The notes under the pieces were generated by a model. It was given only the letters and a program-made list of their open reading frames with translations. It had not been told where the DNA came from and made no database searches. Positions 1 through 64,000 of a DNA stretch of 64,000 nt are shown here, one piece after another. Source of the DNA: Bacillota bacterium (lineage in GTDB: Bacteria; Bacillota; Negativicutes; CTSoil-072); the NCBI GenBank assembly GCA_017889545.1, contig JAGFZV010000002.1, positions 1 through 64,000 of the forward strand, read 5' to 3'. The position numbers were made by a program, and so were the translations under genes. Every line of letters begins with the position of its first letter. Position 1 is the first letter of the stretch.

Positions 1-1
1 A

Positions 2-994
2 TATCCGATCACACCACAGAATGAAATTCCAGAATACTTCGCGAGAAGATTGCCTGAAGTGGGAGGAAGTTTTGTCCAAGGCGAAAGCGAAGTTGCTTCG
101 ATAAACATGGTTTATGGTGCTGCTTCAACAGGAACAAGATCAATGACATCCTCATCAAGCTGTGGTATCTCACTAAAAAGTGAAGGTATTTCTTACTGCG
201 CATCAGCACGTATACCAATGGTTTTTGCTAATATATCACGTGGAGGCCCTGGTGTTGGCTCCATTCATCCAGCTCAGCAGGATTATTTTCAGGCTACCAA
301 AGCTTCCGGTAATGGTGGATTTGAAATGTTGGTATTTGCGCCGGCAACCGTTCAGGAAGCGATTGATATGACATATAAGGCATTTGATTACGCTCAAAGA
401 GACAGAAACCCGGTTTTAATTCTTTGTGACGGTGTTATCGGGACAATGATGGAACCGGTTGTGCTGCCGGAAATGAAAACAGATGAAGAAGTTGCTGCAT
501 TAAAAGAAGCCAACAAAGAGTGGGCTTGTATCGGACACGGAAAAGATGTGAAACGTGGATGGATTGAACCAGGCCACTGGAGAGGCCAGGAAAATGCCAA
601 CATCGAAGCGGCAGCGATGTATGCAACATGGGAGAAAGACGTACAGGTAGAAGAATATATGGTCGAAGATGCAGAAATCGTTATTGCTGCTTATGGCATT
701 TCAGCTCGCACATCACAATCAGCCATTGATATTCTTCGTAAAGAAGGAATTAAAGTTGGTTTAATCAGGCCGATGACAGTACATCCTTTTCCTTATGCTT
801 CCTTTGAAAAACTGGATTACAGCAAAGTGAAAGCGATACTTGACGTTGAAATGTCTATTCCTGCACAGATGGTATATGACGTTAAACAAGCGGTTAAGGA
901 TCGTTGCCCAATCGAAACATGCTTACGTTCAGGTGGAGAAATCATGAGTCGTAACGCAGTGTTAGCTGCTGTAAGAAAGCTTAACGAGAAATAG
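2..994 (+). CDS. vorB: 2-oxoacid:ferredoxin oxidoreductase alpha subunit (VorB-like), 5' truncated
   Basis: The reading frame is open from base 2, so the gene enters from outside the window; about 330 residues are visible. The first visible residues YPITPQNEIPEYF are the pyrimidine/TPP-binding start typical of the alpha subunit of 2-oxoacid:acceptor oxidoreductases, followed by the AASTGTRSMTSSSS and RGGPGVGSIHPAQ motifs of that family. The enzyme oxidatively decarboxylates a branched-chain or related 2-oxoacid to its acyl-CoA and reduces ferredoxin in the cytoplasm. The beta and gamma subunits follow at 12-base gaps, forming an operon; a small ferredoxin-type delta subunit would be expected just upstream. 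The 2-oxoisovalerate assignment is by overall resemblance; a 2-oxoglutarate (Kor) enzyme is the main alternative. Confidence 0.85.
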   Translation, partial: YPITPQNEIPEYFARRLPEVGGSFVQGESEVASINMVYGAASTGTRSMTSSSSCGISLKSEGISYCASARIPMVFANISRGGPGVGSIHPAQQDYFQATKASGNGGFEMLVFAPATVQEAIDMTYKAFDYAQRDRNPVLILCDGVIGTMMEPVVLPEMKTDEEVAALKEANKEWACIGHGKDVKRGWIEPGHWRGQENANIEAAAMYATWEKDVQVEEYMVEDAEIVIAAYGISARTSQSAIDILRKEGIKVGLIRPMTVHPFPYASFEKLDYSKVKAILDVEMSIPAQMVYDVKQAVKDRCPIETCLRSGGEIMSRNAVLAAVRKLNEK

Positions 995-1006
995 GAGGGT
1001 AGTAAA

Positions 1007-1744
1007 ATGGAAAAAGTTTATTCTAGAACAACCGGTATCTGTAAGGATATGGTCAGCGGATTTTGCCCCGGCTGTATGCACGGTACCGTTATCAAATTAA
1101 TCGGCGAAGTTCTTGATGAGATGAATGTTATGGATAAAACAGCAGCTGTACTTGGTATAGGATGCTGTGGACTTAATATGGAATATATGACATATGATAA
1201 CACCACGGCGCCTCATGGACGCGCCTGCGCTGTTGCAACCGGGATTAAAAGAGCAAATCCGGATACATTGGTTTATACGTATCAAGGTGATGGTGACTTT
1301 GCTTCTATCGGACTTGGCGAATCAGTTTCAGCAGCAAACCGCGGTGAAAACATTTCTGTCATCTTTATCAACAATGGTATTTATGGTATGACCGGAGGCC
1401 AGATGGCTCCTACTACATTATTAGGCATGAAGGCAAGTACAGCGCCTAAAGGACGTATCGCTGAGGAGCACGGATATCCAATGCATATGTGTGAAATATT
1501 AAACCAGCTTACCGCTCCAGCCTATTTAGAGCGTACAAGCTGCAATACTCCGGCGAATGTAATGAAAACGAAAAAGGCAATCAGAAAAGCATTTGAGAAC
1601 CAGTTAAATGGCAAAGGATTTTCAATGGTTGAAATTGTATCAAATTGTCCGACAAATTGGGGACTTGATCCGCTGGATTCACTCAAATTCATTGAAGAAA
1701 AAATGCTTCCAGAATACCCGCTGGGTGTAATAAGAGATAAGTAG
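1007..1744 (+). CDS. 2-oxoacid:ferredoxin oxidoreductase beta (TPP-binding) subunit
   Basis: This 245-residue protein has the beta-subunit signature: FCPGCMHGT near residue 20, then the thiamine-diphosphate/Mg motif GDGDFASIGLGE near residue 90 and NNGIYGMTGGQ about 30 residues later. It supplies the TPP-binding half of the active site for oxidative decarboxylation of a 2-oxoacid to acyl-CoA. The ATG follows an AGGAGGG Shine-Dalgarno, 12 bases after the alpha-subunit stop, so it is translated from the same message. Naming differs between schemes (VorA/VorB, KorB), so no symbol is given. The protein is cytoplasmic with no membrane segment. Confidence 0.85.
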   Translation: MEKVYSRTTGICKDMVSGFCPGCMHGTVIKLIGEVLDEMNVMDKTAAVLGIGCCGLNMEYMTYDNTTAPHGRACAVATGIKRANPDTLVYTYQGDGDFASIGLGESVSAANRGENISVIFINNGIYGMTGGQMAPTTLLGMKASTAPKGRIAEEHGYPMHMCEILNQLTAPAYLERTSCNTPANVMKTKKAIRKAFENQLNGKGFSMVEIVSNCPTNWGLDPLDSLKFIEEKMLPEYPLGVIRDK

Positions 1745-1756
1745 GAGGAAGAAGAT

Positions 1757-2302
1757 ATGGAAACAAATTTGTGTGTTGCCGGATTCGGCGGACAGGGTGT
1801 TATGACACTTGGAAAATTCTTAGCGGAAGCAACCTGTGATTCTACAGATAAAAACGTTACTTTCTTCCCTTCCTATGGAGCTGAGCAGCGTGGTGGTACG
1901 GCAAACTGCTTCGTTGTTATTTCGGACGAAATGGTAGGAGCGCCGTTAGGTGACGTCATGGATGATTTGATTGTTATGAACGAACCATCATTAGATCGAT
2001 TTATTGGTATATTAAAAGAAGGCGGTACACTTTTCGTTAACAGCTCAATCGTTAACAAGGAGATTGTAAGAAAAGATATTAAAGTCGTTTCTGCTCCTGT
2101 AACAGAACTCGCGCTTGAGCTCGGAAACGCAAAAGTTTTGAATGTTATTATGCTGGGTGTATATGTTGGTTATACGGAAGTTGTTTCTCCTGAAGTTGTT
2201 TGGGGAACCATCGAACACAAACTTGGCAAAAAACCAAAGTTACTTCCATTAAACAAAGAAGCGTTTGAAAAAGGTCTTGAAATCGGAAGAGCTCAGAAAT
2301 AA
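1757..2302 (+). CDS. 2-oxoacid:ferredoxin oxidoreductase gamma subunit
   Basis: This 181-residue protein begins with a glycine-rich GFGGQGVMTLGKFLAEA stretch and has SYGAEQRGGTANC near residue 40, both hallmarks of the gamma subunit/domain of pyruvate- and 2-oxoacid:ferredoxin oxidoreductases. That subunit binds CoA and completes the catalytic complex. The ATG follows an AGGAGGAAG Shine-Dalgarno 12 bases after the beta subunit. It is the last gene of the operon; a palindromic repeat region and a hairpin follow before the next gene. Confidence 0.85.
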   Translation: METNLCVAGFGGQGVMTLGKFLAEATCDSTDKNVTFFPSYGAEQRGGTANCFVVISDEMVGAPLGDVMDDLIVMNEPSLDRFIGILKEGGTLFVNSSIVNKEIVRKDIKVVSAPVTELALELGNAKVLNVIMLGVYVGYTEVVSPEVVWGTIEHKLGKKPKLLPLNKEAFEKGLEIGRAQK

Positions 2303-2517
2303 ATGTAGACTTACTTCAGGTGGAGTGTCACTCTCCGGGTACAGGTACCCAAAGAGCACAGGCACCCGCAAGGTACAGGTAACTCAACTCCATCTGAAGT
2401 TTAGTCGAATTTACTTAGAGCTACAGCCTGTTTCACCATTCGGGTACAGGCTCCCCGACCTAAGAGGGCGGGTGTCCCTGTGCCCCGAATGGGGTATTAC
2501 AGGCTGTGTGAAGGATA
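2303..2517 (+). repeat. mosaic palindromic repeat, copy A
   Basis: Two palindromic units sit side by side. The first (2302-2410) has arms beginning AATGTAGACTTACTTCAGG and ending CCATCTGAAG, split by about 60 bases rich in GGGTACAGG/CACCCG. The second (2421-2510) is an imperfect inverted repeat with outer arms ACAGCCTGT / ACAGGCTGT and inner arms CATTCGGG / CCCGAATG. A copy in the opposite orientation lies at 45200-45410 with the same two units but different filler. No coding capacity is evident. It resembles REP/BIME- or MITE-like dispersed palindromes; no transposase is visible. Confidence 0.75.
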
Positions 2518-2551
2518 AAAAGGTTAGAATTTCGATTTAAATTAGACCTGT

Positions 2552-2595
2552 AGACAAAATGCAGTACACCTTCATACGGTGGCTGCATTTTGTCT
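2552..2595. terminator. hairpin between the oxidoreductase operon and the YheO-like regulator
   Basis: Perfect 13-base arms AGACAAAATGCAG / CTGCATTTTGTCT enclose a second small stem (CACC/GGTG). There is no strong T tract, so it may be a weak terminator or a protein-binding palindrome rather than a classical terminator. The rest of 2596-2705 shows no gene. Confidence 0.45.
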
Positions 2596-2705
2596 ATGTA
2601 ATTGAATTGAAAAAACATGTTATAAATGGTATTTTAATCTTATAGGCTATGTGAAGGAGAAACGCGACTAAGTCCCATTTTAAATTATTGAAGGCGGTGG
2701 ATTTT

Positions 2706-3317
2706 TTGAACCAAGAGGAAGCCTTGCATTTTCTGAACCGTATAGCGGAAGGAATTGCCTGCATGTTTGGGAATTCTTGTGAAGCGTTGATCCATGACAT
2801 GAATAATAAAAAGTATTCTATTCTCTCCATTCATCACGGTGAAGTAACCAAACGTAATGTTGGCGATAGTTTGTCTATTCTGGGCGTGAAAGAAGTAGAT
2901 GAATTTTTTGAGGGAAAAGATATTGTGAATTGTTCAGGCCGGACGAAAGAAGGACGGCTCTTGAAATGTTCGACCTTTCATTTGCGCGGCGAAGATTACC
3001 ATTATGCATTGGGAATTAATTATGACTATACGAATTTACATCTGGCGAAAGCAGCTTTGGAAGAACTGACTGCTGTCGGACAGCCGATTGAAGATGAATT
3101 ATATCCGCCTGGTAATTTGCTGCAGGACATCTTTGACGAATGCTTGAAACTGGTTGGAAAGCCTGTGGCGCTGCTCAACAGGGAGGACCGGAACAAAATG
3201 ATTGAGCTGCTTATGGAACGCGGTGCTTTTAATTTCACCAAAGGAATTCCGATGATTGCTGAAAAGCTGAATATTTCCCGGTATACGATTTACAAGTATT
3301 TACGAAACCGGTCTTGA
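2706..3317 (+). CDS. YheO-like PAS domain / DauR-type HTH transcriptional regulator
   Basis: About 203 residues. The N-terminal two thirds (ALHFLNRIAEGIACMFGNSCEALIHDM) match the YheO-like PAS domain. The C-terminal 60 residues (NKMIELLMERGAFNFTKG, then AEKLNISRYTIYKYLR) are the matching helix-turn-helix. Such cytoplasmic regulators sense an unknown small molecule. I chose the TTG at 2706 because AAGGCGGTGG lies five bases upstream; an in-frame TTG at 2688 would add six residues. The gene stands alone between the oxidoreductase operon and niaR; its targets cannot be told from the sequence. Confidence 0.75.
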   Translation: MNQEEALHFLNRIAEGIACMFGNSCEALIHDMNNKKYSILSIHHGEVTKRNVGDSLSILGVKEVDEFFEGKDIVNCSGRTKEGRLLKCSTFHLRGEDYHYALGINYDYTNLHLAKAALEELTAVGQPIEDELYPPGNLLQDIFDECLKLVGKPVALLNREDRNKMIELLMERGAFNFTKGIPMIAEKLNISRYTIYKYLRNRS

Positions 3318-3387
3318 TTTTTGAACACCCGAATGTGAATTTTTGCTGGTTCCCTGTGAAAATTGCAACGAATGGGAGGTCTGCGGG

Positions 3388-3903
3388 ATGGACGCCAAAA
3401 AACGACGGGATCGCTTGATGGATAAACTCAAAAAAGCCGGTGTTCCGGTGACCGGGTCGGCTTTGGCACAGGAACTTGGCGTAAGCCGGCAGGTTGTTGT
3501 CGGCGATATTGCCATATTACGGGCTGCCGGCGCAGAAATATATGCTACGCCGCAAGGCTATTTATTGCCGGTGGAAAGGCTGCAAGCGGTTGCAACGGCT
3601 AAAATCGCCTGTTATCATGACGGGGATAAGTTGGCGGATGAATTGATGATTATGGTTGATAACGGCGGTAAAGTGATTGACGTAATTGTTGAGCATCCGG
3701 TATATGGCGAGTTGAAAGCCAATCTTATGCTTGCTTCGCGACGAGACATTGCTGAATTTTTGCATAAATTACAAAATGGCGGAGGGAAACCGTTGTCCGT
3801 TGTAACCGGCGGGGTACATTTGCATACTGTTGAAGCGCCGTCGCAAGAAGCGATTAACCGTATCGAAGAAGAACTGGAAGAACAGGGTATATTGTTTAAA
3901 TAG
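3388..3903 (+). CDS. niaR: NiaR-type transcriptional repressor of NAD synthesis (HTH_11 + 3H domain)
   Basis: 171 residues. An N-terminal winged helix (GSALAQELGVSRQVVVGDIAILRAAG) is followed by a 3H domain with the expected metal/nicotinate-binding histidines (CYHDGD, VEHPVYGEL, GGVHLHTVE). This architecture is the niacin-responsive repressor of Firmicutes and Thermotoga. The ATG at 3388 follows GGGAGG at eight bases; the frame is open further upstream but without a ribosome site. It lies directly upstream of nadA-nadB, and the region between carries a strong promoter overlapped by a 9-base inverted repeat, consistent with local repression of de novo NAD synthesis when niacin is present. Confidence 0.85.
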   Translation: MDAKKRRDRLMDKLKKAGVPVTGSALAQELGVSRQVVVGDIAILRAAGAEIYATPQGYLLPVERLQAVATAKIACYHDGDKLADELMIMVDNGGKVIDVIVEHPVYGELKANLMLASRRDIAEFLHKLQNGGGKPLSVVTGGVHLHTVEAPSQEAINRIEEELEEQGILFK

Positions 3904-3917
3904 TAAAAGTTTTTTCC

Positions 3918-3946
3918 TTGTCATTTAACATGTTCGGATTTATAAT
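3918..3946 (+). promoter_or_regulatory. sigma-A type promoter of nadAB
   Basis: TTGTCA (3918-3923), a 17-base spacer and a perfect TATAAT (3941-3946) lie just upstream of nadA. Transcription should begin near 3952, inside the inverted repeat described next. Confidence 0.8.
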
Positions 3947-3952
3947 AACTAT

Positions 3953-3980
3953 AGCTGACAAGACAGATGTATTGTCAGCT
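3953..3980. promoter_or_regulatory. probable NiaR operator
   Basis: Perfect 9-base arms AGCTGACAA / TTGTCAGCT separated by 10 bases sit across the predicted nadA transcription start. The half-site contains GACAAGACA-like sequence similar to described NiaR sites. Position downstream of the -10 box fits steric repression. Assignment to NiaR is inferred from the adjacent gene. Confidence 0.65.
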
Positions 3981-4032
3981 GCGATTGATCCATTGGAAAT
4001 ACAAGCTCAGAGCGTTTGCGGGGGGAAAAAAC

Positions 4033-4938
4033 TTGGTTGAATTAAAAAAGGAAATCGATAAACTGAAACGGGAGCACAATGCAGTGATACTGGCACATAA
4101 TTATCAACTGGATGAGGTGCAGGATGCTGCGGACCATGTAGGCGATTCGCTGTATTTGAGTAACATTGCAGCAAAAACAGATTGTGAGGTCATTGTTTTT
4201 TGCGGTGTACGCTTTATGGCGGAGACGGCAAAGATTCTTTCACCGGACAAAGTCGTGTTATTGCCTGAAATGGACGCCGGCTGTCCGTTGGCGGATACGG
4301 TTACGGGCAGCGATGTGAGAAATCTCAAACGCCAGCATCCCAAAAGTCCGGTCGTATGCTATGTAAACTCGTCCTCGGAGGTTAAGGCAGAAAGTGATAT
4401 ATGCTGCACATCAGCGAATGCGGTTAAGGTGGTAGCTTCATTGCCTGAACGTAAGGTGATCTTTGTTCCTGACGCAAATTTAGGGAACTACGTAGCGAAA
4501 CATGTGGTTGGCAAAGAGTTGGTTTTTTGGGATGGAGTCTGCAATACGCATGCAAAAGTGCAGCCCGGCGATATTTATCTGATGAAAGAAAAATATCCTG
4601 AGGCAAAGATCCTAGTACATCCGGAATGTTCGCCGGACGTTGTTGAAGCAGCTGATTTTGCCGGCAGTACGTCAGAAATCATTCGTTACGCAGAAAGTTC
4701 CACTGCTCGAACCTTCATTATCGGGACGGAAGTCGGCGTATTATGTCAATTAAGATCTACCCAAACACAAAAACAGATTTTCTTGCTGCATCCTGGATTG
4801 GTATGTCCGAATATGAAGAAGACAAGGCTTCAGAGCGTTTACGACGCATTGCTGAACAAACGTTACAAAATACAGGTTGAAGAATCTGTTGCTGAAAAAG
4901 CGAAACAAGCGATTACGCGAATGCTGGAGGTGGTTTAA
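4033..4938 (+). CDS. nadA: quinolinate synthase
   Basis: 301 residues from a TTG start preceded by GGGGGG at seven bases. NadA condenses iminoaspartate with dihydroxyacetone phosphate to quinolinate using a [4Fe-4S] cluster. The LAHNYQ motif is at residues 20-25. The three cluster cysteines are visible at about C84 (DAGCPLAD), C170 (GVCNTH) and C258 (GLVCPNMK), with spacing as in characterised enzymes. An in-frame ATG at 3967 lies within the operator and would add 22 unrelated residues, so I rejected it. It is followed 48 bases later by nadB, which makes its substrate. The third enzyme, nadC, does not follow. Confidence 0.93.
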   Translation: MVELKKEIDKLKREHNAVILAHNYQLDEVQDAADHVGDSLYLSNIAAKTDCEVIVFCGVRFMAETAKILSPDKVVLLPEMDAGCPLADTVTGSDVRNLKRQHPKSPVVCYVNSSSEVKAESDICCTSANAVKVVASLPERKVIFVPDANLGNYVAKHVVGKELVFWDGVCNTHAKVQPGDIYLMKEKYPEAKILVHPECSPDVVEAADFAGSTSEIIRYAESSTARTFIIGTEVGVLCQLRSTQTQKQIFLLHPGLVCPNMKKTRLQSVYDALLNKRYKIQVEESVAEKAKQAITRMLEVV

Positions 4939-4986
4939 ATAGCACAGCGAAGCTATTTAGCCCCGGTATGGGAACTATTTGGAAAC

Positions 4987-6531
4987 ATGGAAAAGAAAAA
5001 TTATGATATTATCGTTATTGGGACGGGGATAGCAGGAATGACAGTGGCTCTATCCATCGATGCCAAATTGCGGGTAGCTCTTGTCAGCAAAGAACAAATT
5101 ACGCAGAGCAGTACCTATAAGGCGCAGGGCGGTATGGCGGTTGCGGTAGGTCCTGATGATAGTATTGAGGAACATATTCTGGATACTCTAAGAGTGGGAC
5201 AAGGTTTGTGCCGTACAGAAAGTGTAACTGTTTTGGCGGGCGAAGGTCCTAAAGCATTGGAATTTCTGCAATCGTTGGGTGCTGATTTTTGTCATACCGA
5301 AGATGGATTGGATCTAACCAGAGAAGCGGCGCATTCACGTAAACGCGTAGTGCATTATTACGATTACACCGGAAAATATATTGCGGAACTATTGGCCGGT
5401 GAAGTCAATCGAAAATCAAATGTGGAACGGATTGACAATGCCTTTCTCGTGGATATACTTACGACGCAGGATGGCTGTTGCGGCTGCATTATTGAATGTG
5501 AGGGCAGATTAATTCATCTTCGGTCGGCAGCGGTTGTTGCAGCCACGGGCGGTTACAGTGGATTGTTCTCACGCTCAACGAATGAGGTTTCGTCCTGCGG
5601 TGACGGCATTGCCGCGGCGTATCGCGCCGGAGCCGCCGTTGCTGATATGGAGTTCGTCCAATTTCATCCAACAGCCGCTACACTATCATCAGGCAAAGTC
5701 TTTTTACTAACAGAAGCGTTGCGGGGCGAAGGCGCGGTTCTGCGCAATTCTGAAGGAGAACGATTTATGTTCGGCTATCATCCGGATGGCGAACTTGCTC
5801 CGCGTGATGAAGTATCACGGGCGATTTTGCTGGAAGCGGCCAAGCAAGGCGGCGGAGCGGTTTATCTCGATGCCACGCATCTTGGCAAAGAGCATTTAAC
5901 GGGACGGTTTCGGCAGGTGTACGGGGAGTTGGCCAAAAACAACTTATTTATGGAACACGACGCAATTCCTATTTTGCCGGCGGCTCACTATACGATTGGT
6001 GGAATTCAAACAGACCTTTGGGGCAGGACTAATGTGCCTTCTCTGTATGCGTGCGGCGAAGCAGCAGCGACGGGAGTTCACGGCGCCAACCGGCTGGCCA
6101 GCAATTCTTTGTTGGAGGGCATTGTGTTTGGGCGCAGGACTGCAGAATATATAAATGGGTCATTCCTGGCAATTGCCTCGACGCCTGAAGTGCCGAAAGC
6201 AACTGCAGAAATCGGTAGACTTCAGGTGAAAATGGACGGATTACGGACAAAACTTGCTTCTGTCGCGGGAGTAGTACGCCAGGGAGAAGAACTGCAGGCA
6301 ATGTTAAGGTGGATAAACTTTGCAGAGAAGGATTACGGAGTGTGTCCGCTAAACAGACAAGACTATCATATCTGCAATGTTCATCAATTGGCAGGGCTTC
6401 TGCTTGAAGCGGCGCTATTGCGGACAGAAAGCAGAGGCGCCCATTACCGGCAGGATTTTCCGCAGAAAAATGATGACATTTTTTGCAAGCATACTTTGCA
6501 GCAATGGGGAAAAGAGACGGTTATGGAGTGA
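4987..6531 (+). CDS. nadB: L-aspartate oxidase
   Basis: 514 residues. An N-terminal FAD-binding Rossmann motif (VIGTGIAGMTVAL, residues 10-22) is followed by STYKAQGGMAVAVG, the flavin/substrate region EFVQFHPTA and the C-terminal HGANRLASNSLLEG signature of the NadB/fumarate reductase flavoprotein family. It oxidises L-aspartate to iminoaspartate, which NadA uses. It is the second gene of the NiaR-type unit. The stop codon overlaps the first base of a 25-bp perfect hairpin, so the operon ends here without nadC, which must lie elsewhere or be replaced by salvage. Confidence 0.93.
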   Translation: MEKKNYDIIVIGTGIAGMTVALSIDAKLRVALVSKEQITQSSTYKAQGGMAVAVGPDDSIEEHILDTLRVGQGLCRTESVTVLAGEGPKALEFLQSLGADFCHTEDGLDLTREAAHSRKRVVHYYDYTGKYIAELLAGEVNRKSNVERIDNAFLVDILTTQDGCCGCIIECEGRLIHLRSAAVVAATGGYSGLFSRSTNEVSSCGDGIAAAYRAGAAVADMEFVQFHPTAATLSSGKVFLLTEALRGEGAVLRNSEGERFMFGYHPDGELAPRDEVSRAILLEAAKQGGGAVYLDATHLGKEHLTGRFRQVYGELAKNNLFMEHDAIPILPAAHYTIGGIQTDLWGRTNVPSLYACGEAAATGVHGANRLASNSLLEGIVFGRRTAEYINGSFLAIASTPEVPKATAEIGRLQVKMDGLRTKLASVAGVVRQGEELQAMLRWINFAEKDYGVCPLNRQDYHICNVHQLAGLLLEAALLRTESRGAHYRQDFPQKNDDIFCKHTLQQWGKETVME

Positions 6532-6583
6532 AAAATCGAGGAGACGATCCAATAAAAATTATTGGATCGTCTCCTCGATTTTT
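6531..6583 (+). terminator. nadAB terminator with a 25-bp perfect stem
   Basis: Arms 6531-6555 and 6559-6583 are perfect reverse complements (AAAAATCGAGGAGACGATCC.. / ..GGATCGTCTCCTCGATTTTT) around a 3-base loop. The A/T ends make it work on both strands. The first base of the stem is the last base of the nadB stop. Confidence 0.85.
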
Positions 6584-7057
6584 CGGGCGATATGATTTGA
6601 TATCACGTTACCACTATGCTTAAGTTTATGAACTTTTGCGTAATGGTGGTTTGGCCGGAACAAGAGTTACTCATGGTCAGGTGAGCAATTTCCCATCACG
6701 GATCCGTTGCACGTTCGACATCTAGTTTGCTGCCCAGGGCATTCCAGATACAGTGCGATCTATTTTGACACAAAGGCTTGAATTCGATTCATTAAGGTAA
6801 AGTCACAAGCATGTTTTACTATAGCTTCTATAATATATTCTAGAATGCATTATAGAATATGTCAAGTTTTTTATGTCAAATTGATGATTATTTACAGCAA
6901 TTTTAATCTTTTTCTTTTGCGATGGCGGTTGCAGTTGTAACGAAGATATAAGAAGTCCGGATAAAAGAAGGGTTTGTCCGGACTGAAGCGAAGTATATTG
7001 CTCGGACGGTAAATTTGTTAATGAAGAATAAAGTTCTGTAGGGAAAGGGATGCAAGA
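6584..7057. other. intergenic region with two palindromes
   Basis: About 470 bases without a convincing gene. A near-perfect 26-base palindrome at 6835-6860 is centred on AATGCATT (ATATTCTAGAATGCATTATA...). A second inverted repeat AGTCCGGA / TCCGGACT spans 6954-6984. Either could be an operator for the downstream dGTPase operon. The stretch 6590-6780 shows nothing I recognise. Confidence 0.5.
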
Positions 7058-8284
7058 ATGGAACGCGGCTTATTTAGAAGTGTCAGCACTCGGGAAGGAA
7101 ATTCCAAGTGGGAACAAAGTATTCGCAGGGTTAAGCCAATTTACAAAAAAACGGACGATATTCGCAGCGAATTCGCCCGTGACTATACGCGTATTCTGCA
7201 TAGTACTGCTTATAGGCGGCTCAAACATAAAACGCAGGTTTTCTTTGCGACTCGTAATGATCATATTTGTACTCGTATTGAGCATGTAAACCATGTGGCT
7301 TCCGTGAGCTATACAATTGCAAACTATCTTGGGCTCAATACCGAACTGACAAATGCAATTGCGATTGGGCACGATTTGGGACACGCTCCCTTTGGACATG
7401 CCGGAGAAGAATTTCTACGAGAAATCATTTTAAAGGAAACAGGCAAAACTTTTTGGCACGAACAAAATAGCTTGCGGTTTGTCGATCAATGCGAGACGCT
7501 CCCCGATAGTGAAGGAGTAGAGCGTAATTTGAATTTGACGTATGCAGTGAGAGACGGCATCGTATGTCATTGCGGCGAAGTGGATGAAACCTCGATATCC
7601 CCGCGGAGCGAGGCCTTCGATCTGTATTCTGTGAAAGAGTCAAATCAGTGCGCACCTTTCACATGGGAAGGCTGTGTCGTCAAGATCGCTGACAAGATAT
7701 CGTATTTAGGGCGTGATATTGAAGATGCGCGGATACTCAAAGTACTTACCATTAGCGAAATGAAAGAACTAATCCGCATTGGACGAAAATTTGGCAATAT
7801 CAGGGTGGACGAAATTAATAATACATTATTAATGCACAACTTTATTATTGATTTGTGCAGCAACAGCTCGCCGGAAAAGGGCATTGCCTTTTCGTCAAAT
7901 TATCTTGAATTGATTGACACCTTAAAACAATTTAATTACGATTATATCTATAAGCATGAACGGCTGACGAACTATAAACGGTATGCTGCTCTGATTGTCG
8001 AAAGCATCTACCATACGCTTCTGAATGTTTACAAGGGGCAGGAAACGCTGTCTGAGTTAAAACGTTATCACGAAACATATCCTGTACTCATCCAAACCTT
8101 TTACTCCTGGCTTTATAAATATTCAAATACTAAGCGTAAAGTGAGCGATATGAACAAATATCAGAATGATACATTATACAATCTTGACGATAAAAAAGAG
8201 TATATACAGGCGATTGTCGATTATATTTCCGGTATGACGGACAGCTTTGCAATCCGAATATTTCAAGAAATAACTACATTTTGA
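7058..8284 (+). CDS. dgt: dGTPase-like HD-domain deoxynucleoside triphosphate triphosphohydrolase
   Basis: 408 residues. The sequence starts with FRSVSTREGN and GDDIRSEFARDYTRILHSTAYRRL-like residues typical of dGTPases, then has HVNHVASVSYTIA and AIGHDLGHAPFGHAGEE, the metal-binding H..HD of the HD superfamily. The enzyme removes triphosphate from dNTPs, usually dGTP, in the cytoplasm. AGGGAAAGGG precedes the ATG by eight bases. A second HD-type nucleotidase follows after 10 bases, so the pair probably adjusts the dNTP pool. Confidence 0.85.
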   Translation: MERGLFRSVSTREGNSKWEQSIRRVKPIYKKTDDIRSEFARDYTRILHSTAYRRLKHKTQVFFATRNDHICTRIEHVNHVASVSYTIANYLGLNTELTNAIAIGHDLGHAPFGHAGEEFLREIILKETGKTFWHEQNSLRFVDQCETLPDSEGVERNLNLTYAVRDGIVCHCGEVDETSISPRSEAFDLYSVKESNQCAPFTWEGCVVKIADKISYLGRDIEDARILKVLTISEMKELIRIGRKFGNIRVDEINNTLLMHNFIIDLCSNSSPEKGIAFSSNYLELIDTLKQFNYDYIYKHERLTNYKRYAALIVESIYHTLLNVYKGQETLSELKRYHETYPVLIQTFYSWLYKYSNTKRKVSDMNKYQNDTLYNLDDKKEYIQAIVDYISGMTDSFAIRIFQEITTF

Positions 8285-8294
8285 GGTAAATATT

Positions 8295-8891
8295 ATGAGT
8301 CATTTTTTTGCGTTTTTATCACGGCTGAAATTTATTCAACGCTGGGGACTGATGCGGAATACAACAAGTGAGAACATCCAGGAACATAGTCTTCAAGTGG
8401 GGATGATCGCACATGGACTGGCGGTCATCCGAAATACTTATTTTGGCGGAGAAATTGATTCCGGCAAAGTCGCTTTGCTTGGCATGTATCATGAAGTCGC
8501 CGAGATTTTCACCGGCGACTTGCCGACTCCGGTGAAATATTTTAATCCGCAGATCAAAGAAGTTTATAAAGCGATTGAAAGTATGGCGCAGAAAAAAATG
8601 GTTAATATGCTGCCTGGCGAATTGAAGGATTCTTACCGGCATCTGCTGATGAATCAAGAAGAAGATAGTGAATTATGGCAGATTGTCAAGGCGGCAGATA
8701 AAATTTGCGCGTATTTAAAATGTGTTGAAGAGCTCAAAGTGGGGAATCAGGAATTTTTGACCGCATCAAAGATGATTAAACAGGAGTTGGAAGAAAGTAA
8801 GCTGCCTGAAGTCAATTATTTTATGGAGGTGTTTGCGCCCGGCTTTTCCTTATCTTTGGATGAGCTGAAATATCTGGAAAAGGATTTATAA
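8295..8891 (+). CDS. YfbR-like HD-domain 5'-deoxynucleotidase
   Basis: 198 residues. The opening FLSRLKFIQRWGLMRNT then ENIQEHSLQV, followed by GMYHEVAEIFTGDLPTPVKY, is characteristic of YfbR-type 5'-nucleotidases of the HD superfamily (H...HE..E...D). These dephosphorylate deoxynucleoside 5'-monophosphates. It starts 10 bases after the dGTPase stop, behind GAGGTAAAT, and is probably co-transcribed with it. Confidence 0.85.
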   Translation: MSHFFAFLSRLKFIQRWGLMRNTTSENIQEHSLQVGMIAHGLAVIRNTYFGGEIDSGKVALLGMYHEVAEIFTGDLPTPVKYFNPQIKEVYKAIESMAQKKMVNMLPGELKDSYRHLLMNQEEDSELWQIVKAADKICAYLKCVEELKVGNQEFLTASKMIKQELEESKLPEVNYFMEVFAPGFSLSLDELKYLEKDL

Positions 8892-8926
8892 TTTTAATTA
8901 CTGTAAAAGGTGGGAAACGAGAAAAT

Positions 8927-10300
8927 TTGTCTATGAAAAATATCTGTAATATCACTATTCTAGTCATTGCGTTACTGTATGTAACAACAATATTTTTCAA
9001 AGTGGATATATTGCCGCTGCTTTTTGTGTCTTCTTTATTTCTGTTCGTATGCGGCTTTCCTCAGCAAGGAAAAGAATTCAAGAAGATTACGCTGTTCTTT
9101 CTGTCTCTTGGCGCTGCTATTTTAACTTATTATCAATTACCTTTCCTTTCGTGGATGCAGTCTTTGGTATCAATGACCAATGTCATTGCCATTATTGTTG
9201 TGATGCAGCTTTTTACCCTGCCGATTGAAATCGGCAGATACAACAGCACGATTGAATATTGGCTGAAAAAATCATTTGCAAAAGAAAGCTCGCTTTTTTT
9301 GTTCGTTATGTTGGTTACTCATATATTTGCCAGCTTTTTACTATTCGGGACAGTGCCGGTCATGGTTTCGCTTTTTAGCAAGGCTCTAAAAAACAATATT
9401 TCTAATTACAAACGTTTTTTGGCGGTAGCGATTGTAAGAGGATATTCCATGGCGATGTGTTGGGCGCCGGGCGCTGTTATCATGCTGATTGTCCTACAGG
9501 TCACGGAAGTTTCCTGGTTCGAACTTTTTGTTCCCGGGTTTCTGTTGAGCATAATCGGGCTTGCTACGGCCTATGGATTTGAGCACATTACCCGTCTGAA
9601 TAAAACGATTCTGACGAAAGAGACAAAGGGGGAGACCGAACTTCACACTGCGGCATTGGCTTACAGACAGTCGGCCCATATTATTTTTGTTGTGCTTGGC
9701 CTTTTAATCTTGATTTCTTTTTTTGAGATGATCTCCTTTGGTTCAGGGACAGGACGGATTTTGCTGGCGGGATTGCTGGTGGCTGGTTTTTGGCTATGGT
9801 ATTATCGTAAACATCCCCGGATTGGCAAAGTTCTTCGTACGTATTGGGATAGCGGGATCATTAAAGCGTCGGACCTCGCTGTTTTTTTTGTTGCTATTGG
9901 CTTATTTTCCGGTGCTGTTGGTAAAAGCGGGATACTGGTTCAACTGCAGCCGACGTTTCAACAGGCTGTTAATCAGTTGGGTATGCTTTCCGTCCTTGCT
10001 GTTCCGTTGATTTTTATTTTTTTGGCGATGATTGGAATTCATCCGTTTATTCTTGCTGTTATTCTGGGGAAAATTTTAATGGCTCTTTCGCTGCCTTTGC
10101 CGCCAGTATCGATTGCTCTGCTTCTATTGACTGCAAGCTGTATTTCCTTTATTGCATCTCCTTTTGCCGGGATGGTTTTAAATACGGCGAAATTTCTGAA
10201 TGTAAGACCAATGAACTTGTCGGTAAAGTGGAATCTTGCTTACAGTGTTTTGTTTTTAGCGGAAGGGATCCTTTTTGCTTGTTTTTGGAATCGCATTTAA
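8927..10300 (+). CDS. polytopic membrane protein, probable ion-transporter-superfamily permease
   Basis: 457 residues with roughly 11-12 hydrophobic segments spread over the whole length and no soluble domain. I do not recognise a specific family; two-part symmetry, a GTVPVMVSLFSKAL re-entrant-like stretch and ATG-free hydrophobic hairpins suggest a DASS/ArsB/CitT-like secondary transporter. The TTG at 8927 and the ATG at 8933 are both possible starts; AAGGTGGG lies 12 bases before the TTG. It starts 35 bases after the yfbR-like gene and may be transcribed with it, but a nucleotide-related substrate is only a guess. The 190 bases after it hold no gene that I can support. Confidence 0.65.
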   Translation: MSMKNICNITILVIALLYVTTIFFKVDILPLLFVSSLFLFVCGFPQQGKEFKKITLFFLSLGAAILTYYQLPFLSWMQSLVSMTNVIAIIVVMQLFTLPIEIGRYNSTIEYWLKKSFAKESSLFLFVMLVTHIFASFLLFGTVPVMVSLFSKALKNNISNYKRFLAVAIVRGYSMAMCWAPGAVIMLIVLQVTEVSWFELFVPGFLLSIIGLATAYGFEHITRLNKTILTKETKGETELHTAALAYRQSAHIIFVVLGLLILISFFEMISFGSGTGRILLAGLLVAGFWLWYYRKHPRIGKVLRTYWDSGIIKASDLAVFFVAIGLFSGAVGKSGILVQLQPTFQQAVNQLGMLSVLAVPLIFIFLAMIGIHPFILAVILGKILMALSLPLPPVSIALLLLTASCISFIASPFAGMVLNTAKFLNVRPMNLSVKWNLAYSVLFLAEGILFACFWNRI

Positions 10301-10490
10301 CGAAATAATGTAGTAAATTGGAATTTTTGGGAGGAAGTTATGTTTTTTTGTCGAAAATGAATCAGGTGAAATTTGGACTATACATTCTGCTATTCTGCAG
10401 ACAGCCTTAATGGTCGGCTGAAGGTGATGGCAGCATCCTCCAAAATGATTGTCAATGCAGTAACTGAAGCTTGAGGGAGAGGGAGAAAAA

Positions 10491-12461
10491 ATGAAAAGTA
10501 TTAGAGCGAAACTTGCCATTGTCGTCATCACCTTATTTGTTATCGCGCTTGGTCTCTTATCCGGGTTGAATTATTGGCAAGCGAAAAAACTGTTGGTGCA
10601 GGATGCAGAAACAAATCTTTCGGCGGTGGTCGATGCTACCGGAACGGAAATCAGTCTGTGGCTTGACGGGCGCAAGACCGAGGTGTCGGCAATCGCCCGG
10701 TCACCGGTTATGGCCAGCGGGAATCGCGAAGCCATGCTGTCCTATTTGGCGGCAGAAATAAATAACAATAAACTGTATGAAAATATTTTCTGGACGGATA
10801 ATAAAGGGAATTTTGATACTCGCGGCGTGCCGGGCAATGCAGCGAACCGACCGTATTTCCAAGCGGCGATGAAAGGCAACATGGCTGTTTCTGATCCAAT
10901 CGTTTCTACATCGACAGGAAAAACAGTGGTGATCATTTCCGCTCCAATTCGGGACAGCGAGGGAATTGTCGGCGTCCTGGTCGGGTCAATCAATGTGGAA
11001 GAAGTTGAAAAACGTGTTCTTGGGGTGAAGGTCGAACAGACCGGTTATGCCTATGTATTAAAGCAGGATGGAACGATACTGTTCCATCCCAGTAAAGAAG
11101 TCGCGAATAAGGTGAACATTCATAATGATGTCAATGCGACGCAGGGTCTAAAAACAGCCGTGGAAAAAATGCTGAAAGGCGAAAAAGGAATTGCAAGCTA
11201 TCCGTATATGGGAGAAGACAAGTATTTAGCGTATACCCCAATTACGGGAACTTCCTGGGCTATGGGGGTGACTGTACCCGCCGGCGAAGTGCTTGCCAAA
11301 ATGAATGCGTTTACATGGGGTGCACTGGCAACGATTGCAATCGTACTTATTTTAGTGAGTTTTATTATCCTTTATATGGTGACGCGCATTGTTAAGCCGT
11401 TGGGGATTTTGGAGACAGCGGCCAATCGAATTGCAGGCGGCGACCTTACAGAAACTCAGATCGACGTAAATTCTCAGGATGAACTAGGGCGTTTGGCGCG
11501 GGCATTTGAAACGATGACTGGAAACCTGCGCAATCTGGTGCGGCAAATTGCGACCACGGCCGATCAGGTCGCAGCGTCTTCGGAAGAATTAACGGCCAGT
11601 TCAGAGCAATCTGCGCAAACGGTTAACCAAATTGCAAGCGCGATTACGGATATGGCTGCAGGCGCAACGGAACAATTAACCGCAGCCGATGAAAGTTCTG
11701 CTGTAGTGGAACAAATGTCAGCAGGCATTCAACAGGTGGCGGACAATGCAAACCAGGCTGCCGCCCGGTCTGCTCAAGCTGCAGATAAAGCCAAAGATGG
11801 CGGTAAAGCCGTCGAAAAAGCGGTAAACCAAATGAACAGTATTGAGAATACTGTCAATGGTTCAGCTCAAGTAGTAGCAAAATTGGGCGAACGTTCCAAG
11901 GAAATCGGCCAGATTGTGGATACGATTTCGGGGATTGCCGGGCAGACCAATCTCCTCGCTCTCAATGCTGCCATTGAAGCGGCGCGGGCGGGCGAGCAGG
12001 GACGGGGTTTTGCAGTAGTGGCGGAGGAAGTGCGAAAATTGGCGGAACAATCGCAGGAAGCGGCAAAAAAGATTGCTGAATTAATTACAGAAATTCAAGG
12101 CGATACGGATAAGGCTGTCAACGCGATGAACGCCGGGACACGGGAAGTCAAGACCGGAGCTGAGGTGGTTAATGCAGCAGGAGTTGCTTTTGGCGAAATT
12201 TCCGAATTGGTAACTCAGGGATCAGATCAAATGCAAGAGATTTCGGCTGCTATCCAGCAGATGGCAACTGGCAGTCAGCAGATTGTAAATTCAGTTAAAA
12301 AGATTGATGAACTCAGCAAAAAATCAGCAGCCGAGGCTCAGAACGTTTCTGCTGCAACGGAAGAACAATTGGCTACGATGGAAGAGATCGCTTCATCCAG
12401 TCAGGCGTTGGCCCAATTGGCTCAAGATCTTCAAGCCGGCGTCACGAAGTTTAGCATATAG
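10491..12461 (+). CDS. methyl-accepting chemotaxis protein (dCache + HAMP + signalling domain)
   Basis: 656 residues. One transmembrane segment at about residues 8-28 and another at about 280-305 flank an extracytoplasmic double-Cache-like sensor ([44 protein letters not shown]). A HAMP domain ([21 protein letters not shown]) and the long coiled-coil signalling domain with the receptor-tip hairpin [38 protein letters not shown] follow. It relays ligand binding to CheA/CheW. A good Shine-Dalgarno (GAGGGAGAGGGAG) precedes the ATG, and a terminator follows directly. The ligand is unknown; Cache sensors often bind amino or organic acids. Confidence 0.9.
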
Positions 12462-12480
12462 TCCTATTGACCGTAATAAA

Positions 12481-12514
12481 AAACAGTTCTGCCAAGCGGC
12501 AGAACTGTTTTTTG
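12481..12514. terminator. bidirectional terminator between the chemotaxis receptor and dfx
   Basis: Arms AAACAGTTCTGCC / GGCAGAACTGTTT with a 4-base loop and T/A tracts on both sides serve the two converging genes. Confidence 0.85.
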
Positions 12515-12536
12515 TTACAGATCGTCTCAGAGTAAA

Positions 12537-12902
12537 TTATAGTTGGGCTTTCCACAAGCCATGGAGATTACAATAGGCATAAATTACAGCTGTCGTGATG
12601 CCCGGGAATTCTGCTTTGGGTTCCATGCCCGGTTTTAGATGAACGATTTGATTTTTGTCGTCTGAAATCGCAGCAATCCACTCGATATAATGTTCAGGCG
12701 TCATGGGATGTGCAACGGATCCAACCGAAACGTTTAGTTTTTCGCCTTCCTTGACGATGACGGGTACATGCTTTTCCTGAGAAGCGTCGGTTACATTTGC
12801 TTCGAGTTTTTCCATGGGCTGTCCGCAGCATACGAGTTGACCGCCGCCGTTTTTGATTAAGCCAACGATGTTGCCGCAGATTTTACACCGGAAGAATAAC
12901 AT
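12537..12902 (-). CDS. dfx: desulfoferrodoxin (superoxide reductase)
   Basis: 121 residues. The N-terminal desulforedoxin domain has the full Fe ligand set C6, C9, C25, C26. The SOR domain carries E43-K44-H45, H65, H71, C111 and H114 (EKHVPV, AHPMTPEH, YCNLHGLW), so both iron centres should be intact. It reduces superoxide to peroxide without making oxygen, a defence typical of anaerobes. The start has GGGAGGT seven bases upstream on the minus strand. It is a single-gene unit, convergent with the chemotaxis receptor. Confidence 0.95.
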   Translation of the reverse strand: MLFFRCKICGNIVGLIKNGGGQLVCCGQPMEKLEANVTDASQEKHVPVIVKEGEKLNVSVGSVAHPMTPEHYIEWIAAISDDKNQIVHLKPGMEPKAEFPGITTAVIYAYCNLHGLWKAQL

Positions 12903-13119
12903 TTTGACTACCTCCCTTAAGAATTTGTAATTGAATTCTTACACAGTATTAATTCGCAATTCACTGCCGGTTTCCTTTTTTATGAACGCGATGCCATTCA
13001 AGAAATAGACGGAAAAAGATCGGAGGAATAGATGCTGATATGAAATTGGAATTAACAAGAGGAACACCAATAATGCATGCCGAATGGTATTCTATGAATT
13101 GAATGATTGGAGGAAAGCC

Positions 13120-16068
13120 ATGAAACGATTTGAGGATCTAAAGGCCCGCTTTTCCAGTATTCATGATTTAATGAAATTCAGGGTTACGGAAATACTGCTG
13201 ATATCCACATTGTATGACGGCTTTGTACTAGAAGAAGACGGTCAGCTATCCGAACAGATCTATAATCAATTTGCCGACTTAAGCATTCCTTTTGTCCCCC
13301 GTATTCAGAGAGTTTCCAGCCAAGAGGAAGCCTTTGAGGCGTTGGAAACCCGATCATTTCATTTGATTATTACGATGGCCCGCATGAGTGATCTGAGTTC
13401 GTTCGAATTTGAAAAGAAATTAAAAGAATCTTACCCGGCTATTCCTCTTGTCATGTTGTCCTATGACCGTTTGCCGGCTGCAATGATTACCCGGATACGG
13501 GAAGCCGGCTGTATTGATCGGGTATTCTATTGGTCCGGCGACAGCAAATTGTTGCTGGCAATCATCAAATATGTTGAAGATCGACAAAATGTGGAAGAGG
13601 ACAGTAAACAAGGCGTGCAAGTCATTTTGGTTGTGGATGATTCACCCGTTTACTACTCGCAGCTTCTGCCGATTATTTATACCGAAATCCTAACGCAGAC
13701 CCGTTACTTGGTGCAACATGCCATGAATATGCGTCATGGGCTGCTCAGGGTGCGACTGAGACCAAAGATACTGCTTGCAGAAACCTATGAAGAAGCGCTG
13801 GAAATCATTGTACAATATCGTCATAATTTGCTCGGCGTTATTTCCGACGTGAGTTTCCCCAAAGCAGGAAGGATTGATTCATCTGCAGGGATTGATTTGG
13901 CGCAGAGAATGCGGGAGATGATCAGCGATTTTCCTTTTTTGCTGCAGTCGGAACAAAGCGAAAACGCGAACAAAGCGAAAGATATCAATGTGAGCTTCCT
14001 CGATAAGAACTCGCCGAATTTATTGCATGAATTACGTGCGTTTATTATGGGGAACTATGGATTTGGCTCTTTCGTGTTCAAATATCCGGATGGCAGAATC
14101 ATTGCAGAAGCCTCAGATATCACGAATTTGGAGCGCATTATCAGGGAACTGCCGGATGAAAGCTTGTATTATCACGCGGCAAACAACCATTTTTCCCGAT
14201 GGTTTAGAGCCCGTGCGGAATTTGAGGTTGCGGAAAAGCTGCGATGCGTTGATGCGGCGACGGAATTTGCCAATGTCGCGGATATCAGAATGTATATTCT
14301 TGATGTATTGAAAACGTATTTTCAGCGTTATCAGTCCGGCATGATCATCGATTTTGAAGGCTTGGCCAAAAAGGACATGGAGAATGCGTTTATTAAGCTT
14401 GGAAGCGGTTCGCTGGGCGGAAAAGCCAGAGGAATTGCATTTATTCATTCCCTGATTGCCAAGGCGCAGTTAACAGATAAATATGACGATATTACGATAC
14501 GAGTTCCACGCTCCTTTGTGATCTGCAGTGATATTTTTGAACAATTTCTTGAAGAAAATCATCTGTATGACTTTCTTAAGCACACAAGCGACGAAACGGA
14601 AATTGCCTGCAAATTTTTGGAAAGTGAACTGCCTGCCGCCATTGGAAAAAACTTGGAAGTATTAACCCGGCATATACGCTGCCCGTTGGCAATCCGTTCT
14701 TCCAGCATTCTTGAAGATTCCAGGGTATTGCCGTTTGCAGGGATTTACAAAACCTACGTTATACCGAACAGTCATGACAATCAGCCGGTACGCCTTAAGC
14801 AGCTTTGTGATGCCGTGAAGCTTGTATTTGCTTCGGTATTCTATGCGGGACCTGCTCAATATGCCAAAAATGCTGACATCCGTATCGAAGAAGAAAAAAT
14901 GGCAGTTTTGATACAAGAATTGGTCGGAGAGCATTACGGGGATCTGTATTATCCGGCTATATCCGGGGTGGCGCAATCCTATAATTTTTATCCGTACCAT
15001 CCAATGAAAGCGGAGGAGGGAACGGTAAGTCTCGCGTTGGGATTGGGGAAAATGGTCGTCGGCGGAGAACAGGTCTACCGGTTTTCCCCGGATCATCCCC
15101 AAATAAATCCGCTGTATACGACCCCTGAAGAATATTTTGAACGATCGCAGAGGACTTTTTATGCGGTAAATCTGAGGGCATCGGCCGATAGCGCAGTGTG
15201 TGCCGATGAAAATTCCAATTACGAGTTGCTGCCGGTTTCCCGAGCAGAGCAGGACAATGCTTTGGGATACATTGGAAGTACGTATTCCATTGAAAATGAT
15301 TACATTTATGATGATGTGAACCAAAAAGGGCCCAAGCTTGTGACGTTTGCTCCCATTCTTAAGGATCGTAAACTGCCGCTGACAAATGTGATTAAAGATC
15401 TGTTGCGACTGGGAAAACAATCCTTTGGGGCCGATGTGGAGATTGAATTTGCAGTGAACATTCCCAAAGAGAAAAGCAAACCCAAAGAGTTTTATTTTTT
15501 GCAGATCCGTCCCATGGTGGTCGGCCAAGAAGCAGGACAAGTCTGTTTTGATGACCGGCATGAGGCCTGGTGCCATAGTAACCACACGATCGGCAATGGA
15601 TTTTATCAGGATATTCACGATATCATTTTTGTGAACCCGGAGACATTTGAATTGAAAGACAGTATCGAGATTGCGCCTGAAATCGGAAAGTTAAATAATT
15701 TGCTGTACCAGGAAGGCCGCCGATGTATTCTCATCGGGTTTGGACGGATGGGTACTACCGACCGGTGGCTGGGGATCCCGTTGAGTTGGTCGCAAATGTC
15801 ACAGGCACAGATCATTGTAGAAGTTGACAGAAAAGACTTGCATCCGGAGCCTTCGTTAGGCAGCCACTTTTTTCACAATCTGACCGCGGCGAAAATGGGA
15901 TATTTCCATATACAATACAATGAACAGCCGGAGGATCGCATTGACTGGGACTGGCTGTTGGCGCAACCGGTTTTCGAACAGACCAAACGTGTGCGGCTGA
16001 TCAGGCGGGAAGATCCTTTTTTGGTCAAAATTGATGGAAAGAGTTTCAAAGGGATTATATATAAATAA
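13120..16068 (+). CDS. receiver-domain / PPDK-type ATP-grasp fusion protein
   Basis: 982 residues. Residues 1-165 resemble a degenerate receiver. Residues 165-300 are a second receiver with the expected acidic pair (VVDDSP), phospho-acceptor (GVISDVSF) and lysine (SFLDKNS). After a linker comes a PEP-synthase/PPDK N-terminal ATP-grasp module (GSGSLGGKARGIAFI, RVPRSFVI, LAIRSSSILEDSR.LPFAGIYKTYV, FLQIRPMV). The phosphohistidine swivel and the PEP/pyruvate TIM-barrel domains are absent, so it is unlikely to be a complete PEP synthase. GGAGG precedes the ATG at 13120. It may be a signalling-controlled phosphotransferase; the partner is unknown. Databases often call such proteins PEP synthase. 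Confidence 0.75.
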   Translation: MKRFEDLKARFSSIHDLMKFRVTEILLISTLYDGFVLEEDGQLSEQIYNQFADLSIPFVPRIQRVSSQEEAFEALETRSFHLIITMARMSDLSSFEFEKKLKESYPAIPLVMLSYDRLPAAMITRIREAGCIDRVFYWSGDSKLLLAIIKYVEDRQNVEEDSKQGVQVILVVDDSPVYYSQLLPIIYTEILTQTRYLVQHAMNMRHGLLRVRLRPKILLAETYEEALEIIVQYRHNLLGVISDVSFPKAGRIDSSAGIDLAQRMREMISDFPFLLQSEQSENANKAKDINVSFLDKNSPNLLHELRAFIMGNYGFGSFVFKYPDGRIIAEASDITNLERIIRELPDESLYYHAANNHFSRWFRARAEFEVAEKLRCVDAATEFANVADIRMYILDVLKTYFQRYQSGMIIDFEGLAKKDMENAFIKLGSGSLGGKARGIAFIHSLIAKAQLTDKYDDITIRVPRSFVICSDIFEQFLEENHLYDFLKHTSDETEIACKFLESELPAAIGKNLEVLTRHIRCPLAIRSSSILEDSRVLPFAGIYKTYVIPNSHDNQPVRLKQLCDAVKLVFASVFYAGPAQYAKNADIRIEEEKMAVLIQELVGEHYGDLYYPAISGVAQSYNFYPYHPMKAEEGTVSLALGLGKMVVGGEQVYRFSPDHPQINPLYTTPEEYFERSQRTFYAVNLRASADSAVCADENSNYELLPVSRAEQDNALGYIGSTYSIENDYIYDDVNQKGPKLVTFAPILKDRKLPLTNVIKDLLRLGKQSFGADVEIEFAVNIPKEKSKPKEFYFLQIRPMVVGQEAGQVCFDDRHEAWCHSNHTIGNGFYQDIHDIIFVNPETFELKDSIEIAPEIGKLNNLLYQEGRRCILIGFGRMGTTDRWLGIPLSWSQMSQAQIIVEVDRKDLHPEPSLGSHFFHNLTAAKMGYFHIQYNEQPEDRIDWDWLLAQPVFEQTKRVRLIRREDPFLVKIDGKSFKGIIYK

Positions 16069-16134
16069 GCTGACTGGCAAGTGTTGCGTTGCAAAAGGTA
16101 TCAGGGGAAATATAGTAAAAAAAGGAAGTGCAGC

Positions 16135-17145
16135 ATGATAAGAGTATCGTATGAAGAAGTCCAACAGACGATCAAACAGGCTTTTATCCGGGCCGGAGTA
16201 GATGAGAAACGGGCTGACGTTATGGCCCGGGCGCATGCGGATACCAGCAGGGATGGCATATTCTCCCATGGCTTGAACCGTGTGGAAATTGTATGCACAT
16301 TTATTAAGAACGGAACGGTGGATATCGCCTCTGAGCCTTCTTTACTGTCTTCGCTGGGAGCCTTGGAACAATACGACGGTAATCGCGGTCTTGGTGTAAT
16401 CAACGGAATTTTTGCCATCGACAGAGCGATGGAATTGGCTGACCAATATGGGATTGGGGCGGTTGGCATGGCCAACACATCGCATTGGATGCGCGCCGGC
16501 ATGTATGGATTGCGGGCGACGGATCGAGGTTTCCTGGCAATCTGCTGGACAACGGTGGAGGGTTGTATGCCGCCATGGGGCGGTTTGGATGCAACAATCG
16601 GCAATAATCCGTTTGTCATGGCCGCTCCCGGTCCGGACGGCCCGATGCTCCTGGACATATCCATGGCGCAGTACTCCTACGGAACGTTGATGAATAAACG
16701 GATTGAGGGCAAGAACCTTGAGTATCCGGGCGGATTTGGCGAGAATGGCGAATTGACCTGTGATCCGGATCAGATCATAAAAACAAAGCGCGTATTGCCG
16801 ATTGGGATGTGGAAAGGGGCGGCTTTTTCCATGGCAATTGAATTTTTTTCCGTGCTATTGGCAAAAGGAAAGCCTTTATCATCGATCAAAGGCGGCGATT
16901 TTTCAAGTCAGGGATGTACGCAGGTATATATTGCTGTTTCACCGAAGTGTTTTGGACCGCAAGAAATTGAACACCTGAAACAGTCAATCGAGTTCATGAA
17001 ATCATCGCGACCGGACGGAAGTACAAGCGTACAATACCCTGGCGAAGGGATGATGAAAAAACGCGCTGAAGCTCTCGCAAAAGGGGTTTTAGTGCATGAA
17101 GAAGTCTGGGACCGGGTGAAAAAACTTGCAGAAAAACCTTTGTAG
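16135..17145 (+). CDS. LDH2/YiaK-type NAD(P)-dependent 2-oxoacid/2-hydroxyacid dehydrogenase
   Basis: 336 residues of the malate/L-sulfolactate/ureidoglycolate dehydrogenase family. Signs are the N-terminal R-V-x-x-E-E..A..RAGV start, DGIFSHGLNRV with the catalytic-type histidine, NTSHWMRAGMYGLRATDRG, PPWGGLDATIGNNPFVMAAP and DISMAQYSYGTL. The closest characterised relatives reduce 2,3-diketo-L-gulonate or oxidise 3-dehydro-L-gulonate, but the family is broad and the substrate here is not certain. AAAGGAAG precedes the ATG. A small GNAT gene follows after 24 bases and may be co-transcribed. Confidence 0.8.
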   Translation: MIRVSYEEVQQTIKQAFIRAGVDEKRADVMARAHADTSRDGIFSHGLNRVEIVCTFIKNGTVDIASEPSLLSSLGALEQYDGNRGLGVINGIFAIDRAMELADQYGIGAVGMANTSHWMRAGMYGLRATDRGFLAICWTTVEGCMPPWGGLDATIGNNPFVMAAPGPDGPMLLDISMAQYSYGTLMNKRIEGKNLEYPGGFGENGELTCDPDQIIKTKRVLPIGMWKGAAFSMAIEFFSVLLAKGKPLSSIKGGDFSSQGCTQVYIAVSPKCFGPQEIEHLKQSIEFMKSSRPDGSTSVQYPGEGMMKKRAEALAKGVLVHEEVWDRVKKLAEKPL

Positions 17146-17169
17146 TGAATGAGATCGGGGGAAATAACT

Positions 17170-17592
17170 ATGCCATACCATATTCAGGAAAGCTGTGAGC
17201 AGGTTGATTGGCAGGCGGTTTACCGGGTGCTGCAAGAAGCAGGCCTGGCATCCCATTCTTTGGAACTGACAAAAAAAGCCTTCGAAAACAGCCAACGGGT
17301 CGTATTCGTGTTTGACCAGGATATGTTGATTGGAACCGGCCGGGCGATTTCCGACGGCGCTTATGAAGCGGCGATCTATGATATCGCTGTTTTGCCGGCA
17401 TATCAAGGGAAGAAGATTGGAAAGCTGATCATGGACTCGCTTTCCAAAGGGTTTGAGGATATTAACATCATTTTGTTTGCAAGGCCGGGTGTTGAGAATT
17501 TTTATAAAAAATTAGGATATTGCAAAATGCTTACGGCAATGGCGCGGTTCCACCGGGCAAGCATCATGCGGGAAAAAGGATTTACAGAATGA
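17170..17592 (+). CDS. GNAT-family N-acetyltransferase
   Basis: 140 residues with the GNAT core: LIGTGRAISDGAYEAAIYDIAVLPAYQGKKIGKLIMDSL carries the acetyl-CoA pyrophosphate loop (Q-G-K-K-I-G), followed by the LFARPGVENFYKKLGY beta-strand/helix typical of the YjcF/YitI-type group. The acceptor is unknown. The ATG at 17170 has GGGGGAAA upstream. Its stop overlaps the start of the sigma-54 regulator (ATGA), so translation of the two is coupled. Confidence 0.85.
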   Translation: MPYHIQESCEQVDWQAVYRVLQEAGLASHSLELTKKAFENSQRVVFVFDQDMLIGTGRAISDGAYEAAIYDIAVLPAYQGKKIGKLIMDSLSKGFEDINIILFARPGVENFYKKLGYCKMLTAMARFHRASIMREKGFTE

Positions 17593-19037
17593 TGAAAGAA
17601 ATTTCTACTATTGCCCATATCCAGCCTTTTGTGCAGGAATATGCGCAAACCATCACGGATATTTTGGATTTGTACGTCACGATCATTGATGAAGGCGGAA
17701 TTAGAATAGGCGGTACCGGGCCTCATGCCGAAAGCATCGGCAGGCCGATCCCCGGCGGTTCGTTTTTCCGTGAGGTGCTTGCAAGCGGGCAATCCGGCTT
17801 TATTCACAGAACGGATAGTACACGGGTTTGTGAAAGCTGCGACACTTGCTCATACTGTCAGGAACTTGCAACCATGGGATTTCCGATTTGCAAGCAAGGC
17901 CAGGTCGTTGGTGTCATCGGGGTCATTGCCTTTACTTCTGAACAACGGGACCGATTAACCGGAAATTCGGCAAAATTTCTTACCTTTTTGAGCCATATGA
18001 GCAGTCTGCTGGAAAGCAAATTATTAATGCTGGATGAGCAATGGCGTTTGCAAAATCAAGTGCAGCAAGTATTGGAGACCGTAAATCAAAAATATACCTT
18101 TGGTAAAATGATCGGTCGCGATAAGAATTTTGTTCAATTATTGCAAAAAGCCCAGCGAGTTGCAATTAGTAACTCGACCATTCTCATACAAGGGGAAAGC
18201 GGCACCGGCAAAGAGCTTTTAGCTCGTGCCATTCATGATGAAAGCGGGCGCAAAAGCCAGCCGTTTGTTGTGGTGAATTGCCCATCCATCCCGGAAAATT
18301 TATTGGAAAGCGAATTATTTGGTTATGAGGCAGGCGCATTCACGGGTGCGAATAAAGCGGGGAAAAAAGGGAAATTTGAACTTGCAGATAAAGGCACTAT
18401 TTTTTTGGATGAAATTGGCGATCTTCCGTTAACACTGCAGCCCAAACTTTTGCGGGTAATCCAGGAGCGGTCCATCGAAAGGCTTGCAGGAAACCAGACT
18501 CTGCCGGTTGATGTGAGGATTATTGCTGCGACGAACCGGGATTTAGAAAAGATGGTGCGTGAGGGAACTTTTCGTGAAGACTTGTACTATCGCCTGCTAG
18601 TGATCCCATTGACAATTCCGCCGCTGCGGCAGAGAATGATTGATATTCCGCTCTATGTTGATTATTTTCTGGAAAAATTTGCGCAGCCATTGAACAAAGG
18701 AAGTTTTACCATGGACGAACGGCTGCGGCACTGGCTGATGAACTATCCTTGGCCTGGCAATGTACGGCAAGTGGAGCATGTGATTGAATGCTTGGTAACT
18801 ACGGCTAAAAGCAATGTTCTTTCCTTGCAGGACCTTCCTGCCAACCTGGTAGCAGAAGAAGGCCTGAGCGGCGATACTCCAAGCCTTGAACAACAAATGG
18901 CTGAATATGAGAGGCACCTGCTTAAGATGTACATACCGCCAGATGCAAGCCTGGAAGATAAAAGACAAGCAGCCAAACAGTTGAAAATTAGTTTGGCGAC
19001 ATTGTATCGAAAATTGGAGAAATATCAACTGCAATAA
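17589..19037 (+). CDS. sigma-54-dependent activator with a cysteine-rich sensor domain
   Basis: 482 residues. The N-terminal sensor (about 1-165) contains a C-x2-C-x2-C-x2-C cluster (residues about 81-90, CESCDTCSYC) and another cysteine soon after (FPICKQ). Next comes a full sigma-54 AAA+ domain: Walker A GESGTGKE, GAFTGA loop, DEIGDLP Walker B and R fingers. A C-terminal Fis-type HTH ends the protein (AAKQLKISLATLYRKLEKY). The GAFTGA loop means it activates sigma-54 RNA polymerase. The gene directly downstream, a cysteine desulfidase, has a clear -24/-12 promoter and upstream palindromes, so it is the likely target. I infer that the cysteines sense cysteine, sulfide or redox state, perhaps through an Fe-S cluster. 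Confidence 0.85.
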   Translation: MMKEISTIAHIQPFVQEYAQTITDILDLYVTIIDEGGIRIGGTGPHAESIGRPIPGGSFFREVLASGQSGFIHRTDSTRVCESCDTCSYCQELATMGFPICKQGQVVGVIGVIAFTSEQRDRLTGNSAKFLTFLSHMSSLLESKLLMLDEQWRLQNQVQQVLETVNQKYTFGKMIGRDKNFVQLLQKAQRVAISNSTILIQGESGTGKELLARAIHDESGRKSQPFVVVNCPSIPENLLESELFGYEAGAFTGANKAGKKGKFELADKGTIFLDEIGDLPLTLQPKLLRVIQERSIERLAGNQTLPVDVRIIAATNRDLEKMVREGTFREDLYYRLLVIPLTIPPLRQRMIDIPLYVDYFLEKFAQPLNKGSFTMDERLRHWLMNYPWPGNVRQVEHVIECLVTTAKSNVLSLQDLPANLVAEEGLSGDTPSLEQQMAEYERHLLKMYIPPDASLEDKRQAAKQLKISLATLYRKLEKYQLQ

Positions 19038-19058
19038 TTCATAATTCACACGGCTTTC

Positions 19059-19152
19059 TTCGCAAGTACGCGAATGACTTCGCAAAAATGAGAAAGCTTA
19101 TATTGCAGCACAAGGATGGTATTTTTGCAAAAACGTTTCGCAGAACTGCGAA
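19059..19152. promoter_or_regulatory. probable enhancer sites for the sigma-54 activator
   Basis: Two related palindromes, TTCGCAAGTACGCGAA (19059-19074) and TTCGCAGAACTGCGAA (19137-19152), lie 210-130 bases upstream of a sigma-54 promoter. A further TTCGCA half-site is at 19079, and a weaker TTGCGCAGTTCGCGG is at 19235-19249. Spacing and symmetry fit binding of a dimeric Fis-type HTH activator. Confidence 0.7.
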
Positions 19153-19286
19153 ATATCACGCTTCTTTCCCCAAGCAGTTTTGTCGGATCATAGTAGTCCG
19201 CAAAGCTGCTTTTTACTTGCTATTGCTGCAAGATTTGCGCAGTTCGCGGTCTATTCTATGACCCGAACTGCCGAAAAAATTAACAA

Positions 19287-19302
19287 TGGCATAGTTCTTG
19301 CT
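19287..19302 (+). promoter_or_regulatory. sigma-54 (-24/-12) promoter of the cysteine desulfidase gene
   Basis: TGGCAT-AGTTC-TTGCT has the invariant GG and GC with the obligatory 10-base spacing between them. It lies 54 bases before the start of the desulfidase gene and downstream of the gene for a sigma-54 activator. Confidence 0.85.
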
Positions 19303-19355
19303 ACATATATCAATGTAATCCTGCAAGGTTAGAACGCAGCGGAGGTGAATGGTAT

Positions 19356-20633
19356 ATGGATACAAAGCTATGCAATTCGTATATTGAAATATTGAAAGAA
19401 GAATTAGTGCCTGCATTAGGATGCACAGAACCAATCGCCATTGCTTACGCAGCGGCCAAAGCCAGAGAATTCGTAAGCGATTTTCCGGTCAGAGCGGTGT
19501 TGGAGTGCAGCGGCAATATTATCAAAAATGTAAAAAGTGTTACAGTTCCAAACACTGACGGACTGACTGGCATACGTGCCAGTATGCTGGCTGGTCTTGT
19601 TGGCGGCAAAGCGGATCAGCAAATGGAAGTTCTTGCCGATCTGACGCCGGAACATCTTGTTGCCATCAAAAGGTTATTAAAAACAAATTTCTGTGAAGTG
19701 CGCCTCTTGGAAACGAAGCTCAATCTTCACATTGTGCTGCATGTGATGACTGAGAGCGAAAACGTCACTGTGGAAATGAAACATGCCCATAGCAATATCT
19801 GCAGAATTGAGAAAAATGGCCAGATCATTTATCACAATAATGAGGACGACAAATATTTAGGAACGTTTACTGATCGCAGCATCCTTTCTGTAAAAAATAT
19901 TTACGAATTTGCGAATACCGTACCATTGGAATGCGTTCGCAGGTTAATTGACAAACAAATTGAGTGCAATATCCGTATTGCCGAGGAAGGGTTGCGAGGC
20001 AATTACGGGATCAATATTGGCCGTGCGTTGCTGGCAATTGGGCAGAATGGCTTGGTGCAGGATAAAATGAAGGCTTATGCTGCCGCGGCTTCGGAAGCAA
20101 GGATGAGTGGTTGCGCATTGCCCGTGGTTACCAACTCCGGCAGCGGTAATCAAGGGATTGCCACATCGGTTCCTGTGATCATTTATGCGAGGGAACGTAA
20201 TATTCCCGAAGAAAAATTAATTAGGGGCTTGGTATTTTCCAATCTCTTGACAATTCATCAAAAAACGTTAATCGGCCGATTATCCGCCTTTTGCGGAGCT
20301 GTCAGCGCATCTTGCTCGAGTGGAGCCGCAATTACTTATCTGGAAGGCGGGACTCTTGAGCAAATCAATCAGACCATTCACAATACGTTGGCGAATATTT
20401 CCGGTATTGTGTGCGACGGTGCAAAACCGTCCTGCGCCGCAAAAATTGCTTCGTGTCTGGATGCTTCTTATATGTCGCATGTTTTGGCTATGAATGATCA
20501 GCACTATCAAGCCGGTAACGGAATTTTAAAAAACGACGTCGAAGACACAATTGCTGCTGTGGGCCATATTGCTTGCTATGGCATGCGAACCACAGATACG
20601 GAAATTCTGAAAGTCATGCTGGGGAACTCGTAA
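19356..20633 (+). CDS. cdsB: L-cysteine desulfidase (CdsB / YhaM, serine dehydratase alpha-chain fold)
   Basis: 425 residues. ELVPALGCTEPIAIAYAAA at the N-terminus is the signature of the UPF0597/CdsB family. Cysteines likely to hold the [4Fe-4S] cluster are in SAFCGAVSASCSSGAAI and GIVCDGAKPSCAAKIASC. The enzyme cleaves L-cysteine to pyruvate, ammonia and sulfide in the cytoplasm. GGAGGTG precedes the ATG. It is transcribed from a sigma-54 promoter and lies next to an enhancer-binding regulator with a cysteine cluster, suggesting cysteine-inducible catabolism. A terminator follows, so it is a single-gene unit. Confidence 0.88.
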   Translation: MDTKLCNSYIEILKEELVPALGCTEPIAIAYAAAKAREFVSDFPVRAVLECSGNIIKNVKSVTVPNTDGLTGIRASMLAGLVGGKADQQMEVLADLTPEHLVAIKRLLKTNFCEVRLLETKLNLHIVLHVMTESENVTVEMKHAHSNICRIEKNGQIIYHNNEDDKYLGTFTDRSILSVKNIYEFANTVPLECVRRLIDKQIECNIRIAEEGLRGNYGINIGRALLAIGQNGLVQDKMKAYAAAASEARMSGCALPVVTNSGSGNQGIATSVPVIIYARERNIPEEKLIRGLVFSNLLTIHQKTLIGRLSAFCGAVSASCSSGAAITYLEGGTLEQINQTIHNTLANISGIVCDGAKPSCAAKIASCLDASYMSHVLAMNDQHYQAGNGILKNDVEDTIAAVGHIACYGMRTTDTEILKVMLGNS

Positions 20634-20698
20634 AAGCAGCAAACGCAAGATAGGCTGAAACTTGAATAACAACACAAAAAAATGAATATAATTGGCAA

Positions 20699-20742
20699 AA
20701 AAACAAACACTACAGGTAATGAAATTTGCAGTGTTTGTTTTT
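20699..20742 (+). terminator. terminator after cdsB
   Basis: 13-base perfect arms AAAAACAAACACT / AGTGTTTGTTTTT with an 18-base loop. Confidence 0.8.
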
Positions 20743-20851
20743 GCGCATAATATTCAAAATGGATGACAAGGAAATAAAAGAATAATCAAAATACTCGTTT
20801 TATACTAGAGGTGATTGAAATAATCAGATAATATTTGAGAGGTGAATAGTT

Positions 20852-21553
20852 ATGATAAGCGAAAGATACCGTTATAACGAAAGGATCCACTCTGGTGTGG
20901 ATTTTTCCAACGCACAGGAAGTTGCAGTGTATGATTCGTACATGCAAAAATTAAGGAATATGGAGCCCGAGATTGAAAAAGTAAAATCAATTGTTCGTCT
21001 TGGATCTTCTGATGTCGTATTGGATGTAGGCGCCGGTACCGGAGCGCTGGCCATTGGTTTGGCGAAACATTGTAAAAAGGTGTTTGCCATTGATGTATCG
21101 AAAGCAATGATTGACTATGCAGAACAAAAAGCCAGTGAACAAGAAAACATCCCCATTGTTTTTTCGCACGCCGGATTTTTAACCTTTCTGCTTCCACCTG
21201 AAACGCTGGATGTTGTAGTCTCGCAGTTTGCTCTTCACCATTTGCCGGATTTTTGGAAATCGATTGCATTGAAACGGATCTTTGCAGCAATGAAGCCGGG
21301 AGGAAGATTTTTTTTGCAGGATTGTGTTTTGCCATCGACAGTGGATGATTATGACAAATATTTTGCAGAGGTAGTGAGTCGGATTGAAACAACCGGCGGT
21401 GAAAAAGCAGCCAGAGATACGGAAAAAACCTTTCGGAATGAGTTTGTGACATTGGATTGGATCATGACGGAATTATTGGAAAAAGCGGGCTTTAGAATCA
21501 TTAGCCGGGAGTACAGCGTTCCTTTTATCAATACATATCTTTGTTTGAAGTAA
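20852..21553 (+). CDS. class I SAM-dependent methyltransferase
   Basis: 233 residues. Motif I is VLDVGAGTGALAIGLAK (about residue 50), followed by VFAIDVSKAMIDYA and the post-I/motif-III stretch MKPGGRFFLQDCVLP, a typical Rossmann-like methyltransferase of the UbiE/small-molecule type. The substrate cannot be told. GAGAGGTG precedes the ATG. msrB follows after 24 bases and may be co-transcribed. Confidence 0.8.
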   Translation: MISERYRYNERIHSGVDFSNAQEVAVYDSYMQKLRNMEPEIEKVKSIVRLGSSDVVLDVGAGTGALAIGLAKHCKKVFAIDVSKAMIDYAEQKASEQENIPIVFSHAGFLTFLLPPETLDVVVSQFALHHLPDFWKSIALKRIFAAMKPGGRFFLQDCVLPSTVDDYDKYFAEVVSRIETTGGEKAARDTEKTFRNEFVTLDWIMTELLEKAGFRIISREYSVPFINTYLCLK

Positions 21554-21577
21554 CACCTTTGCGGGGAGGAGAATAAA

Positions 21578-22027
21578 ATGGATGAAATAGAATCGGAAAA
21601 AAGAAGGGAAGTTTTGAAAAATAAACTTTCCGGACGGCAGTATCATGTTACTCAGGAAAATGGTACGGAGCCCCCATTTGAAAATGAATACTGGGATAAT
21701 GAAAAAGAAGGCATTTACGTTGATATTATTACTGGCGAACCGCTATTTTCTTCGCTTGATAAATTTCATTCAGGCTGCGGCTGGCCCAGCTTTACCAAAC
21801 CGGTTTCCGATGATAAAGTAAAAGAAAAGATCGATGCAAGTTATCATATGGTTCGTACCGAAGTCCGGAGCAGTTCTTCCGATTCTCACTTAGGTCATGT
21901 GTTTTCTGACGGTCCCGCACCGGGTGGTTTGCGTTACTGCATTAATTCGGCCGCTTTGCGGTTTATTCCTAAAGAAAAACTGGAAAAAGAAGGATATGGA
22001 GAATTTGCCAAACTATTTTCTAAATGA
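21578..22027 (+). CDS. msrB: peptide-methionine (R)-S-oxide reductase
   Basis: 149 residues. The MsrB signature is present: [30 protein letters not shown] and [13 protein letters not shown], where the cysteine of RYCIN is the catalytic residue. The CxxC pairs that bind structural zinc in many MsrBs are missing, so it belongs to the zinc-free subgroup. It repairs methionine-R-sulfoxide in oxidised proteins. GGGGAGGAG precedes the ATG, 24 bases after the methyltransferase. Confidence 0.92.
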
Positions 22028-22074
22028 TACGAAGAATGGTGATCGCTGCAACCGGTAGGGTGGGGTGAAGTAAT

Positions 22075-22506
22075 GTGGACCGTTTTCTAATACGGGAAAT
22101 GAAACTGGCGGATTATTCTGCAGTAATAAATTTTTGGCGGCAAACCCCGGGTTTGGCGCTCAGTGATGCCGATACAGAAGAGAACATCGGTGTATTCTTG
22201 ACGCGGAATCCGGGATTGAGCTTTGTTGCTGAATTTGCTGACCAGCTTTTGGGCACGATCTTGTGCGGCCACGATGGACGCAGAGGTTTTATTTACCATT
22301 TAGCAGTGCACCGCGACCATAGAAGGAAAGGAATAGGACGGCATTTGGCAGAACGATGCGTAAGCAAACTAAAGGATGTTGGAATAAGCAAGTGTCATTT
22401 GTTTGTTTTAGCGAATAACGACCAGGGGATGATTTTTTGGAATAAGATCGGTTTTCAAAGAAGAGAAGACATACAGATTTATTCTCACAATATAAGCAGC
22501 GAGTAG
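22075..22506 (+). CDS. GNAT-family N-acetyltransferase
   Basis: 143 residues from a GTG start behind GGTGGGGTGAAG. The acetyl-CoA binding segment GFIYHLAVHRDHRRKGIGRHLAERC (R/Q-x-x-G-x-G type) and the LFVLANNDQGMIFWNKIGF strand identify a GNAT enzyme of the RimI/YpeA type. The acceptor is unknown. It follows msrB after 47 bases and ends before a very strong terminator. Confidence 0.82.
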   Translation: MDRFLIREMKLADYSAVINFWRQTPGLALSDADTEENIGVFLTRNPGLSFVAEFADQLLGTILCGHDGRRGFIYHLAVHRDHRRKGIGRHLAERCVSKLKDVGISKCHLFVLANNDQGMIFWNKIGFQRREDIQIYSHNISSE

Positions 22507-22548
22507 CAAGTTCTGCAATCATCTGCGAGAAACTTTTATTTCCCGGAA

Positions 22549-22598
22549 ATACACGAAAAGGATATTCGTTATCCACAACGAATATCCTTTTCGTGTAT
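22549..22598. terminator. terminator with a 22-bp perfect stem
   Basis: Arms 22549-22570 and 22577-22598 (ATACACGAAAAGGATATTCG.. and its complement) around a 6-base loop. It closes the msrB-GNAT unit and separates it from the next regulator. Confidence 0.85.
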
Positions 22599-22646
22599 AT
22601 AGTTATTTATTTATTGAGTAAGAAATTAAGAACAGGCAGGTGTTTT

Positions 22647-24689
22647 ATGACTACGTGTCTTGAAAGTGCCAATGCTTTTGATAGCACGCTTGCCGGATGG
22701 CTAAGATTTACAACAGCTACCCTTAATGCAGATATCAGTGAAAGCTATCCTGTCAAGGAAGAAATTTTGGCTTCATGGGAGCGGTGCCGCCAAGCGGACG
22801 TTGAGCCCAATGATGGTAGCATTCATAGCCGCTTAAGCGGTCTTGAGCTTGAGGTTATGCTGAAACAGAACCGCGACTTGATTGCGATAGCAAAACCGTT
22901 TATGAAGAATTTATACCGGATTGTTACCGGTTCTGGTTTTGTAGTGGCTTTGACAGACGTGCGTGGTTATGTCATGGAAATACTAGGTGATGAAGATACA
23001 CTAAACAATCCAATGACCGTGAGCTTTTTCCAGGGGGCGAACTGGAGTGAAGTTGAAGCCGGTACCAATGCGATTGGTACCGCATTGGTGATCAAAAAGC
23101 CTATTCAGGTGTCCGGATCTGAGCATTATTGCCGCAAACACCATTCCCTAACCTGTTCGGCAGCGCCTATTTTCGATCCGCAAGGGAATATTCTTGGCAT
23201 ACTAGATGTTTCAGGGGCCTCGGATGCTGCTCATATCCATACGTTAGGGATGGTAGTGGCTTCGGTTGAGGCGATTATGGCGCAAATTGATATTCGGGAA
23301 AAAAACAATGCATTGAGTGTGACCAATAAGCGTCTGACAAACATTTTTAACACAATATCTGATGGTGTCATTATGATCGACAGCAATGGAATCATTAGCG
23401 ACTTGAATCCGGTTGTTCCGCAAATCTTTGGCTCTGTTGTAAATCAGTTTGAAATTAAACCGGGGGTACCGGTGGAATGCATTCTGGGTTCCAAGCAAAC
23501 CTTGGTTCGAAAAATGCTCAAGTGCAAGGAAGTTTTTGCTGATATTGAAATTATGGTAGATACAAATGACGGACTTAACCATTGTCTGGCTTCCGGAGCA
23601 CCGGTTACCAATGAACAAGGAATCGTGATCGGCGGTGTGATTGTATTACGGCCTATTCAGCAGATCCAAAGCTTGGTAAACCGGTTCAGCGGGCATTATG
23701 GTGCATTGCATTTTAGCGATATTATTGGCAAAAGCAAGGCGATTTTGGAGGCAGTTCGGGTGGCATCGCTTGCTGCAACGTCAACTTCCAATGTGCTTTT
23801 GCAAGGGGAAAGCGGTACCGGGAAGGAAATTTTTGCTCAGGCCATCCATAACCGGAGTGCACGTTGTGCCGGACCTTTTATCGCGGTGAATTGCGGAGCT
23901 TTGCCACGGGAGCTTATCGGCAGCGAGTTATTCGGGTATGCTGACGGGGCCTTTACAGGGGCTAGACGCGGCGGGAAGCCGGGGAAATTTGAACTGGCGT
24001 CCGGCGGAACACTTTTTTTGGATGAGATAGGGGACATGCCGCTGGAACAGCAAGTGGCATTGCTGCGTGTTCTGCAGGAGAGAAAAGTAAACCGGATTGG
24101 CTGTGACAAGGAAATCCCTGTGGATGTAAGGGTAATTTGCGCAAGCAATAAAAATTTATTTACAGAAGTTGGCAAGGGGACCTTCCGCAACGACCTCTAT
24201 TACCGGTTGAACGTGATTTCTATTACCATCCCCCCGCTGCGGGAACGTTCCGAGGATATCATATTATTGTTCAATTATTTTTTGGAAAAATTGGATAAAC
24301 ATCGCCGCCGTTTCGAAGTTGGCGCGGACGTTATTGAACGGATTATTCGCTATGACTGGCCGGGAAACGTTCGCGAGCTTCAAAACATAGTAGAGCGAAT
24401 TGTGAGTCTGACCGAAGGGACCAGAATAACGAGAGGAAATCTCCCGCAAGAAATATGCGATTGTAAGGCTTCCATTACAGATGAAATGCCAAGACCGCAA
24501 TTGCAGGGAATGATAGAAGCTGGTGGCAAAGCTGAGTGGCGTCAACGGCTCTGGGAGGAAGACGAACGGAAAGAGATCCTTGCATTGCTATCCGGCCATA
24601 AAGGCAATGTTAGTTTGACGGCACGTACTATGGGTATTTCCCGGAATACTTTGTACCGCAAAATGAAACAGTATGCTATTAATATTTAG
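22647..24689 (+). CDS. AcoR-type sigma-54-dependent regulator (GAF + PAS + AAA+ + Fis HTH)
   Basis: 680 residues from the ATG behind AGGCAGGTG; an upstream in-frame start at 22593 lies inside the terminator stem and is unlikely. The N-terminal GAF-like region (ILASWERCRQADV, ANWSEVEAGTNAIGTALV, LTCSAAPIFDPQGNILGILDVSG) is the AcoR/PrpR-type sensor. A PAS domain (about 235-345), the AAA+ domain with GESGTGKE, GAFTGARRGG and DEIGDMP, and a Fis HTH (SLTARTMGISRNTLYRKM) follow. Its target is not obvious: neither neighbour has a -24/-12 promoter that I can see. Confidence 0.85.
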   Translation: MTTCLESANAFDSTLAGWLRFTTATLNADISESYPVKEEILASWERCRQADVEPNDGSIHSRLSGLELEVMLKQNRDLIAIAKPFMKNLYRIVTGSGFVVALTDVRGYVMEILGDEDTLNNPMTVSFFQGANWSEVEAGTNAIGTALVIKKPIQVSGSEHYCRKHHSLTCSAAPIFDPQGNILGILDVSGASDAAHIHTLGMVVASVEAIMAQIDIREKNNALSVTNKRLTNIFNTISDGVIMIDSNGIISDLNPVVPQIFGSVVNQFEIKPGVPVECILGSKQTLVRKMLKCKEVFADIEIMVDTNDGLNHCLASGAPVTNEQGIVIGGVIVLRPIQQIQSLVNRFSGHYGALHFSDIIGKSKAILEAVRVASLAATSTSNVLLQGESGTGKEIFAQAIHNRSARCAGPFIAVNCGALPRELIGSELFGYADGAFTGARRGGKPGKFELASGGTLFLDEIGDMPLEQQVALLRVLQERKVNRIGCDKEIPVDVRVICASNKNLFTEVGKGTFRNDLYYRLNVISITIPPLRERSEDIILLFNYFLEKLDKHRRRFEVGADVIERIIRYDWPGNVRELQNIVERIVSLTEGTRITRGNLPQEICDCKASITDEMPRPQLQGMIEAGGKAEWRQRLWEEDERKEILALLSGHKGNVSLTARTMGISRNTLYRKMKQYAINI

Positions 24690-24798
24690 TCTCGCAGTGC
24701 TTGTAGGCCAAATTAAATATTAGAAGCAGAACGGTGCTTACAAGGATCGTGGTGGAACAAAAAATAGAATAAAACAGATCGTTATCCTGAGATTAAGG

Positions 24799-24834
24799 AA
24801 ACCGGCCCGCATGATATATGTGAGCCGGTTTTTT
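24799..24834. terminator. terminator between converging genes
   Basis: Arms AACCGGC / GCCGGTT followed by TTTT, located between the AcoR-type regulator (plus) and the aminotransferase (minus). Confidence 0.7.
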
Positions 24835-24841
24835 GGGCCTT

Positions 24842-26047
24842 TCATCCATTGAATACTTCAGTCAGTGAGGCGGAGAGTATTTCGATCATGGCATCGACAT
24901 CTTTGGTGGTCACAATTAATGGCGGCATCAGGCGGATCGTTGCCGGCTGAGGCGAGTTGATCAGAAGACCGTTTGCGAGGCAGGCGGCGACAACTTCGCT
25001 CCCTTTCGCCTGCGGCAAATCAAAGGCGATCAGCAATCCCTTGCCTCTGATGTTGGTCAGCTTGAATTGACCGGCTATATCGCCTAATTTATTTTGAATG
25101 TACGAGCCTTGTTTTTCAGCGTTTTCGACCAGTTTTTTTTCTAAGATCTCCTTTAAGACAGCAGAACCGACTGCCATGCCAAGCGGCTGTCCGGAATAAG
25201 TTCCGCCCTGATCGCCGGCATCAAACAGGTTCCATTTCTCTTTCGTCAGTAAAGCGGATAAAGGGAACCCTCCGCCAATTCCTTTGGCCAGAGTCATGAT
25301 ATCCGGTTCGATTCCATAATGTTCGTAAGCGAAGAGCTTGCCGGTTCTGCCTAAACCGGTTTGCACTTCATCAAAGATGAGCAGAATTTCTTGTTCATTG
25401 CATATTTTTCTGATCGCTTGAATATAATTTTTTTCGACCTCGAAGACGCCGCCTTCCCCTTGGATTGGCTCCAGCATAATTGCGCAGGTGTTTGGGCTCA
25501 ACGCTTCTTTGAGTGCATTAAGATCATTGAAAGGAACATGTTTAAATCCGGCGACTTTTGGTTCGAATAAATTTTCCCATTTCTTTTTGCCGGTAGCGGA
25601 CATCATTGCAAGGGTGCGCCCGTGGAAACTGTTGACCATCGTGATCATTTCAAAAGCGCCGTTTAAGTTTTTGGCGCCATGTTTTCGAGCTAATTTTACT
25701 GCGCCTTCATTGGCTTCAGCGCCGCTGGACGCAAAAAAGACCCGGTCAAAGCACGAGTGCTTTGTGAGCAGGTTTGCAAATTCCAGCATCGGCTTATTGA
25801 AAAAAGAAGGACTTGCATTGATTAATTCACGGCTTTGGTGATGAAGCGCATTGACGATTGCCTCGGGGCAGTGGCCGAGGGACGTAACGGCCCAACCGCC
25901 GACAAAATCCAAATACTCTTTCTTGTCTGTGTCCCATAAATGCATTCCTTTTCCTTTCTCCATAATCAGCTCAGGGCGAACGGCAGTGAATAAAATGGAT
26001 TTTTTTGCTTCGGCAAGCAATGCTTGCGGATCACTATAAGCATTCAT
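24842..26047 (-). CDS. argD: acetylornithine-type class III aminotransferase (ArgD-like)
   Basis: 401 residues of PLP-dependent fold-type I. Key sites: LDFVGGWAVTSLGHCPEAIVNAL, FFASSGAEANEGAVKLARKHG (PLP phosphate), NSFHGRTLAMMSATG, LLIFDEVQTGLGRTGKLFAYEH (PLP-pyridine Asp) and TLAKGIGGGFPLSA (Schiff-base lysine). It probably transfers the amino group of N-acetylornithine to 2-oxoglutarate in arginine synthesis; related succinylornithine, GABA or beta-alanine transaminases cannot be excluded because no arg genes are adjacent. The ATG at 26047 has AGGAGGAG six bases upstream on the minus strand. Confidence 0.75.
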   Translation of the reverse strand: MNAYSDPQALLAEAKKSILFTAVRPELIMEKGKGMHLWDTDKKEYLDFVGGWAVTSLGHCPEAIVNALHHQSRELINASPSFFNKPMLEFANLLTKHSCFDRVFFASSGAEANEGAVKLARKHGAKNLNGAFEMITMVNSFHGRTLAMMSATGKKKWENLFEPKVAGFKHVPFNDLNALKEALSPNTCAIMLEPIQGEGGVFEVEKNYIQAIRKICNEQEILLIFDEVQTGLGRTGKLFAYEHYGIEPDIMTLAKGIGGGFPLSALLTKEKWNLFDAGDQGGTYSGQPLGMAVGSAVLKEILEKKLVENAEKQGSYIQNKLGDIAGQFKLTNIRGKGLLIAFDLPQAKGSEVVAACLANGLLINSPQPATIRLMPPLIVTTKDVDAMIEILSASLTEVFNG

Positions 26048-26081
26048 CGGTACTCCTCCTAACGGCATTCTTTACTGGATA

Positions 26082-26111
26082 ATTATACATCTTTTTAGTA
26101 TTATTATGCAA
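26082..26111 (-). promoter_or_regulatory. promoter of the argD-like gene
   Basis: On the minus strand TTGCAT (26111-26106), an 18-base spacer and TATAAT (26087-26082) lie 35 bases before the start codon. Confidence 0.7.
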
Positions 26112-26146
26112 TAACCTATTGAATTTTTTTAAGTACAGATTGCTTC

Positions 26147-26176
26147 TTTACAAGAACATTTGTTCTATCATATAAT
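26147..26176 (+). promoter_or_regulatory. SOS-type promoter: LexA/DinR box inside the spacer
   Basis: TTTACA (26147-26152), an 18-base spacer and a perfect TATAAT (26171-26176). The spacer begins with AGAACATTTGTTCT (26153-26166), a perfect palindrome matching the GAAC-N4-GTTC core of the Gram-positive LexA/DinR box. LexA binding here would block RNA polymerase, so the downstream repair genes should be DNA-damage inducible. Confidence 0.75.
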
Positions 26177-26196
26177 GAACGTATGGAAGGGAGCTG

Positions 26197-27537
26197 ATGA
26201 AACTGGATGTTTTTGATAAGTTAAAAATACTGACGGATGCAGCAAAATATGACGTAGCCTGTACTTCCAGCGGAGTCAACAAACGAGCGTCAGCAGGCGG
26301 CATTGGCAGCGCGGCATCCTGTGGGATTTGTCACAGTTTTTCCGCTGACGGCCGGTGCATCTCGCTGCTGAAAGTCCTGATGACGAATGTTTGCGCATAC
26401 GACTGCCAATACTGTGTGAACCGCCGTTCCAACGATACGCCGCGGACTTCCTTTACACCGCGGGAGCTGGCGGAGCTGACGATTAATTTTTACCGGCGGA
26501 ATTATATCGAAGGTCTTTTTTTAAGTTCCGGCGTCTTGAAGGACCCGGACTATACCACGGAACGCATGCTGGAAGCGCTCCGCATATTACGGGAAGAATA
26601 CCGTTTTTCCGGTTATATCCACGCGAAAGCCATACCGGGAACCAATAGCGCACTCATTGCCCGCCTCGGGATGCTGGCAGACCGGATGAGCGTGAATATC
26701 GAACTGCCGTCTCAGAACAGTTTGCGCCTGTTAGCGCCGGACAAGTCGAAACACTCTATTTTAGCGCCGATGGGCTATATCCAAAACCGCATTCAGGAAA
26801 ATTCCAAAGAGTTGGTTCAATATCGAAGCGCGCCGAAGTTTGCGCCAGCCGGTCAGAGCACACAGATGATCATTGGCGCAACGCCGGATACGGATTTCCA
26901 AATCTTAAATTTGACGGAGAGTTTGTATAAGAAATACAAGCTAAAACGGGTTTTTTTCTCGGCCTATATGCCGGTTGCCGATAACGCGATGCTGCCGGCG
27001 CTCAACACAAAGCCGCCGCTCTTGCGGGAACACCGGCTTTATCAGGCTGATTGGCTGCTCCGGTATTACGGATTTGCAGCCAATGAACTTTTGGATCAGC
27101 AGCATCAAAGCTTCAATCCATATATTGACCCCAAATGCAATTGGGCGCTGAACCATATGGAGTTTTTCCCTGTGGATGTAAATCGTGCATCCTATAACAG
27201 CCTGCTGCGCGTGCCGGGCATCGGCGTTCTCAGCGCCAAACGGATCATCACTGCGCGGCGAACGACGACGCTTCATTTTGCAGGGCTGAAAAAGCTTGGG
27301 GTGGTCTTGAAACGGGCCCAATATTTTATTTCCTGCGGCGGGAGACAGGCGGAGGGTTTAAAATTTGCACCAAAGACCATGCTGCAATCCCTGCTGTCGG
27401 ACAAAACACTCACCTTATATCGGCAGAATTTTCCCGAAGCGCCGGCGGAACAGATGTCTCTTTTTGACCCGCCTTCGATGGTGCAAGCTCAATCCATGCA
27501 GGAGGAACTGCGAAAATGCCTAACCGCTCCAATTTGA
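26197..27537 (+). CDS. putative DNA modification/repair radical SAM protein
   Basis: 446 residues. The radical SAM cluster motif is CAYDCQYCVNR (C-x3-C-x2-C) near residue 67, preceded by a cysteine-containing CGICHSFSADGRC. A helix-hairpin-helix DNA-binding motif (LLRVPGIGVLSAKRIITAR) lies at about residue 340. This matches the family known as putative DNA modification/repair radical SAM protein, always paired with the small protein that follows and often linked to uracil-DNA glycosylase. Its exact reaction is not known to me. GGAAGGGAG precedes the ATG; the promoter carries an SOS box. The next gene overlaps it by 22 bases. Confidence 0.85.
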   Translation: MKLDVFDKLKILTDAAKYDVACTSSGVNKRASAGGIGSAASCGICHSFSADGRCISLLKVLMTNVCAYDCQYCVNRRSNDTPRTSFTPRELAELTINFYRRNYIEGLFLSSGVLKDPDYTTERMLEALRILREEYRFSGYIHAKAIPGTNSALIARLGMLADRMSVNIELPSQNSLRLLAPDKSKHSILAPMGYIQNRIQENSKELVQYRSAPKFAPAGQSTQMIIGATPDTDFQILNLTESLYKKYKLKRVFFSAYMPVADNAMLPALNTKPPLLREHRLYQADWLLRYYGFAANELLDQQHQSFNPYIDPKCNWALNHMEFFPVDVNRASYNSLLRVPGIGVLSAKRIITARRTTTLHFAGLKKLGVVLKRAQYFISCGGRQAEGLKFAPKTMLQSLLSDKTLTLYRQNFPEAPAEQMSLFDPPSMVQAQSMQEELRKCLTAPI

Positions 27538-28355
27538 TCTATCGCTATGATGGGAGTTTTGAAGGATTGCTGTGCTGCGTGTTTGAAAGTTACGATCAAC
27601 ACGAAATTCCGCTGGATATTTTTTCACCGGCTTCATTGCAGACAACGCTGCTGCCTGAAAAGGACATTCGGACCGAAACCGCAAAAGCGAACCGGGTGCT
27701 GGCTTCCATCCCGCAAAAAATCAGTCCAGCGGCGCTGGACTTCATCAAACGCGCCTTTTTGACCTGCCATGCGCAAAAAGAATTGTATATCCTGCTATTC
27801 TTGCGGATGGGGTACCGCTATGGCGCGTCGGTAATGAACATGCTGACCGATGACGTGGTAAACACGCTGTTTACCGCGGTCAAGCATCTGGATAAGGAAA
27901 GTCACCTGTTCAAAGGTTTTATTCGTTTTTCCGTTTTCAACAATGCGCTGGTCGCCGAAATAGAACCGAAAAATGTGGTACTCCCTTTCTTAGTAAGGCA
28001 TTTTCGCGAGCGGTATCCGGAAGAACGGTTTTTGATTTATGACAAAACACATCGAATGGGCTTGATCTATCAGCCCTACCAGGCGACCATTATACCGATT
28101 GAAGAATTGGATTTGCCTGAGACGGACGAAAATGAGCGATCGTTTCGCGAATTGTGGCAGCTCTTTTATGATACGATTGAAATAAAGGAGCGGCATAATC
28201 CAAAATGCCGCATGAGCCTGATGCCCAAGCGTTACTGGAAAAACATGACGGAGTTTGGCAGTGCGGAGGAAAAACCTTCTGTGAGCCGACATGGCAACGA
28301 TGCGGTTAAATCGCTGAATTTTAAGATAGCAGCCGAGGAAAAGCTGCTGGACTAA
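27516..28355 (+). CDS. partner protein of the DNA-repair radical SAM enzyme (DUF4130-type)
   Basis: 279 residues, overlapping the radical SAM gene by 22 bases, so translation is coupled. The start YRYDGSFEGLLCCVFESY and the central VSHL/GFIRFSVF...AEIEPKNVVLPFLVRHFRERYPEERFLIYDKTHRMGLIY are the hallmarks of the probable DNA metabolism protein that accompanies this radical SAM family. The later part resembles uracil-DNA-glycosylase-linked regions (RELWQLFYDTIEIKERHNPKCRMSLMPKRYWKNM). Cytoplasmic; no catalytic role is established. It is part of the SOS-promoter operon. Confidence 0.82.
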   Translation: MPNRSNLIYRYDGSFEGLLCCVFESYDQHEIPLDIFSPASLQTTLLPEKDIRTETAKANRVLASIPQKISPAALDFIKRAFLTCHAQKELYILLFLRMGYRYGASVMNMLTDDVVNTLFTAVKHLDKESHLFKGFIRFSVFNNALVAEIEPKNVVLPFLVRHFRERYPEERFLIYDKTHRMGLIYQPYQATIIPIEELDLPETDENERSFRELWQLFYDTIEIKERHNPKCRMSLMPKRYWKNMTEFGSAEEKPSVSRHGNDAVKSLNFKIAAEEKLLD

Positions 28356-28541
28356 AGGTTTCATTCATGCTACGATGTGACTATTCAAGCCGTTTTATTG
28401 AAAAGAACTGCTGCTCGGCAGTCCGTTTGAGTTTGCTTCATTTGTTGGGACTACTGAACAAACAATTTCGCTGGTTACGGTACAGTGCTGAAATTGAGAA
28501 CGGATTTTGATAGATTATGATAATGAAGGGTGCAGCAATAT

Positions 28542-29126
28542 ATGAAGCAGTGGTCGGCCTTTTGTCTGGAAGAAACTGTTGCCGTCGCCCGAAAACTGTT
28601 GGGGGCGCAGCTGGTCAGTGAAACCGCGGATGGCTCTGTAAGCGGAAGAATTGTTGAAGTGGAGGCCTATGCCGGGTTTTCTGACGCAGGATCCCATATT
28701 AGCCGCGGCGTGACAGATCGAACAAAAATTATGCTGGATGCACCGGGATTAGCCTATGTCTATATGATTTACGGCGTTCATCATTGTCTCAATGTGGTGG
28801 CGCATACTGCGGGACAGGCGGGCGCCGTGTTGATTCGCGCGGTCGAGCCGCTGACCGGGATCGAGTTTATGCAACGGCGGCGGGGCGTGGAGGCAATCCG
28901 GTCGTTATGCAGCGGCCCGGGGAAATTATGCCAAGCTTTTGGAATTACCAAAGATCACAATGGCCATTTTTTAGGCGAACAGCCTTTGTACATCACCTTT
29001 GAACGCAAAGTCGACGCGGAACAGATTGTCGCAGTACCGCGGGTTAACATTGATTATGCCGGTGAGGCGAAACATTGGCCGTGGCGTTTTTATATCAAAG
29101 ACAATGCGTATGTGTCGCGAAAATAA
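28542..29126 (+). CDS. 3-methyladenine DNA glycosylase (AAG/MPG family)
   Basis: About 194 residues. The MPG fold is recognised by ARKLLGAQLVSE, GRIVEVEAYAGFSDAGSHISRG (catalytic Glu region), AYVYMIYGVHHCLNVV and CSGPGKLCQAFGI. It removes alkylated or deaminated purines from DNA, matching the repair theme of the two genes upstream, 186 bases away. The ATG at 28542 and a GTG at 28530 are both possible starts behind GAAGGG. The last 13 codons (29089 on) are nearly duplicated at 31297-31345, as expected for an integration site in the 3' end of a gene. Confidence 0.88.
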   Translation: MKQWSAFCLEETVAVARKLLGAQLVSETADGSVSGRIVEVEAYAGFSDAGSHISRGVTDRTKIMLDAPGLAYVYMIYGVHHCLNVVAHTAGQAGAVLIRAVEPLTGIEFMQRRRGVEAIRSLCSGPGKLCQAFGITKDHNGHFLGEQPLYITFERKVDAEQIVAVPRVNIDYAGEAKHWPWRFYIKDNAYVSRK

Positions 29127-29137
29127 TAGAGACCGCT
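29089..29137 (+). repeat. att-like direct repeat, left copy (3' end of the glycosylase gene)
   Basis: 46 of 49 bases match 31297-31345 (TTTATATCAAAGACAATGCG... through the stop codon to GAGACCGCT). The pair brackets about 2.2 kb that carries the first toxin/immunity cassette, as attL/attR would after insertion into the 3' end of the glycosylase gene. No recombinase gene is present between them. Confidence 0.65.
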
Positions 29138-29155
29138 GCCAAACTAAAAGGAAGG

Positions 29156-29212
29156 AAACACGGGGACAGGGATATTGTTTCTTTGAAAAACAATATCCCT
29201 GTCCCCGTGTTT
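29156..29212. repeat. 25-bp perfect palindrome, copy 1 (GGGGACAGG-type)
   Basis: Arms 29156-29180 and 29188-29212 (AAACACGGGGACAGGGATAT.. and its complement) with a 7-base loop. The same stem occurs at 31229-31285 with one loop change. GGGGACAGG palindromes resemble the REP-like repeats handled by RAYT transposases; here they sit just inside the two att-like repeats. It may also end the glycosylase transcript. Confidence 0.8.
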
Positions 29213-29214
29213 TC

Positions 29215-29303
29215 AGAAGAACGATTATAATCCTGGGCGACAACGCAGAAAGCTGTAGGTGAAAACCTTGGCTCTCTTTTCATTTGGAACGTAAGAGATC
29301 GTC
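29215..29303 (+). ncRNA. putative structured RNA element, copy 1
   Basis: 89 bases, 87 identical to 33261-33349. It contains a helix AGAAAGC/GCTCTCT (one mismatch here, perfect in copy 2) topped by AGGT-GAAA-ACCT, a GNRA-type tetraloop. I do not recognise a known riboswitch or sRNA class. Copy 2 lies just before the phase-variable regulator; here the regulator is missing and only promoter-like sequence follows. Confidence 0.5.
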
Positions 29304-29327
29304 CTCCTCTCCATTTTTGTTATTTAG

Positions 29328-29342
29328 TGTACGTATAAAGAA
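29328..29342 (+). promoter_or_regulatory. TGTACGTATAAAGAA motif, copy 1
   Basis: Identical 15-base motif also at 32989 and 33988, each just before a Shine-Dalgarno sequence. The flanks of this copy align with copy 3 (TTTTTGTYAYTTRR upstream; GGRGGGAGGG downstream). The ATG that follows (29358) stops after two codons, so what it served has been deleted. Probably a promoter read by an island-specific factor. Confidence 0.45.
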
Positions 29343-29409
29343 GGGGGGAGGGGAAAAATGCAGTGATGATCCTTATACGCATGTTATAAGAAATAAAATA
29401 GAGCAACTG

Positions 29410-29450
29410 AACCCCATACTTCAAGGTGAAAAACCTTGAAGTATGGGGTT
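29410..29450 (+). terminator. hairpin upstream of effector gene 1
   Basis: Arms AACCCCATACTTCAAGGT / ACCTTGAAGTATGGGGTT, 18 bp perfect. The homologous hairpin at 35666-35718 sits directly after the tail-tube gene and before effector 2. Here the bases just before it (29376-29402) match the last codons and stop of that tube gene, so it is a displaced terminator. Confidence 0.65.
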
Positions 29451-29502
29451 TCGTTGTAAACGGCTACAAGGCGCAAAGGTAATGGATTGAGAGGTGTAAA
29501 CA

Positions 29503-30612
29503 ATGGCTGATGAAATCAATGGGTTTGAAGGCTTATTTTGGGATGGGACGGTACTGTTTCCGGATGAAAGTGAAGCAACAGACGGTGCCGAAAGTGAGAA
29601 TATAGAAAATCCCGTTAACGTGGTTGTGAATCAGGCTGGAATTGATGTCGGTGGTGAATTGCAGAGCAGCACAGATCAGTCGGACAATCAACCAGGCATT
29701 ATTGATAAAGTCGCAGCTTTTCTAAAAGGGGGTCTAAATACCGAAACACAGACTTATCTGGTTGTAGATCCTTTTGGACTTCCGGCAGACCCAGCTCCTC
29801 ATGAAGATACCTGGGCAGATCCGGATGAATTAACGGAACAACAAAAAAATGATGGTTTAACGATCGGAATTGATCCGTTGGGAGGAACATGGATCGTAAA
29901 CAGCAATGATGACCCGATCCCGGAAGAAATAGACAGGTTCAACCGTAAACTTGAATATATAGACGGTTATGCCAGAGCGCTTGGGAAAACATTTGTCTAT
30001 GATCCTAACGCAAGCTTTGAACAGAACCTGCATAAAGCACTAGAACTAGGAGGGTTTGCGCCTGGTGTCGGCGCCACGGCGGATCTTGCGAATGCAGTAG
30101 TGTATTTGAGCGAAGGCAACTACAAAGAAGCAGGCTACAGTGCAATAGCAGCAGTACCTTTAGCCGGAGATGCTTTTGCTGCGGGAAGAATTACCAATAA
30201 AGCAGGGAAAGTTGTCGATGGGCTGAGTAAAGCTGCAGAGGAAGTAGCTGGAAGTAGCATCAAATTTACTCAAACGACTGCCTCGGTACGTTTTAGTAGG
30301 AACGGAACTTTTTCTGGTAAAACGATTGGCGAGTTAGCAAATGATTTAAGAACTGGAGTGCTTAAGTCAACCGATGTTCCGGTTGAGTATATTGAGAGAG
30401 ATAGTGTTAAACTAGTAGTAAACACAAGGTCGTCTCTCGTGTTAAGAAGAGCAGGAATTCCAGAAACAGAGTGGAATTTGGTTAATAAAACAGGCGATGC
30501 ATTTACAGAATCGAAAGTTACAGAACGACTAGCGCGCAATGAATTGACTGAAGAGGGAACAGATGCTATCAGAGTTACTGGATCAGGAAAGAATGTTAGC
30601 AGTTTAGAATAG
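29503..30612 (+). CDS. polymorphic-toxin-like effector 1 (shared N-terminus, pre-toxin region, ParB-like C-terminus)
   Basis: 369 residues. Residues 1-155 are closely related to the protein at 35764 (MADEINGFEGL.WDG; DPFGLPADPAPHEDTWADPD; DELTEQQ; GIDPLGGTWIVN), probably a sorting/loading region. Residues about 180-225 (GGFAPGVGATADLANAVVYL, AAVPLAGDAFAAG) match the pre-toxin segment common in polymorphic toxins. The last 120 residues (IKFTQTTASVRFS, VLKSTDVPVEYIERD, NTRSSLVLRRAGI) resemble ParB-like toxin tips, in which the usual DNRRLAA is altered. No signal peptide. A small candidate immunity gene follows after 10 bases. Toxicity is inferred. Confidence 0.72.
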   Translation: MADEINGFEGLFWDGTVLFPDESEATDGAESENIENPVNVVVNQAGIDVGGELQSSTDQSDNQPGIIDKVAAFLKGGLNTETQTYLVVDPFGLPADPAPHEDTWADPDELTEQQKNDGLTIGIDPLGGTWIVNSNDDPIPEEIDRFNRKLEYIDGYARALGKTFVYDPNASFEQNLHKALELGGFAPGVGATADLANAVVYLSEGNYKEAGYSAIAAVPLAGDAFAAGRITNKAGKVVDGLSKAAEEVAGSSIKFTQTTASVRFSRNGTFSGKTIGELANDLRTGVLKSTDVPVEYIERDSVKLVVNTRSSLVLRRAGIPETEWNLVNKTGDAFTESKVTERLARNELTEEGTDAIRVTGSGKNVSSLE

Positions 30613-30622
30613 GAGTGAGAAA

Positions 30623-30982
30623 ATGCAGGTAGAAAAAGTATATATTATTAAAGAACTTGCTCAAGATTTTGTAAAGGATCCACAAATAAAAACGACTGAC
30701 AACAACGCTATGCTAATCTATGAGTACGAAGGGGAGTCTGGCGACACTGAAACAAAAGGAATTACGTTCAATGACGTTTTGGCGAGCAAGCATACAACGG
30801 AAATGGGTATGGAAGTATATATGGTCAAAGCCTATAATGCAGTTTCTGTTGTTGAAAATTCTCAATGGTCAAAGGAGTTTGGTGAAAGCATTACTGAGCA
30901 GGGATATAAGCATTTCATAGTGTACTTTGATGATTTTGGGGCATACGAATTCTTAGCTAAAACTTTTGAAAAACCTGAATAG
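30623..30982 (+). CDS. candidate immunity protein for effector 1
   Basis: 119 residues, acidic, with no signal peptide or membrane segment, starting 10 bases after effector 1 behind TAGGAGTGAG. I do not recognise a family. Position, size and low-GC composition relative to the core genome are typical of immunity genes; a cytoplasmic location fits a toxin acting inside cells. Its 3' flank (31021-31120) is homologous to the flank after the second immunity gene (37420-37520). Confidence 0.55.
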   Translation: MQVEKVYIIKELAQDFVKDPQIKTTDNNAMLIYEYEGESGDTETKGITFNDVLASKHTTEMGMEVYMVKAYNAVSVVENSQWSKEFGESITEQGYKHFIVYFDDFGAYEFLAKTFEKPE

Positions 30983-31116
30983 GCAAAGAATGTACAGGTG
31001 TAATTCACACTTATTTTACTGCAAAACTTCGTCCAAACTCATTGCAAAAATGACTGACGCCGAGGTTTGCATCCATGAAACCAGTACACTTTATAGTTTT
31101 TTGATAAACACAGAGC

Positions 31117-31164
31117 ACAAGGTGACTGACGGAAAAATTATTATTATGCCGTCAGTCACCTTGT
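31117..31164 (+). terminator. hairpin at the end of cassette 1
   Basis: Perfect 16-base arms ACAAGGTGACTGACGG / CCGTCAGTCACCTTGT. It lies in the conserved 3' flank of the toxin/immunity cassette. There is no strong T tract. Confidence 0.55.
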
Positions 31165-31228
31165 ATGCCACTCGTATTCTGTTAAGTCTTAAAATGGATA
31201 GGCTATACTAAACTGGACAGTTTTTTTA

Positions 31229-31285
31229 AAACACGGGGACAGGGATATTGTTTCCTTGAAAAACAATATCCCTGTCCCCGTGTTT
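31229..31285. repeat. 25-bp perfect palindrome, copy 2 (GGGGACAGG-type)
   Basis: Stem identical to 29156-29212; loop CCTTGAA instead of CTTTGAA. It lies 11 bases before the right-hand att-like repeat, so the two palindromes mark the inner ends of the 2.2-kb insertion. Confidence 0.8.
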
Positions 31286-31296
31286 ACCCGTGTTTA

Positions 31297-31345
31297 TTTA
31301 TATCAAAGACAATGCGTATGTGGAGCGAAAATAATGGAGACCGCT
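31297..31345 (+). repeat. att-like direct repeat, right copy
   Basis: Matches 29089-29137 (end of the glycosylase gene) at 46 of 49 positions but lacks the rest of the gene. A hairpin with a T tract (ACAGACTGCA/TGCAGTCTGT, 31376-31412) follows. Confidence 0.65.
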
Positions 31346-31375
31346 ACTAGCATTATTTGCGAAATATTTGGGGAG

Positions 31376-31412
31376 ACAGACTGCAGAATTAGGATTATGC
31401 AGTCTGTTTTTT
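31376..31412 (+). terminator. terminator after the right att-like repeat
   Basis: Arms ACAGACTGCA / TGCAGTCTGT then TTTTTT. It may be the original terminator of the glycosylase gene, displaced by the insertion. 31413-31557 shows nothing I recognise. Confidence 0.65.
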
Positions 31413-31557
31413 GCGTCTTAGGCAGATCCTCTACATTACATAAAATAACACCCCCGATATCTCGGAAGGTGCATAATTATTAACAGGGTTTTTGGCAGAC
31501 GCAAATTGCAAACTGTTTTAATTTCCATTGAACGGACATTAAAACCTAATTAAAATA

Positions 31558-31639
31558 CACCTCTTATGTCATAAGCTTTATCATACCACATAAGAGGTGC
31601 CTGTTTTCCAACTGATGGGAAGGTTAAAACCTTCCCATC
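31558..31639 (-). terminator. two hairpins downstream of the exported tandem-domain protein gene
   Basis: GATGGGAAGGTT/AACCTTCCCATC (31614-31639) and CACCTCTTATGT/ACATAAGAGGTG (31558-31599). Read on the minus strand the second is followed by TATTTTAATT and is the better terminator for the gene at 31657. Confidence 0.6.
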
Positions 31640-31656
31640 TCTTTATTAGTACTAGC

Positions 31657-32718
31657 TTACGGTAAATTGAATTCATTTTGTAGCTTGTTCATTAAGAATT
31701 CAGTACCTTCTTGCCGTTTCATTTTTTTCCCCGTATCAAAAACGACATTAGAAATATATTTGTTCGTTTCAGGGTCGACAACAAAGATATCTTCTTTTAA
31801 ACGATAACTGAAATCGTCATCGCCAAAATTAATATTACTTATCACAATAGCAGTCACCAGATTAGAATTGGTCGCTTTTCCATACTCTGTAAGGCTTTCT
31901 TTCTTTAAAATAAAAGTTTGCTGTTTCGCACTATCAGTTCCCACTCTACCAATTAAATCGAGGAACGCCGGAGATTTCGGTTTATTATCAACGTAGATAG
32001 GAACTTCACTTACGCGAAATTTTTCTGAAACTGTTTTTCTGACCTTATCCAGCAAATCTGGTTTTTCAAGAATGATATCGGGCAAAAATACAACGACAGA
32101 ATGTTTTATTTCTTCCGCCTGAACATTGTTTTTCTTATCTGGTTTTTCAACTGGGGGCGTCCAATGAAAATCAATTGCCATATTATTAACTAATTCTTTC
32201 GCTCCTTCCGTCAACATAGGGTTTGTTCCTTCTTTGTACCACCGCAAATATTCCACATATTTGCGAGATGTCACATCAATCACCGAAACAGATTCTTTCA
32301 TATCAAAGCGAACGCCCGACCAAAAATTCCAATATGCATTGCATGGAGAAATTGTAATCAGTATAACATAGTCAGATTTTATGGCTTGTCCATAATTAGC
32401 CAAGTCACCAATATTTATTACTTTTATATTTTTTTCATTAGCGGGATCTGTCTTTACCTTGTCAATGTAATCCAAAAATTCGGGTGTTTTTGCTTGTTCG
32501 TCTCCGTATATTACCACAGTACTTGCATCTTTAAATTTTATCTTAAGGGTATCGCGAATTTTGGCAACAGTTTTACTATCTTCAAGGATTTTCTTATCCA
32601 AAAATAATACCACGGAGACTTGAGGCTGATCCGACGAATCCGCTAAGTCGTTGGGACTTGCCAAACCAATTGAGTGCAAACCAAGCAATAAACAGACGAT
32701 CACTAATAACTTTTTCAC
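31657..32718 (-). CDS. exported protein with two tandem homologous domains, function unknown
   Basis: 353 residues. A clear signal peptide (MKKLLVIVCLLLGLHSIGLA) is followed by two copies of a roughly 150-residue domain. Paired features are SVVLFLDKKILEDS versus SVVVFLPDIILEKP, TPEFLDYIDKVKTD versus SPAFLDLIGRVGTD, LANYGQAIKSDYVI versus LTEYGKATNSNLVT, and VIDVTSRKYV versus VVDPETNKYI. The product should be periplasmic or secreted. I do not recognise the family. It is on the opposite strand to the tail module and may be host cargo or unrelated. The start has GGGGGGAA upstream on the minus strand. Confidence 0.65.
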   Translation of the reverse strand: MKKLLVIVCLLLGLHSIGLASPNDLADSSDQPQVSVVLFLDKKILEDSKTVAKIRDTLKIKFKDASTVVIYGDEQAKTPEFLDYIDKVKTDPANEKNIKVINIGDLANYGQAIKSDYVILITISPCNAYWNFWSGVRFDMKESVSVIDVTSRKYVEYLRWYKEGTNPMLTEGAKELVNNMAIDFHWTPPVEKPDKKNNVQAEEIKHSVVVFLPDIILEKPDLLDKVRKTVSEKFRVSEVPIYVDNKPKSPAFLDLIGRVGTDSAKQQTFILKKESLTEYGKATNSNLVTAIVISNINFGDDDFSYRLKEDIFVVDPETNKYISNVVFDTGKKMKRQEGTEFLMNKLQNEFNLP

Positions 32719-33260
32719 AAATAATTCCCCCCAAATAGTAGGTTTAAATATCCTTTCGCTGCATAGGTAATTATTCCCTGCAAAATACCATTTATCCGGA
32801 ATTATTCATGTAATTTTATCCAAAATGGTGAAATGTAAATAAATTCAAGTATTGCAATGAACGCTTCCATATCAACTCCTATACTTCGGTCACCATTGAC
32901 GTACAAAGGGGTATTTTTGATAAATTATGTAAATATTTGGTGCGGATTTAAAATATTCGAAAACCCCCTATACTTTTTCAGGTTGAACTGTACGTATAAA
33001 GAATAGGAGGACAATTCTAAATGGAAAAGACGATATTCTCTCCTTGGTATATTTGACATAATATTACATAATATATATTATTTAACTAGTGAAAATTTGT
33101 TCAATGAATAGCGAGGGCGTAATATGAATTTGTAAGATATGGAGGTGTATTATGCTGATTACAGAAACTATCGACCTATTTTTAAAAAAACTCAAGCGCT
33201 AAAGTAGGAAAAGGTTGGGGTTGTTGTTCGAGCTGCAGAAGTTACACAAATTAATACAAT
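32719..33260. other. AT-rich intergenic region with two tiny ORFs
   Basis: Contains TGTACGTATAAAGAA copy 2 and two very short reading frames with ribosome sites. One, at 33021-33056 (11 residues, MEKTIFSPWYI), follows TAGGAGG. The other, at 33152-33202 (16 residues, MLITETIDLFLKKLKR), follows GGAGGTG. The second resembles the N-terminal start of a tyrosine recombinase and may be an integrase remnant, but this is weak. The rest is AT-rich with no other feature. Confidence 0.4.
32989..33003 (+). promoter_or_regulatory. TGTACGTATAAAGAA motif, copy 2
   Basis: Identical to copies 1 and 3 and followed at once by TAGGAGG and the 11-residue ORF at 33021. Probable island-specific promoter or leader element. 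Confidence 0.45.
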
Positions 33261-33349
33261 AGAAGTACGATTATAATCCTGGGCGACAACGCAGAGAGCT
33301 GTAGGTGAAAACCTTGGCTCTCTTTTCATTTGGAACGTAAGAGATCGTC
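33261..33349 (+). ncRNA. putative structured RNA element, copy 2
   Basis: 89 bases, 87 identical to 29215-29303. Helix AGAGAGC/GCTCTCT (33293-33323) is perfect here and capped by AGGT-GAAA-ACCT; the G/A difference between copies improves the pairing. The regulator gene starts 20 bases downstream, so it may be a cis-acting leader. No known class recognised. Confidence 0.5.
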
Positions 33350-33370
33350 ATTGTATAAGGAGGTAATCAT

Positions 33371-33758
33371 GTGTACGGATCACGGTCAAGGGGAGAGAAG
33401 AGTTCTGATTTGCCGCAAAAAGCGTTGTTTGGCGATGAATACGATGTCAGGCGACTTGTGAATATCATTCGTCGCTACCATGAACTGAGAAGTGCGGCTG
33501 AAATTACAATTGCTGTATATGAGCCCGTTGGGGGAGGGGGGGGGTTATCGGGGCAAAGACAATATTTTGTGTGTACTTGCCGACATTGATCAGGGATTAG
33601 CGTTATTATCGTCGCGACAAATGATTGTTGTTGAGCTGTTGAAAAGAGGTTATCAAGTCAAGGAAATTGGCAGCATTCTTGGGATTAGTCCGACGACTGT
33701 AAAATTTCACTTACAGCAGGCGGTATTACGGTTAGCTGCGTACCTCAATAATTTATAG
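33371..33758 (+). pseudogene. phage-type HTH regulator interrupted at a G9 tract (frameshifted or phase-variable)
   Basis: The frame opened by GTG at 33371 (behind AAGGAGGT) encodes SRSRGEKSSDLPQKALFG and DEYDVRRLVNIIRRYHEL, then ends soon after a G5-A-G9 run at 33530-33544. The +1 frame continues with DIDQGLALLSSRQM and a sigma-region-4/LuxR-like HTH (VKEIGSILGISPTTVKFHLQQA). Removing one G gives a single 128-residue protein covering 33371-33758, with length exactly divisible by three. So the copy here is off, phase-variable, or a sequencing error. By position and HTH type it should activate the tail locus. An overlapping ATG at 33369 gives only a 30-residue peptide. Confidence 0.75.
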
Positions 33759-33773
33759 AGGAAGGGTGAAAAG

Positions 33774-33959
33774 ATGAAGCGATATTATAGCCTGGAGTTG
33801 TTGGAAAGCCTTTATCGGCAACAGGAGCCTAGCTTTCCAGAAAGCACAATAAAAGAACGGGCGAAAAGCCTGCAAAAAGGATTAAACACGCTGGATACAT
33901 GCTGGGCTCGAAGTAATCGTCGATTTTATGCCCATATTCAACTGATGGAGTTTATCTAA
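33774..33959 (+). CDS. small phage-type protein, function unknown
   Basis: 61 residues (MKRYYSLELLESLYRQQEPS...), charged, soluble, starting 15 bases after the regulator behind GGAAGGGTG. I do not recognise it. It lies between the regulator and the third TGTACGTATAAAGAA motif and has been deleted from the duplicated locus at 29.3 kb. Confidence 0.55.
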   Translation: MKRYYSLELLESLYRQQEPSFPESTIKERAKSLQKGLNTLDTCWARSNRRFYAHIQLMEFI

Positions 33960-33987
33960 ATCCTACCTATCTGTTTTTGTCACTTGA

Positions 33988-34002
33988 TGTACGTATAAAG
34001 AA
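33988..34002 (+). promoter_or_regulatory. TGTACGTATAAAGAA motif, copy 3
   Basis: Same motif and flanks as copy 1, followed by GGAGGGAGGG and the cysteine-rich small gene at 34020. It lies at the head of the tail genes, so it is the best candidate for their promoter. Confidence 0.5.
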
Positions 34003-34019
34003 GGAGGGAGGGAGAAAAT

Positions 34020-34154
34020 ATGTATTGTCCATTACTTTGCAGCAGCCCAAATAAGAGCACAGCTTCATTTTGTCAATGTTTGGGAGAAGCCTGCGCTTGG
34101 TGGGTTGTAGTCAACAATACCGGTAAATGCGCAATTACTCAGCTTGGAGCGTAA
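34020..34154 (+). CDS. 44-residue cysteine-rich phage protein (CAWW type)
   Basis: ATG behind GGAGGGAGGG. The peptide has six cysteines (C3, C7, C18, C20, C25, C37) and the motif EACAWWVV followed by GKCAI. Similar short CPL...C...CAWW...CAI proteins occur in clostridial-type prophages and probably bind a metal. It is too short for many gene callers. In the copy at 29.3 kb only the ribosome site and first codons of this region remain. Confidence 0.6.
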   Translation: MYCPLLCSSPNKSTASFCQCLGEACAWWVVVNNTGKCAITQLGA

Positions 34155-34207
34155 GGCATCGGTAAAAGAGAGAGCTAATATTCCATTATTAAGAAAGGGA
34201 TGAGAAC

Positions 34208-34684
34208 ATGGTACCGACATTGAAATTGAGAGATATCGTGGTTAAATGGCGGGATGCTTTGCAGGCAAGTTCGGCCATACAAAGCTATTGTACTACTAAG
34301 TATAGCAAGTCGCCAAAAATTTACGTTGGCATTAACGGTAAAAGCCTCCCGGCGGATACCGACTGCCCGATAATTATCATTTATCCCGGGGAGAAATCGG
34401 AAGGGTTGGAACTGCAAGAGTATAGTTATACTTTGACAGTGGGCTGGACGATTCTTCAGTCGGCGACGACCACGACCGGCAGCATTACGGAGTATACGGG
34501 AGCCACGGAGTGTGACGATCTTGGACAGTTGATCTATCTGGAGCTGGCGCAACTGAGTACGAATTACCCTGTCAGCGAAGTGAAATACAATATTGAACCG
34601 GTGGCCTATTATCCGCGCTTTCCCGGCCGCATGGATATCACTGTAAAAATTAAGCCTGTCAATGGCTATAGCATTAGTTACTAA
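34208..34684 (+). CDS. tail terminator/completion-like protein
   Basis: 158 residues, mostly beta-strand-like, soluble, no signal peptide (LRDIVVKWRDALQASSAI; KIYVGINGKSLPADTDCPIIIIYPG). I infer a gpU-type tail terminator because of its size and its place directly before the tail-tube gene (13-base gap), as in lambda-like tail operons. Direct sequence recognition is weak. GAAAGGGATGAG precedes the ATG. Confidence 0.5.
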   Translation: MVPTLKLRDIVVKWRDALQASSAIQSYCTTKYSKSPKIYVGINGKSLPADTDCPIIIIYPGEKSEGLELQEYSYTLTVGWTILQSATTTTGSITEYTGATECDDLGQLIYLELAQLSTNYPVSEVKYNIEPVAYYPRFPGRMDITVKIKPVNGYSISY

Positions 34685-34697
34685 GGGGGGAAACAAC

Positions 34698-35651
34698 ATG
34701 TCAAGAGCAAAGGGATATACATCCAAATTGGCTCTGGCGTATGAGAGCGCATACGGTCAGACCCCGGCATCCCCGGTGGGTTATAATATGCCATTTAATC
34801 AGTCGAAAATCACAATTTCACAAAACCTGATTGATTCGAGTACGATCCGTAGTCGCCGTGACAAAATGCAGCCGTCAATCGGCAATATCGATGTATCCGG
34901 CAATATTGTGGTGCCGGTCGATCAAATCGGCATTGGCTTTTGGCTACGGGCCATGTTTGGCAATCCAACAACTACCGGCAGTGCTGATCCTTATACCCAT
35001 GTATTCAAAGCAACCAATAGTCAGCCGTCGCTAGTGCTGGAGCAGCAATACCCGGATGTTCCGGCTTATGAAAAATACAACGGATGCAAAGTAAACAAAT
35101 TCTCCTTCGCGTATGGCGGCGATGATGAGCTGATTGCCAATATGAATATCCTTGGTGCGAAGCGAATCGTCGAGTCTTCATCGTTTGATGCAATGCTGAC
35201 TGATATTTCAATCCTGAAATACAGCAACTTTCAAGGATCGATCGAAGAAGGCGGCTCACAATTGGCGACAGTGACCGAAGCCAGCTTGAATGTTGATTTC
35301 GGCCTGGATGGCAATACCTATGCCATCGGTGGCAACGGCTGCCGGACCGATCTGCCGGAAGGGATTATGCAAATATCCGGCAACCTCAAAGCGTTTTTTG
35401 CTGATACCGTGTTATTGAATAAGGCGGTTGACAACACCAAATCCTCGCTTAAATTCAAATTCACCAGCGGGACCCACAGCTTGCAATATTATATGGAAGA
35501 GGTAGTCTTCCAGCAAACTTCACCGGGCATTGAAACCGATAAAGGCATTATGATCAATTTGCCATTCAAAGCGTTTTATGACAAAGGTGCCGGCGGCAGT
35601 GCCATTGTAGCGACGCTCGTCAATAGTCAAACATCCTACGCATCGTTATAA
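34698..35651 (+). CDS. phage tail tube protein
   Basis: 317 residues from the ATG at 34698 behind GGGGGG. The opening SRAKGYTSKLALAYESAYGQTP, then FNQSKITISQNLIDSSTIRSRRD and the GNIVVPVDQIGIGFWLRAMFG segment, are characteristic of the long tail-tube family of siphophages and tailocins. It would polymerise into the tail tube. The last codons and stop are partly repeated at 29376-29390 ahead of effector 1. A 24-bp hairpin follows, then effector 2 where tail chaperone and tape-measure genes would usually be. Confidence 0.75.
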   Translation: MSRAKGYTSKLALAYESAYGQTPASPVGYNMPFNQSKITISQNLIDSSTIRSRRDKMQPSIGNIDVSGNIVVPVDQIGIGFWLRAMFGNPTTTGSADPYTHVFKATNSQPSLVLEQQYPDVPAYEKYNGCKVNKFSFAYGGDDELIANMNILGAKRIVESSSFDAMLTDISILKYSNFQGSIEEGGSQLATVTEASLNVDFGLDGNTYAIGGNGCRTDLPEGIMQISGNLKAFFADTVLLNKAVDNTKSSLKFKFTSGTHSLQYYMEEVVFQQTSPGIETDKGIMINLPFKAFYDKGAGGSAIVATLVNSQTSYASL

Positions 35652-35665
35652 GAAACAAAATAGAA

Positions 35666-35718
35666 CAACGAACCCCCATACTTCAAGGTGAAGAACCTCG
35701 AAGTATGGGGGTTCGTTG
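35666..35718 (+). terminator. hairpin between the tail-tube gene and effector 2
   Basis: Arms CAACGAACCCCCATACTTC.. / ..GAAGTATGGGGGTTCGTTG, 24 bp with one mismatch. Homologous to 29410-29450. It could limit read-through so that effector expression differs from that of the tail genes. Confidence 0.7.
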
Positions 35719-35763
35719 TAAGTGGCTATACGGAGCAAAGGACATGAGGTGGTAGGTGTAAAA

Positions 35764-36723
35764 ATGGCTGATGAAATAAACGGATTTGAAGGCTTGTATT
35801 GGGATGGAATGGTACCTTTTTCGGGTGAAAGCAAACCGGTGGACAGTGGTAGTGCGAACATGGAAGGTATTGTTAGCATAGATGTAAATCAGACTGATAT
35901 CCATGTTGATGGCGATTCAAATGATAGTATCGATCAGTCGAGCAATAAACCGGGTATTATTGATAAGGTAGCAGATTTTTTAAAAGAGAAGTTCGACACT
36001 GAGGAGACGAATTATTTGCAGGGAGATCCTTTTGGACTTCCAGCAGACCCAGCTCCTCATGAAGATACTTGGGCAGATCCAGATGAATTAACTGAGCAGC
36101 AAAAAACCGATGGTTTAACGTTAGGAATTGATCCGTTAGGTGGGACATGGATAGTAAACAGCAATGATGACCCGATACCGGAAGAAAGCGACAGGTTTAG
36201 CCGTAAACTTGAATATATAAACAGTTATACCAGCGCGCTTGCAAAAGTTCAGGAAAATTTGGTCTCTATGCCTCCAATTTTGTTACCAATGGTAGCAGGA
36301 GTAATGATAGAATTAGGAACACAGGCTTTGAACAGTAATATTAGTAATCTCTTTAAGGGGCCGAGTAATCCTGAAGCTGTATCTATAAAATTAAAGTATA
36401 AGGAAGGATGGACGGTTGAACAAAAAGCGGCTGCCAACTCAAAAGTAGAAGTCCTTAATAATTCTGAAGCAATTAAAACAACGCCACAAAGAAGCGGAAC
36501 TTCTGCCTCGTCCAGGTATAAGAAGGCTAATGGTCCTGACTCTGTACCAGAAGGGGCTGAAGTAGATCATAAGCTTGATTTACAATTGGGTGGTAAAGAT
36601 GATATAACTAATATGTGGCCACTTGATAAGAGCGTTAATCGAAGTCTTGGAAAGCAAATTGATATTAAAATCAAAGATTTGAAAGATGGAACCCGGATTG
36701 AAAAAATCGAAATTGGTGAGTAG
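35764..36723 (+). CDS. polymorphic-toxin-like effector 2 (shared N-terminus, HNH-like nuclease C-terminus)
   Basis: 319 residues. Residues 1-160 are closely related to effector 1, including DPFGLPADPAPHEDTWADPD, DELTEQQ and GIDPLGGTWIVN. A short central region (about 170-200) is hydrophobic. The C-terminal 80 residues (SSRYKKANGPDSVPEGAE, VDHKLDLQLGGKDDITNMWP, VNRSLGKQI) carry the D-H ... N ... N pattern of HNH/colicin-type nucleases. The ATG at 35764 has AGGTGGTAGGTG upstream. The partner gene 12 bases downstream resembles T6SS Tdi1-type immunity proteins. DNA or RNA as target is inferred. Confidence 0.75.
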   Translation: MADEINGFEGLYWDGMVPFSGESKPVDSGSANMEGIVSIDVNQTDIHVDGDSNDSIDQSSNKPGIIDKVADFLKEKFDTEETNYLQGDPFGLPADPAPHEDTWADPDELTEQQKTDGLTLGIDPLGGTWIVNSNDDPIPEESDRFSRKLEYINSYTSALAKVQENLVSMPPILLPMVAGVMIELGTQALNSNISNLFKGPSNPEAVSIKLKYKEGWTVEQKAAANSKVEVLNNSEAIKTTPQRSGTSASSRYKKANGPDSVPEGAEVDHKLDLQLGGKDDITNMWPLDKSVNRSLGKQIDIKIKDLKDGTRIEKIEIGE

Positions 36724-36735
36724 GAAGGAGAAAAC

Positions 36736-37371
36736 ATGAATTTTGAAAAATTTCCCCAAAGATTTAAGGCTAGTTTTTCATTGAAAAAAACAATATTGCT
36801 TGATGATGAATTGAAGAAAAAGTTTAGTAATTCGATTGGGGCCGCAGAGTTTTTACAAAACTATGCAGGCACAACATTCAATAATGGTTTATATAGGATT
36901 CATAAAGTTGAAGATATTCCAAAATGGAATGCAATTGTTGGAAAAGTGTTTCCTGAGATTGCAGATTTTATTGTTTGTTTTTCCTACGATTGGTTAGGAC
37001 GTCACTTTGCTCTTGATTTTAGAAGGAAAGAAAATGATGAGCCCTTAATTATTATACTAGAACCTGGAACTGGTGACGCGCTTGAGGTTCCAACAACATT
37101 TAGGATGTTTCATGAAGAGGAATTGTCAGAGCATCAAGATGCTGCATTGTCGGTTGATTTTTTCAATCAATGGAGAACAAATAACTCTGAAAGATTATTA
37201 AATAATCAGTGTGTTGGATATAAAGTTCCGCTTTTTATCGGCGGGCAAGATACCATGGAAAACTTAGCATTAGGTGACATGGAAGTATATTGGGAAATAT
37301 GTGGGCAGTTGCTGAATAAAGTTCGTAATTTACCACCTGGAACACCGATAAGTGTCACGATTTCTGATTAA
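36736..37371 (+). CDS. Tdi1-like immunity protein for effector 2
   Basis: 211 residues, cytoplasmic. N-terminal GAD-like region (FKASFSLKKTILLDDELKKK) and C-terminal DUF1851/Tdi1-like region (GYKVPLFIGGQDTMENLAL, GDMEVYWEICGQLL, LPPGTPI). These domains are known from immunity proteins of type VI and other polymorphic toxins, notably those against nucleases. AGGAAGGAG precedes the ATG, 12 bases after effector 2. Low-GC composition compared with the tail genes around it suggests recent acquisition. Confidence 0.72.
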   Translation: MNFEKFPQRFKASFSLKKTILLDDELKKKFSNSIGAAEFLQNYAGTTFNNGLYRIHKVEDIPKWNAIVGKVFPEIADFIVCFSYDWLGRHFALDFRRKENDEPLIIILEPGTGDALEVPTTFRMFHEEELSEHQDAALSVDFFNQWRTNNSERLLNNQCVGYKVPLFIGGQDTMENLALGDMEVYWEICGQLLNKVRNLPPGTPISVTISD

Positions 37372-37885
37372 CATCGACTACATGGACCTCCAATGGAAGA
37401 AAATGCATCTAGCTTTCGCTGCAAAATCCCGCACCAACTCACTGCAAAAAAACGGACGGTGAGGTCTGTACTATGAAACCAGTGCGCTACATGGCTTTTT
37501 GACAAAAACAGAGCACAGCAACTGACCGCATAATTGGAATTCTGCAGTCATTCTCCTTGTGTGTTCGTATAGCGACAGTATCGTCGGTAGTACCAGTGAC
37601 GCAACTATCTCTAGTGACGCTACGTGCAAACAAGATCAAAAAAGCATGAAGGCTAACAGGTATAAAATCTTGTGGCCTTTTTCCTTTTGAAGGATTTTTT
37701 TAAGAAAAATGAATGCGGTGAGGATAAGGATGTTAACAAACAACACAAAAGGGGCAACTTAGTGGCAGCATCATCGGAAGATTGCTGTCCTTTCCATCAA
37801 TATATTCTGGTTTAAAACAAAGAGTCAGGGATATTTTTCCTGGCTCTTTGTTTTAGATAAATTTAAAAACAAGGAGGCAAAAACA
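37372..37885. other. intergenic region after cassette 2
   Basis: About 510 bases. 37420-37520 is homologous to the flank after cassette 1 (31021-31120; shared ATGAAACCAGT, TTTTTGA, ACAGAGCACA). 37814-37857 is a strong terminator (AAAACAAAGAGTCAGG / CCTGGCTCTTTGTTTT). No tape-measure or chaperone reading frame is visible, nor an obvious remnant. Confidence 0.6.
37814..37857 (+). terminator. terminator before the tail-tip genes
   Basis: 16-base arms with one G-T pair, ending in TTTT, 29 bases before the M-like gene. It separates the tube/effector part from the tail-tip part. Confidence 0.75.
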
Positions 37886-38248
37886 ATGGCACAATTTCCC
37901 AATATTCAACAACCGGTATATCCATTTACCACTAAGATCAAAGACCCCTCTCTGCAATCCGAGATGGAAAACGGGCTGGTCATTTCTCGGGCTAAATTTA
38001 CCAGGGCACCACAAACCTTCACTTTGAAATGGTCCGCTTTGCCAGCGGCCGATTACGCGATCCTGCGTGACTTTTACCGGAATACTGTTTTAGGTGGCAG
38101 TCTGGTATTTGACTGGTATTATCCGACAGTACCCAACGATTCTTATTCCGGACAGCTATTCTCCGTCCGTTTCACAGGTGGGGACATCAGCTTTGACTTG
38201 GCGGCACCAGGCTACTATTCCGGCAAACTGACGATCCAGGAGGTGTAG
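37886..38248 (+). CDS. minor tail protein M-like
   Basis: 120 residues (QPVYPFTTKIKDPSLQSEMENG; TFTLKWSALPAADYAILRDFY; GGSLVFDWYYP; YSGKLTIQEV). Size, fold pattern and position directly before L-, K- and J-like genes identify the lambda gpM / DUF2460-like tip protein. AAGGAGG precedes the ATG. It begins the tail-tip operon, with the next gene 4 bases downstream. Confidence 0.72.
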   Translation: MAQFPNIQQPVYPFTTKIKDPSLQSEMENGLVISRAKFTRAPQTFTLKWSALPAADYAILRDFYRNTVLGGSLVFDWYYPTVPNDSYSGQLFSVRFTGGDISFDLAAPGYYSGKLTIQEV

Positions 38249-38252
38249 CAGT

Positions 38253-38870
38253 ATGCTGAATTTGTCAGTTGCCGGTATGGTTGAGAAAAGCCAACTTTCC
38301 AGTGAAGGAGTATGGCTGCTGCTGGTAGAAGTAGCTATCCCGGATTTATCGGAGCCCTTGCGCCTGGTGCGCAATAACGAAGATATTATCTGGAATGGCC
38401 ACACCTGGACGGCTTTTAATTTTAAACTTGGCGACGTCACTGAAGACAACAAAGGCAAGCCGCAGTCGGTTCCGCTGCAGATTTCCAATATTACGCAAAC
38501 CGTGCAGGCTTATGTGGAGGAAAATAATGGTTTGACCGGTACGGCGGTAACTCTGCGGGTGGTTCATTCTCAATATTTGAACAATATTTTGCCTGAATTG
38601 GAAGAAGTCTTTACTGTACAGTCAACAACTTGCGATAGCAAGTGGATCACCTTTTTTCTTGGTTCAGAAAGATCAATCCAGGTGCGATTTCCGTTTCGCC
38701 GGGTGCTGAAGAATTTCTGCGCTTGGCGTGATCAATACAAAGGGATCGAATGCGGATATGCCGGATCGCTAATGGAGTGTGACGGCACCTTGACCTCTTG
38801 CCGAACACGGGACAATGAGGCCCGTTACGGCGGTGAACCTAGCATCCCGGAAGGAGGGTTATACGCATAA
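38253..38870 (+). CDS. minor tail protein L-like, with conserved cysteines
   Basis: 205 residues. The C-terminal part has four cysteines in the pattern FCAWRDQYKGIECGYAG ... ECDGTLTSC, followed by RYGGEPSIP, as in lambda gpL, whose C-terminal domain binds a [4Fe-4S] cluster. It should be part of the tail tip. AGGAGGTG precedes the ATG. It overlaps nothing and is followed after one base by the K-like gene. Confidence 0.78.
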   Translation: MLNLSVAGMVEKSQLSSEGVWLLLVEVAIPDLSEPLRLVRNNEDIIWNGHTWTAFNFKLGDVTEDNKGKPQSVPLQISNITQTVQAYVEENNGLTGTAVTLRVVHSQYLNNILPELEEVFTVQSTTCDSKWITFFLGSERSIQVRFPFRRVLKNFCAWRDQYKGIECGYAGSLMECDGTLTSCRTRDNEARYGGEPSIPEGGLYA

Positions 38871-38871
38871 T

Positions 38872-39267
38872 ATGAATATAAAATTTAATGATCTGATTGG
38901 CTTACCGTTTATTGATGGCGGGCGAGATCCAGGCGTCGGCTTGGATTGCTGGGGATTATCCACGGAAATCTTCCGGCGTTATGGGCAGGAACTGCCTGAC
39001 TATAAGATATCGTGTGAGAATGCGAGCTTAATCAACTGTGAAGTGAATAAACAAAGACCTTATTGGCGCAGGTGCGAAGGAGAAATCCCCGTTCCTGCGC
39101 TTGTTGTTATCCGGTTTGCCGTATTTTGTGATCATACGGGAGTATACATCGGACAAGGACGATTTATCCATACCCGCAAAGAAGTCGGTGTCAATATTGA
39201 CCGCATCGATAGCATTGCCTGGTCGAAACGGATCGAAGGTTTTTATGTACCGGAGGTGAGGACATGA
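38872..39267 (+). CDS. tail assembly protein K-like (NlpC/P60 peptidase)
   Basis: 131 residues. GLDCWGLSTEIFRRYGQELP carries the catalytic cysteine and FCDHTGVYIGQGRFIHT the histidine region of the NlpC/P60 fold, as in lambda gpK. It probably trims peptidoglycan cross-links during tail assembly or entry. I chose ATG 38872, which follows GGAGGG and the L-like stop. Its stop overlaps the J-like start (ATGA). Confidence 0.78.
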   Translation: MNIKFNDLIGLPFIDGGRDPGVGLDCWGLSTEIFRRYGQELPDYKISCENASLINCEVNKQRPYWRRCEGEIPVPALVVIRFAVFCDHTGVYIGQGRFIHTRKEVGVNIDRIDSIAWSKRIEGFYVPEVRT

Positions 39268-42200
39268 TCAATATAACAGTTATCAAAAACCCATTCAACT
39301 ATACTGATAAGCAAATCGATACCTGCGAATACATACCCGGTAAAACAGTGCATGAGTATGTGCAGCCTTATATCATCGGGAGCGAAGATTATGTTGTCAG
39401 CAGGAACGGCGAGATCGTAGAAGATGTCAAGGCGCAGCTGGTCGGCAGTGAAGACTGGCTGGCGGTTTGTCCGATTGTCGGCAAAAGCGGATCGGCCTTG
39501 TTTAGAACGCTTTTTATGATTGCACTGAGTGCATATATTGGCGGGTTGAATAATGGTGTCTTAAACAATGGAAAATTTTGGGACGGAATAATAAGGGGCG
39601 CTGCTGTGGCCGTTGGCGGCGTTCTTATCAACCACTGGTTCCCAGCGGCAAAGCCTGATAAGATCAATGCCGACCCGTCTTACAACTGGGGCAGCGCGCA
39701 ATCGCAGAGCGGCCAGGGCAATGCTCTGGCGGTAACGTATGGCACGATGCGAACCGCTGGTCAGATCGTCGCCCAGCATGTGTCAAGCGATAACGAAAAA
39801 CAATATCTGAATGTTCTGCTGTGCGGCGGCGAGGGGCCAGTCGACAGCATTAGCGATATTCGGATTAACGACAACCCCATTTCCTTTTATTCAGAGGTAA
39901 CTTCCGAAATCCGCCTTGGTGACAATGATCAATTAGCAATTGCTAATTTTAACGAGACATATATTGATCAGGATTTAGCCTATGAGTTGGATTATGAGAA
40001 AGGCATAGGAGGATCATGGCACACCCAGGAAACTTCGGGAAATGCGGTTGAGGGATTGGAAATTACGCTTTCGTTTCCAGGCGGTCTTTTTTACTCCAAC
40101 GATAGCGGCGGTTTGAGTAAGACGTATGTTAAAATACAGGCGGACTATAGCCTTGTTAATTCAGAAGATTGGGTTAATTTTGCAACGGATACAATTGTGA
40201 AAAAGGATAATACGGCTTTCTTCCGGACATACCGCATTGATCATCTGTCAGCCAATCAATATAAGGTAAGGGTTAAATGCACTGAGAAAAAAGATACTAC
40301 CAGCCGGTATTCAAACCGCGTATTCTGGACGCAGCTGTCAAACATCATGGATGAAAAATTTACCCGTCCCGGTAAGGTATTGTTAGGGATCAAGGCTTTG
40401 GCGACAAGTCAGCTCAGCGGCGGCGTGCCATGCATCACCTGGGTTCAGACCCGCAACACAGTTTGGGTATGGAACGCCACAGCCGGTCAGTATGAACAAA
40501 AATCAGCCGCAAATCCGGCATGGGCGGCTTATGACATGATTCACCGCTGCCGATATTTAAAGAATATCAATACCGGCAGTTATGAATATCATGTCGCAGG
40601 TGCTCCAGCCTCGCGGATCGTATACCAAGATTTCGTCAACTGGGCAGCCTTTTGTGATAGCCGGACCCTGACATTTCACTATATTTTCGAATCGGCAAAT
40701 GATCTTTGGACCTCTTTGCAGAAGCCGGAAGGCGTAGGGCGGGGCAAGGTTATTCTGAGGGGCACAAGGTTTGGCTGTGTTTGTGACGCGCCTGGTCAGC
40801 CGGTACAATTATTCACGGTCGGCAATATTATTACCGACAAATTTAAAGAAACTTTCGTAAGTCAAAAAGACCGGGCGAATGCGATCGAAATTTCCTTCGC
40901 CAACAAGGACAAAGGGTATCAGAAGGAAGTCATCACGGCTTACAGCGACGATTATGATGAAGCGACTGAGCCGAATATCACCCAAATTAGCTTGGATGGA
41001 GTTACGAGTATTGAACAGGCTTACCGGGAGGCGAAATATCGGCTGCGTCTCAATCAATACCTGCTGCGGACGGTGGAGCACAGCGCGGACATTGATGCGA
41101 TTGCCTGCCAGATTAACGATGTTGTTCTGTTGGCGCATGACGTGCCGCAATGGGGATTTTCCGGACGGCTGCTGAACGCAACAGAAACGACGCTGCAGCT
41201 TGACCGTCAGATAACGCTGCAGCCAAATAAAGCGTATGTGGTAGCGTTGCAGGTTACCAATCCTGCGGCAACGACAGCAGAAGAAGTTCAAAGTATAGTT
41301 ATCATGGCTGTGCAAAGTGTTGCAATCGAAACAACTACCGATACGATCACGCTCAGCGGTTCGCTGTCGACTGTTCCGCAACAATGGGATCTTTACAGTT
41401 TTGGTGAAGCCAATAAGGTTGTCAAACCGTTTAGGGTGCTCGGCATCAGCCGGGATCAGGATCTTAAACGTAAAATCACCTGCATCGAATATATTGACGC
41501 AGTGTACAATGAAGTGACAGAGATACCGGTTGTCAACTACAGCGGATTGGAAGTAGTGGCTGAAGTCAACAGTATCAGCGTGGCGGAAGAAACCTACCAG
41601 CAAAAAGACGGCACAATGGTATCCGATCTGAATGTCGCCTGGAACAATCCGCGCAATAAGCCGATCACCGGCTATAAAGTGCTGTACAGTAGTGACGATG
41701 AGCAGACGTGGACCGAATTATGCAGCGGCATAACCGCTCTAAAAGCTTCGGTTCCCGGCGTAAAAACCGATACGACATATTTCGTAAAGGTTTGCACAAT
41801 CAATGATACGGGCGTTGTATCAACCGGCGTTATAGCTTCGGTATATGTTACCGGCAAAGACGTTCTGCCGTCGAATGTCGCCAGTTTATCGGCAGCGCTT
41901 GATGCCGCGGATTTAACAAAAATCGTATTATCATGGCCGCCGGTAGAGGATATTGACTTGGCAGGATACCGCATCCGGGAAGGTTCGACAATTCTCGAAA
42001 ATCTGGCTCAGATTACCACTTATACTTACGCCGCAACCGAGAATCGAACGCACTACTTCACGGTTACGGCTGTAGACAATTCCGGCAATGAATCCTTGGT
42101 CTTGGCGGCGGCGGATATTACTCCGGCAATATGCCCAACTACCCCAAACGGGTTTACGGCAGTACAAAATGGAGAATATGTTTATCTTTATTGGAACAAG

Positions 42201-43118
42201 AACAATGCAACCGATATTGCGGGGTACGAGGTTCGACAGGGAGCACTCTTTAATAATGGTTCGTTGGTCAAAACCGGCATAACCGGCACAGACCTCTCTG
42301 TACCGGTTAGCTCGGAAACAACTTATCGCTACCATATCAAAGCAATCAACAATGCCGGTAAATATAGCGAAGATGCAGCGGTTGCCGAGGTTATAATTTA
42401 CGGATTGCCGCCGAAAAACGTAATTTTGAGTTTCGATGAAATGACATTGCAAAACGGGATACACACAAATACAATATTTGGTTCGTCATATTATAACTGT
42501 CTCACGTTCCCGGGACGATGCAGCGATTATCTTTCGACGCAATGTAACCAGGTTGGAGGGGCAACAGTATTGAAACTGCAAGACGGACAGACATCCGGTT
42601 CCTATTTGACGGTGAGAAAAGACCTTGGGAAATTGATTAAAGTCAATTTGGCCGCTAATTTTATTTCCACTGGGTTACTAAGCGGTGGAAATTCTGCTAC
42701 TTTGTATTACCGAAATAGTCGAGACGGGATGAATTTTGAAGATTGGAAAGTTTTTGTACCGATTATCATTACTACCCGCTATCTTGACTTTAGGGCAGAT
42801 TTATCTTCAGGTGATCCAACGCATTATCCTATTGAAGTTGGTATTTTCACAGAAACTATTGATGTCGATGATGTGGAGAAAATAGGAAGTGCAACTATTG
42901 CAGTCGGTGGAACGCCAGCAGACTATGGCTATACATTTTTGGGCGGATCCGGGCCAGGTAATACACCGGTATTTACTCCAACGGCGATTGGCTCGGGGCT
43001 AAGGGCTGAGGTAGTATCCGTCGGATTGTCAAGCGCTGTTGTGAAAGTAGTCAATGCAACGAACGGTACAGATACTGGCGGAACGATTACTTATCGAGTA
43101 AAAGGATATGGAGGTTAA
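39264..43118 (+). CDS. tail tip / host-specificity protein (TipJ/gpJ-like, fused gpI-like N-terminus, FN3 repeats)
   Basis: 1284 residues. The first 140 residues (INITVIKNPFN, GSEDYVVSRNGEIVED) and a hydrophobic stretch (FMIALSAYIGGLNNG, GAAVAVGGVLINHW) correspond to gpI. Residues about 150-750 are the TipJ baseplate-hub region (GNALAVTYGTMRTAGQIV; LLCGGEGPVDSISDI; WAAYDMIHRCRYL). Three fibronectin type III domains cover about 755-850, 865-950 and 955-1050. The C-terminal 230 residues should be receptor-binding or fibre-connecting. GGAGGTGAGG precedes the ATG. It is intact and the largest gene of the island. Confidence 0.82.
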   Translation: MINITVIKNPFNYTDKQIDTCEYIPGKTVHEYVQPYIIGSEDYVVSRNGEIVEDVKAQLVGSEDWLAVCPIVGKSGSALFRTLFMIALSAYIGGLNNGVLNNGKFWDGIIRGAAVAVGGVLINHWFPAAKPDKINADPSYNWGSAQSQSGQGNALAVTYGTMRTAGQIVAQHVSSDNEKQYLNVLLCGGEGPVDSISDIRINDNPISFYSEVTSEIRLGDNDQLAIANFNETYIDQDLAYELDYEKGIGGSWHTQETSGNAVEGLEITLSFPGGLFYSNDSGGLSKTYVKIQADYSLVNSEDWVNFATDTIVKKDNTAFFRTYRIDHLSANQYKVRVKCTEKKDTTSRYSNRVFWTQLSNIMDEKFTRPGKVLLGIKALATSQLSGGVPCITWVQTRNTVWVWNATAGQYEQKSAANPAWAAYDMIHRCRYLKNINTGSYEYHVAGAPASRIVYQDFVNWAAFCDSRTLTFHYIFESANDLWTSLQKPEGVGRGKVILRGTRFGCVCDAPGQPVQLFTVGNIITDKFKETFVSQKDRANAIEISFANKDKGYQKEVITAYSDDYDEATEPNITQISLDGVTSIEQAYREAKYRLRLNQYLLRTVEHSADIDAIACQINDVVLLAHDVPQWGFSGRLLNATETTLQLDRQITLQPNKAYVVALQVTNPAATTAEEVQSIVIMAVQSVAIETTTDTITLSGSLSTVPQQWDLYSFGEANKVVKPFRVLGISRDQDLKRKITCIEYIDAVYNEVTEIPVVNYSGLEVVAEVNSISVAEETYQQKDGTMVSDLNVAWNNPRNKPITGYKVLYSSDDEQTWTELCSGITALKASVPGVKTDTTYFVKVCTINDTGVVSTGVIASVYVTGKDVLPSNVASLSAALDAADLTKIVLSWPPVEDIDLAGYRIREGSTILENLAQITTYTYAATENRTHYFTVTAVDNSGNESLVLAAADITPAICPTTPNGFTAVQNGEYVYLYWNKNNATDIAGYEVRQGALFNNGSLVKTGITGTDLSVPVSSETTYRYHIKAINNAGKYSEDAAVAEVIIYGLPPKNVILSFDEMTLQNGIHTNTIFGSSYYNCLTFPGRCSDYLSTQCNQVGGATVLKLQDGQTSGSYLTVRKDLGKLIKVNLAANFISTGLLSGGNSATLYYRNSRDGMNFEDWKVFVPIIITTRYLDFRADLSSGDPTHYPIEVGIFTETIDVDDVEKIGSATIAVGGTPADYGYTFLGGSGPGNTPVFTPTAIGSGLRAEVVSVGLSSAVVKVVNATNGTDTGGTITYRVKGYGG

Positions 43119-43349
43119 TGAATATGTTATATACGACAAATGTAGGTCTCTAGGTCTGTGGTGAGTGGGAGTTTCACCTGCAAATTGGGTTGGGATGATT
43201 TTGCTTTTCGTAGTGATGTCTTTTCACCAGGTGATGATGGTCGATGTGACGGCACTAGAAGTTTATCCGGTTCTTGCTGGGTTTTGCCACTCGTTTTATT
43301 GGTGGAGTGATCATAAATTATTAAATTTTAATATTAGGAGTGATTTTAA
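43119..43349. other. probable decayed gene between the tip protein and the fibre
   Basis: A start at 43125 encodes only MLYTTNVGL. Further on, different frames encode fragments that look coding (FSPGDDGRCDGTRSLSGSC in one, HSFYWWSDHKLLNFNI in another), which suggests a fibre-like gene broken by frameshifts. No intact product. Confidence 0.4.
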
Positions 43350-44063
43350 ATGGCTTACGATGCAAATGTACCTGTTGATAACTTAATAATCTCTGCGATA
43401 CCTGGGGCAATACGAGAAAAGGGTGTAGAAGTAAAAAACATTATTGATGCACATACAAGCGATACTACCGATGCACATGCGGCAAGTGCAATAACCAATG
43501 TCGCACAGGGAAATATTAGTTCAACTACAGTACAAGAAGCAATTAATGAATTAGACACAAAAAAAGTGCCTGCTACGGATGTTGCCACAGAGGCAGGCGC
43601 AAATAAAATTTTGAAATTAAACGCAACCGCTAAACTTCCTGCAGACATCACAGGAAATGCTGCTACGGCAACAATTTTAGCGTTGACTAGGAAAATTGCA
43701 GGTGCAAATTTTAACGGTGACTCAGATATAGATATATCATATGCAAATCTTACTAATAAACCAACCATACCGCCTAATTATGATCTTGGTCATCTTTTAG
43801 CGAGTAATGGATATCAAAAGTTTGAAAATGGATTAGTGATTCAATGGGGTACTGTATTCGGGATCAATGACACAAATACTGCAGTCACATTTCCTGTACC
43901 TTTTTCAACAGCGGTTCTTTGTGCTTTAGCATCTTTGAACTTTGCATTCTCTACCGGTAATGATGCGGGTTGCGGAACAAACGCATGGACAACAACGGGT
44001 ATGAATGTTCGCAATGGTTCCAGTGTGAATGGAAATGTTTGTTGGATTGCCATAGGATACTAA
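43350..44063 (+). CDS. tail fibre protein
   Basis: 237 residues. The N-terminus is low-complexity with repeated D-A-H and T-D segments (NIIDAHTSDTTDAHAASAI). Then come ATDVATEAGANKILKLNATAKLPADITGNAATA, found in phage fibres, and a C-terminal gp53-like tip (NGYQKFENGLVIQWGT, VTFPVPFSTAVLCALAS). It should bind the target cell. TAGGAGTG precedes the ATG. It ends the tail part of the module; a terminator follows. Confidence 0.75.
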   Translation: MAYDANVPVDNLIISAIPGAIREKGVEVKNIIDAHTSDTTDAHAASAITNVAQGNISSTTVQEAINELDTKKVPATDVATEAGANKILKLNATAKLPADITGNAATATILALTRKIAGANFNGDSDIDISYANLTNKPTIPPNYDLGHLLASNGYQKFENGLVIQWGTVFGINDTNTAVTFPVPFSTAVLCALASLNFAFSTGNDAGCGTNAWTTTGMNVRNGSSVNGNVCWIAIGY

Positions 44064-44100
44064 GAGATTTAAAGAATATCTACAGAAACGCTAGTGCGGA

Positions 44101-44165
44101 AAAATTTACAATCCCCATTGTCAGGTGAAATAGAACTTGGTCATGGGGGTTGTAAATTTTTGTCT
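44101..44165 (+). terminator. terminator after the tail fibre gene
   Basis: 18-base arms AAAATTTACAATCCCCAT / ATGGGGGTTGTAAATTTT, followed by TT. 44166-44298 has no other gene. Confidence 0.75.
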
Positions 44166-44298
44166 GTAGTCATCGATTTTATACCTATATTAAACTGCTG
44201 GATTTTATCTAAATCATAGCGATTTTTGAATTGTCTCATTTTTGAAGAGTTCATTGCAGTGAAATAAAGAGGAAACAATTTTGGGAGGAAAGGATACT

Positions 44299-44613
44299 AT
44301 GGCTGATGATTCGAATAGTGAATTTAATCGACTATTTTCTTCGGGTTCATTTGATGTCACCGGATTTGACAGTGCTAATAATGATACTTCGTTAAATAAT
44401 CCAAAAATGATGAATACATTCAACAATGTATGGAAAAATAATTTTCAGACAGCCTTAGGACCACTTAATTCCGCATTTATTGATGCGGAATTAAGTGATC
44501 AAGATGTTGCGGATGGGTATGTATTGGAGTATAATCCAATTGGGATATTATGGAGAGTAAATGCTGCTGGAATACCGCATCCCGATGATTCAGACAATTA
44601 TTTTGCCACATAA
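44299..44613 (+). CDS. marker-domain-only protein (effector without a toxin tip)
   Basis: 104 residues from the ATG behind GGGAGG. Residues 45-100 (ALGPLNSAFIDAELSDQD; EYNPIGILWRVNAAGIPHPDD) are closely similar to residues 60-115 of the peptidoglycan-hydrolase effector at 47092 and match the shorter motif of effectors 1 and 2. It ends straight after the motif, so it has either lost its toxin or works as an adaptor. A membrane-anchored candidate partner follows after 14 bases. Confidence 0.65.
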   Translation: MADDSNSEFNRLFSSGSFDVTGFDSANNDTSLNNPKMMNTFNNVWKNNFQTALGPLNSAFIDAELSDQDVADGYVLEYNPIGILWRVNAAGIPHPDDSDNYFAT

Positions 44614-44627
44614 GGAAAACTGAGGAG

Positions 44628-45083
44628 ATGATGCAAAAGGTGTTCAGCATGTTTAGAATAATAGTTGCTGTAATCATTGGTTCTATCCTTTTGTGTGTAT
44701 TTACGATTCCAGTGGTTTACCGAGTGGTTAACTACACGGAGATAGAGCAGAGAGAACAAAATTTGCATTCGGAATTTCAGGCTATTGTCCACCCGGAAGG
44801 TGCAAAACAGCTAAAGTATAAGATGAATAGTAAAATAGTCATGCGATGGATTGATGCCGAATATACATATACTAATATGAACGATCTGGAAGTAGAAAGA
44901 TACTACAATGCAGAAATGATCCGTAAAGGATGGATTAAACAGACCGTAAGTGAAGAACGCTATAAGCATTTTCATGAGTCAATCTATAGGAAAGAGGACT
45001 ATGAGATGGTTTTTAGTCCGCATAAAGATTCAGTGGGAATATACCTGAATTACAAAGATATTTTTGATAGGTTAGGGTTGTAA
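44628..45083 (+). CDS. membrane-anchored protein, possible immunity protein
   Basis: 151 residues. One N-terminal membrane segment (FRIIVAVIIGSILLCVFTIPVVY) with a charged extracytoplasmic domain (KQLKYKMNSKIVMRWIDAEYTY...). Family not recognised. Position right after the marker-domain gene suggests an immunity protein for a lost envelope-acting toxin. Starts at 44628 and 44631 are both possible next to GAGGAG. A terminator follows. Confidence 0.5.
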   Translation: MMQKVFSMFRIIVAVIIGSILLCVFTIPVVYRVVNYTEIEQREQNLHSEFQAIVHPEGAKQLKYKMNSKIVMRWIDAEYTYTNMNDLEVERYYNAEMIRKGWIKQTVSEERYKHFHESIYRKEDYEMVFSPHKDSVGIYLNYKDIFDRLGL

Positions 45084-45113
45084 TAAGATTGGTTTCATTA
45101 CCGAGTTGCATGC

Positions 45114-45195
45114 TGGCAGCATCTTTTATGGATGCTGCCATTTTTGTCAAATAATCTTTCGAAACATCCCCTGGTTATATGCCGGGGGATGTTTC
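45114..45195 (+). terminator. two hairpins after the membrane protein gene
   Basis: TGGCAGCATC/GATGCTGCCA then TTTTTG (45114-45145) is a good terminator. GAAACATCCC/GGGATGTTTC (45161-45195) adjoins the mosaic repeat. Confidence 0.7.
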
Positions 45196-45199
45196 TCCT

Positions 45200-45407
45200 T
45201 CACACAGCCTGTAATACCCCATTCGGGGCACTGGGACACCCGTCCTCTTAGGTCGGCGAGCCTGTACCCGAAGTGTGAAACAGGCTGTAGCTCGAATCCC
45301 TAAAGGAAAACTTCGGCTTCGCGAAATCAAAGATTTCGAGCCTCAGACTTAAATGTAGACTTGCTTCAGGTAGAGTTTTTACTCCATCTGAAGCAAGTCT
45401 ACATTTA
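45200..45407 (-). repeat. mosaic palindromic repeat, copy B (inverted relative to copy A)
   Basis: The reverse complement of 45200-45292 matches 2412-2517 over nearly its full length (GCTACAGCCTGTTTCAC, CCGACCTAAGAGG, GGGGTATTACAGGCTGTGTG). The second unit (45351-45407) is a hairpin with arms starting AAATGTAGACTTGCTTCAGG, here with a short loop. The filler between the units is unrelated to that of copy A. It lies just before the lysis genes. Confidence 0.75.
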
Positions 45408-45453
45408 TTTTCAGCAAATTTCGTAATGTATCATTTTGGAGGGAGGTGAAGTG

Positions 45454-45723
45454 ATGGGCGGAGACAATGAGGTTTGCATTTTGCATACGGATATAAGCCG
45501 CGGCATGACCGATTTAAATAAAGATGTCGGCAAATTATCCGAACGGCTGGGGCGGGTAGAGGAGAACACCAAAGACATACCGGCGATCTTGACTGCCATT
45601 GAAGAAATCCGGAATCAGAGGGCAAATTCTGCGGGTTTTATTGCTGGGGTGGCCTTTGCAGTGTCACTGCTGGTATCCGGTGTAGGGTTCAGTCTGACAA
45701 TTTGGTTTTCGAGGGGGCATTAA
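45454..45723 (+). CDS. XhlA-like lysis/holin-accessory protein
   Basis: 89 residues. A heptad-like N-terminal region (LNKDVGKLSERLGRVEENTKDI) and a single C-terminal membrane segment (FIAGVAFAVSLLVSGVGFSLTIWF) are the layout of XhlA/hemolysin-type proteins of phage lysis cassettes. GGAGGGAGGTGAAG precedes the ATG. The next gene starts 1 base after its stop. Confidence 0.68.
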   Translation: MGGDNEVCILHTDISRGMTDLNKDVGKLSERLGRVEENTKDIPAILTAIEEIRNQRANSAGFIAGVAFAVSLLVSGVGFSLTIWFSRGH

Positions 45724-45724
45724 C

Positions 45725-45973
45725 ATGGCAGTAATCTATGGATGTATCGTTGCTATCGCCACATTTGTTGTTTTTTGGTTCATTTCTTATGCGTGGGCCT
45801 GGCACAGCAACGCAACAGCGGGGACGAAATATGATCTTAATTCTTGGATACAAATGGGGCAGCTCGTGGCCGCGCAAATGACGGCGGTTCTGACTAACCA
45901 TAGCTTGTTTAATACCGACATACCTTGGCTGAGCCGCATCTTCGAAAAAGTGAAAGGAGACATGTTGAAATGA
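45725..45973 (+). CDS. small membrane protein of the lysis cassette (holin candidate)
   Basis: 82 residues with an N-terminal membrane segment (VIYGCIVAIATFVVFWFISYAWAW) and an amphipathic remainder (WIQMGQLVAAQMTAVL). It could act as a holin, but the single strong membrane segment makes this uncertain. It overlaps the endolysin start (ATGA) and lies between XhlA-like and glucosaminidase genes. Confidence 0.55.
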   Translation: MAVIYGCIVAIATFVVFWFISYAWAWHSNATAGTKYDLNSWIQMGQLVAAQMTAVLTNHSLFNTDIPWLSRIFEKVKGDMLK

Positions 45974-46419
45974 ACAATAAATATTTTGCGCCGAGAGTAA
46001 ACGAGTATGTCTTTTGTTTGGCCGAACGAGCGGCGGAAATCGCCGGAACACCGATAAAAGCGGAGTGGATCTATTGTCAATGGGCGCATGAAACAGGACA
46101 ATTCACTTCAGAACTGATGCAGAGCAACCATAATCTTGGCGGTCTTTGCCAAGTGGAAAAGAATGATTCATCTCAACCCGACGGCGATCAATATTATATT
46201 CATTTCCCGAGCTATGAAGCTTGCGCAGAGTATTTCGGATATTACCTGCGCAACTATCGGGAAGACGGCATATATGGAGCGGAAACATTGGCGGACTATG
46301 TCCGGGCGTTAAAGCACGGCGGCTATTTCGGCGACACAATGGAAAACTATTTGGCTGGGACAAATAGGATATTTGAAGAATGTTTTTCAGCCGAACATGA
46401 GGTGACGGAGGATGACTGA
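45970..46419 (+). CDS. endolysin, glucosaminidase-type (GH73-like)
   Basis: 149 residues. WIYCQWAHETGQFTSELMQSNHNLGGLCQ has the catalytic glutamate and N-N-L-G-G pattern of N-acetylglucosaminidases. PDGDQYYIHFPSYEACAEYFGYYLR and YVRALKHGGYFGD match the rest of the domain. No signal peptide, so it needs the holin. The ATG overlaps the previous stop, and its own end overlaps the next start. Confidence 0.82.
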   Translation: MNNKYFAPRVNEYVFCLAERAAEIAGTPIKAEWIYCQWAHETGQFTSELMQSNHNLGGLCQVEKNDSSQPDGDQYYIHFPSYEACAEYFGYYLRNYREDGIYGAETLADYVRALKHGGYFGDTMENYLAGTNRIFEECFSAEHEVTEDD

Positions 46420-47029
46420 TGAATCAAAAGGAACAATGATCAACTTAGGCGGCTATTCAATCAAAACAGTCGTAATTTGTACTCTGTTTGGCCTGTGTTT
46501 CGGAATGGCCGGCGGTGCATGGATGGGGTATGCCTGGGGCTCGCGTCCAGTGGAATACCGGCAAGCAGATGGGCAAATCACGCAGCCGCTGCCGGTTGCG
46601 GTTGACACAATTGATACAACTGCTGCCGCTGTGGCGCCATCTGAACAGGAGGGAGATGTGGTGCAGTTTCGGCAGATGGAAAATAAGATTGTGGCCTTAG
46701 TGAATGGCAGGGAATATGCTGTGCCCAATCTGACGGGCAGTAATTCTGTGCAACTGGGTTCGACAGGGCAATTGCAATTGGTGCATCAGACCACCAGCCA
46801 GATTGATGTGACGCCTATCGTCAATCAGATGTTGGCGGATAAGCTGGCTTTGGAAAAATCCAAGCAAAAAAACAATGCGATTGGAACGTATTTAACGACA
46901 GAAAGCTGCGGTGTTGTCATCAGCAAGGATACTGCCAGACAGAGAGTAATGTTGCTGGCTGGTAAGAAATGGGCCAAGCAAGATGGTCGCCAGGTGGAAG
47001 TGGGCGGAGCGTGGCAGTGGAAGTTTTGA
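46412..47029 (+). CDS. membrane-anchored protein of the lysis cassette, function unknown
   Basis: 205 residues. One membrane segment (TVVICTLFGLCFGMAGGAWMGYAW) near the N-terminus, a proline/threonine-rich stretch, and a C-terminal domain of short strands (IVALVNGREYAVPNL; GVVISKDTARQRVMLLAGKKW). Not recognised. Overlap with the endolysin suggests a lysis role, possibly reaching the outer membrane like a spanin; the sequence does not prove this. GACGGAGG precedes the ATG. Confidence 0.55.
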   Translation: MTDESKGTMINLGGYSIKTVVICTLFGLCFGMAGGAWMGYAWGSRPVEYRQADGQITQPLPVAVDTIDTTAAAVAPSEQEGDVVQFRQMENKIVALVNGREYAVPNLTGSNSVQLGSTGQLQLVHQTTSQIDVTPIVNQMLADKLALEKSKQKNNAIGTYLTTESCGVVISKDTARQRVMLLAGKKWAKQDGRQVEVGGAWQWKF

Positions 47030-47091
47030 TTTCTGCTGCCCTACAAAATGCCGCAATAGGCAGACATTAAAGTTTGTAAGGGGATGATAAG

Positions 47092-48282
47092 ATGAGTTTA
47101 GAAGACGATTTTGCTTTGGATGCAAAATCAATTGCTTCCGTCTCGCACCCGTCGCCATCGCTATTGGTGTGGAGTAACACTGTTGCAAGTAGACAAACGA
47201 TAGCGACTAATAGTTTATTAAATACCAATTTTTATCCAGAATATGCTGCAAAAACATATATCGATAGATGGAATGAAAATTTTTATTGCATTTTAGGGCC
47301 TTGTAATCCCGCATTTGTTGATGCAGAGCTAAGCGATCAAGATATTGCGAATGGATTGTATTTAGAGTATAATCCAAATGGGATATTATGGAGAGTTAAC
47401 GCTGCTGGGGTACCACATTTTGATGATTTCGATCATTTTCTTGAGCAGAACAGAGTAATTGAAAGTACAACGAATCGTACAATAGAAGAGGTTCAAGATA
47501 GTAACAATTCCGCGGTTGGCATTGGGGGTGGTAGTGAAGCTGAAACTGAATATGCAAAACAAGTGATATTGAGTAAAGAGAGCGTGAATAGTAGCTATCA
47601 AGATCCTAATAGTCCGCCTACTATTATACTGAAAGATACATTTGAGCAAAGGCAAACAAGCACTGAATATTTTTCATATATAGACAAAGATGGAAATACT
47701 GTTACAAAAAGGTGGACTATTTCAAATAATGAATTCTTAGATTGCAATGCTTTAACACAGGAACAAATAACTAGAATATTAATGAGCAAAAATCCAGAAT
47801 TAGTCAACAGAGGATTTGATACAGCTATTTATGAATATGCACAAAAATTGAGAATAAACCCTAAAGTATTGCTGTCTTCTCTCGCCCAAGAGCAAAATTG
47901 GTGCCGAGGTGGTGGGTATTATGAAGCTTTTGGTGTTGGGGCAGGAGGAAATCCAGAATCTTTTGAAGATGGAGGTATCGCTATAGCTGCAAGAACATAT
48001 TTAAATGCATTTAATGAAGGGAGAAGCTATGGAAGTAGTATTCCTGCAATCAAAGTAAATCAGGATATTAAAGCTGACGAAAGAAAAGCCGTATTTGGTT
48101 CAGCAACTGCTGCTTGGGAAGCTGTAAATTCTCAGTATGTGCAGTATATGAATGAAGGAATAACCATTAAACCAGTAAATGCGGCAATGTATGCCAAACT
48201 TTCGTATACTCCTTGGATTGATTTTCCTCCTCAAGAATCACAACCATTAATGGATTGGCATGATATTTTCCGTTCTTTCTAA
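47092..48282 (+). CDS. effector 4: marker domain fused to a peptidoglycan hydrolase (glucosaminidase-like)
   Basis: 396 residues. Residues about 60-115 (ILGPCNPAFVDAELSDQD; EYNPNGILWRVNAAGVPHFDD) are the marker shared with 44299. A linker follows. Residues about 220-350 (LRINPKVLLSSLAQEQNWCRGG; FGVGAGGNPESFEDGGIAIAARTYLNAF) look like a GH73/lysozyme-like domain with a candidate catalytic glutamate in AQEQ. It has no signal peptide, so it depends on delivery or lysis. The next gene encodes an exported protein, as an immunity protein in the periplasm should be. AAGGGGATGATAAG precedes the ATG. Confidence 0.7.
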   Translation: MSLEDDFALDAKSIASVSHPSPSLLVWSNTVASRQTIATNSLLNTNFYPEYAAKTYIDRWNENFYCILGPCNPAFVDAELSDQDIANGLYLEYNPNGILWRVNAAGVPHFDDFDHFLEQNRVIESTTNRTIEEVQDSNNSAVGIGGGSEAETEYAKQVILSKESVNSSYQDPNSPPTIILKDTFEQRQTSTEYFSYIDKDGNTVTKRWTISNNEFLDCNALTQEQITRILMSKNPELVNRGFDTAIYEYAQKLRINPKVLLSSLAQEQNWCRGGGYYEAFGVGAGGNPESFEDGGIAIAARTYLNAFNEGRSYGSSIPAIKVNQDIKADERKAVFGSATAAWEAVNSQYVQYMNEGITIKPVNAAMYAKLSYTPWIDFPPQESQPLMDWHDIFRSF

Positions 48283-48436
48283 AGCGCAAAACACCTATAA
48301 TCGTATTTGTTATCTTTTTGAGGTTGATAATATTACATTTTGCAACAAAATGTTATGCGTTTTGTTATTCCTTTTGCAGGAACTGTATTGCTTTGCGAGG
48401 CATTGTTAGAGAAAAAGCGTGAATGGTGGTAAAAGT

Positions 48437-49003
48437 ATGCAAAATGGAGTACATAAAAAGAATAACGTACTTGTAATGACCATGATTTTTTTATTGCTAC
48501 TTATAGGTAATGTTAATATTAGTGAGTCATCAGGTGTTACGGGTCATAGCGATACCCAAACGCAAATCTCATTGGAAAACACTTTTGATGGGACTTACTT
48601 TAAAGAAATGCTTTATCTGGCGAAGGAGGAGTTAATTAGTCGTCTTGGGGAAAATTATTTAGAGGGTACCACTGCTATCGAGAAGTCACACATAATATTT
48701 CCACTTTTGTTCTATAAAGATTTAGGATTGACTTTTGTTTTTAGCGCGGGAAAAGTTGAGCGGATTGAAGTTTGTGAAGAGACAAATATTAAAGGAATAA
48801 ATATCAATGATGCAAAACCCGGTATGAATTTTGAAGAAATACGCTATAAGTTAGGCGAAGCGGAAGTAAATGAAACATGGAAAGCCACTAAGGCAATAAA
48901 AGCATATGAAATACATTATGTAGTCGATGGTTTGCAATATAAATTCATGTCTGGATATAAAGATGGAAGAGCATCAAAATTAATAATATCCGAGGACTTA
49001 TAA
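48437..49003 (+). CDS. exported protein, probable periplasmic immunity protein for effector 4
   Basis: 188 residues from the ATG at 48437 (a GTG at 48419 is in frame). A signal peptide or membrane anchor (NNVLVMTMIFLLLLIGNVNISES) is followed by a soluble domain (ISRLGENYLEGTTAIEKS; GININDAKPGMNFEEIRYKLGEAEVNE) with a pattern like small exported SmpA/Lpp-like or DUF4309-type domains. Family not certain. Export matches a peptidoglycan-acting toxin upstream. It is the last gene of the island; 49004-49140 holds nothing recognised. Confidence 0.55.
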   Translation: MQNGVHKKNNVLVMTMIFLLLLIGNVNISESSGVTGHSDTQTQISLENTFDGTYFKEMLYLAKEELISRLGENYLEGTTAIEKSHIIFPLLFYKDLGLTFVFSAGKVERIEVCEETNIKGININDAKPGMNFEEIRYKLGEAEVNETWKATKAIKAYEIHYVVDGLQYKFMSGYKDGRASKLIISEDL

Positions 49004-49144
49004 CAATATATTCAATAATAAAACGTATCGACTATATTGTTATGTAAACCAGTGGTTAAAGTGTAGCCTATTCATTTTGCAGCAGCGACTCAACCGTTGA
49101 ATAATGTATTCTTTCATAAAATGCTTAAAAACGGATTCACTGGC

Positions 49145-49173
49145 TTGATTGTTGTACATTTTTTGTTTATAAT
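49145..49173 (+). promoter_or_regulatory. promoter of the branched-chain amino-acid transporter operon
   Basis: TTGATT (49145-49150), a 17-base spacer and a perfect TATAAT (49168-49173), about 120 bases before the first gene. Confidence 0.75.
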
Positions 49174-49202
49174 AGAGAGCGGTCTTATATTTTTGTTTCA
49201 AT

Positions 49203-49253
49203 GAGGAAACCTTTAAGTGTACATTTGTGTACGCTTAGCCGTTTCCTTTTTTT
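49203..49253 (+). terminator. leader hairpin (attenuator-like) before livJ
   Basis: Outer arms AGGAAAC/GTTTCCT and an inner stem TAAGTGTACA/TGTGTACGCTTA followed by TTTTTTT lie between the promoter and the first gene. A terminator in the leader suggests transcription attenuation; there is no obvious riboswitch aptamer in the short space before it. Confidence 0.6.
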
Positions 49254-49293
49254 ATAACTCATACATTATTATTACAAAAGGGGAGAAGATTGG

Positions 49294-50460
49294 ATGAAAA
49301 AAAGTCTTGTGTATTTGATGCTGGTCATGTTTGTCCTTACCGGGGTGCTGACGGGATGTGGCACCAATAGCCCAAAAGTTGTTAAAATCGGTTTTGTTGG
49401 TCCTTTGACGGGCGGAAACGCAGCGATTGGCGTTGGGATGAAAAACGCTGTGGATCTAGCTGTGAAACAAGCGAATGCCTCTGGAAAGCTGGCTTACAAG
49501 ATTGAACTGGTCGCAGTGGATGATGCCGGTGATCCTACAACAGCAGTGAATGCTGCGAATAAATTGATTGCCGATAAAGGCGTTGTAGCGGTTGTCGCTC
49601 ATTTTAACAGCGGCGCGGCGTTGGCGACGGTTCCCATCTTTCACAAAAATGGACTGCCGGCTGTTATTGCAGCGGCAATACACAATGACATAACCAAGGA
49701 TGGATTTAAGGAAATTACCCGAGTAATTACTGCTGCCGATGTGCAGAATGAAATTGCAGGAAATGTGGCGGCAAAAGACTGGGGTCTCAAGAAATATGCT
49801 GTTATCCATGACAAAACAGACTACGGCAAAACGAATGCCGAGCAATTTATTGCCTCTGTAAAAAATAATGGCGGCGAAATCATTTCTTTTGACGGCGTAT
49901 CGGTTGGGCAGCAAGACTTTTCGGCTCTCTTGACTACGATTAAGAGCAAAAACCCTGATATGGTCTTCTTCGGCGGCGTTGCTACTGAGGCTGCGCTGAT
50001 TAAGCGCCAAATGGGCGAATTGCAAATGAATGCAATCTTCATGAGCGATTCGGGGATTTTGTCAGACACCTTCAATAAAATTGCCGGACCGGCTGCGGAT
50101 GGAACGTTGGCGCATGGCATAGGAAAACCGCTGGAAGATTTGCCGGGTGGAAAAGATTTCATGAAGGCGTACACGGATGCAAAATATGCGGAGCCGCATG
50201 AAGCGTATGCGCCGTTCGCCTATGATGCTGCGAATATCATTATCAAAGCATTGGAAAAAGCCGGCCCTGATCGCGCCAAAATGGCTGAAGCCATTCGTGG
50301 TATCACTGGTTTCCAAGGAATACTTGGTGAAACAGCGTTCGATGACAAAGGACAAACCCGTCTTAAAATTATTACTACTTACATCAGTGAAGGCGGCAAA
50401 TGGGTTCCATACTACCGTTCAAGCTTGAAGGTTGTCGATCAAAAAATTCAAAAGCAATAA
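49294..50460 (+). CDS. livJ: branched-chain amino-acid ABC transporter, substrate-binding lipoprotein
   Basis: 388 residues. Lipoprotein signal peptide with lipobox LTGCG, then KIGFVGPLTGGNAAIGVGMKNAVDLAVKQAN, VVAVVAHFNSGAALATVPIF and the periplasmic-binding-protein type I pattern of the LivJ/LivK family. It captures leucine/isoleucine/valine or related ligands outside the inner membrane for LivHMGF, encoded next. GGGGAG precedes the ATG. Confidence 0.9.
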   Translation: MKKSLVYLMLVMFVLTGVLTGCGTNSPKVVKIGFVGPLTGGNAAIGVGMKNAVDLAVKQANASGKLAYKIELVAVDDAGDPTTAVNAANKLIADKGVVAVVAHFNSGAALATVPIFHKNGLPAVIAAAIHNDITKDGFKEITRVITAADVQNEIAGNVAAKDWGLKKYAVIHDKTDYGKTNAEQFIASVKNNGGEIISFDGVSVGQQDFSALLTTIKSKNPDMVFFGGVATEAALIKRQMGELQMNAIFMSDSGILSDTFNKIAGPAADGTLAHGIGKPLEDLPGGKDFMKAYTDAKYAEPHEAYAPFAYDAANIIIKALEKAGPDRAKMAEAIRGITGFQGILGETAFDDKGQTRLKIITTYISEGGKWVPYYRSSLKVVDQKIQKQ

Positions 50461-50489
50461 GTTAATTTCACGTAACAGGGGGGATATCA

Positions 50490-51413
50490 TTGACTGGGGA
50501 GCTTATAATTCAGCAGTTGCTCAATGCGCTAAGCCTGGGAGTCATGTATTCCTTGATGGCCGTAGGGTTTACACTGTTTTTCGGGGTAATCGAAGTAATT
50601 AACTTTGCTCATGGTGAAGTTTTTATGCTGGGCGCTTTTGGCGCCCTTGCAGCCAGCGGAATCTTGATTTCCGCTGGCTTGCCCCTTGGTTCCATTGGCT
50701 TGTTTATAGTGGTTTTACTATCCGTTATGATCATTGGCGGATTAATTGGAGCAATCATGGAACGGACGATCATTAAACCGATGCGGTCCTCACCGGAGAT
50801 CATGACGCTATTGATTACGTTGGGGGCGTCCATTGTCATGCGGGAAGCGGTGATGTTATTTTTCCCCAATGGCCGCAATCCGCAGCCGTTTCCGCAAATA
50901 ATCGTCATGAAGAGCTTTTTTATCGGCGGTGTGCTGATTAAGCCTGATATCGTGCTGACTGTTGTCTTGGCAGCGCTGCTGATCACAGGCTTGTACGTAT
51001 TGATTCAAAAAACAGCTTTCGGCAGGTACATCCGGGCAACGGCGCAAGATCGGGAAGCGGCAAAGATGATGGGTATCCGGGTGGATCGAATCTTTTTGAT
51101 CACCTTTATTCTAGGGTCAGCTTTAGGGGCGGTTGCCGGACTAATGAACGGCATGTCCTACGGCATTGTTAAGTTCACGATGGGTTTCATCGTCGGGATC
51201 AAAGGGTTTGCCGCGGCGGTTGTCGGCGGCCTTGGGAATGTGTACGGTGCAGTAGCTGGCGGCTTGCTGCTGGGCTTTTTGGAGACTATGGCCGTTGTCT
51301 TTATTCCTGATGGTTCACGGTTTCAAGAGAGCATCAGTTTTATTATTGTCATCCTCTTTTTAGTATTCCGGCCGGGAGGTATCTTTGGTGAGCGGACTTA
51401 TGAAAAGGTGTAG
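50490..51413 (+). CDS. livH: branched-chain amino-acid ABC transporter permease LivH
   Basis: 307 residues from a TTG start behind AGGGGGG. About eight membrane segments; the family-typical opening LLNALSLGVMYSLMAVGFTLFFGVIEVINFAHGE and the conserved GRYIRATAQDREAAKMMGI coupling loop identify LivH. It forms the membrane channel with LivM. Confidence 0.92.
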   Translation: MTGELIIQQLLNALSLGVMYSLMAVGFTLFFGVIEVINFAHGEVFMLGAFGALAASGILISAGLPLGSIGLFIVVLLSVMIIGGLIGAIMERTIIKPMRSSPEIMTLLITLGASIVMREAVMLFFPNGRNPQPFPQIIVMKSFFIGGVLIKPDIVLTVVLAALLITGLYVLIQKTAFGRYIRATAQDREAAKMMGIRVDRIFLITFILGSALGAVAGLMNGMSYGIVKFTMGFIVGIKGFAAAVVGGLGNVYGAVAGGLLLGFLETMAVVFIPDGSRFQESISFIIVILFLVFRPGGIFGERTYEKV

Positions 51414-51425
51414 GGAGGTGCGTTT

Positions 51426-52580
51426 ATGTCGCTCAAAATCCTTTTGGCGGAACTGATCTGTTATGTGGGATTTCTCGCTATTGTCATGATTGAGGAGCCC
51501 TTGATTGTCGCGTTGGTGGTTGTAGTGATCGCGTTGCTGGCAATCGGAATGCTGCGGTTTAAAAACGATTTTTGGCTGCAGTTAAAGTCTGAGTTCAGCC
51601 AGAATATGGGCAAGGCTTCCAGCATGGCAATGATCATCGCATTGAGCTTTCCCATCCTTGTTGCAGGCGATTCCTATTGGCTGCAGATTGCAAACTTGGC
51701 CATGCTGTACGCGATGATGGCGTTGGGTTTGAATTTGATGACTGGGCGGGCGGGACTGGTGTGTCTTGGTTACGCTGCTTTTGTCGCCATCGGAGCGTAT
51801 GTAGTAGGAATTTTAACCTTGAAATTAGGCGTGTCTTTTTGGCCGGCATTGCTTCTGGCAGGGATAACAGCCAGTCTATTCGGTGTCGTGCTTGGCTTGC
51901 CTGCGTTGCGGGTAAAGGGCCATTATCTTGCTCTTGTTACGATCGCCTTTGGACTGATTGTACAAGAATTACTGCTGAATTTTGAAAGTGTTACCGGAGG
52001 AACGAACGGATTAATTAATATTCCATCACCGGTACTATTTGGTTTTGATTTGAGCACTCCATTAAATCTTGGCTTCATCAGCTTGCCTTTTCAAGCCAAT
52101 TTTTATTATATCATTATCGTTCTGCTGGCATTATCCGTGTTTTTTGTGAACCGATTGAGCCATTCCTTTTTTGGATTATGCCTGAATGCCATGCGTGAGG
52201 ATCAACTCGCGGCGCAATGCTATGGCTTGAATTTGACGAAATACAAATTGCTTGCTTTTGCCATCGGTGCTTTTTTTGGCGGCGTAGTGGGCGGTGTATA
52301 CGCAGGCATGATTAATTTTATTGCTCCGGAGACGTTTGGCTTTCAACAGTCGGTATTAGTCCTCAGCATGGTCATTTTTGGCGGTCTCGATTCCATTCCC
52401 GGAGCGGTCCTAGGTGCCATTATATTGACAATTATCCCGGAAAAGTTCAGAGCGTTTGATGATTTTCGGCTGATGTTTTACGGTATCATTATTGTGTCTT
52501 GTCTGCTATATATGCCGCAAGGATTATTGCCTTTCAAGCATCGAATCATTACCGCCAAGCCCAAAGAACAGGAGGAGTAG
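51426..52580 (+). CDS. livM: branched-chain amino-acid ABC transporter permease LivM
   Basis: 384 residues, polytopic. Signatures are ALGLNLMTGRAGLVCLGYAAFVAIGAY, LALVTIAFGLIVQELLLN, GLCLNAMREDQLAAQCYGLN and the C-terminal VIFGGLDSIPGAVLGA. GGGAGGTG precedes the ATG, 12 bases after livH. The N-terminal 70 residues carry two additional hydrophobic segments common in longer LivM proteins. Confidence 0.92.
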   Translation: MSLKILLAELICYVGFLAIVMIEEPLIVALVVVVIALLAIGMLRFKNDFWLQLKSEFSQNMGKASSMAMIIALSFPILVAGDSYWLQIANLAMLYAMMALGLNLMTGRAGLVCLGYAAFVAIGAYVVGILTLKLGVSFWPALLLAGITASLFGVVLGLPALRVKGHYLALVTIAFGLIVQELLLNFESVTGGTNGLINIPSPVLFGFDLSTPLNLGFISLPFQANFYYIIIVLLALSVFFVNRLSHSFFGLCLNAMREDQLAAQCYGLNLTKYKLLAFAIGAFFGGVVGGVYAGMINFIAPETFGFQQSVLVLSMVIFGGLDSIPGAVLGAIILTIIPEKFRAFDDFRLMFYGIIIVSCLLYMPQGLLPFKHRIITAKPKEQEE

Positions 52581-52584
52581 GATT

Positions 52585-53355
52585 ATGCTAACAGTGCAGG
52601 GACTCACTATTCAGTTCGGAGGATTGGTTGCGGTAGATCGTGTCGATATGGCCTTAAAGCAAGGAGAGACACTGGGGGTTATTGGTCCTAACGGATCTGG
52701 TAAAACTACATTGTTTAACCTATTATCGGGTATTTATTTGCCTACGAGCGGCAGCATCATCTTGAATGATGTTGCAATTCAAGGCTGCAGCTCCGACCAG
52801 GTTTTTCGCATGGGCATCGCGCGTACCTTCCAGAACGGCCGGCTATTTTGGAACCTGAATGTCCTTGAAAATGTAATGATGGGTTTTGAAGAAGTTCGCA
52901 CGATATCGCTGCGCGGGACGTTGTTTGGCCGCAGTGGTGAATTATATAAAAGGTCCATTGAAAAAGCGACAGATATCATGAGTATTTTTGGCGACCTGTT
53001 AATTAAGCAAAGCAATAAATTATCGAAAGATTTATCATATGCAGATCGACGGCGTTTGGAAATTTGCCGGGCGTTGGCGGCGGAGCCGAAAATCCTGCTT
53101 TTGGACGAACCATCGGCAGGAATGGATGCGATCGAGACGGCAACCTTGATGAGTGATCTCAACAAAGTGAAGGCCAAGCTGCCGAATTTATCAATTATTG
53201 TCGTGGAGCATGACATGGACTTTATCAAGGGACTGGTTGACCGGGTCATGGTCTTAAATTATGGTCGCTGCATCGCTTGCGGATCGTTTGACGAAGTGGG
53301 AAAAGATCCGGAAGTCATTAAAGCGTACTTGGGACAGGAGGAATCGGAATGCTAA
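52585..53355 (+). CDS. livG: branched-chain amino-acid ABC transporter ATP-binding protein LivG
   Basis: 256 residues. Walker A GPNGSGKTT, the LivG-type RMGIARTFQNGRLFWNLNVLENV, Walker B ILLLDEPSAGMD and the H-loop VVEHDMDF are present. The signature motif is SYADRRRLEICRALA in place of the classic LSGGQ, with serine-tyrosine as in some LivG. It starts 4 bases after livM (ATG at 52585) and overlaps livF by 7 bases. Confidence 0.92.
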   Translation: MLTVQGLTIQFGGLVAVDRVDMALKQGETLGVIGPNGSGKTTLFNLLSGIYLPTSGSIILNDVAIQGCSSDQVFRMGIARTFQNGRLFWNLNVLENVMMGFEEVRTISLRGTLFGRSGELYKRSIEKATDIMSIFGDLLIKQSNKLSKDLSYADRRRLEICRALAAEPKILLLDEPSAGMDAIETATLMSDLNKVKAKLPNLSIIVVEHDMDFIKGLVDRVMVLNYGRCIACGSFDEVGKDPEVIKAYLGQEESEC

Positions 53356-54086
53356 AGATTAATACTGTTTCTACGGCATATGGTTCTATTCCAGTGCTTA
53401 AGGATGTATCGATCCATGTACCGCGCGGTTCGATTACCTGCTTGTTAGGCAGCAACGGCGCCGGTAAAACCACAATGATCAAAACCATCCTGGGATTAGT
53501 ACCGGCGCTGACAGGGGAAATCATCTTCAACGGGAAGAAAATTAACGGTTTATCGACTGAGGATATTGTGAAAAGCGGAATTGCGGTGGTTCCGGAAGGC
53601 CGACGCGTGTTTCCTAAAATGACAGTCTGGGAGAACCTGCAAATCGGGGCCTGCAACATTAAAGATAAAGGCAAAATTCAAAACAGCCTGGATAAAGTAT
53701 TCACCCTATTTCCGCGTTTAGGCGAGCGGCGCAGTCAAAATGCAGGCACGATGAGCGGCGGAGAACAGCAAATGCTGGCTATGGGCAGGGCACTGATGAG
53801 CCAGCCGCAAATTATGCTCATGGATGAACCTTCACTCGGCCTGGCGCCGCTGATGGTGAATGAAATTTTTCGTACGATCGACGAGATTAGTAAAGAAGGC
53901 ACCACGGTTTTGTTAATTGAACAAAATGGATTTAAGGCCATCCAAATGTCCCACTACGCTTATTTGCTGCAAAAAGGAAGAATTATCCTGGAAAGCACTG
54001 ATTCTGATCCTGCATCGAAAGAAAAAATAAAAGAAGTGTACCTGAAACATGGGACAGGAGGGAACAGCAGTGAACCCAATGAATGA
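53349..54086 (+). CDS. livF: branched-chain amino-acid ABC transporter ATP-binding protein LivF
   Basis: 245 residues. Walker A GSNGAGKTT, signature MSGGEQQMLAMGRALMSQP, Walker B IMLMDEPSLGLAP and H-loop LLIEQN are typical of LivF. It overlaps livG at its start and the M20 peptidase gene at its end, so the genes are translationally coupled. Confidence 0.93.
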   Translation: MLKINTVSTAYGSIPVLKDVSIHVPRGSITCLLGSNGAGKTTMIKTILGLVPALTGEIIFNGKKINGLSTEDIVKSGIAVVPEGRRVFPKMTVWENLQIGACNIKDKGKIQNSLDKVFTLFPRLGERRSQNAGTMSGGEQQMLAMGRALMSQPQIMLMDEPSLGLAPLMVNEIFRTIDEISKEGTTVLLIEQNGFKAIQMSHYAYLLQKGRIILESTDSDPASKEKIKEVYLKHGTGGNSSEPNE

Positions 54087-55233
54087 ATTTGACGCTGCCG
54101 AATCAATTGAGTTATTGCAGGCGATGATCGGCATTAATACGACAAATCCGCCGGGCAATGAAAGCGGCCTGACGAAATGGCTTGCTGCCTGGCTGAAGGA
54201 GCGCGGAGTCGAAAGTGAAGTTGTTGAAATCGAAAGCGGTCGTTCCAACTTGGTGGTTACCCTGCGCGGGAAAACCAGCGATCGTGCACTTTTGTACACC
54301 GGCCATTTAGATACGGTTCCGCCGGGACAGCAGCAATGGCTGCATGATCCTTTTGGCGGCGAGATTGTTGGCGACCATTTGTATGGGCGTGGCGCTTCCG
54401 ATATGAAGAGCGGCTTGGCGGCCATGCTTTACTCCCTCGTATTGCTGAAAAGGCAAGGCTTTGTGCCGGAACAGGATCTGATTTTGCTGGCGACTGCCGG
54501 CGAAGAAGTGAATTGTCTTGGCGCCAGAGCGTTTGTCGCGGCCGGCGGAATGAAAAACGTCGCTGCGGCAGTCGTTGGGGAACCCAGCAATGGCGATGTC
54601 ATTGTCGCTCATAAAGGCGCGGCTTGGCTGGAAATTACCACCCGGGGTTCAACGGCGCACGGTTCGATGCCGCATTTGGGCGTTAACGCGATTTTGCGGA
54701 TGAATCGGATGATCACGAAATTGGCTGCGTTTTCTTTTGCTGTGCAGCCCAATAAATGGCTCGGAATGCCCACGCTGAGCATCAACCGGATTGCCGGTGG
54801 AGTCGCGACCAATGTGGTGCCGGATCTATGCACTTGTCAGGTGGATTTTCGCTTAATCCCCGGGCAGACTGCAGCCGATGCGCAAAAAGTCATCGAAGAC
54901 ATTATTCTGGCGCTTCAGGACGAGGAGCCGGGCTTTGCCGCCGAGGTCAAAGTCATGCATGCCTGTGATCCGGTAGAATGTCCGGAAGACCACCCTGCTA
55001 TTGGGTTAGCGCAGGCTTGTGTGGAGGAAAACGCACAACTGCCAGTAGTGGTTAGAGGCGTAAATTTCTACACCGATGCTTCTGTTTTACTGCAAGGTAA
55101 AAAATTACCGGTGATATTTTATGGCCCTGGTGACGATGCGCAGGCCCATCAGCCGGATGAGTATGTATCCGTGAAAAAATATCTGGATGCCGTGCGTTTT
55201 TATGAAACGTTTGCCAAACGTTATACAATGTAA
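54070..55233 (+). CDS. M20 family metallopeptidase (ArgE/DapE-like deacylase)
   Basis: 387 residues. Metal ligands and catalytic residues are visible in YTGHLDTVPPG (H, D), GRGASDMKSGLAAML and TAGEEVNCLGA. A dimerisation domain follows (STAHGSMPHLGVNAI). It hydrolyses an acylated amino acid or dipeptide; location in the liv operon suggests that it processes an imported N-acyl or peptide substrate. GTG at 54070 is preferred because GGAGGG lies seven bases upstream; ATG 54079 is an alternative. It overlaps the end of livF. Confidence 0.82.
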   Translation: MNPMNEFDAAESIELLQAMIGINTTNPPGNESGLTKWLAAWLKERGVESEVVEIESGRSNLVVTLRGKTSDRALLYTGHLDTVPPGQQQWLHDPFGGEIVGDHLYGRGASDMKSGLAAMLYSLVLLKRQGFVPEQDLILLATAGEEVNCLGARAFVAAGGMKNVAAAVVGEPSNGDVIVAHKGAAWLEITTRGSTAHGSMPHLGVNAILRMNRMITKLAAFSFAVQPNKWLGMPTLSINRIAGGVATNVVPDLCTCQVDFRLIPGQTAADAQKVIEDIILALQDEEPGFAAEVKVMHACDPVECPEDHPAIGLAQACVEENAQLPVVVRGVNFYTDASVLLQGKKLPVIFYGPGDDAQAHQPDEYVSVKKYLDAVRFYETFAKRYTM

Positions 55234-55248
55234 CTGTTTTTTATAGTG

Positions 55249-55293
55249 AAAAAGCTTGCAGACTGTATTTGTTATACGGCCTGCAAGCTTTTT
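55249..55293. terminator. terminator between the liv operon and the threonine aldolase gene
   Basis: 13-base arms AAAAAGCTTGCAG / CTGCAAGCTTTTT serve both converging transcripts. Confidence 0.85.
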
Positions 55294-55322
55294 GTCGTTT
55301 TTATAAGTTTATAGTATGTGCA

Positions 55323-56366
55323 TCATTGATCAGTGCGCTGCTCTGCAACGGTCTTCAGATCCTTAATGAATGCTTCAATAGATTCTTCTTTTGTGGCCCA
55401 TGAGGTGACAAGGCGGATAACCGAGTGGTCGTCATCGATTTTTGACCAGATGTAGAAAGAATATTTTTCTTGCAGCGTTGTGATCAGCCAGTTCGGTAAA
55501 ATCGGGAAAATTTGATTAGTGGGAGAATGGGTCAAAAAGCTGTAGCCGCTGTCTGCGATTGCGTTTTTTAGCAAAGCCGCCATGGCATTTGCATGTTTGG
55601 CCAGATCGAAATACAGGTTATCTGTGAATAACTCGAGAAACTGGATGCCCAGAAGCCGGCCTTTGGCCAATAGCGCTCCCTTTTGTTTCATATGGAAACG
55701 AAAATCTTCTTTAAGCGCATCCCGGCAGATAACCAGCGCCTCGCCGATCAGGGCCCCGTTTTTGGTCCCGCCGATGTAGAAGGCATCCGCAAGACGAGCC
55801 AAATCGGTTATTTCGACATCATTTTCCAGGGAAGAAAGAGCTGAACCCAACCGTGCCCCGTCGACATAGAGAAATAAGTTCTTCATTGTGCACACGCGGC
55901 TGATTTGTTCCAGGTCTTCTTTTGTGTAAATGGAGCCAATTTCGGTAGGATTTGAAATAAAAACCAGTTTTGGCTTCACCATGTGTTCATCCGTATGCAT
56001 CGCCAGAACGGTTTCGATGTGTGTGCTGTTCAGTTTTCCGTCGCTTACTTCGACAGAAATAATTTTATGGCCTGTTGCTTCAATTGCTCCGGTTTCATGA
56101 ACCAGAATATGTCCGGTATTCGGCGCGATAATTGCTTCATGCGGCCGTAAAAAAGCAGACAGGGCAATCAGGTTTGTTTGTGTGCCGCCGGTCAAGAAAT
56201 GGATATCAATGTCATTGCGGCCAATCCATTGTTTCAATTGCCCGGCTGCCTTGATGCTATACGGATCACCGCCGTACCCTTCCGTTTGCTCAAAATTAGA
56301 ACGAAACAAAGCATCTAATATTCGCGGGTGAGCTCCCTCGCTATAGTCATTTTTAAAACTAACCAT
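55323..56366 (-). CDS. low-specificity L-threonine aldolase family protein
   Basis: 347 residues of PLP fold-type I beta-eliminating lyase type. FKNDYSEGAHPRILDAL, NIDIHFLTGGTQTNLIALSAF, HETGAIEATGHKI, LFLYVDGARLGSAL and YIGGTKNGALIGEALVI (Schiff-base lysine) are recognisable. It cleaves L-threonine or L-allo-threonine to glycine and acetaldehyde, or acts on a similar beta-hydroxy amino acid. The ATG at 56366 has AAGGAGG upstream on the minus strand. Single gene, divergent from the ion channel. Confidence 0.82.
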   Translation of the reverse strand: MVSFKNDYSEGAHPRILDALFRSNFEQTEGYGGDPYSIKAAGQLKQWIGRNDIDIHFLTGGTQTNLIALSAFLRPHEAIIAPNTGHILVHETGAIEATGHKIISVEVSDGKLNSTHIETVLAMHTDEHMVKPKLVFISNPTEIGSIYTKEDLEQISRVCTMKNLFLYVDGARLGSALSSLENDVEITDLARLADAFYIGGTKNGALIGEALVICRDALKEDFRFHMKQKGALLAKGRLLGIQFLELFTDNLYFDLAKHANAMAALLKNAIADSGYSFLTHSPTNQIFPILPNWLITTLQEKYSFYIWSKIDDDHSVIRLVTSWATKEESIEAFIKDLKTVAEQRTDQ

Positions 56367-56617
56367 GGATATGAGCCTCCTTGTTTTCTTTGGTTGTCTG
56401 CATGAACAGAGATAATAGGACATGCTTTAACGATATAGTCCGTTTGGAAGCTTGTCAATACGATGATATAGTGGATATAGTCTATTGCCGCAGCAAAAGC
56501 AAGCAAAATTTGGCTTCTTTCATTAAACTGGCAGGATTTCACTGTCTTATGGCAAAAATTATAAGAAATATCGAAATGGATCATTCCCTTACAGATGTCA
56601 GACTGAAGGAGAGGCTT

Positions 56618-57445
56618 ATGGAACGGGATCAAAACCCATTGACGCAGGATTGGCGTGAACAGCTGTTTGTGATCATCTTTCAATCCAATACGCCAAAAGG
56701 AAAAGCCTTTGACGTTGCAATCCTTTGGCTGATTGTATTGAGTGTATTGGCGGTTATTTTTGAAAGCGTTCCGGACATCGAAGAGAAATATGCATACGGC
56801 TTGAGTATTCTGGAGTGGGGCTTTACGATTATTTTCACGATTGAATACATCTTGCGTATCATCTGCGTGCGGAATAAATGGCGTTACATCAGCAGCTCGC
56901 TGGGGATCATCGACTTATTGACGATCTTGCCCACCTATCTGAGCTTGTTTGTGTTTGGGATGCAATATTTCCTGGTAATACGGGTCTTGCGACTATTAAG
57001 GGTCTTCCGTATCTTGAGGCTGGGCAGATATGTTGGCGAGTCGCAGCTCTTGATACGGGCTCTTCAGGCGAGCCGGTATAAAATTACTGTTTTTCTGAGT
57101 ACGGTTTTGACCTTGGTCGTGCTTATCGGCACATTGATGTATGTTATAGAGGGGGAAGAAAGCGGGTTTACCAGCATCCCGGTGGGCATGTATTGGGCGA
57201 TTGTGACGCTGACCACTGTGGGATTTGGCGATATTACGCCGGTCACGTTTGCGGGAAGAACGTTAGCTGCTTTGGTTATGATTCTTGGATACGGGATTAT
57301 TGCCGTGCCGACCGGCATTGTAACTGTTGAATTAGCTCATCAGTCCCGAAAAAAGCAACGGGAAATTGTGTGTGCCGGATGCGGAGCCAATGAACATGAT
57401 GACGATGCAGGATTTTGTAAATTTTGCGGCGAGAAGCTGACTTGA
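56618..57445 (+). CDS. voltage-gated-type potassium channel with a C-terminal zinc ribbon
   Basis: 275 residues. Six membrane segments; S4 is arginine-rich (VIRVLRLLRVFRILRLGRY), and the pore carries the K+ filter TLTTVGFGD. The last 30 residues hold a zinc ribbon (C-x2-C ... C-x2-C, CAGCGANEHDDDAGFCKFCG) facing the cytoplasm. I chose ATG 56618, which follows GGAGAGG; the open frame continues upstream into sequence that looks non-coding. Inner membrane. Regulation unknown. Confidence 0.85.
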   Translation: MERDQNPLTQDWREQLFVIIFQSNTPKGKAFDVAILWLIVLSVLAVIFESVPDIEEKYAYGLSILEWGFTIIFTIEYILRIICVRNKWRYISSSLGIIDLLTILPTYLSLFVFGMQYFLVIRVLRLLRVFRILRLGRYVGESQLLIRALQASRYKITVFLSTVLTLVVLIGTLMYVIEGEESGFTSIPVGMYWAIVTLTTVGFGDITPVTFAGRTLAALVMILGYGIIAVPTGIVTVELAHQSRKKQREIVCAGCGANEHDDDAGFCKFCGEKLT

Positions 57446-57454
57446 AATTTGCAG

Positions 57455-58102
57455 TTATTCATTTGCGCCCAAGCGGCTTACGCAATACATGAGCAAGATG
57501 ACTGCGCCAACGCTTCCTAAAATAACAGGGGCGGAGAGCAGATGTTGCGGAACAGCTTCGTATAAGCCAAACAGGCCAAAGAAAATAAAAATAACGGCGG
57601 CAGCCCATTTGACAATCCGTTCCGGTATTTTTTTACCCAAAACAATTCCAATGACAATGCCGAGCGCGTCAGCTATAATCATTCCCGAGGTGGTTCCCAT
57701 CCATACCGGGATAATTGCATTGAACTGCGCTGCTAAAGCAATGGTCGCAAACTGTGTTTTATCGCCCATTTCTGCCAGAAAGAAAGCGATGGCTACCGTC
57801 CAGAAAGGACCGTATCTTGTTGCCCGGTCTTCACCATCCAGCTTGTCGCCGCGAATCGTCCAAAGTCCGAAGAGGATGAAGGAGGCGGCAGCAGCGATTT
57901 GGACGTAGTTCATGGGAATAAAATGTGTCAGATAAGTGCCGACAACCACTGCCAGCAAATGGTTCAGAAGCGTAGCCGCGCAGACCCCCCACATGACGGT
58001 CTGCCACCGGTATTGCATGGCAAAAGCCATTGCCAGCAGCTGTGTTTTATCACCCATCTCTGCAAGCACCACAAATACTAAAGATGTCAAAAAAGCGGTC
58101 AT
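57455..58102 (-). CDS. Gdt1/TMEM165-type manganese exporter
   Basis: 215 residues. Two copies of the family motif E-M-G-D-K-T (VVLAEMGDKTQLLAMAFA and AFFLAEMGDKTQFATIALA) in a six-helix membrane protein of the UPF0016/Gdt1 family, which exports Mn2+ (or exchanges Ca2+/Mn2+ for H+). A yybP-ykoY manganese riboswitch lies directly upstream, which supports the assignment. GGGAGGAT precedes the ATG on the minus strand. Confidence 0.9.
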   Translation of the reverse strand: MTAFLTSLVFVVLAEMGDKTQLLAMAFAMQYRWQTVMWGVCAATLLNHLLAVVVGTYLTHFIPMNYVQIAAAASFILFGLWTIRGDKLDGEDRATRYGPFWTVAIAFFLAEMGDKTQFATIALAAQFNAIIPVWMGTTSGMIIADALGIVIGIVLGKKIPERIVKWAAAVIFIFFGLFGLYEAVPQHLLSAPVILGSVGAVILLMYCVSRLGANE

Positions 58103-58136
58103 TCTTTATCCTCCCATATGCTTAGCTCAAAAAAAC

Positions 58137-58258
58137 AGACCTTTAGTACGACAAAAAGTCATACTAAAGGTCTCGCTAATTGACGCCGGGTCAACAACAG
58201 AGCCAGATGGTCCAACCATCAGTATGTTGACTCTGTTCTTTGAGCTACTCCCCTTTAG
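58137..58258 (-). promoter_or_regulatory. yybP-ykoY manganese riboswitch with terminator
   Basis: Read on the minus strand: AAAGGGGAGTAGC (58254-58242), a long stem beginning ACAGAGTCAACATA, then GACCCGGCGTC and AGCGAGACC as in the conserved loops of this class. It ends in a terminator stem AGACCTTTAGTA/TACTAAAGGTCT (58137-58173) followed by TGTTTTTTT. Mn2+ binding would prevent termination and turn on the exporter gene. Confidence 0.88.
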
Positions 58259-58325
58259 GAAGTATTCTATTCTTTCACATTATAAGAGAATAGAAGGAAT
58301 GAGTCAATAGATTTTCCTCGGAACG

Positions 58326-59105
58326 TTATTTTTCCAGGTGAAGATTGCTTTTCTTATGCAGGATGTCCTTGATTACTTCGCCGGCAATAATCAGCCCGGC
58401 AACGGATGGCACAAAAGAAATACTGCCGGGGATTTGATTCCGGACCACGCCTTTGCGGGCGGCGCTGGGCGGACAAACACAGCTTGCAGGACAGCTCGCT
58501 TCTTCTGTTGCCTGCGGTTTTAAAGGAGTTTCTTTTGAGTAGACTACTTTTAAATTGGTAATGCCGCGGGCGCGCAGCTCTTTGCGCATTACTTTTGCCA
58601 ATGGGCAAACGGACGTTTTGGAGATATCGGCCACTTCGAATTTCGTCGGATCCAACTTGTTCCCGGCGCCCATACAACTGATGATCGGGATGTTTCTAAA
58701 CGCAGCCCGCAGCGCCAGATCGATTTTGGCCGTTACGGTATCCACCGCGTCCACAATGTAGTCATAGTCATCGCACAGCAGAATTTCGGCTGTCTCGGGA
58801 GTATAAAATTTCTGGAAGGTTGTCACTTCAACCTGTGGATTAATTTCCAGGACGCGTTCTTTCATTACGTCAACTTTTGGCCGGCCGATCGTCTTGCGGG
58901 TGGCATGCAGCTGCCGGTTGATATTTGTCAGGCAGATGCAATCATCATCAATAAGCGCTAATTTGCCTATGCCTGCGCGGACTAAGCCTTCCACCGCATA
59001 GGATCCTACGCCGCCAATACCAAAAACGGCCACTTTGCTGCGATGTAGTTTTTCTAATGCATCCGAACCGATGAGCATCTCTGTCCGGGAAAATGGATGT
59101 AACAT
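58326..59105 (-). CDS. tcdA: tRNA threonylcarbamoyladenosine dehydratase
   Basis: 259 residues of the ThiF/MoeB/E1 fold. The nucleotide-binding motif VFGIGGVGSYAVEGLVRAGIGKLALIDDD is followed by NINRQLHATRKTIGRPK (R finger). A cysteine in SCPASCVCPPS and CPLAKVMRKELR are as in TcdA/CsdL. It cyclises t6A37 of tRNAs to ct6A with ATP. AAAGGATG precedes the ATG on the minus strand. Single-gene unit. Confidence 0.88.
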   Translation of the reverse strand: MLHPFSRTEMLIGSDALEKLHRSKVAVFGIGGVGSYAVEGLVRAGIGKLALIDDDCICLTNINRQLHATRKTIGRPKVDVMKERVLEINPQVEVTTFQKFYTPETAEILLCDDYDYIVDAVDTVTAKIDLALRAAFRNIPIISCMGAGNKLDPTKFEVADISKTSVCPLAKVMRKELRARGITNLKVVYSKETPLKPQATEEASCPASCVCPPSAARKGVVRNQIPGSISFVPSVAGLIIAGEVIKDILHKKSNLHLEK

Positions 59106-59318
59106 ATTGTCATCCTTTCTGTTTCCAGTAAATGATTCTATTTTATTATATTATATTACAAGCCCAAATAGACATAAAATTATTTCAGCGTGCTGAAATA
59201 GGACATCTTTAACAAGTCTTTTGGTTCTCCGGCAGGAATTTTCAACTTTTTGTCAAATTGGTGAAAAGTATTGCGCTGCAAATTGAAGGTGGATGCTGCT
59301 TTGGAATACCGGATAGAA

Positions 59319-60527
59319 ATGCTCTGGTCAGGATTGATCCTGCTGATTGTTCTTGTCATATTTACATTGGGAAAAAGCCCGCTATTCCGGGTCGATCGTG
59401 CAGGTGCGGCAATTGTCGGCGCAGCGGCGATGATCGGTACCGGCGTTTTATCTTTTCAGGAAGCCTCTGCCGTGATCGATTTTAAGACGATTATCATCTT
59501 ATTCTCCATGATGATTGTTGTCGCGAATCTGAAATTAGCCGGTTTTTTTGAACTGATAGGGAATATGGTTTGCCGGAAGGCAGCCGGCAAAAAGCAATTG
59601 CTGCTCGCAATTATCATGGCCAGCGGCATCATGTCGGCACTGGCGATCAATGACATCATTTGCCTGCTTTTTACCCCGGTTGTCTTGTTCATTTGCCGCA
59701 AAATGCAATGCAATCCATTGCCGCATTTGTTAGGAGTGGCAATGGCGTCGAATATAGGCAGCGCTGCTACCCTAATGGGTAATCCGCAGAATATTTTGGT
59801 CGGAAGCCTGTCAGGCATGTCGTTCTTCACTTATTTTTGGGTCGCCAGCCCTGTCGCTTTCGTTGGCTTGGCTGCCGTTTATGCTGCTATCGCGTTTTCG
59901 TGCAGGAAAAAATTGGAAGGCGATTTTTCTGCTGTTTCAGACACGGATGTTTTTGTCCATCCTTATTTAATTGCCAAAAGTTTGCTTATATTTATCCTGA
60001 TATTAGCAGCGTATATGTACGGTTATGATTTGGCTTTGGCATCCAGCCTTGGAGGGGCAGCCTTGCTAATCACCCGCCGTGTTAAACCGAATAAGGTGTA
60101 TGCGAGTATTGATTTCAATCTCCTGGTGATTTTCATGGGTCTTTTTGTCATTATTGCCGGCGTGGAACGAAGCGGTCTGGCGGGTTTTGTTTTTGACCGA
60201 TTGGTTTTTTCCGGCTTTGACAGTATGGGTGTGTTTGCGGCTGCGACACTGGTACTGTCCAATGTGGTAAGTAATGTGCCCGCGGTTCTGCTGATGAAAT
60301 TTTTTATTCCCCTGGAAAATCCGGAATATTGGTGGAAGGCGTTGGCGCTCTTTTCCACCTTGGCCGGCAACCTCACAATTTCCGGATCAATTGCCAATTT
60401 GATTGTCGTGGAGATTGCCAAACGCGAGAATATCAGCATCACGGCCCGGGAGTATTTCATCGTGGGTTTTCCTCTGACGATATTTACGGTTGTGGTCGGA
60501 GTGCTGTGGTTATCGATCATTGGGTAA
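59319..60527 (+). CDS. ArsB/SLC13-type anion permease
   Basis: About 402 residues, ten or more membrane segments. SALAINDIICLLFTPVVLFICRKM and GVAMASNIGSAATLMGNPQNILVGSLSG in the first half, with VLSNVVSNVPAVLLMKFF and STLAGNLTISGSIANLIVVEIAKREN in the second, are the duplicated N-P-Q-N/S-N-V-P type motifs of the ion-transporter (ArsB/NhaD/DASS) superfamily. The substrate is not certain. ATG 59319 is my preferred start; a TTG at 59271 is in frame and would add 16 residues. Confidence 0.78.
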   Translation: MLWSGLILLIVLVIFTLGKSPLFRVDRAGAAIVGAAAMIGTGVLSFQEASAVIDFKTIIILFSMMIVVANLKLAGFFELIGNMVCRKAAGKKQLLLAIIMASGIMSALAINDIICLLFTPVVLFICRKMQCNPLPHLLGVAMASNIGSAATLMGNPQNILVGSLSGMSFFTYFWVASPVAFVGLAAVYAAIAFSCRKKLEGDFSAVSDTDVFVHPYLIAKSLLIFILILAAYMYGYDLALASSLGGAALLITRRVKPNKVYASIDFNLLVIFMGLFVIIAGVERSGLAGFVFDRLVFSGFDSMGVFAAATLVLSNVVSNVPAVLLMKFFIPLENPEYWWKALALFSTLAGNLTISGSIANLIVVEIAKRENISITAREYFIVGFPLTIFTVVVGVLWLSIIG

Positions 60528-60570
60528 TGAATAAGAAAATGGGCGCCAGTACATTAAAGGAGGAAATAGA

Positions 60571-61497
60571 ATGATTAAAAATTTTGAAGAAATTGTAAAA
60601 ACAGCTCAGGCCAAAGGGCCGAAAACAATTGCTGTCGCTGTAGCGCAAGACTTGGAGGTGCTGCTGGCGGTAAAAAATGCGAAGGGTTTGGGGATCGCAA
60701 ATGCGATCTTAGTCGGAAATGAAACGGAAATCCGGAAAATAGCGCAGGAACATCAAATTGATCTGGATGGCTTTGCGATTGTGGAGCAAAGCGATCCTGT
60801 TGAAGCCTGCAGAACAGCTGTACAGCTTGTTTCAACAGGCAAGGCCCAGGTCCTTATGAAAGGGATCATTGATACCGCGATTATCTTAAAAGCGGTGCTT
60901 GATAAAGAAATCGGCCTGCGGACCGACAATGTGCTGTCGCATGTTGCCGTAGCGGATATTGCCGGTTACGACAGGCTGTTTTATATTACGGATGCGGCGA
61001 TGAACATTGCCCCGGATGTTGCTGCGAAAAAACAAATTGTTGAAAACTGCATACAAGTGGCGAATGCGCTGGGTAATGATCATCCGAAAGTAGCTTGTGT
61101 TTGCGCCGTTGAGAAAGTAAACCCGAAAATGCAGGCGACCCTTGATGCTGCCGAGCTTGTTAAAATGAATGAAACCGGTGAATTGAAAGGCTGCATTGTA
61201 GCAGGTCCGTTTGCACTGGATAATGCCGTGTCTGCTGAGGCGGCAAAGCACAAAGGAATTACCAATCCCGTAGCCGGCCATGCGGATATTTTGCTGATGC
61301 CATATATCGAGGCGGGAAATATGCTGTATAAGTCGATCGTTTTCTTTGCGAAAGGCAACATCGCCGGGATCGTGGTCGGAGCAAAAGCGCCGATCGTATT
61401 GACCTCCAGAGCCGATTCCGATATTGCGAAATTAAATTCGATTGCGATCGGCGTCTTGATGGCCAGCAACTATGCGGAAAAAAGCGCGGAAAAGTAA
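60571..61497 (+). CDS. ptb: phosphate butyryltransferase / phosphate acyltransferase
   Basis: 308 residues. KGPKTIAVAVAQDLEVLLAV, AQVLMKGIIDTAIILKAVL, DAAMNIAPDVAAKKQIVEN and KGNIAGIVVGAKAPIVLTSRAD are the Ptb signature. It converts butyryl-CoA (or a branched acyl-CoA) and phosphate to acyl-phosphate and CoA for ATP formation by a kinase. A link with the 2-oxoacid:ferredoxin oxidoreductase products at the other end of the window is possible but distant. AAAGGAGG precedes the ATG. No butyrate kinase follows. Confidence 0.88.
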   Translation: MIKNFEEIVKTAQAKGPKTIAVAVAQDLEVLLAVKNAKGLGIANAILVGNETEIRKIAQEHQIDLDGFAIVEQSDPVEACRTAVQLVSTGKAQVLMKGIIDTAIILKAVLDKEIGLRTDNVLSHVAVADIAGYDRLFYITDAAMNIAPDVAAKKQIVENCIQVANALGNDHPKVACVCAVEKVNPKMQATLDAAELVKMNETGELKGCIVAGPFALDNAVSAEAAKHKGITNPVAGHADILLMPYIEAGNMLYKSIVFFAKGNIAGIVVGAKAPIVLTSRADSDIAKLNSIAIGVLMASNYAEKSAEK

Positions 61498-61559
61498 CAA
61501 CCGCCGGTGATGAACGAAGAAAAAAGAATTGACGATTGTCAGAACTCAGATTAGAATGA

Positions 61560-61718
61560 AAAGTAAATAAGAATATATGTCCTGACCGGTAGGGGATGCC
61601 TTTCCGGGAGGGAGGTTTGGGACTACCTGCGGAAAAGAGTTTTCTCTGATCTTAGGGGCAAATGGGTAAAACTGTTTTTTGCCGACAAAACCTTCCATGC
61701 GGAAGGTTTTTCTTTTTT
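61560..61718 (+). promoter_or_regulatory. structured leader of hydG ending in a terminator
   Basis: The leader contains G-rich elements that can pair (GGTAG at 61588 with CTACC at 61623; AGGGGATGCC and CCGGGAGGGAGG between) and a strong terminator AAAACCTTCC/GGAAGGTTTT followed by CTTTTTT (61687-61718), 40 bases before the hydG start. This layout is that of a riboswitch or attenuator, but I cannot match it to a known class. 61500-61560 holds no gene. Confidence 0.5.
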
Positions 61719-61757
61719 GCGCGGACCGAGTTGCGAACCGGAAGGGAGTTTGAAAAA

Positions 61758-63176
61758 ATGTACAATTGCAAATCGAAAATTGCCGCCGAATTTATTGATG
61801 ACCAAGAAATTTTGGACACACTTGCCTTTGCGCAGCAAAACAAGAGGAATCGAGAGCTGATCGACAGTATCCTGGAACGGGCCAAAGACTGCAAAGGGTT
61901 GACGCATCGGGAAGCCGCGCTGCTTCTGGAGTGTGATTTGGAAGCCGAAAATAAAAAAATGATGGCCCTGTCAATGGATATTAAGCAAAAACTTTATGGA
62001 AATCGCATTGTCATGTTTGCCCCTTTATATCTTTCCAACTATTGCGTAAATGGGTGCGTATATTGTCCGTATCATCATAATAACAAAAATATTTCCCGCA
62101 AAAAACTTTCCCAGGCGGATATTGCACGGGAAGTAGTTGCTTTACAGGATATGGGGCATAAAAGGTTGGCATTGGAAACGGGAGAAGACCCCGTTAACAA
62201 CCCGATCGAATATGTATTGGAAAGCATCAAAACCATTTATAGTATCAAACATAAAAATGGCGATATCCGGCGTGTGAATGTCAATATTGCTGCAACGACG
62301 GTGGAAAATTACCGCAAACTCAAGGAAGCAGGGATTGGCACCTATATTCTTTTTCAGGAAACCTATAATAAACAAGCGTATGAACAGCTGCATCCAACCG
62401 GACCCAAGAGCGACTACGCCTACCATACAGAGGCGATGGATCGGGCCATGGAAGGCGGAATTGACGATGTTGGCATAGGCGTTTTGTTTGGCTTGAATAG
62501 GTACCGGTATGATTTTGTCGGCTTGCTCATGCATGCCGAACATTTGGAGGCGGCCATGGGAGTCGGACCGCATACCGTTAGTGTGCCGCGGATCCGTCCT
62601 GCGGATGATATTAATCCGGAAGACTTTAGTGATGCGATTTCGGACGATATATTTGCGAAAATAGTCACGGTGCTGCGAATTGCGGTTCCCTACACCGGCA
62701 TGATTGTCTCTACCCGTGAATCGCAAAAAACGCGTGAACGGGTGCTGAAATTAGGGGTAACTCAAATCAGCGGAGGTTCCAGCACCAGCGTTGGCGGTTA
62801 TGTGGAACCGGAAGCGGAAGAAGATAACTCGGCCCAGTTTGATGTAAATGATCGCCGCACTTTGGATGAAATTGTAAATTGGCTGTTGGCAATGGGCTAT
62901 ATTCCAAGTTTCTGCACTGCCTGCTATCGCGAAGGACGTACAGGCGACCGGTTTATGAAACTCGTAAAATCCGGACAAATTGCTAATTGTTGTCAGCCGA
63001 ACGCGCTGATGACGCTCAAGGAATATTTAGAAGACTACGCATCCGCGGATACCAAAGCAAAAGGCGAAATGGTAATCGCCAATGAAATCCCTCGCATTCC
63101 TAATGAAAAAGTGCGTGCAATCGCCGTAGAGCATTTGTCTGAACTTACAGACGGGAAACGCGACTTCCGTTTCTGA
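61758..63176 (+). CDS. hydG: [FeFe]-hydrogenase H-cluster maturase HydG
   Basis: 472 residues. The radical SAM motif C96-x3-C100-x2-C103 (YCVNGCVYCPYH) and the C-terminal cluster motif (CTACYREGRTGDRF, then CC about 20 residues on) are both present. HydG splits tyrosine to p-cresol, CO and cyanide, making the Fe(CO)2CN synthon of the H-cluster. GGAAGGGAG precedes the ATG at 61758. HydE, HydF and the hydrogenase are not adjacent in the window. The organism should therefore carry an [FeFe] hydrogenase. Confidence 0.92.
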   Translation: MYNCKSKIAAEFIDDQEILDTLAFAQQNKRNRELIDSILERAKDCKGLTHREAALLLECDLEAENKKMMALSMDIKQKLYGNRIVMFAPLYLSNYCVNGCVYCPYHHNNKNISRKKLSQADIAREVVALQDMGHKRLALETGEDPVNNPIEYVLESIKTIYSIKHKNGDIRRVNVNIAATTVENYRKLKEAGIGTYILFQETYNKQAYEQLHPTGPKSDYAYHTEAMDRAMEGGIDDVGIGVLFGLNRYRYDFVGLLMHAEHLEAAMGVGPHTVSVPRIRPADDINPEDFSDAISDDIFAKIVTVLRIAVPYTGMIVSTRESQKTRERVLKLGVTQISGGSSTSVGGYVEPEAEEDNSAQFDVNDRRTLDEIVNWLLAMGYIPSFCTACYREGRTGDRFMKLVKSGQIANCCQPNALMTLKEYLEDYASADTKAKGEMVIANEIPRIPNEKVRAIAVEHLSELTDGKRDFRF

Positions 63177-63261
63177 CCTGTACAACTTGCGGTGCGGTCA
63201 ATGTTTATTTGCGATTGGATATCGTGACAAAAATCGATCATCAAATAGCTTGGATTTGTGC

Positions 63262-63304
63262 AAATCTGACATCTTGTGTTGCGAAATGTCAGATTTGTTT
63301 TTTG
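63262..63304 (+). terminator. terminator after hydG
   Basis: Arms AAATCTGACAT / ATGTCAGATTT followed by GTTTTTTG. Confidence 0.85.
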
Positions 63305-63466
63305 TTCAAGAATAGAAAAAAGGATTTTTGCAAATTCAGCCGAAAGGATTTTAGAAACTGGTTAGTTATTTTTTTCAGTGGTTTGTATGACAGATTAGAG
63401 CGCGAGTAGACTGTAAGTATATATAGGCCGTGTGAAGGACAAAATAGTAACTGGGAGTGAAGACAG

Positions 63467-64000
63467 ATGAAAAAAACATTATTTGACCAGACGCAGATTG
63501 CCAGCATGAAACTGAAAAACCGGTTTTTCCGCTCGGCCACGTATGACGGTGTGGCTGATGAAAACGGACATTTGACAGAGCGGCTTCTTCAGGTGTACGA
63601 AAATTTGGCGAAAGGCGGAGTTGGCACAATCATTACCGGACTCACTGCGGTGATTGGTTCAGAACAGAGAATCCCTGGACAGATGGGGATCTATGATGAT
63701 TCGTTCATTGAGGAATATAAGCAAATGACGGAAATGGTTCACCGATACGAAGCGAATATTATCCTGCAAATTGCCTGTCTCGGATCTCAATCTTCGCCGA
63801 AAGGCAAGGCTGACAAAACGCTTTGGGGACCCAGCGCGGTGGAAGATTTAAGTTATAAAGTTACGCCGAAAGAAATGACCAAACAAGATATATTGACTGT
63901 GCAAACCGCTTTTGTCGATGCGGCTTTCCGGGCAAAACAAGCAGGGTTTGACGGCGTACAGATCCATGGGGCGCATGGGTATTTGTTAAGTAAATTTTTA
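63467..64000 (+). CDS. NADH:flavin oxidoreductase / old yellow enzyme family, 3' truncated
   Basis: 178 codons visible, running off the end of the window. The start MKKTLFDQTQIASMKLKNRFFRSATYDG (ATG at 63467 behind GGGAGTG), GGVGTIITGLTAV, ANIILQIACLG and the FMN-barrel segment AFRAKQAGFDGVQIHGAHGYLLSKFL are typical of the OYE/2,4-dienoyl-CoA reductase family. It reduces an activated double bond with NAD(P)H through FMN. The possible C-terminal Fe-S/FAD part lies outside, so the subtype is open. TATAGGCCGTGTGAAGGA upstream resembles the edge of the mosaic repeat. Confidence 0.85.
   Translation, partial: MKKTLFDQTQIASMKLKNRFFRSATYDGVADENGHLTERLLQVYENLAKGGVGTIITGLTAVIGSEQRIPGQMGIYDDSFIEEYKQMTEMVHRYEANIILQIACLGSQSSPKGKADKTLWGPSAVEDLSYKVTPKEMTKQDILTVQTAFVDAAFRAKQAGFDGVQIHGAHGYLLSKFL

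What the first reader, a model, noticed from the sequence alone, without database searches (positions are those of the whole stretch)
29138..49003. Tail-derived effector island: lambda-order tail genes with several toxin/immunity pairs and no head or tape-measure genes
The order tail terminator-like, tube, M-, L-, K-, J-like, fibre, holin-type and endolysin genes is clear, but terminase, portal, capsid, integrase, tail chaperones and tape measure are absent in about 20 kb. Instead three toxin/immunity pairs and one marker-only gene are woven between these genes. That looks like a domesticated tail particle used to carry protein effectors, not a prophage. Lack of a tape measure is unusual even for F-type tailocins; either the tail is very short, the tape measure lies elsewhere, or it was lost. 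I know of no described system with exactly this layout.
Basis: partly seen in the sequence, partly recalled or inferred. Interest (0 to 1): 0.92.

Follow-up and report, generated by a model that had tools for sequence, protein, structure and literature searches.

The report
Toxin-loaded phage tail without tape measure
A stretch of DNA in an anaerobic bacterium keeps working-looking genes for a headless virus tail from which the usual length-setting protein is missing and where swappable toxin-and-antidote genes sit instead, which suggests a tail-based weapon that carries protein toxins.

Summary
The island at 29138-49003 has a lambda gpU-like tail terminator, tail tube, M-, L-, K-, J-like tip genes, fibre and lysis genes, with three toxin/immunity pairs and a marker-only gene between them. 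No head or tape-measure gene was found in the island, nor elsewhere in the genome with the profiles used.

It is not a one-off. Eight Negativicutes genomes in eight families, the window's included, carry L proteins 75-100% identical. All 21 related loci (14 distinct) with a resolved tube-to-M interval lack a tape there; 20 hold toxin-type genes, one only 99 bp. Tape profiles hit 0 of 33 loci of this clade and 68 of 73 others. The tape-less loci form one clade (100/100) with tail genes under purifying selection, though a few copies are degraded. The nearest relatives keep a 411-419 aa tape and encode effectors ending in the tape's C-terminal motif.

Best reading: a lineage of F-type (non-contractile) tailocins whose tape was replaced by polymorphic toxins that the particle probably delivers. 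Delivery, and the shared N-terminal domains as loading tags, are inferred; marker toxins also occur in genomes without this tail.

The parts
29089..29137 (.). 3' end of the 3-methyladenine glycosylase gene and 11 bp beyond, repeated at 31297-31345 (94%); left border of the island
   Evidence: D9; gene name by recall from its translation
29376..31167 (+). Displaced cargo cassette: tube-to-toxin junction copy 29376-29983 matches 35637-36241 (79%), 3' flank copy 31019-31167 matches 37419-37563 (74%)
29503..30612 (+). Toxin 1, 369 aa: marker domain (aa 91-149) and unknown C-terminal toxin domain
   Evidence: C-terminus resembles that of L056 cargo by eye
30623..30982 (+). Immunity 1, 119 aa, no strongly hydrophobic segment
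   Evidence: inferred from position
33371..33758 (+). LuxR/sigma-region-4-like regulator; reading frame broken at a G9 tract (33536-33544) in this genome, one frame in L028, L031 and L032
33774..33959 (+). Small conserved protein that goes with the regulator
34208..34684 (+). Tail terminator, lambda gpU-like fold
34662..35651 (+). Tail tube protein
   Evidence: PF18906
35665..35719 (.). 25-nt-arm hairpin between tube and cargo; strong hairpins of other sequence at this junction in six relatives
35722..36723 (+). Toxin 2 in the tape-measure slot, 333 aa: marker domain (aa 104-162), HNH-like C-terminus (reading by eye)
36736..37371 (+). Immunity 2, Tdi1-like
   Evidence: PF08906 E=4e-9
37372..37885 (.). 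Intergenic stretch without an ORF of 60 aa or more; no chaperone or tape gene
37886..38248 (+). M-like tail protein (by position)
   Evidence: phrog_384; found before L in most related loci
38253..38870 (+). L-like tail tip protein
   Evidence: PF05100
38815..39267 (+). K-like NlpC/P60 protein
   Evidence: PF00877
39264..43118 (+). J-like central fibre / tip
   Evidence: phrog_31 E=3e-155
43350..44063 (+). Tail fibre
   Evidence: PF21882
44281..44613 (+). Marker-only gene (aa 51-108), no toxin domain left
44628..45083 (+). Immunity-like protein with N-terminal membrane segment
   Evidence: inferred
45436..45973 (+). Two small holin-like genes
   Evidence: phrog_689 holin E=0.012 for the first, no lysis family for the second; hydrophobic segments
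45925..46419 (+). Glucosaminidase endolysin
   Evidence: PF01832 E=5e-10; endolysin-type genes (Amidase_2 in L031, L033, L035; Glucosaminidase in L032) in 4 other loci of the clade
46412..47029 (+). Membrane-anchored protein next to the endolysin, 29% identical homologue in L032
47092..48282 (+). Toxin 4, 396 aa: marker domain (aa 60-119), C-terminus looks like a wall hydrolase (by eye; no Pfam match)
48419..49003 (+). Immunity 4 with signal-like N-terminus

Best explanation
This is a chromosomal non-contractile (F-type) tailocin of a lineage in the class Negativicutes that lost its tape measure and tail chaperones and uses that slot, and nearby sites, for exchangeable polymorphic toxin/immunity cassettes. 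A LuxR/sigma-4-like regulator pair probably switches on the tail genes. Tube, terminator and the M-L-K-J tip assemble a headless tail, the holin/endolysin set frees it by lysis, and J plus fibre bind a related bacterium. The toxin, held to the tail by its N-terminal marker and/or helical domain, enters the target, and kin are saved by the immunity gene. Shown here: the genes, the absence of a tape from the module and (within the profiles used) from this genome, conservation, single origin of the tape-less state, and purifying selection on tail genes. Inferred: particle assembly without a tape, loading by marker/helix domains, injection, and target range.
For: Slot census: in all 21 clade rows (14 distinct loci, judged by equal ORF lengths and records) with both tube and M in view there is no tape; 20 hold a protein with marker and/or helix domain (weak partial helix match in L060/L126; for L072 the 536-aa ORF), one (L034) an empty 99-bp gap. 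Tape-measure profiles hit 0 of 33 clade loci and 68 of 73 others (40 of the 73 were profile seeds, duplicates are counted, and several of the 33 are cut before the slot). Tree of M+L+K, 56 loci: the 15 tape-less rows are one clade, 100/100. Median dN/dS 0.06-0.12 for TT, tube, M, L, K and 0.11 for J's first 700 aa. Regulator pair directly before TT in window, L028, L031, L035, before the tube in short-tape L036, L037, L039, and further upstream in L032. Endolysin-type genes in 5 loci including the window. Cargo C-termini are antibacterial types: CdiA_C in L064, Tlde1 domain in L164 (E=2e-4, under cut-off), Amidase_6 in orphan L161; immunity 2 is Tdi1-like. Immunities 3 and 4 have hydrophobic N-termini, 1 and 2 do not, as expected for different target compartments. 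Marker and tail co-occur in 6 genomes (8 with tail by L identity of 75% or more, 10 with marker, of 100; hypergeometric P=5e-6, phylogeny ignored). In two short-tape relatives a Lipase_3 protein and another effector-like protein end in the tape's C-terminal motif, an independent sign that effectors are built into this kind of tail.
Against: No experiment; no particle seen. Marker genes also occur in G008, G011 and G090, which have no TT match; no tail genes were seen around those of G008 (contig start 1.4 kb upstream), G011 and G090 contig 25 (also near a contig start). Two slot cargos (L031, L035) have the helix domain but no marker at my threshold. Neither the marker nor the whole cargo set resembles tapes by profile comparison, and Foldseek found no fold match for the cargo model at E<=0.001. 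L034 has no cargo in the slot. The window's regulator frame is broken. Several clade copies are damaged: P. fermentans JBW45 (M and J cut), G073 contig 32 (J split), the second S. silvacetica module (L044: short K, no J), and the L gene of G073 contig 15, which is interrupted. Terminator-like hairpins after the tube gene could mean that cargo is expressed apart from the tail.
Confidence: 0.62

Rival explanations
1. Moron model: the toxin/immunity cassettes are independent passengers that settled in an F-type tailocin locus. They are released by lysis or by another route, and the tail, with or without a tape, kills (if at all) in the classical way.
For: Hairpins lie between tube and cassette; cassettes also lie outside the slot; marker toxins exist in genomes without the tail; L034 has an empty slot.
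Against: A passenger does not explain why every resolved clade locus lacks the tape (0 of 33 loci) while tail genes stay under strong constraint, nor the strong co-occurrence of marker and tail or the tape-C-terminus effectors in sister loci.
Confidence: 0.2
2. The tail genes are kept for another purpose, such as interference with assembly of invading phages or tail supply for a helper phage; toxins guard the locus as addiction modules.
For: Anti-phage defence by inhibition of virion assembly is known (PMC10884400, search listing and start of abstract only); toxin/immunity pairs can stabilise loci.
Against: Own regulator, endolysin and fibre genes and variable J tips (1284-2261 aa) point to released particles with changing targets.
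Confidence: 0.07
3. A tape measure encoded elsewhere in the genome completes the tail in trans.
For: 4 of 8 genomes with the module have a PhageMin_Tail tape elsewhere, and G023 and G073 a match to A3; S. silvacetica has one on another contig.
Against: None found in G000, G039 or G041 with A3, PF10145, phrog_339 or phrog_1716; the copies found elsewhere are on other contigs or (G033, G023) hundreds of kilobases away. Their own surroundings were not examined.
Confidence: 0.06
4. Decaying prophage remnant with accumulated toxins.
For: Regulator frame broken in the window; damaged copies in JBW45, G073 (two contigs) and one S. silvacetica module.
Against: Uninterrupted tail ORFs in loci of several families, dN/dS about 0.1 and one shared origin of the tape loss.
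Confidence: 0.05

Closest known systems
F-type tailocins (F-pyocin, monocin, rhizoviticin)
   Same: Headless, non-contractile, lambda-like tail order with fibre and lysis genes; the TT model also matches the monocin cap 9j1j
   Different: Described F-types carry a tape measure (recalled); no protein cargo of an F-type is mentioned in the passages read (PMC8910223; PMC10811719; PMC12090994), and their mode of action is called largely unknown (PMC8910223)
Tape-measure-related effectors of actinobacterial CIS (Tme, Sle1)
   Same: Tme lies in the tape position upstream of baseplate genes (PMC11126660 passages); Sle1-type effectors have variable functional domains, one forming a toxin-antitoxin system (PMC13277306 abstract and outline)
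   Different: Those are contractile systems and the effector is itself tape-related; here the tail is non-contractile and cargo is not detectably related to tapes. The Lipase_3/tape-end fusion of L037 is the nearer analogue
MuF polymorphic toxins of temperate phages
   Same: Polymorphic toxins in phage structural loci with small downstream ORFs thought to be immunity genes, proposed to be injected (PMC5576092, passages)
   Different: MuF sits in head/packaging modules; no Mu_F match in this genome
eCIS / T6SS effectors with sorting domains
   Same: N-terminal sorting domain (for some, recalled), C-terminal toxin, cognate immunity; Tdi1- and Tlde1-type domains
   Different: No sheath, VgrG or ATPase family among the 20 island ORFs scanned; lambda-type tip

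Membership tests
F-type tailocin | Siphophage-like tail gene order | tested here: met
F-type tailocin | No head or packaging genes | tested here: met
   TerL_ATPase, portal, capsid and Mu_F profiles: none in own genome; other head families not searched
F-type tailocin | Tape measure protein present (feature recalled) | tested here: not met
   so it is filed as a derived relative, not as a typical member
F-type tailocin | Dedicated lysis genes | tested here: met
   endolysin clear; holins weak
F-type tailocin | Released, bactericidal particles | not testable with these tools
   needs culture work
Prophage | Head, terminase, portal | tested here: not met
Polymorphic toxin | Shared N-terminal trafficking part, exchangeable C-terminal toxin, immunity gene downstream | tested here: met
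   shared N-termini and differing C-termini; immunity mostly by position, by family only for immunity 2
eCIS / R-type tailocin | Contractile sheath | not tested
   No sheath match among the 20 island ORFs scanned; genome-wide search not run. A sheath gene lies about 12 kb upstream of the short-tape locus of G043
Tme/Sle1-type tape-related effector | Homology of effector to tape measure | tested here: not met
   hhalign A2 vs A6 and A4 vs A3: probability about 0.1%. For the L037/L171 effectors the C-terminal motif does match

The most novel reading that the evidence does not exclude
The toxin physically takes the place of the tape measure: its helical and marker domains dock on the M-L-K-J tip and lie in the tube, so that a non-contractile tail assembles around, and injects, a protein weapon. 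This would be a protein-injection machine of siphophage origin, reached stepwise from long tape to short tape to toxin.
Probability: 0.28. Interest if true: 0.95.

Novelty: new variant of a known kind. Interest (0 to 1): 0.82.

Why it matters
How F-type tailocins kill is called largely unknown in a review of which I read passages (PMC8910223), and a tape measure is named as part of the minimal tail (PMC10034513, passage). A conserved lineage of non-contractile tails without a tape, with toxin/immunity cassettes in its place, offers an evolutionary experiment on what the tape is needed for and suggests that such tails can carry protein payloads. Sporomusa silvacetica DSM 10669, a culture-collection strain, carries it, so it can be tested directly.

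Tried and rejected
Rejected: (1) assembly artefact or contig end: the island lies 29 kb inside a 299-kb contig and the layout recurs. (2) Tape hidden in the slot: no such ORF. (3) Cargo as a diverged tape: no profile similarity. (4) Marker identified through Pfam, NCBIfam, PDB sequence or fold: nothing convincing. (5) Toxins 1 and 4 by PDB sequence search: only matches at E of about 0.5, read as chance; toxin 2: none. (6) Marker in phage records and toxin 4 in plasmid records: none. (7) Papers: nine searches, of which I saw capped listings, showed no described tape-less non-contractile tail with toxin cassettes; the library holds no preprints and few subscription journals, so this is weak evidence of novelty.

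Rows dropped: in the tree duplicates, damaged copies L029/L030 and their duplicates L046/L047, rows without M or K or with L outside 190-235 aa (clade rows named in the script were kept with what they had), and rows with no classifiable slot; so clade loci L048, L055, L058, L059, L066-L068, L072 and L126 are not in it. In one search pairs with infinite dS were left out of the medians (finite: TT 28 of 45, tube 61 of 66, M 77 of 78, L 71 of 78, K 74 of 78), and the J gene failed (division by zero) and was redone on 8 loci chosen for long J ORFs.
Full report
WHAT IS THERE. The window is part of a 299-kb contig of a 3.27-Mb Negativicutes genome (the class is inferred from named relatives). Between a 3-methyladenine-glycosylase-type gene (28530-29126) and an ABC-transporter binding-protein gene (49294; both named by recall) lies an island of about 20 kb. 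Its tail module reads: regulator (33371-33758, two frames), small conserved partner (33774), tail terminator (34208), tube (34662), toxin 2 and immunity 2 (35722, 36736), M-like (37886), L (38253), K (38815), J (39264), fibre (43350). The terminator was named only by position until the AF2 model (pLDDT 89) gave lambda gpU as best PDB match (E=7.5e-6). Further right come a marker-only gene with an immunity-like partner, a lysis set with a glucosaminidase, and toxin 4 with immunity 4.

NO TAPE MEASURE. The tube-to-M interval holds only toxin 2, immunity 2 and about 510 bp of sequence without an ORF of 60 aa or more on either strand. In the whole genome, tape profile A3, PhageMin_Tail, phrog_339 and phrog_1716 find nothing, while the two phrog models do find tapes in some of the other genomes searched with them (phrog_339 in G062 and G010, phrog_1716 in G043 and G062; 2 of 9 genomes each). 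TerL_ATPase, Phage_portal, Phage_capsid and Phage_Mu_F also find nothing in the window's genome. Other terminase, capsid and tape families were not searched and the genome is 96% complete.

CONSERVATION. The L protein has matches in 23 of 100 genomes searched, the window's included; eight, each in a different family, are 75-100% identical. Named carriers are S. silvacetica DSM 10669 (two L-bearing modules 14 kb apart, of which one lacks J), a Massilibacillus MAG, and P. fermentans JBW45 with a degraded copy. IMG/VR gives 79 loci with L relatives, one of them identical to window 29503-47029 and so probably the same population. All 21 clade rows (14 distinct loci) with tube and M in view lack a tape; 20 hold toxin-type genes and L034 only 99 bp, with a marker gene after K instead. 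Tape profiles hit 0 of 33 clade loci and 68 of 73 others; the five misses start less than 700 bp before L. Of the 73, 40 were used to build the profiles, duplicates are counted, and several of the 33 clade rows are cut before the slot. As a set, the slot ORFs of the other loci match tape families: 18 of the 25 PHROG families listed for them are named tape measures, phrog_339 matching 17 of 39 members (only the first member's own table was shown). J is one uninterrupted ORF of 1284 aa or more in 15 of 24 clade rows looked at, cut by a contig end or not reached in 5, short or split in 3 and absent in 1.

ORIGIN. A tree of M+L+K from 56 loci puts the 15 tape-less rows in one clade (100/100), next (86/88) to L036 and L037, which keep a 411-419 aa tape homologous to the C-terminal part of phage tapes. 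A third short tape (353 aa, L039) lies elsewhere in the tree. The short-tape locus of G043 lies about 12 kb downstream of a contractile-sheath gene, with other tail-like genes between, so it looks like a paired R- and F-type tailocin locus. Tail genes of the tape-less clade are constrained: median dN/dS is 0.094 TT, 0.096 tube, 0.078 M, 0.064 L, 0.115 K and 0.110 for J's first 700 residues. Many pairs are near synonymous saturation, so these ratios are rough.

CARGO. Cargo proteins share a 58-aa marker domain (alignment A2) and/or an 85-aa helical domain ahead of diverse C-termini: CdiA_C in L064, Tlde1 domain in L164 (below cut-off), HNH-like by eye in window toxin 2, L031 and L061 (L061 weakly Endonuclea_NS_2), Amidase_6 in orphan L161. 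The AF2 model of L061 cargo is confident in the N-terminal helices, the helical domain and the marker, and poor in the C-terminal half; it has no PDB fold match at E<=0.001. Among 16 marker matches in 10 of 100 genomes, ten lie by tail genes (four in G000, one each in G001, G033, G039, G041, two in G073), one sits at a contig end (G073 C75), and five are in genomes without a TT match (G008, G011, two in G090, G016; the G016 hit and one G090 hit are short, and their surroundings were not read). Co-occurrence of marker with the tail is strong all the same: 6 genomes where 0.8 are expected, P=5e-6, phylogeny ignored.

CASSETTE TURNOVER. The toxin 1 region carries copies of four pieces of the main module in the same order: 29215-29303 (98% to 33261-33349), 29302-29359 (81% to 33961-34019), 29376-29983 (79% to 35637-36241) and 31019-31167 (74% to 37419-37563). 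It is therefore best read as the cargo of a second module whose regulator, terminator and tube were lost. Tandem TT-tube-cargo units occur in S. silvacetica (L045) and tube or TT fragments flank cargo in G073 contigs 129 and 66. Strong hairpins lie between tube and cargo in the window, L028, L031, L032, L035, L061 and L064.

EFFECTORS IN THE SISTER TAILS. In the two Pelosinus-type short-tape loci (G043, G065) a downstream gene (447 aa with Lipase_3; 522 aa of unknown type) ends with the tape's C-terminal motif (A3 profile E=1e-4 and 4e-4; alignment; Pfam). This is close to the effector-with-tape-homology design reported for contractile systems (Tme, PMC11126660 passages; Sle1, PMC13277306 abstract). 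It makes it plausible that effectors are built into these non-contractile tails too.

MECHANISM AND LIMITS. I commit to toxin delivery by a tape-less F-type-derived particle (0.62). Shown: genes, absence of tape within the profiles used, conservation, constraint, single origin. Inferred: assembly without tape (a tube protein that self-assembles is reported for SPP1; I saw only the title in the reference list of PMC10034513), tagging by marker/helix, injection. The main rival is the moron model (0.2). Results against my reading are the orphan markers, the empty slot in L034, the two marker-less slot cargos, the broken regulator frame, the damaged copies (JBW45, two G073 contigs, one S. silvacetica module), and the lack of any similarity between marker and tape.

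Noticed in passing
33536-33544: G9 tract (after GGGGGA) at which the regulator's reading frame is broken; L028, L031 and L032 have one frame and none of the 12 other loci checked has a G or C run of 8 or more. Could be phase variation, a real loss or a sequencing error; the matching IMG/VR contig is identical there but probably from the same sample.
   Followed up: partly
29156-29212 and 31229-31285: Two 57-nt near-identical palindromes (25-nt perfect arms, GGGGACAGGG core), REP-like, on either side of the toxin 1 cassette.
   Followed up: no
29089-29137 and 31297-31345: 3' end of the glycosylase gene duplicated around the toxin 1 cassette, like an attachment-site or duplication scar.
   Followed up: no
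31657-32718 (-): Secreted-looking 353-aa protein with two similar halves (by eye) inside the island, no Pfam match.
   Followed up: no
L037:18173-19516 and L171:8855-10423: Lipase_3 protein and another effector-like protein that end in the tape-measure C-terminal motif, next to short-tape tail loci.
   Followed up: partly
L173:8296-9699: Contractile tail sheath gene about 12 kb upstream of the short-tape F-type locus in G043: R- and F-type tailocins apparently side by side, as in P. aeruginosa (recalled).
   Followed up: partly
L161:9018-10505 (G011): Orphan marker protein with Amidase_6 domain and a possible immunity gene next to it, in a genome without this tail.
   Followed up: partly
L160:1351-1671 (G008): Orphan marker-only ORF without tail genes in the 18 kb downstream; the contig begins 1.4 kb upstream.
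   Followed up: no
L044:10733-13318: Second S. silvacetica module: K is short and a fibre-like gene follows directly, with no J.
   Followed up: partly

What the first reader, a model, noticed from the sequence alone, without database searches (positions are those of the whole stretch)
33371..33758. Regulator gene switched off by one extra G in a G9 tract
The N-terminal and HTH halves lie in different frames that meet at G5-A-G9 (33530-33544). Deleting one G restores a 128-residue protein of exact codon length. Long G runs are classic slippage sites, so the island could be phase-variable, producing particles in only part of the population. Programmed frameshifting is a second possibility.
Basis: partly seen in the sequence, partly recalled or inferred. 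Interest (0 to 1): 0.78.

Follow-up and report, generated by a model that had tools for sequence, protein, structure and literature searches.

The report
Tail-island regulator broken in poly-G linker
A small DNA-binding regulator gene at the head of a bacterial phage-tail-like island is cut in two reading frames by an odd-length run of G's in a flexible linker, most likely an ordinary, recent and slowly reversible mutation (or an assembly error) rather than a proven on/off switch.

Summary
G5-A-G9 lies at 33530-33544 and separates two frames of one gene. Intact relatives (Sporomusa, a Massilibacillus MAG and other Negativicutes) carry the same regulator in one open frame, and their alignments switch frame on the window between 33529 and 33537. 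The C half is a sigma-70-region-4/LuxR-type HTH; the G tract encodes a disordered Gly linker between the N-terminal helix and that domain. Every other tail gene compared aligns in one frame, and both halves keep coding-like divergence, so the break is recent.

Phase variation is possible but unproven. Arguments against an evolved switch: this is the only gene found broken at a G run of 8 or more in the held genome; two G9 runs genome-wide is about the chance number; no relative has the tract; MutS and MutL are intact. Programmed frameshifting has no support. A consensus error cannot be excluded, because the only second record (IMG/VR) is identical and probably the same assembly.

A related MAG lost its regulator through a different lesion while its tail genes stay open. 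The surroundings may be more unusual: a lambda-like tail island with no recognisable tape measure, carrying variable effector genes in its slot.

The parts
33357..33363 (+). Ribosome-binding site AAGGAGG, 7 nt before the GTG start
   Evidence: Sequence; relatives have the same AGGAGG and similar spacing
33371..33529 (+). N-terminal half of the regulator (53 codons, predicted helix at residues 26-50)
   Evidence: Aligns with L043, L044 and L045 regulators in this frame; model
33530..33544 (+). G5-A-G9 tract encoding the Gly linker; site of the frame break
   Evidence: linker predicted disordered, pLDDT below 50 at residues 51-58
33545..33589 (+). Out-of-frame tail translated after the tract when the N frame is followed; ends at TGA
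33546..33758 (+). C-terminal half: sigma-70 region 4 / LuxR-type HTH domain, in the other frame
   Evidence: Pfam GerE 2e-10 and Sigma70_r4_2 5.7e-8; Foldseek sigma region 4, weak E-values
33774..33959 (+). Conserved 61-aa protein adjacent to the regulator; relatives of it accompany the regulator in the relatives compared
33294..33322 (+). Leader hairpin followed by TTTT (attenuator-like); an 89-nt copy lies at 29215-29303 before an effector gene
34208..34684 (+). Phage protein (phrog_17431), intact
34698..35651 (+). Tail tube (Phage_tube_2), intact
35764..37371 (+). Polymorphic-effector-like gene and putative immunity gene in the tape-measure position
37886..43118 (+). M-like, L, NlpC/P60 K-like and fused I-J tip genes, all in single frames

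Best explanation
The gene encodes a roughly 128-residue regulator made of an N-terminal helix, a Gly-rich flexible linker and a C-terminal sigma-70-region-4/LuxR-like DNA-binding domain. It stands first in a capsid-less, lambda-like tail island. The linker is written with GGG/GGA codons, creating a G run, and strand slippage during replication has left the run at nine G, so translation leaves the frame at the linker and stops at 33589 without the DNA-binding domain. The mutation is recent, because both halves and the compared tail genes are still in good order. It is in principle reversible by another slip, but nothing shows that it is used as a switch; intact mismatch repair should keep reversion slow. 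Shown: the frame break, its place, the family, the intact remainder. Inferred: slippage as cause, loss of function, and reduced island expression (the regulator is assumed to be an activator, as Xpf is in PBSX; from memory).
For: Intact single-frame relatives; frame switch located between 33529 and 33537; Gly linker aligned and predicted disordered; third-position-rich divergence in the C half, e.g. 12/9/35 by codon position against L085; all other compared tail genes in single frames; no paralog in the genome; G8 runs in four long genes in frame, and 43 homopolymers of 6 or more inside long window ORFs without a break; two G9 runs is about the genome-wide chance number; MutS and MutL intact.
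Against: No reads were available, so G9 may be a consensus error. In Campylobacter jejuni G9-G10 is the usual length of switching tracts, with a bias to insertions at G8 (PMC8355987), so a real switch would look the same in one genome. That loss of the regulator lowers tail expression is untested.
Confidence: 0.58

Rival explanations
1. Consensus or assembly error: the true tract is in frame and the regulator is intact.
For: Homopolymers are error-prone; spurious Illumina indels were estimated to affect up to 1% of genes in a metagenome (PMC8808543). The only second record, IMGVR_UViG_3300033406_000393, is 100% identical over the fetched 10 kb and probably the same assembly. Everything else in the gene looks functional.
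Against: G8 runs in other genes, and A/T runs up to 8 in window genes, are in frame; Illumina indel errors rise mainly above 14 bases. The sequencing platform of this genome is not known.
Confidence: 0.2
2. Evolved phase-variable switch: the G tract is maintained so that a minority of cells make the regulator and express the tail island.
For: G9 is in the classic switching range (PMC8355987); the tract sits in a linker where length changes should not harm the protein; the cargo looks costly and antagonistic.
Against: No other gene in the genome was found broken at a G run of 8 or more; no relative has the tract; MutS and MutL are intact, whereas C. jejuni lacks mismatch repair; no variation observed.
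Confidence: 0.12
3. Regulator loss is tolerated or favoured: the regulator is dispensable, or silencing the island pays, so it is being lost in several lineages, here by slippage.
For: In CTSoil_080 (L042/L054) the N half is deleted and the start is out of frame while the tail genes stay open.
Against: Most of the family members found are intact, and both halves in the window still look constrained.
Confidence: 0.07
4. Programmed +1 frameshifting or transcriptional slippage on the G run makes the full protein at a set ratio.
For: The G run allows re-pairing after a +1 slip and contains an SD-like GGAGG.
Against: Relatives encode the protein in one frame; no downstream structure, z = -0.47; the shift site is not followed by a stop codon.
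Confidence: 0.03

Closest known systems
Homopolymer-tract frameshift / poly-G contingency genes (Campylobacter, Neisseria)
   Same: Single-base length change of a G run within an ORF that breaks the frame; length 9 is typical of switching tracts in C. jejuni (PMC8355987).
   Different: Only one such gene found in this genome, intact mismatch repair, no observed variation, no tract in relatives.
Xpf of the B. subtilis PBSX defective prophage (from memory) and phrog_3512 sigma-factor-like proteins
   Same: Small sigma-region-4-like regulator associated with a phage-tail island; phrog_3512 matches the intact relative L044 at 1.3e-7.
   Different: Weak match for the window protein (9.7e-5); Gly-rich linker; different island architecture; function untested.
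F-type (lambda-like) tailocins
   Same: Capsid-less set of tube, M/L/K and I-J tip genes.
   Different: No recognisable tape measure; effector-like and immunity-like genes occupy its slot.

Membership tests
Phase-variable poly-G gene | Mononucleotide G tract inside the ORF whose length sets the frame | tested here: met
Phase-variable poly-G gene | Tract length varies within a population or between close strains | not testable with these tools
   No reads; the one other record is identical and probably the same assembly
Phase-variable poly-G gene | Tract conserved at this site in relatives | tested here: not met
   Linker DNA of six relatives has no such run
Phase-variable poly-G gene | Several such tracts in the genome and/or weak mismatch repair | tested here: not met
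   Two G9 runs, the other in a T-box-like leader; MutS/MutL full length
Sigma-70 region 4 / LuxR-type HTH regulator | HTH domain above the Pfam cut-off | tested here: met
   GerE 40.6 bits (cut-off 23.5), Sigma70_r4_2 32.7 (25.7)
Sigma factor proper | Sigma region 2 and full sigma model above cut-off | tested here: not met
   sigma70-ECF 23 bits, cut-off 42.9; only the C-terminal region matches
Programmed frameshift gene | Split frame and shift site conserved in the family | tested here: not met
   Relatives are single-frame
F-type tailocin | Tail genes without capsid or terminase in the island | tested here: met
   PHROG/Pfam hits of the island ORFs scanned; not every small ORF was scanned
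F-type tailocin | Tape-measure gene | tested here: inconclusive
   None seen among ORFs between tube and M-like gene in the window or relatives; not every ORF was profiled
F-type tailocin | Particle formation and killing | not testable with these tools
   Needs the organism and an assay

The most novel reading that the evidence does not exclude
A G tract in the linker of a sigma-region-4-type regulator acts as a reversible switch that restricts a tape-measure-less, effector-carrying tail island to a minority of cells.
Probability: 0.1. Interest if true: 0.65.

Novelty: new member of a known kind. Interest (0 to 1): 0.32.

Why it matters
If the tract switches, it would be a clean case of bet-hedging over a phage-derived weapon in Negativicutes and would show who pays for tail production. 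As it stands it is a clear example of a homopolymer frameshift confined to the regulator of an otherwise intact tail island, and it draws attention to a recurrent island family with effectors in the tape-measure slot.

Tried and rejected
Programmed frameshifting: no conservation and no downstream structure. Restart of the HTH half at an internal start: no Shine-Dalgarno before GTG 33492 or ATG 33519 by eye. A paralog supplying the function: none in the genome. An independent copy of the locus: a viral contigs pattern scan returned only the identical IMG/VR record. Phage records: no relative of the regulator. Rfam gave only sub-gathering matches, nearly all microRNA models on hairpin repeats. 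A first alignment (A1) contained a stray sequence and was discarded. A read-through with the word GGGG shifted the frame in the wrong places and was replaced by GGGT. Paper searches for the metagenome number and for Sporomusa tailocins found nothing.

Full report
Observation. The tract G5-A-G9 is at 33530-33544. An ORF from GTG 33371 ends at 33589 and a second from 33492 ends at 33758. With the frame moved once within the last G run, the two give one 128-residue protein.

One gene, shown by relatives. A whole-genome search over the window's class returned about a dozen true family members; all but the window and one other lie in a single open frame. The named ones are Sporomusa silvacetica DSM 10669, a Massilibacillus MAG and the MAG CTSoil_080; Sporomusa belongs to Negativicutes. 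The protein of L043 aligns to the window from 33410 to 33529 in one frame and from 33537 to 33749 in the next, so the break lies in the G tract. With one G fewer, the linker V-GGGGG-Y matches V-GGGSN-Y of L045 in length.

What the protein is. The C half passes the Pfam cut-offs for GerE and Sigma70_r4_2. A four-sequence AlphaFold2 model has modest confidence (mean pLDDT 62) but gives helix 26-50, a low-confidence stretch at 51-58 where the tract is translated, and a helical C domain. Foldseek's best matches are mostly sigma region 4 and LuxR-type domains, with E-values above 0.001. Full sigma-factor models are not reached. The gene is followed by a conserved 61-aa partner and then by tail genes; in G024 the regulator and a relative of the partner stand before what look like contractile-tail genes (by eye).

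How old is the break? Every other tail gene compared aligns with relatives in a single frame. The HTH half differs from relatives mostly at third codon positions (12/9/35 against L085), and the alignable N half is similar to other pairs. The break is therefore recent, or not real.

Is it a switch? For: G9 is the usual length of switching tracts in C. jejuni, with a bias to insertion at G8 (PMC8355987), and the tract is in a tolerant linker. Against: the genome has eight runs of G8 or more, only two of G9, and the other G9 is in a leader that carries the T-box motif GGGTGGTACCGCGG by eye; the number is about what chance gives; runs of G8 in four long genes are in frame; no relative has the tract; MutS and MutL are full length, whereas C. 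jejuni lacks mismatch repair. Relatives in the class have anything from no G9 match to tens of matches, so counts vary widely.

Is it an error? The IMG/VR record begins exactly at window 29503 and is identical over the fetched 10,247 bases including G9, but it is probably the same assembly. Illumina indels in homopolymers concern mainly runs above 14 bases but were estimated to affect up to 1% of metagenome genes (PMC8808543). The 43 homopolymers of 6 or more inside long window ORFs leave those ORFs open. The platform is not known. About 20% for an error seems fair; this is a judgement.

A second broken regulator. In CTSoil_080 the ribosome-binding site now runs straight into the linker: the ATG opens a 41-codon wrong frame and the HTH frame has a stop just upstream. 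Its tail genes are open, although L carries an in-frame deletion. Loss of the regulator with the tail kept has thus been seen twice, by different lesions; both genomes are drafts.

Programmed frameshifting is unlikely: the family is single-frame and no stimulatory structure is predicted.

Conclusion. A real observation with a mostly ordinary reading: a recent slippage frameshift in a Gly-linker G run of a tail-island regulator, reversible in principle. The direction of regulation is an inference. Counting tract lengths in the raw reads would settle most of it.

Noticed in passing
window 34662-43118; L042, L043, L044, L051, L053/L086, L085: Lambda-like tail island with tube, M-like, L, K-like and fused I-J genes but no recognisable tape measure; different effector-like genes (often with a putative immunity gene) sit between tube and M-like gene in most relatives, elsewhere in the island in L085. 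The L044 one has repeats of about 11 residues (NEATYAKNAIV).
   Followed up: partly
window 29503-30612, 35764-36720, 44281-44613, 47092-48282: Effector-like genes share N-terminal regions (MADEINGFEGL...WDG; DPLGGTWIVNSNDDP and related), also found in effector genes of relatives: possibly a loading domain for the tail.
   Followed up: partly
window 29215-29303 and 33261-33349: 98% identical 89-nt leader with a hairpin followed by T's, before an effector gene and before the regulator; a similar leader is in CTSoil_080 (L054, about position 1012). No other full copy in the genome.
   Followed up: partly
window 29156-29212 and 31229-31285: Two 98% identical near-perfect 57-nt palindromes (AAACACGGGGACAGGGATATTG...), possibly a miniature mobile element.
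   Followed up: no
L053/L086 (Sporomusa silvacetica): The unit of 158-aa protein, tube and effector is present twice in tandem with a partial M-like gene between, suggesting cassette duplication.
   Followed up: no
L049 2481-2837, L050 2613-2969: Regulator frames open for 119 codons without ATG/GTG/TTG where relatives start; ATC stands at the start position in both. Weak start or start loss.
   Followed up: no
L042/L054 about 1147-1412: Regulator of CTSoil_080 has lost its N half, with the ribosome-binding site now driving a wrong 41-codon frame.
   Followed up: yes
window 29503-47029: IMG/VR lists a 17,527-base viral record starting exactly here (UViG_3300033406_000393), whose length fits 29503-47029, although no capsid or terminase gene was recognised.
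   Followed up: partly
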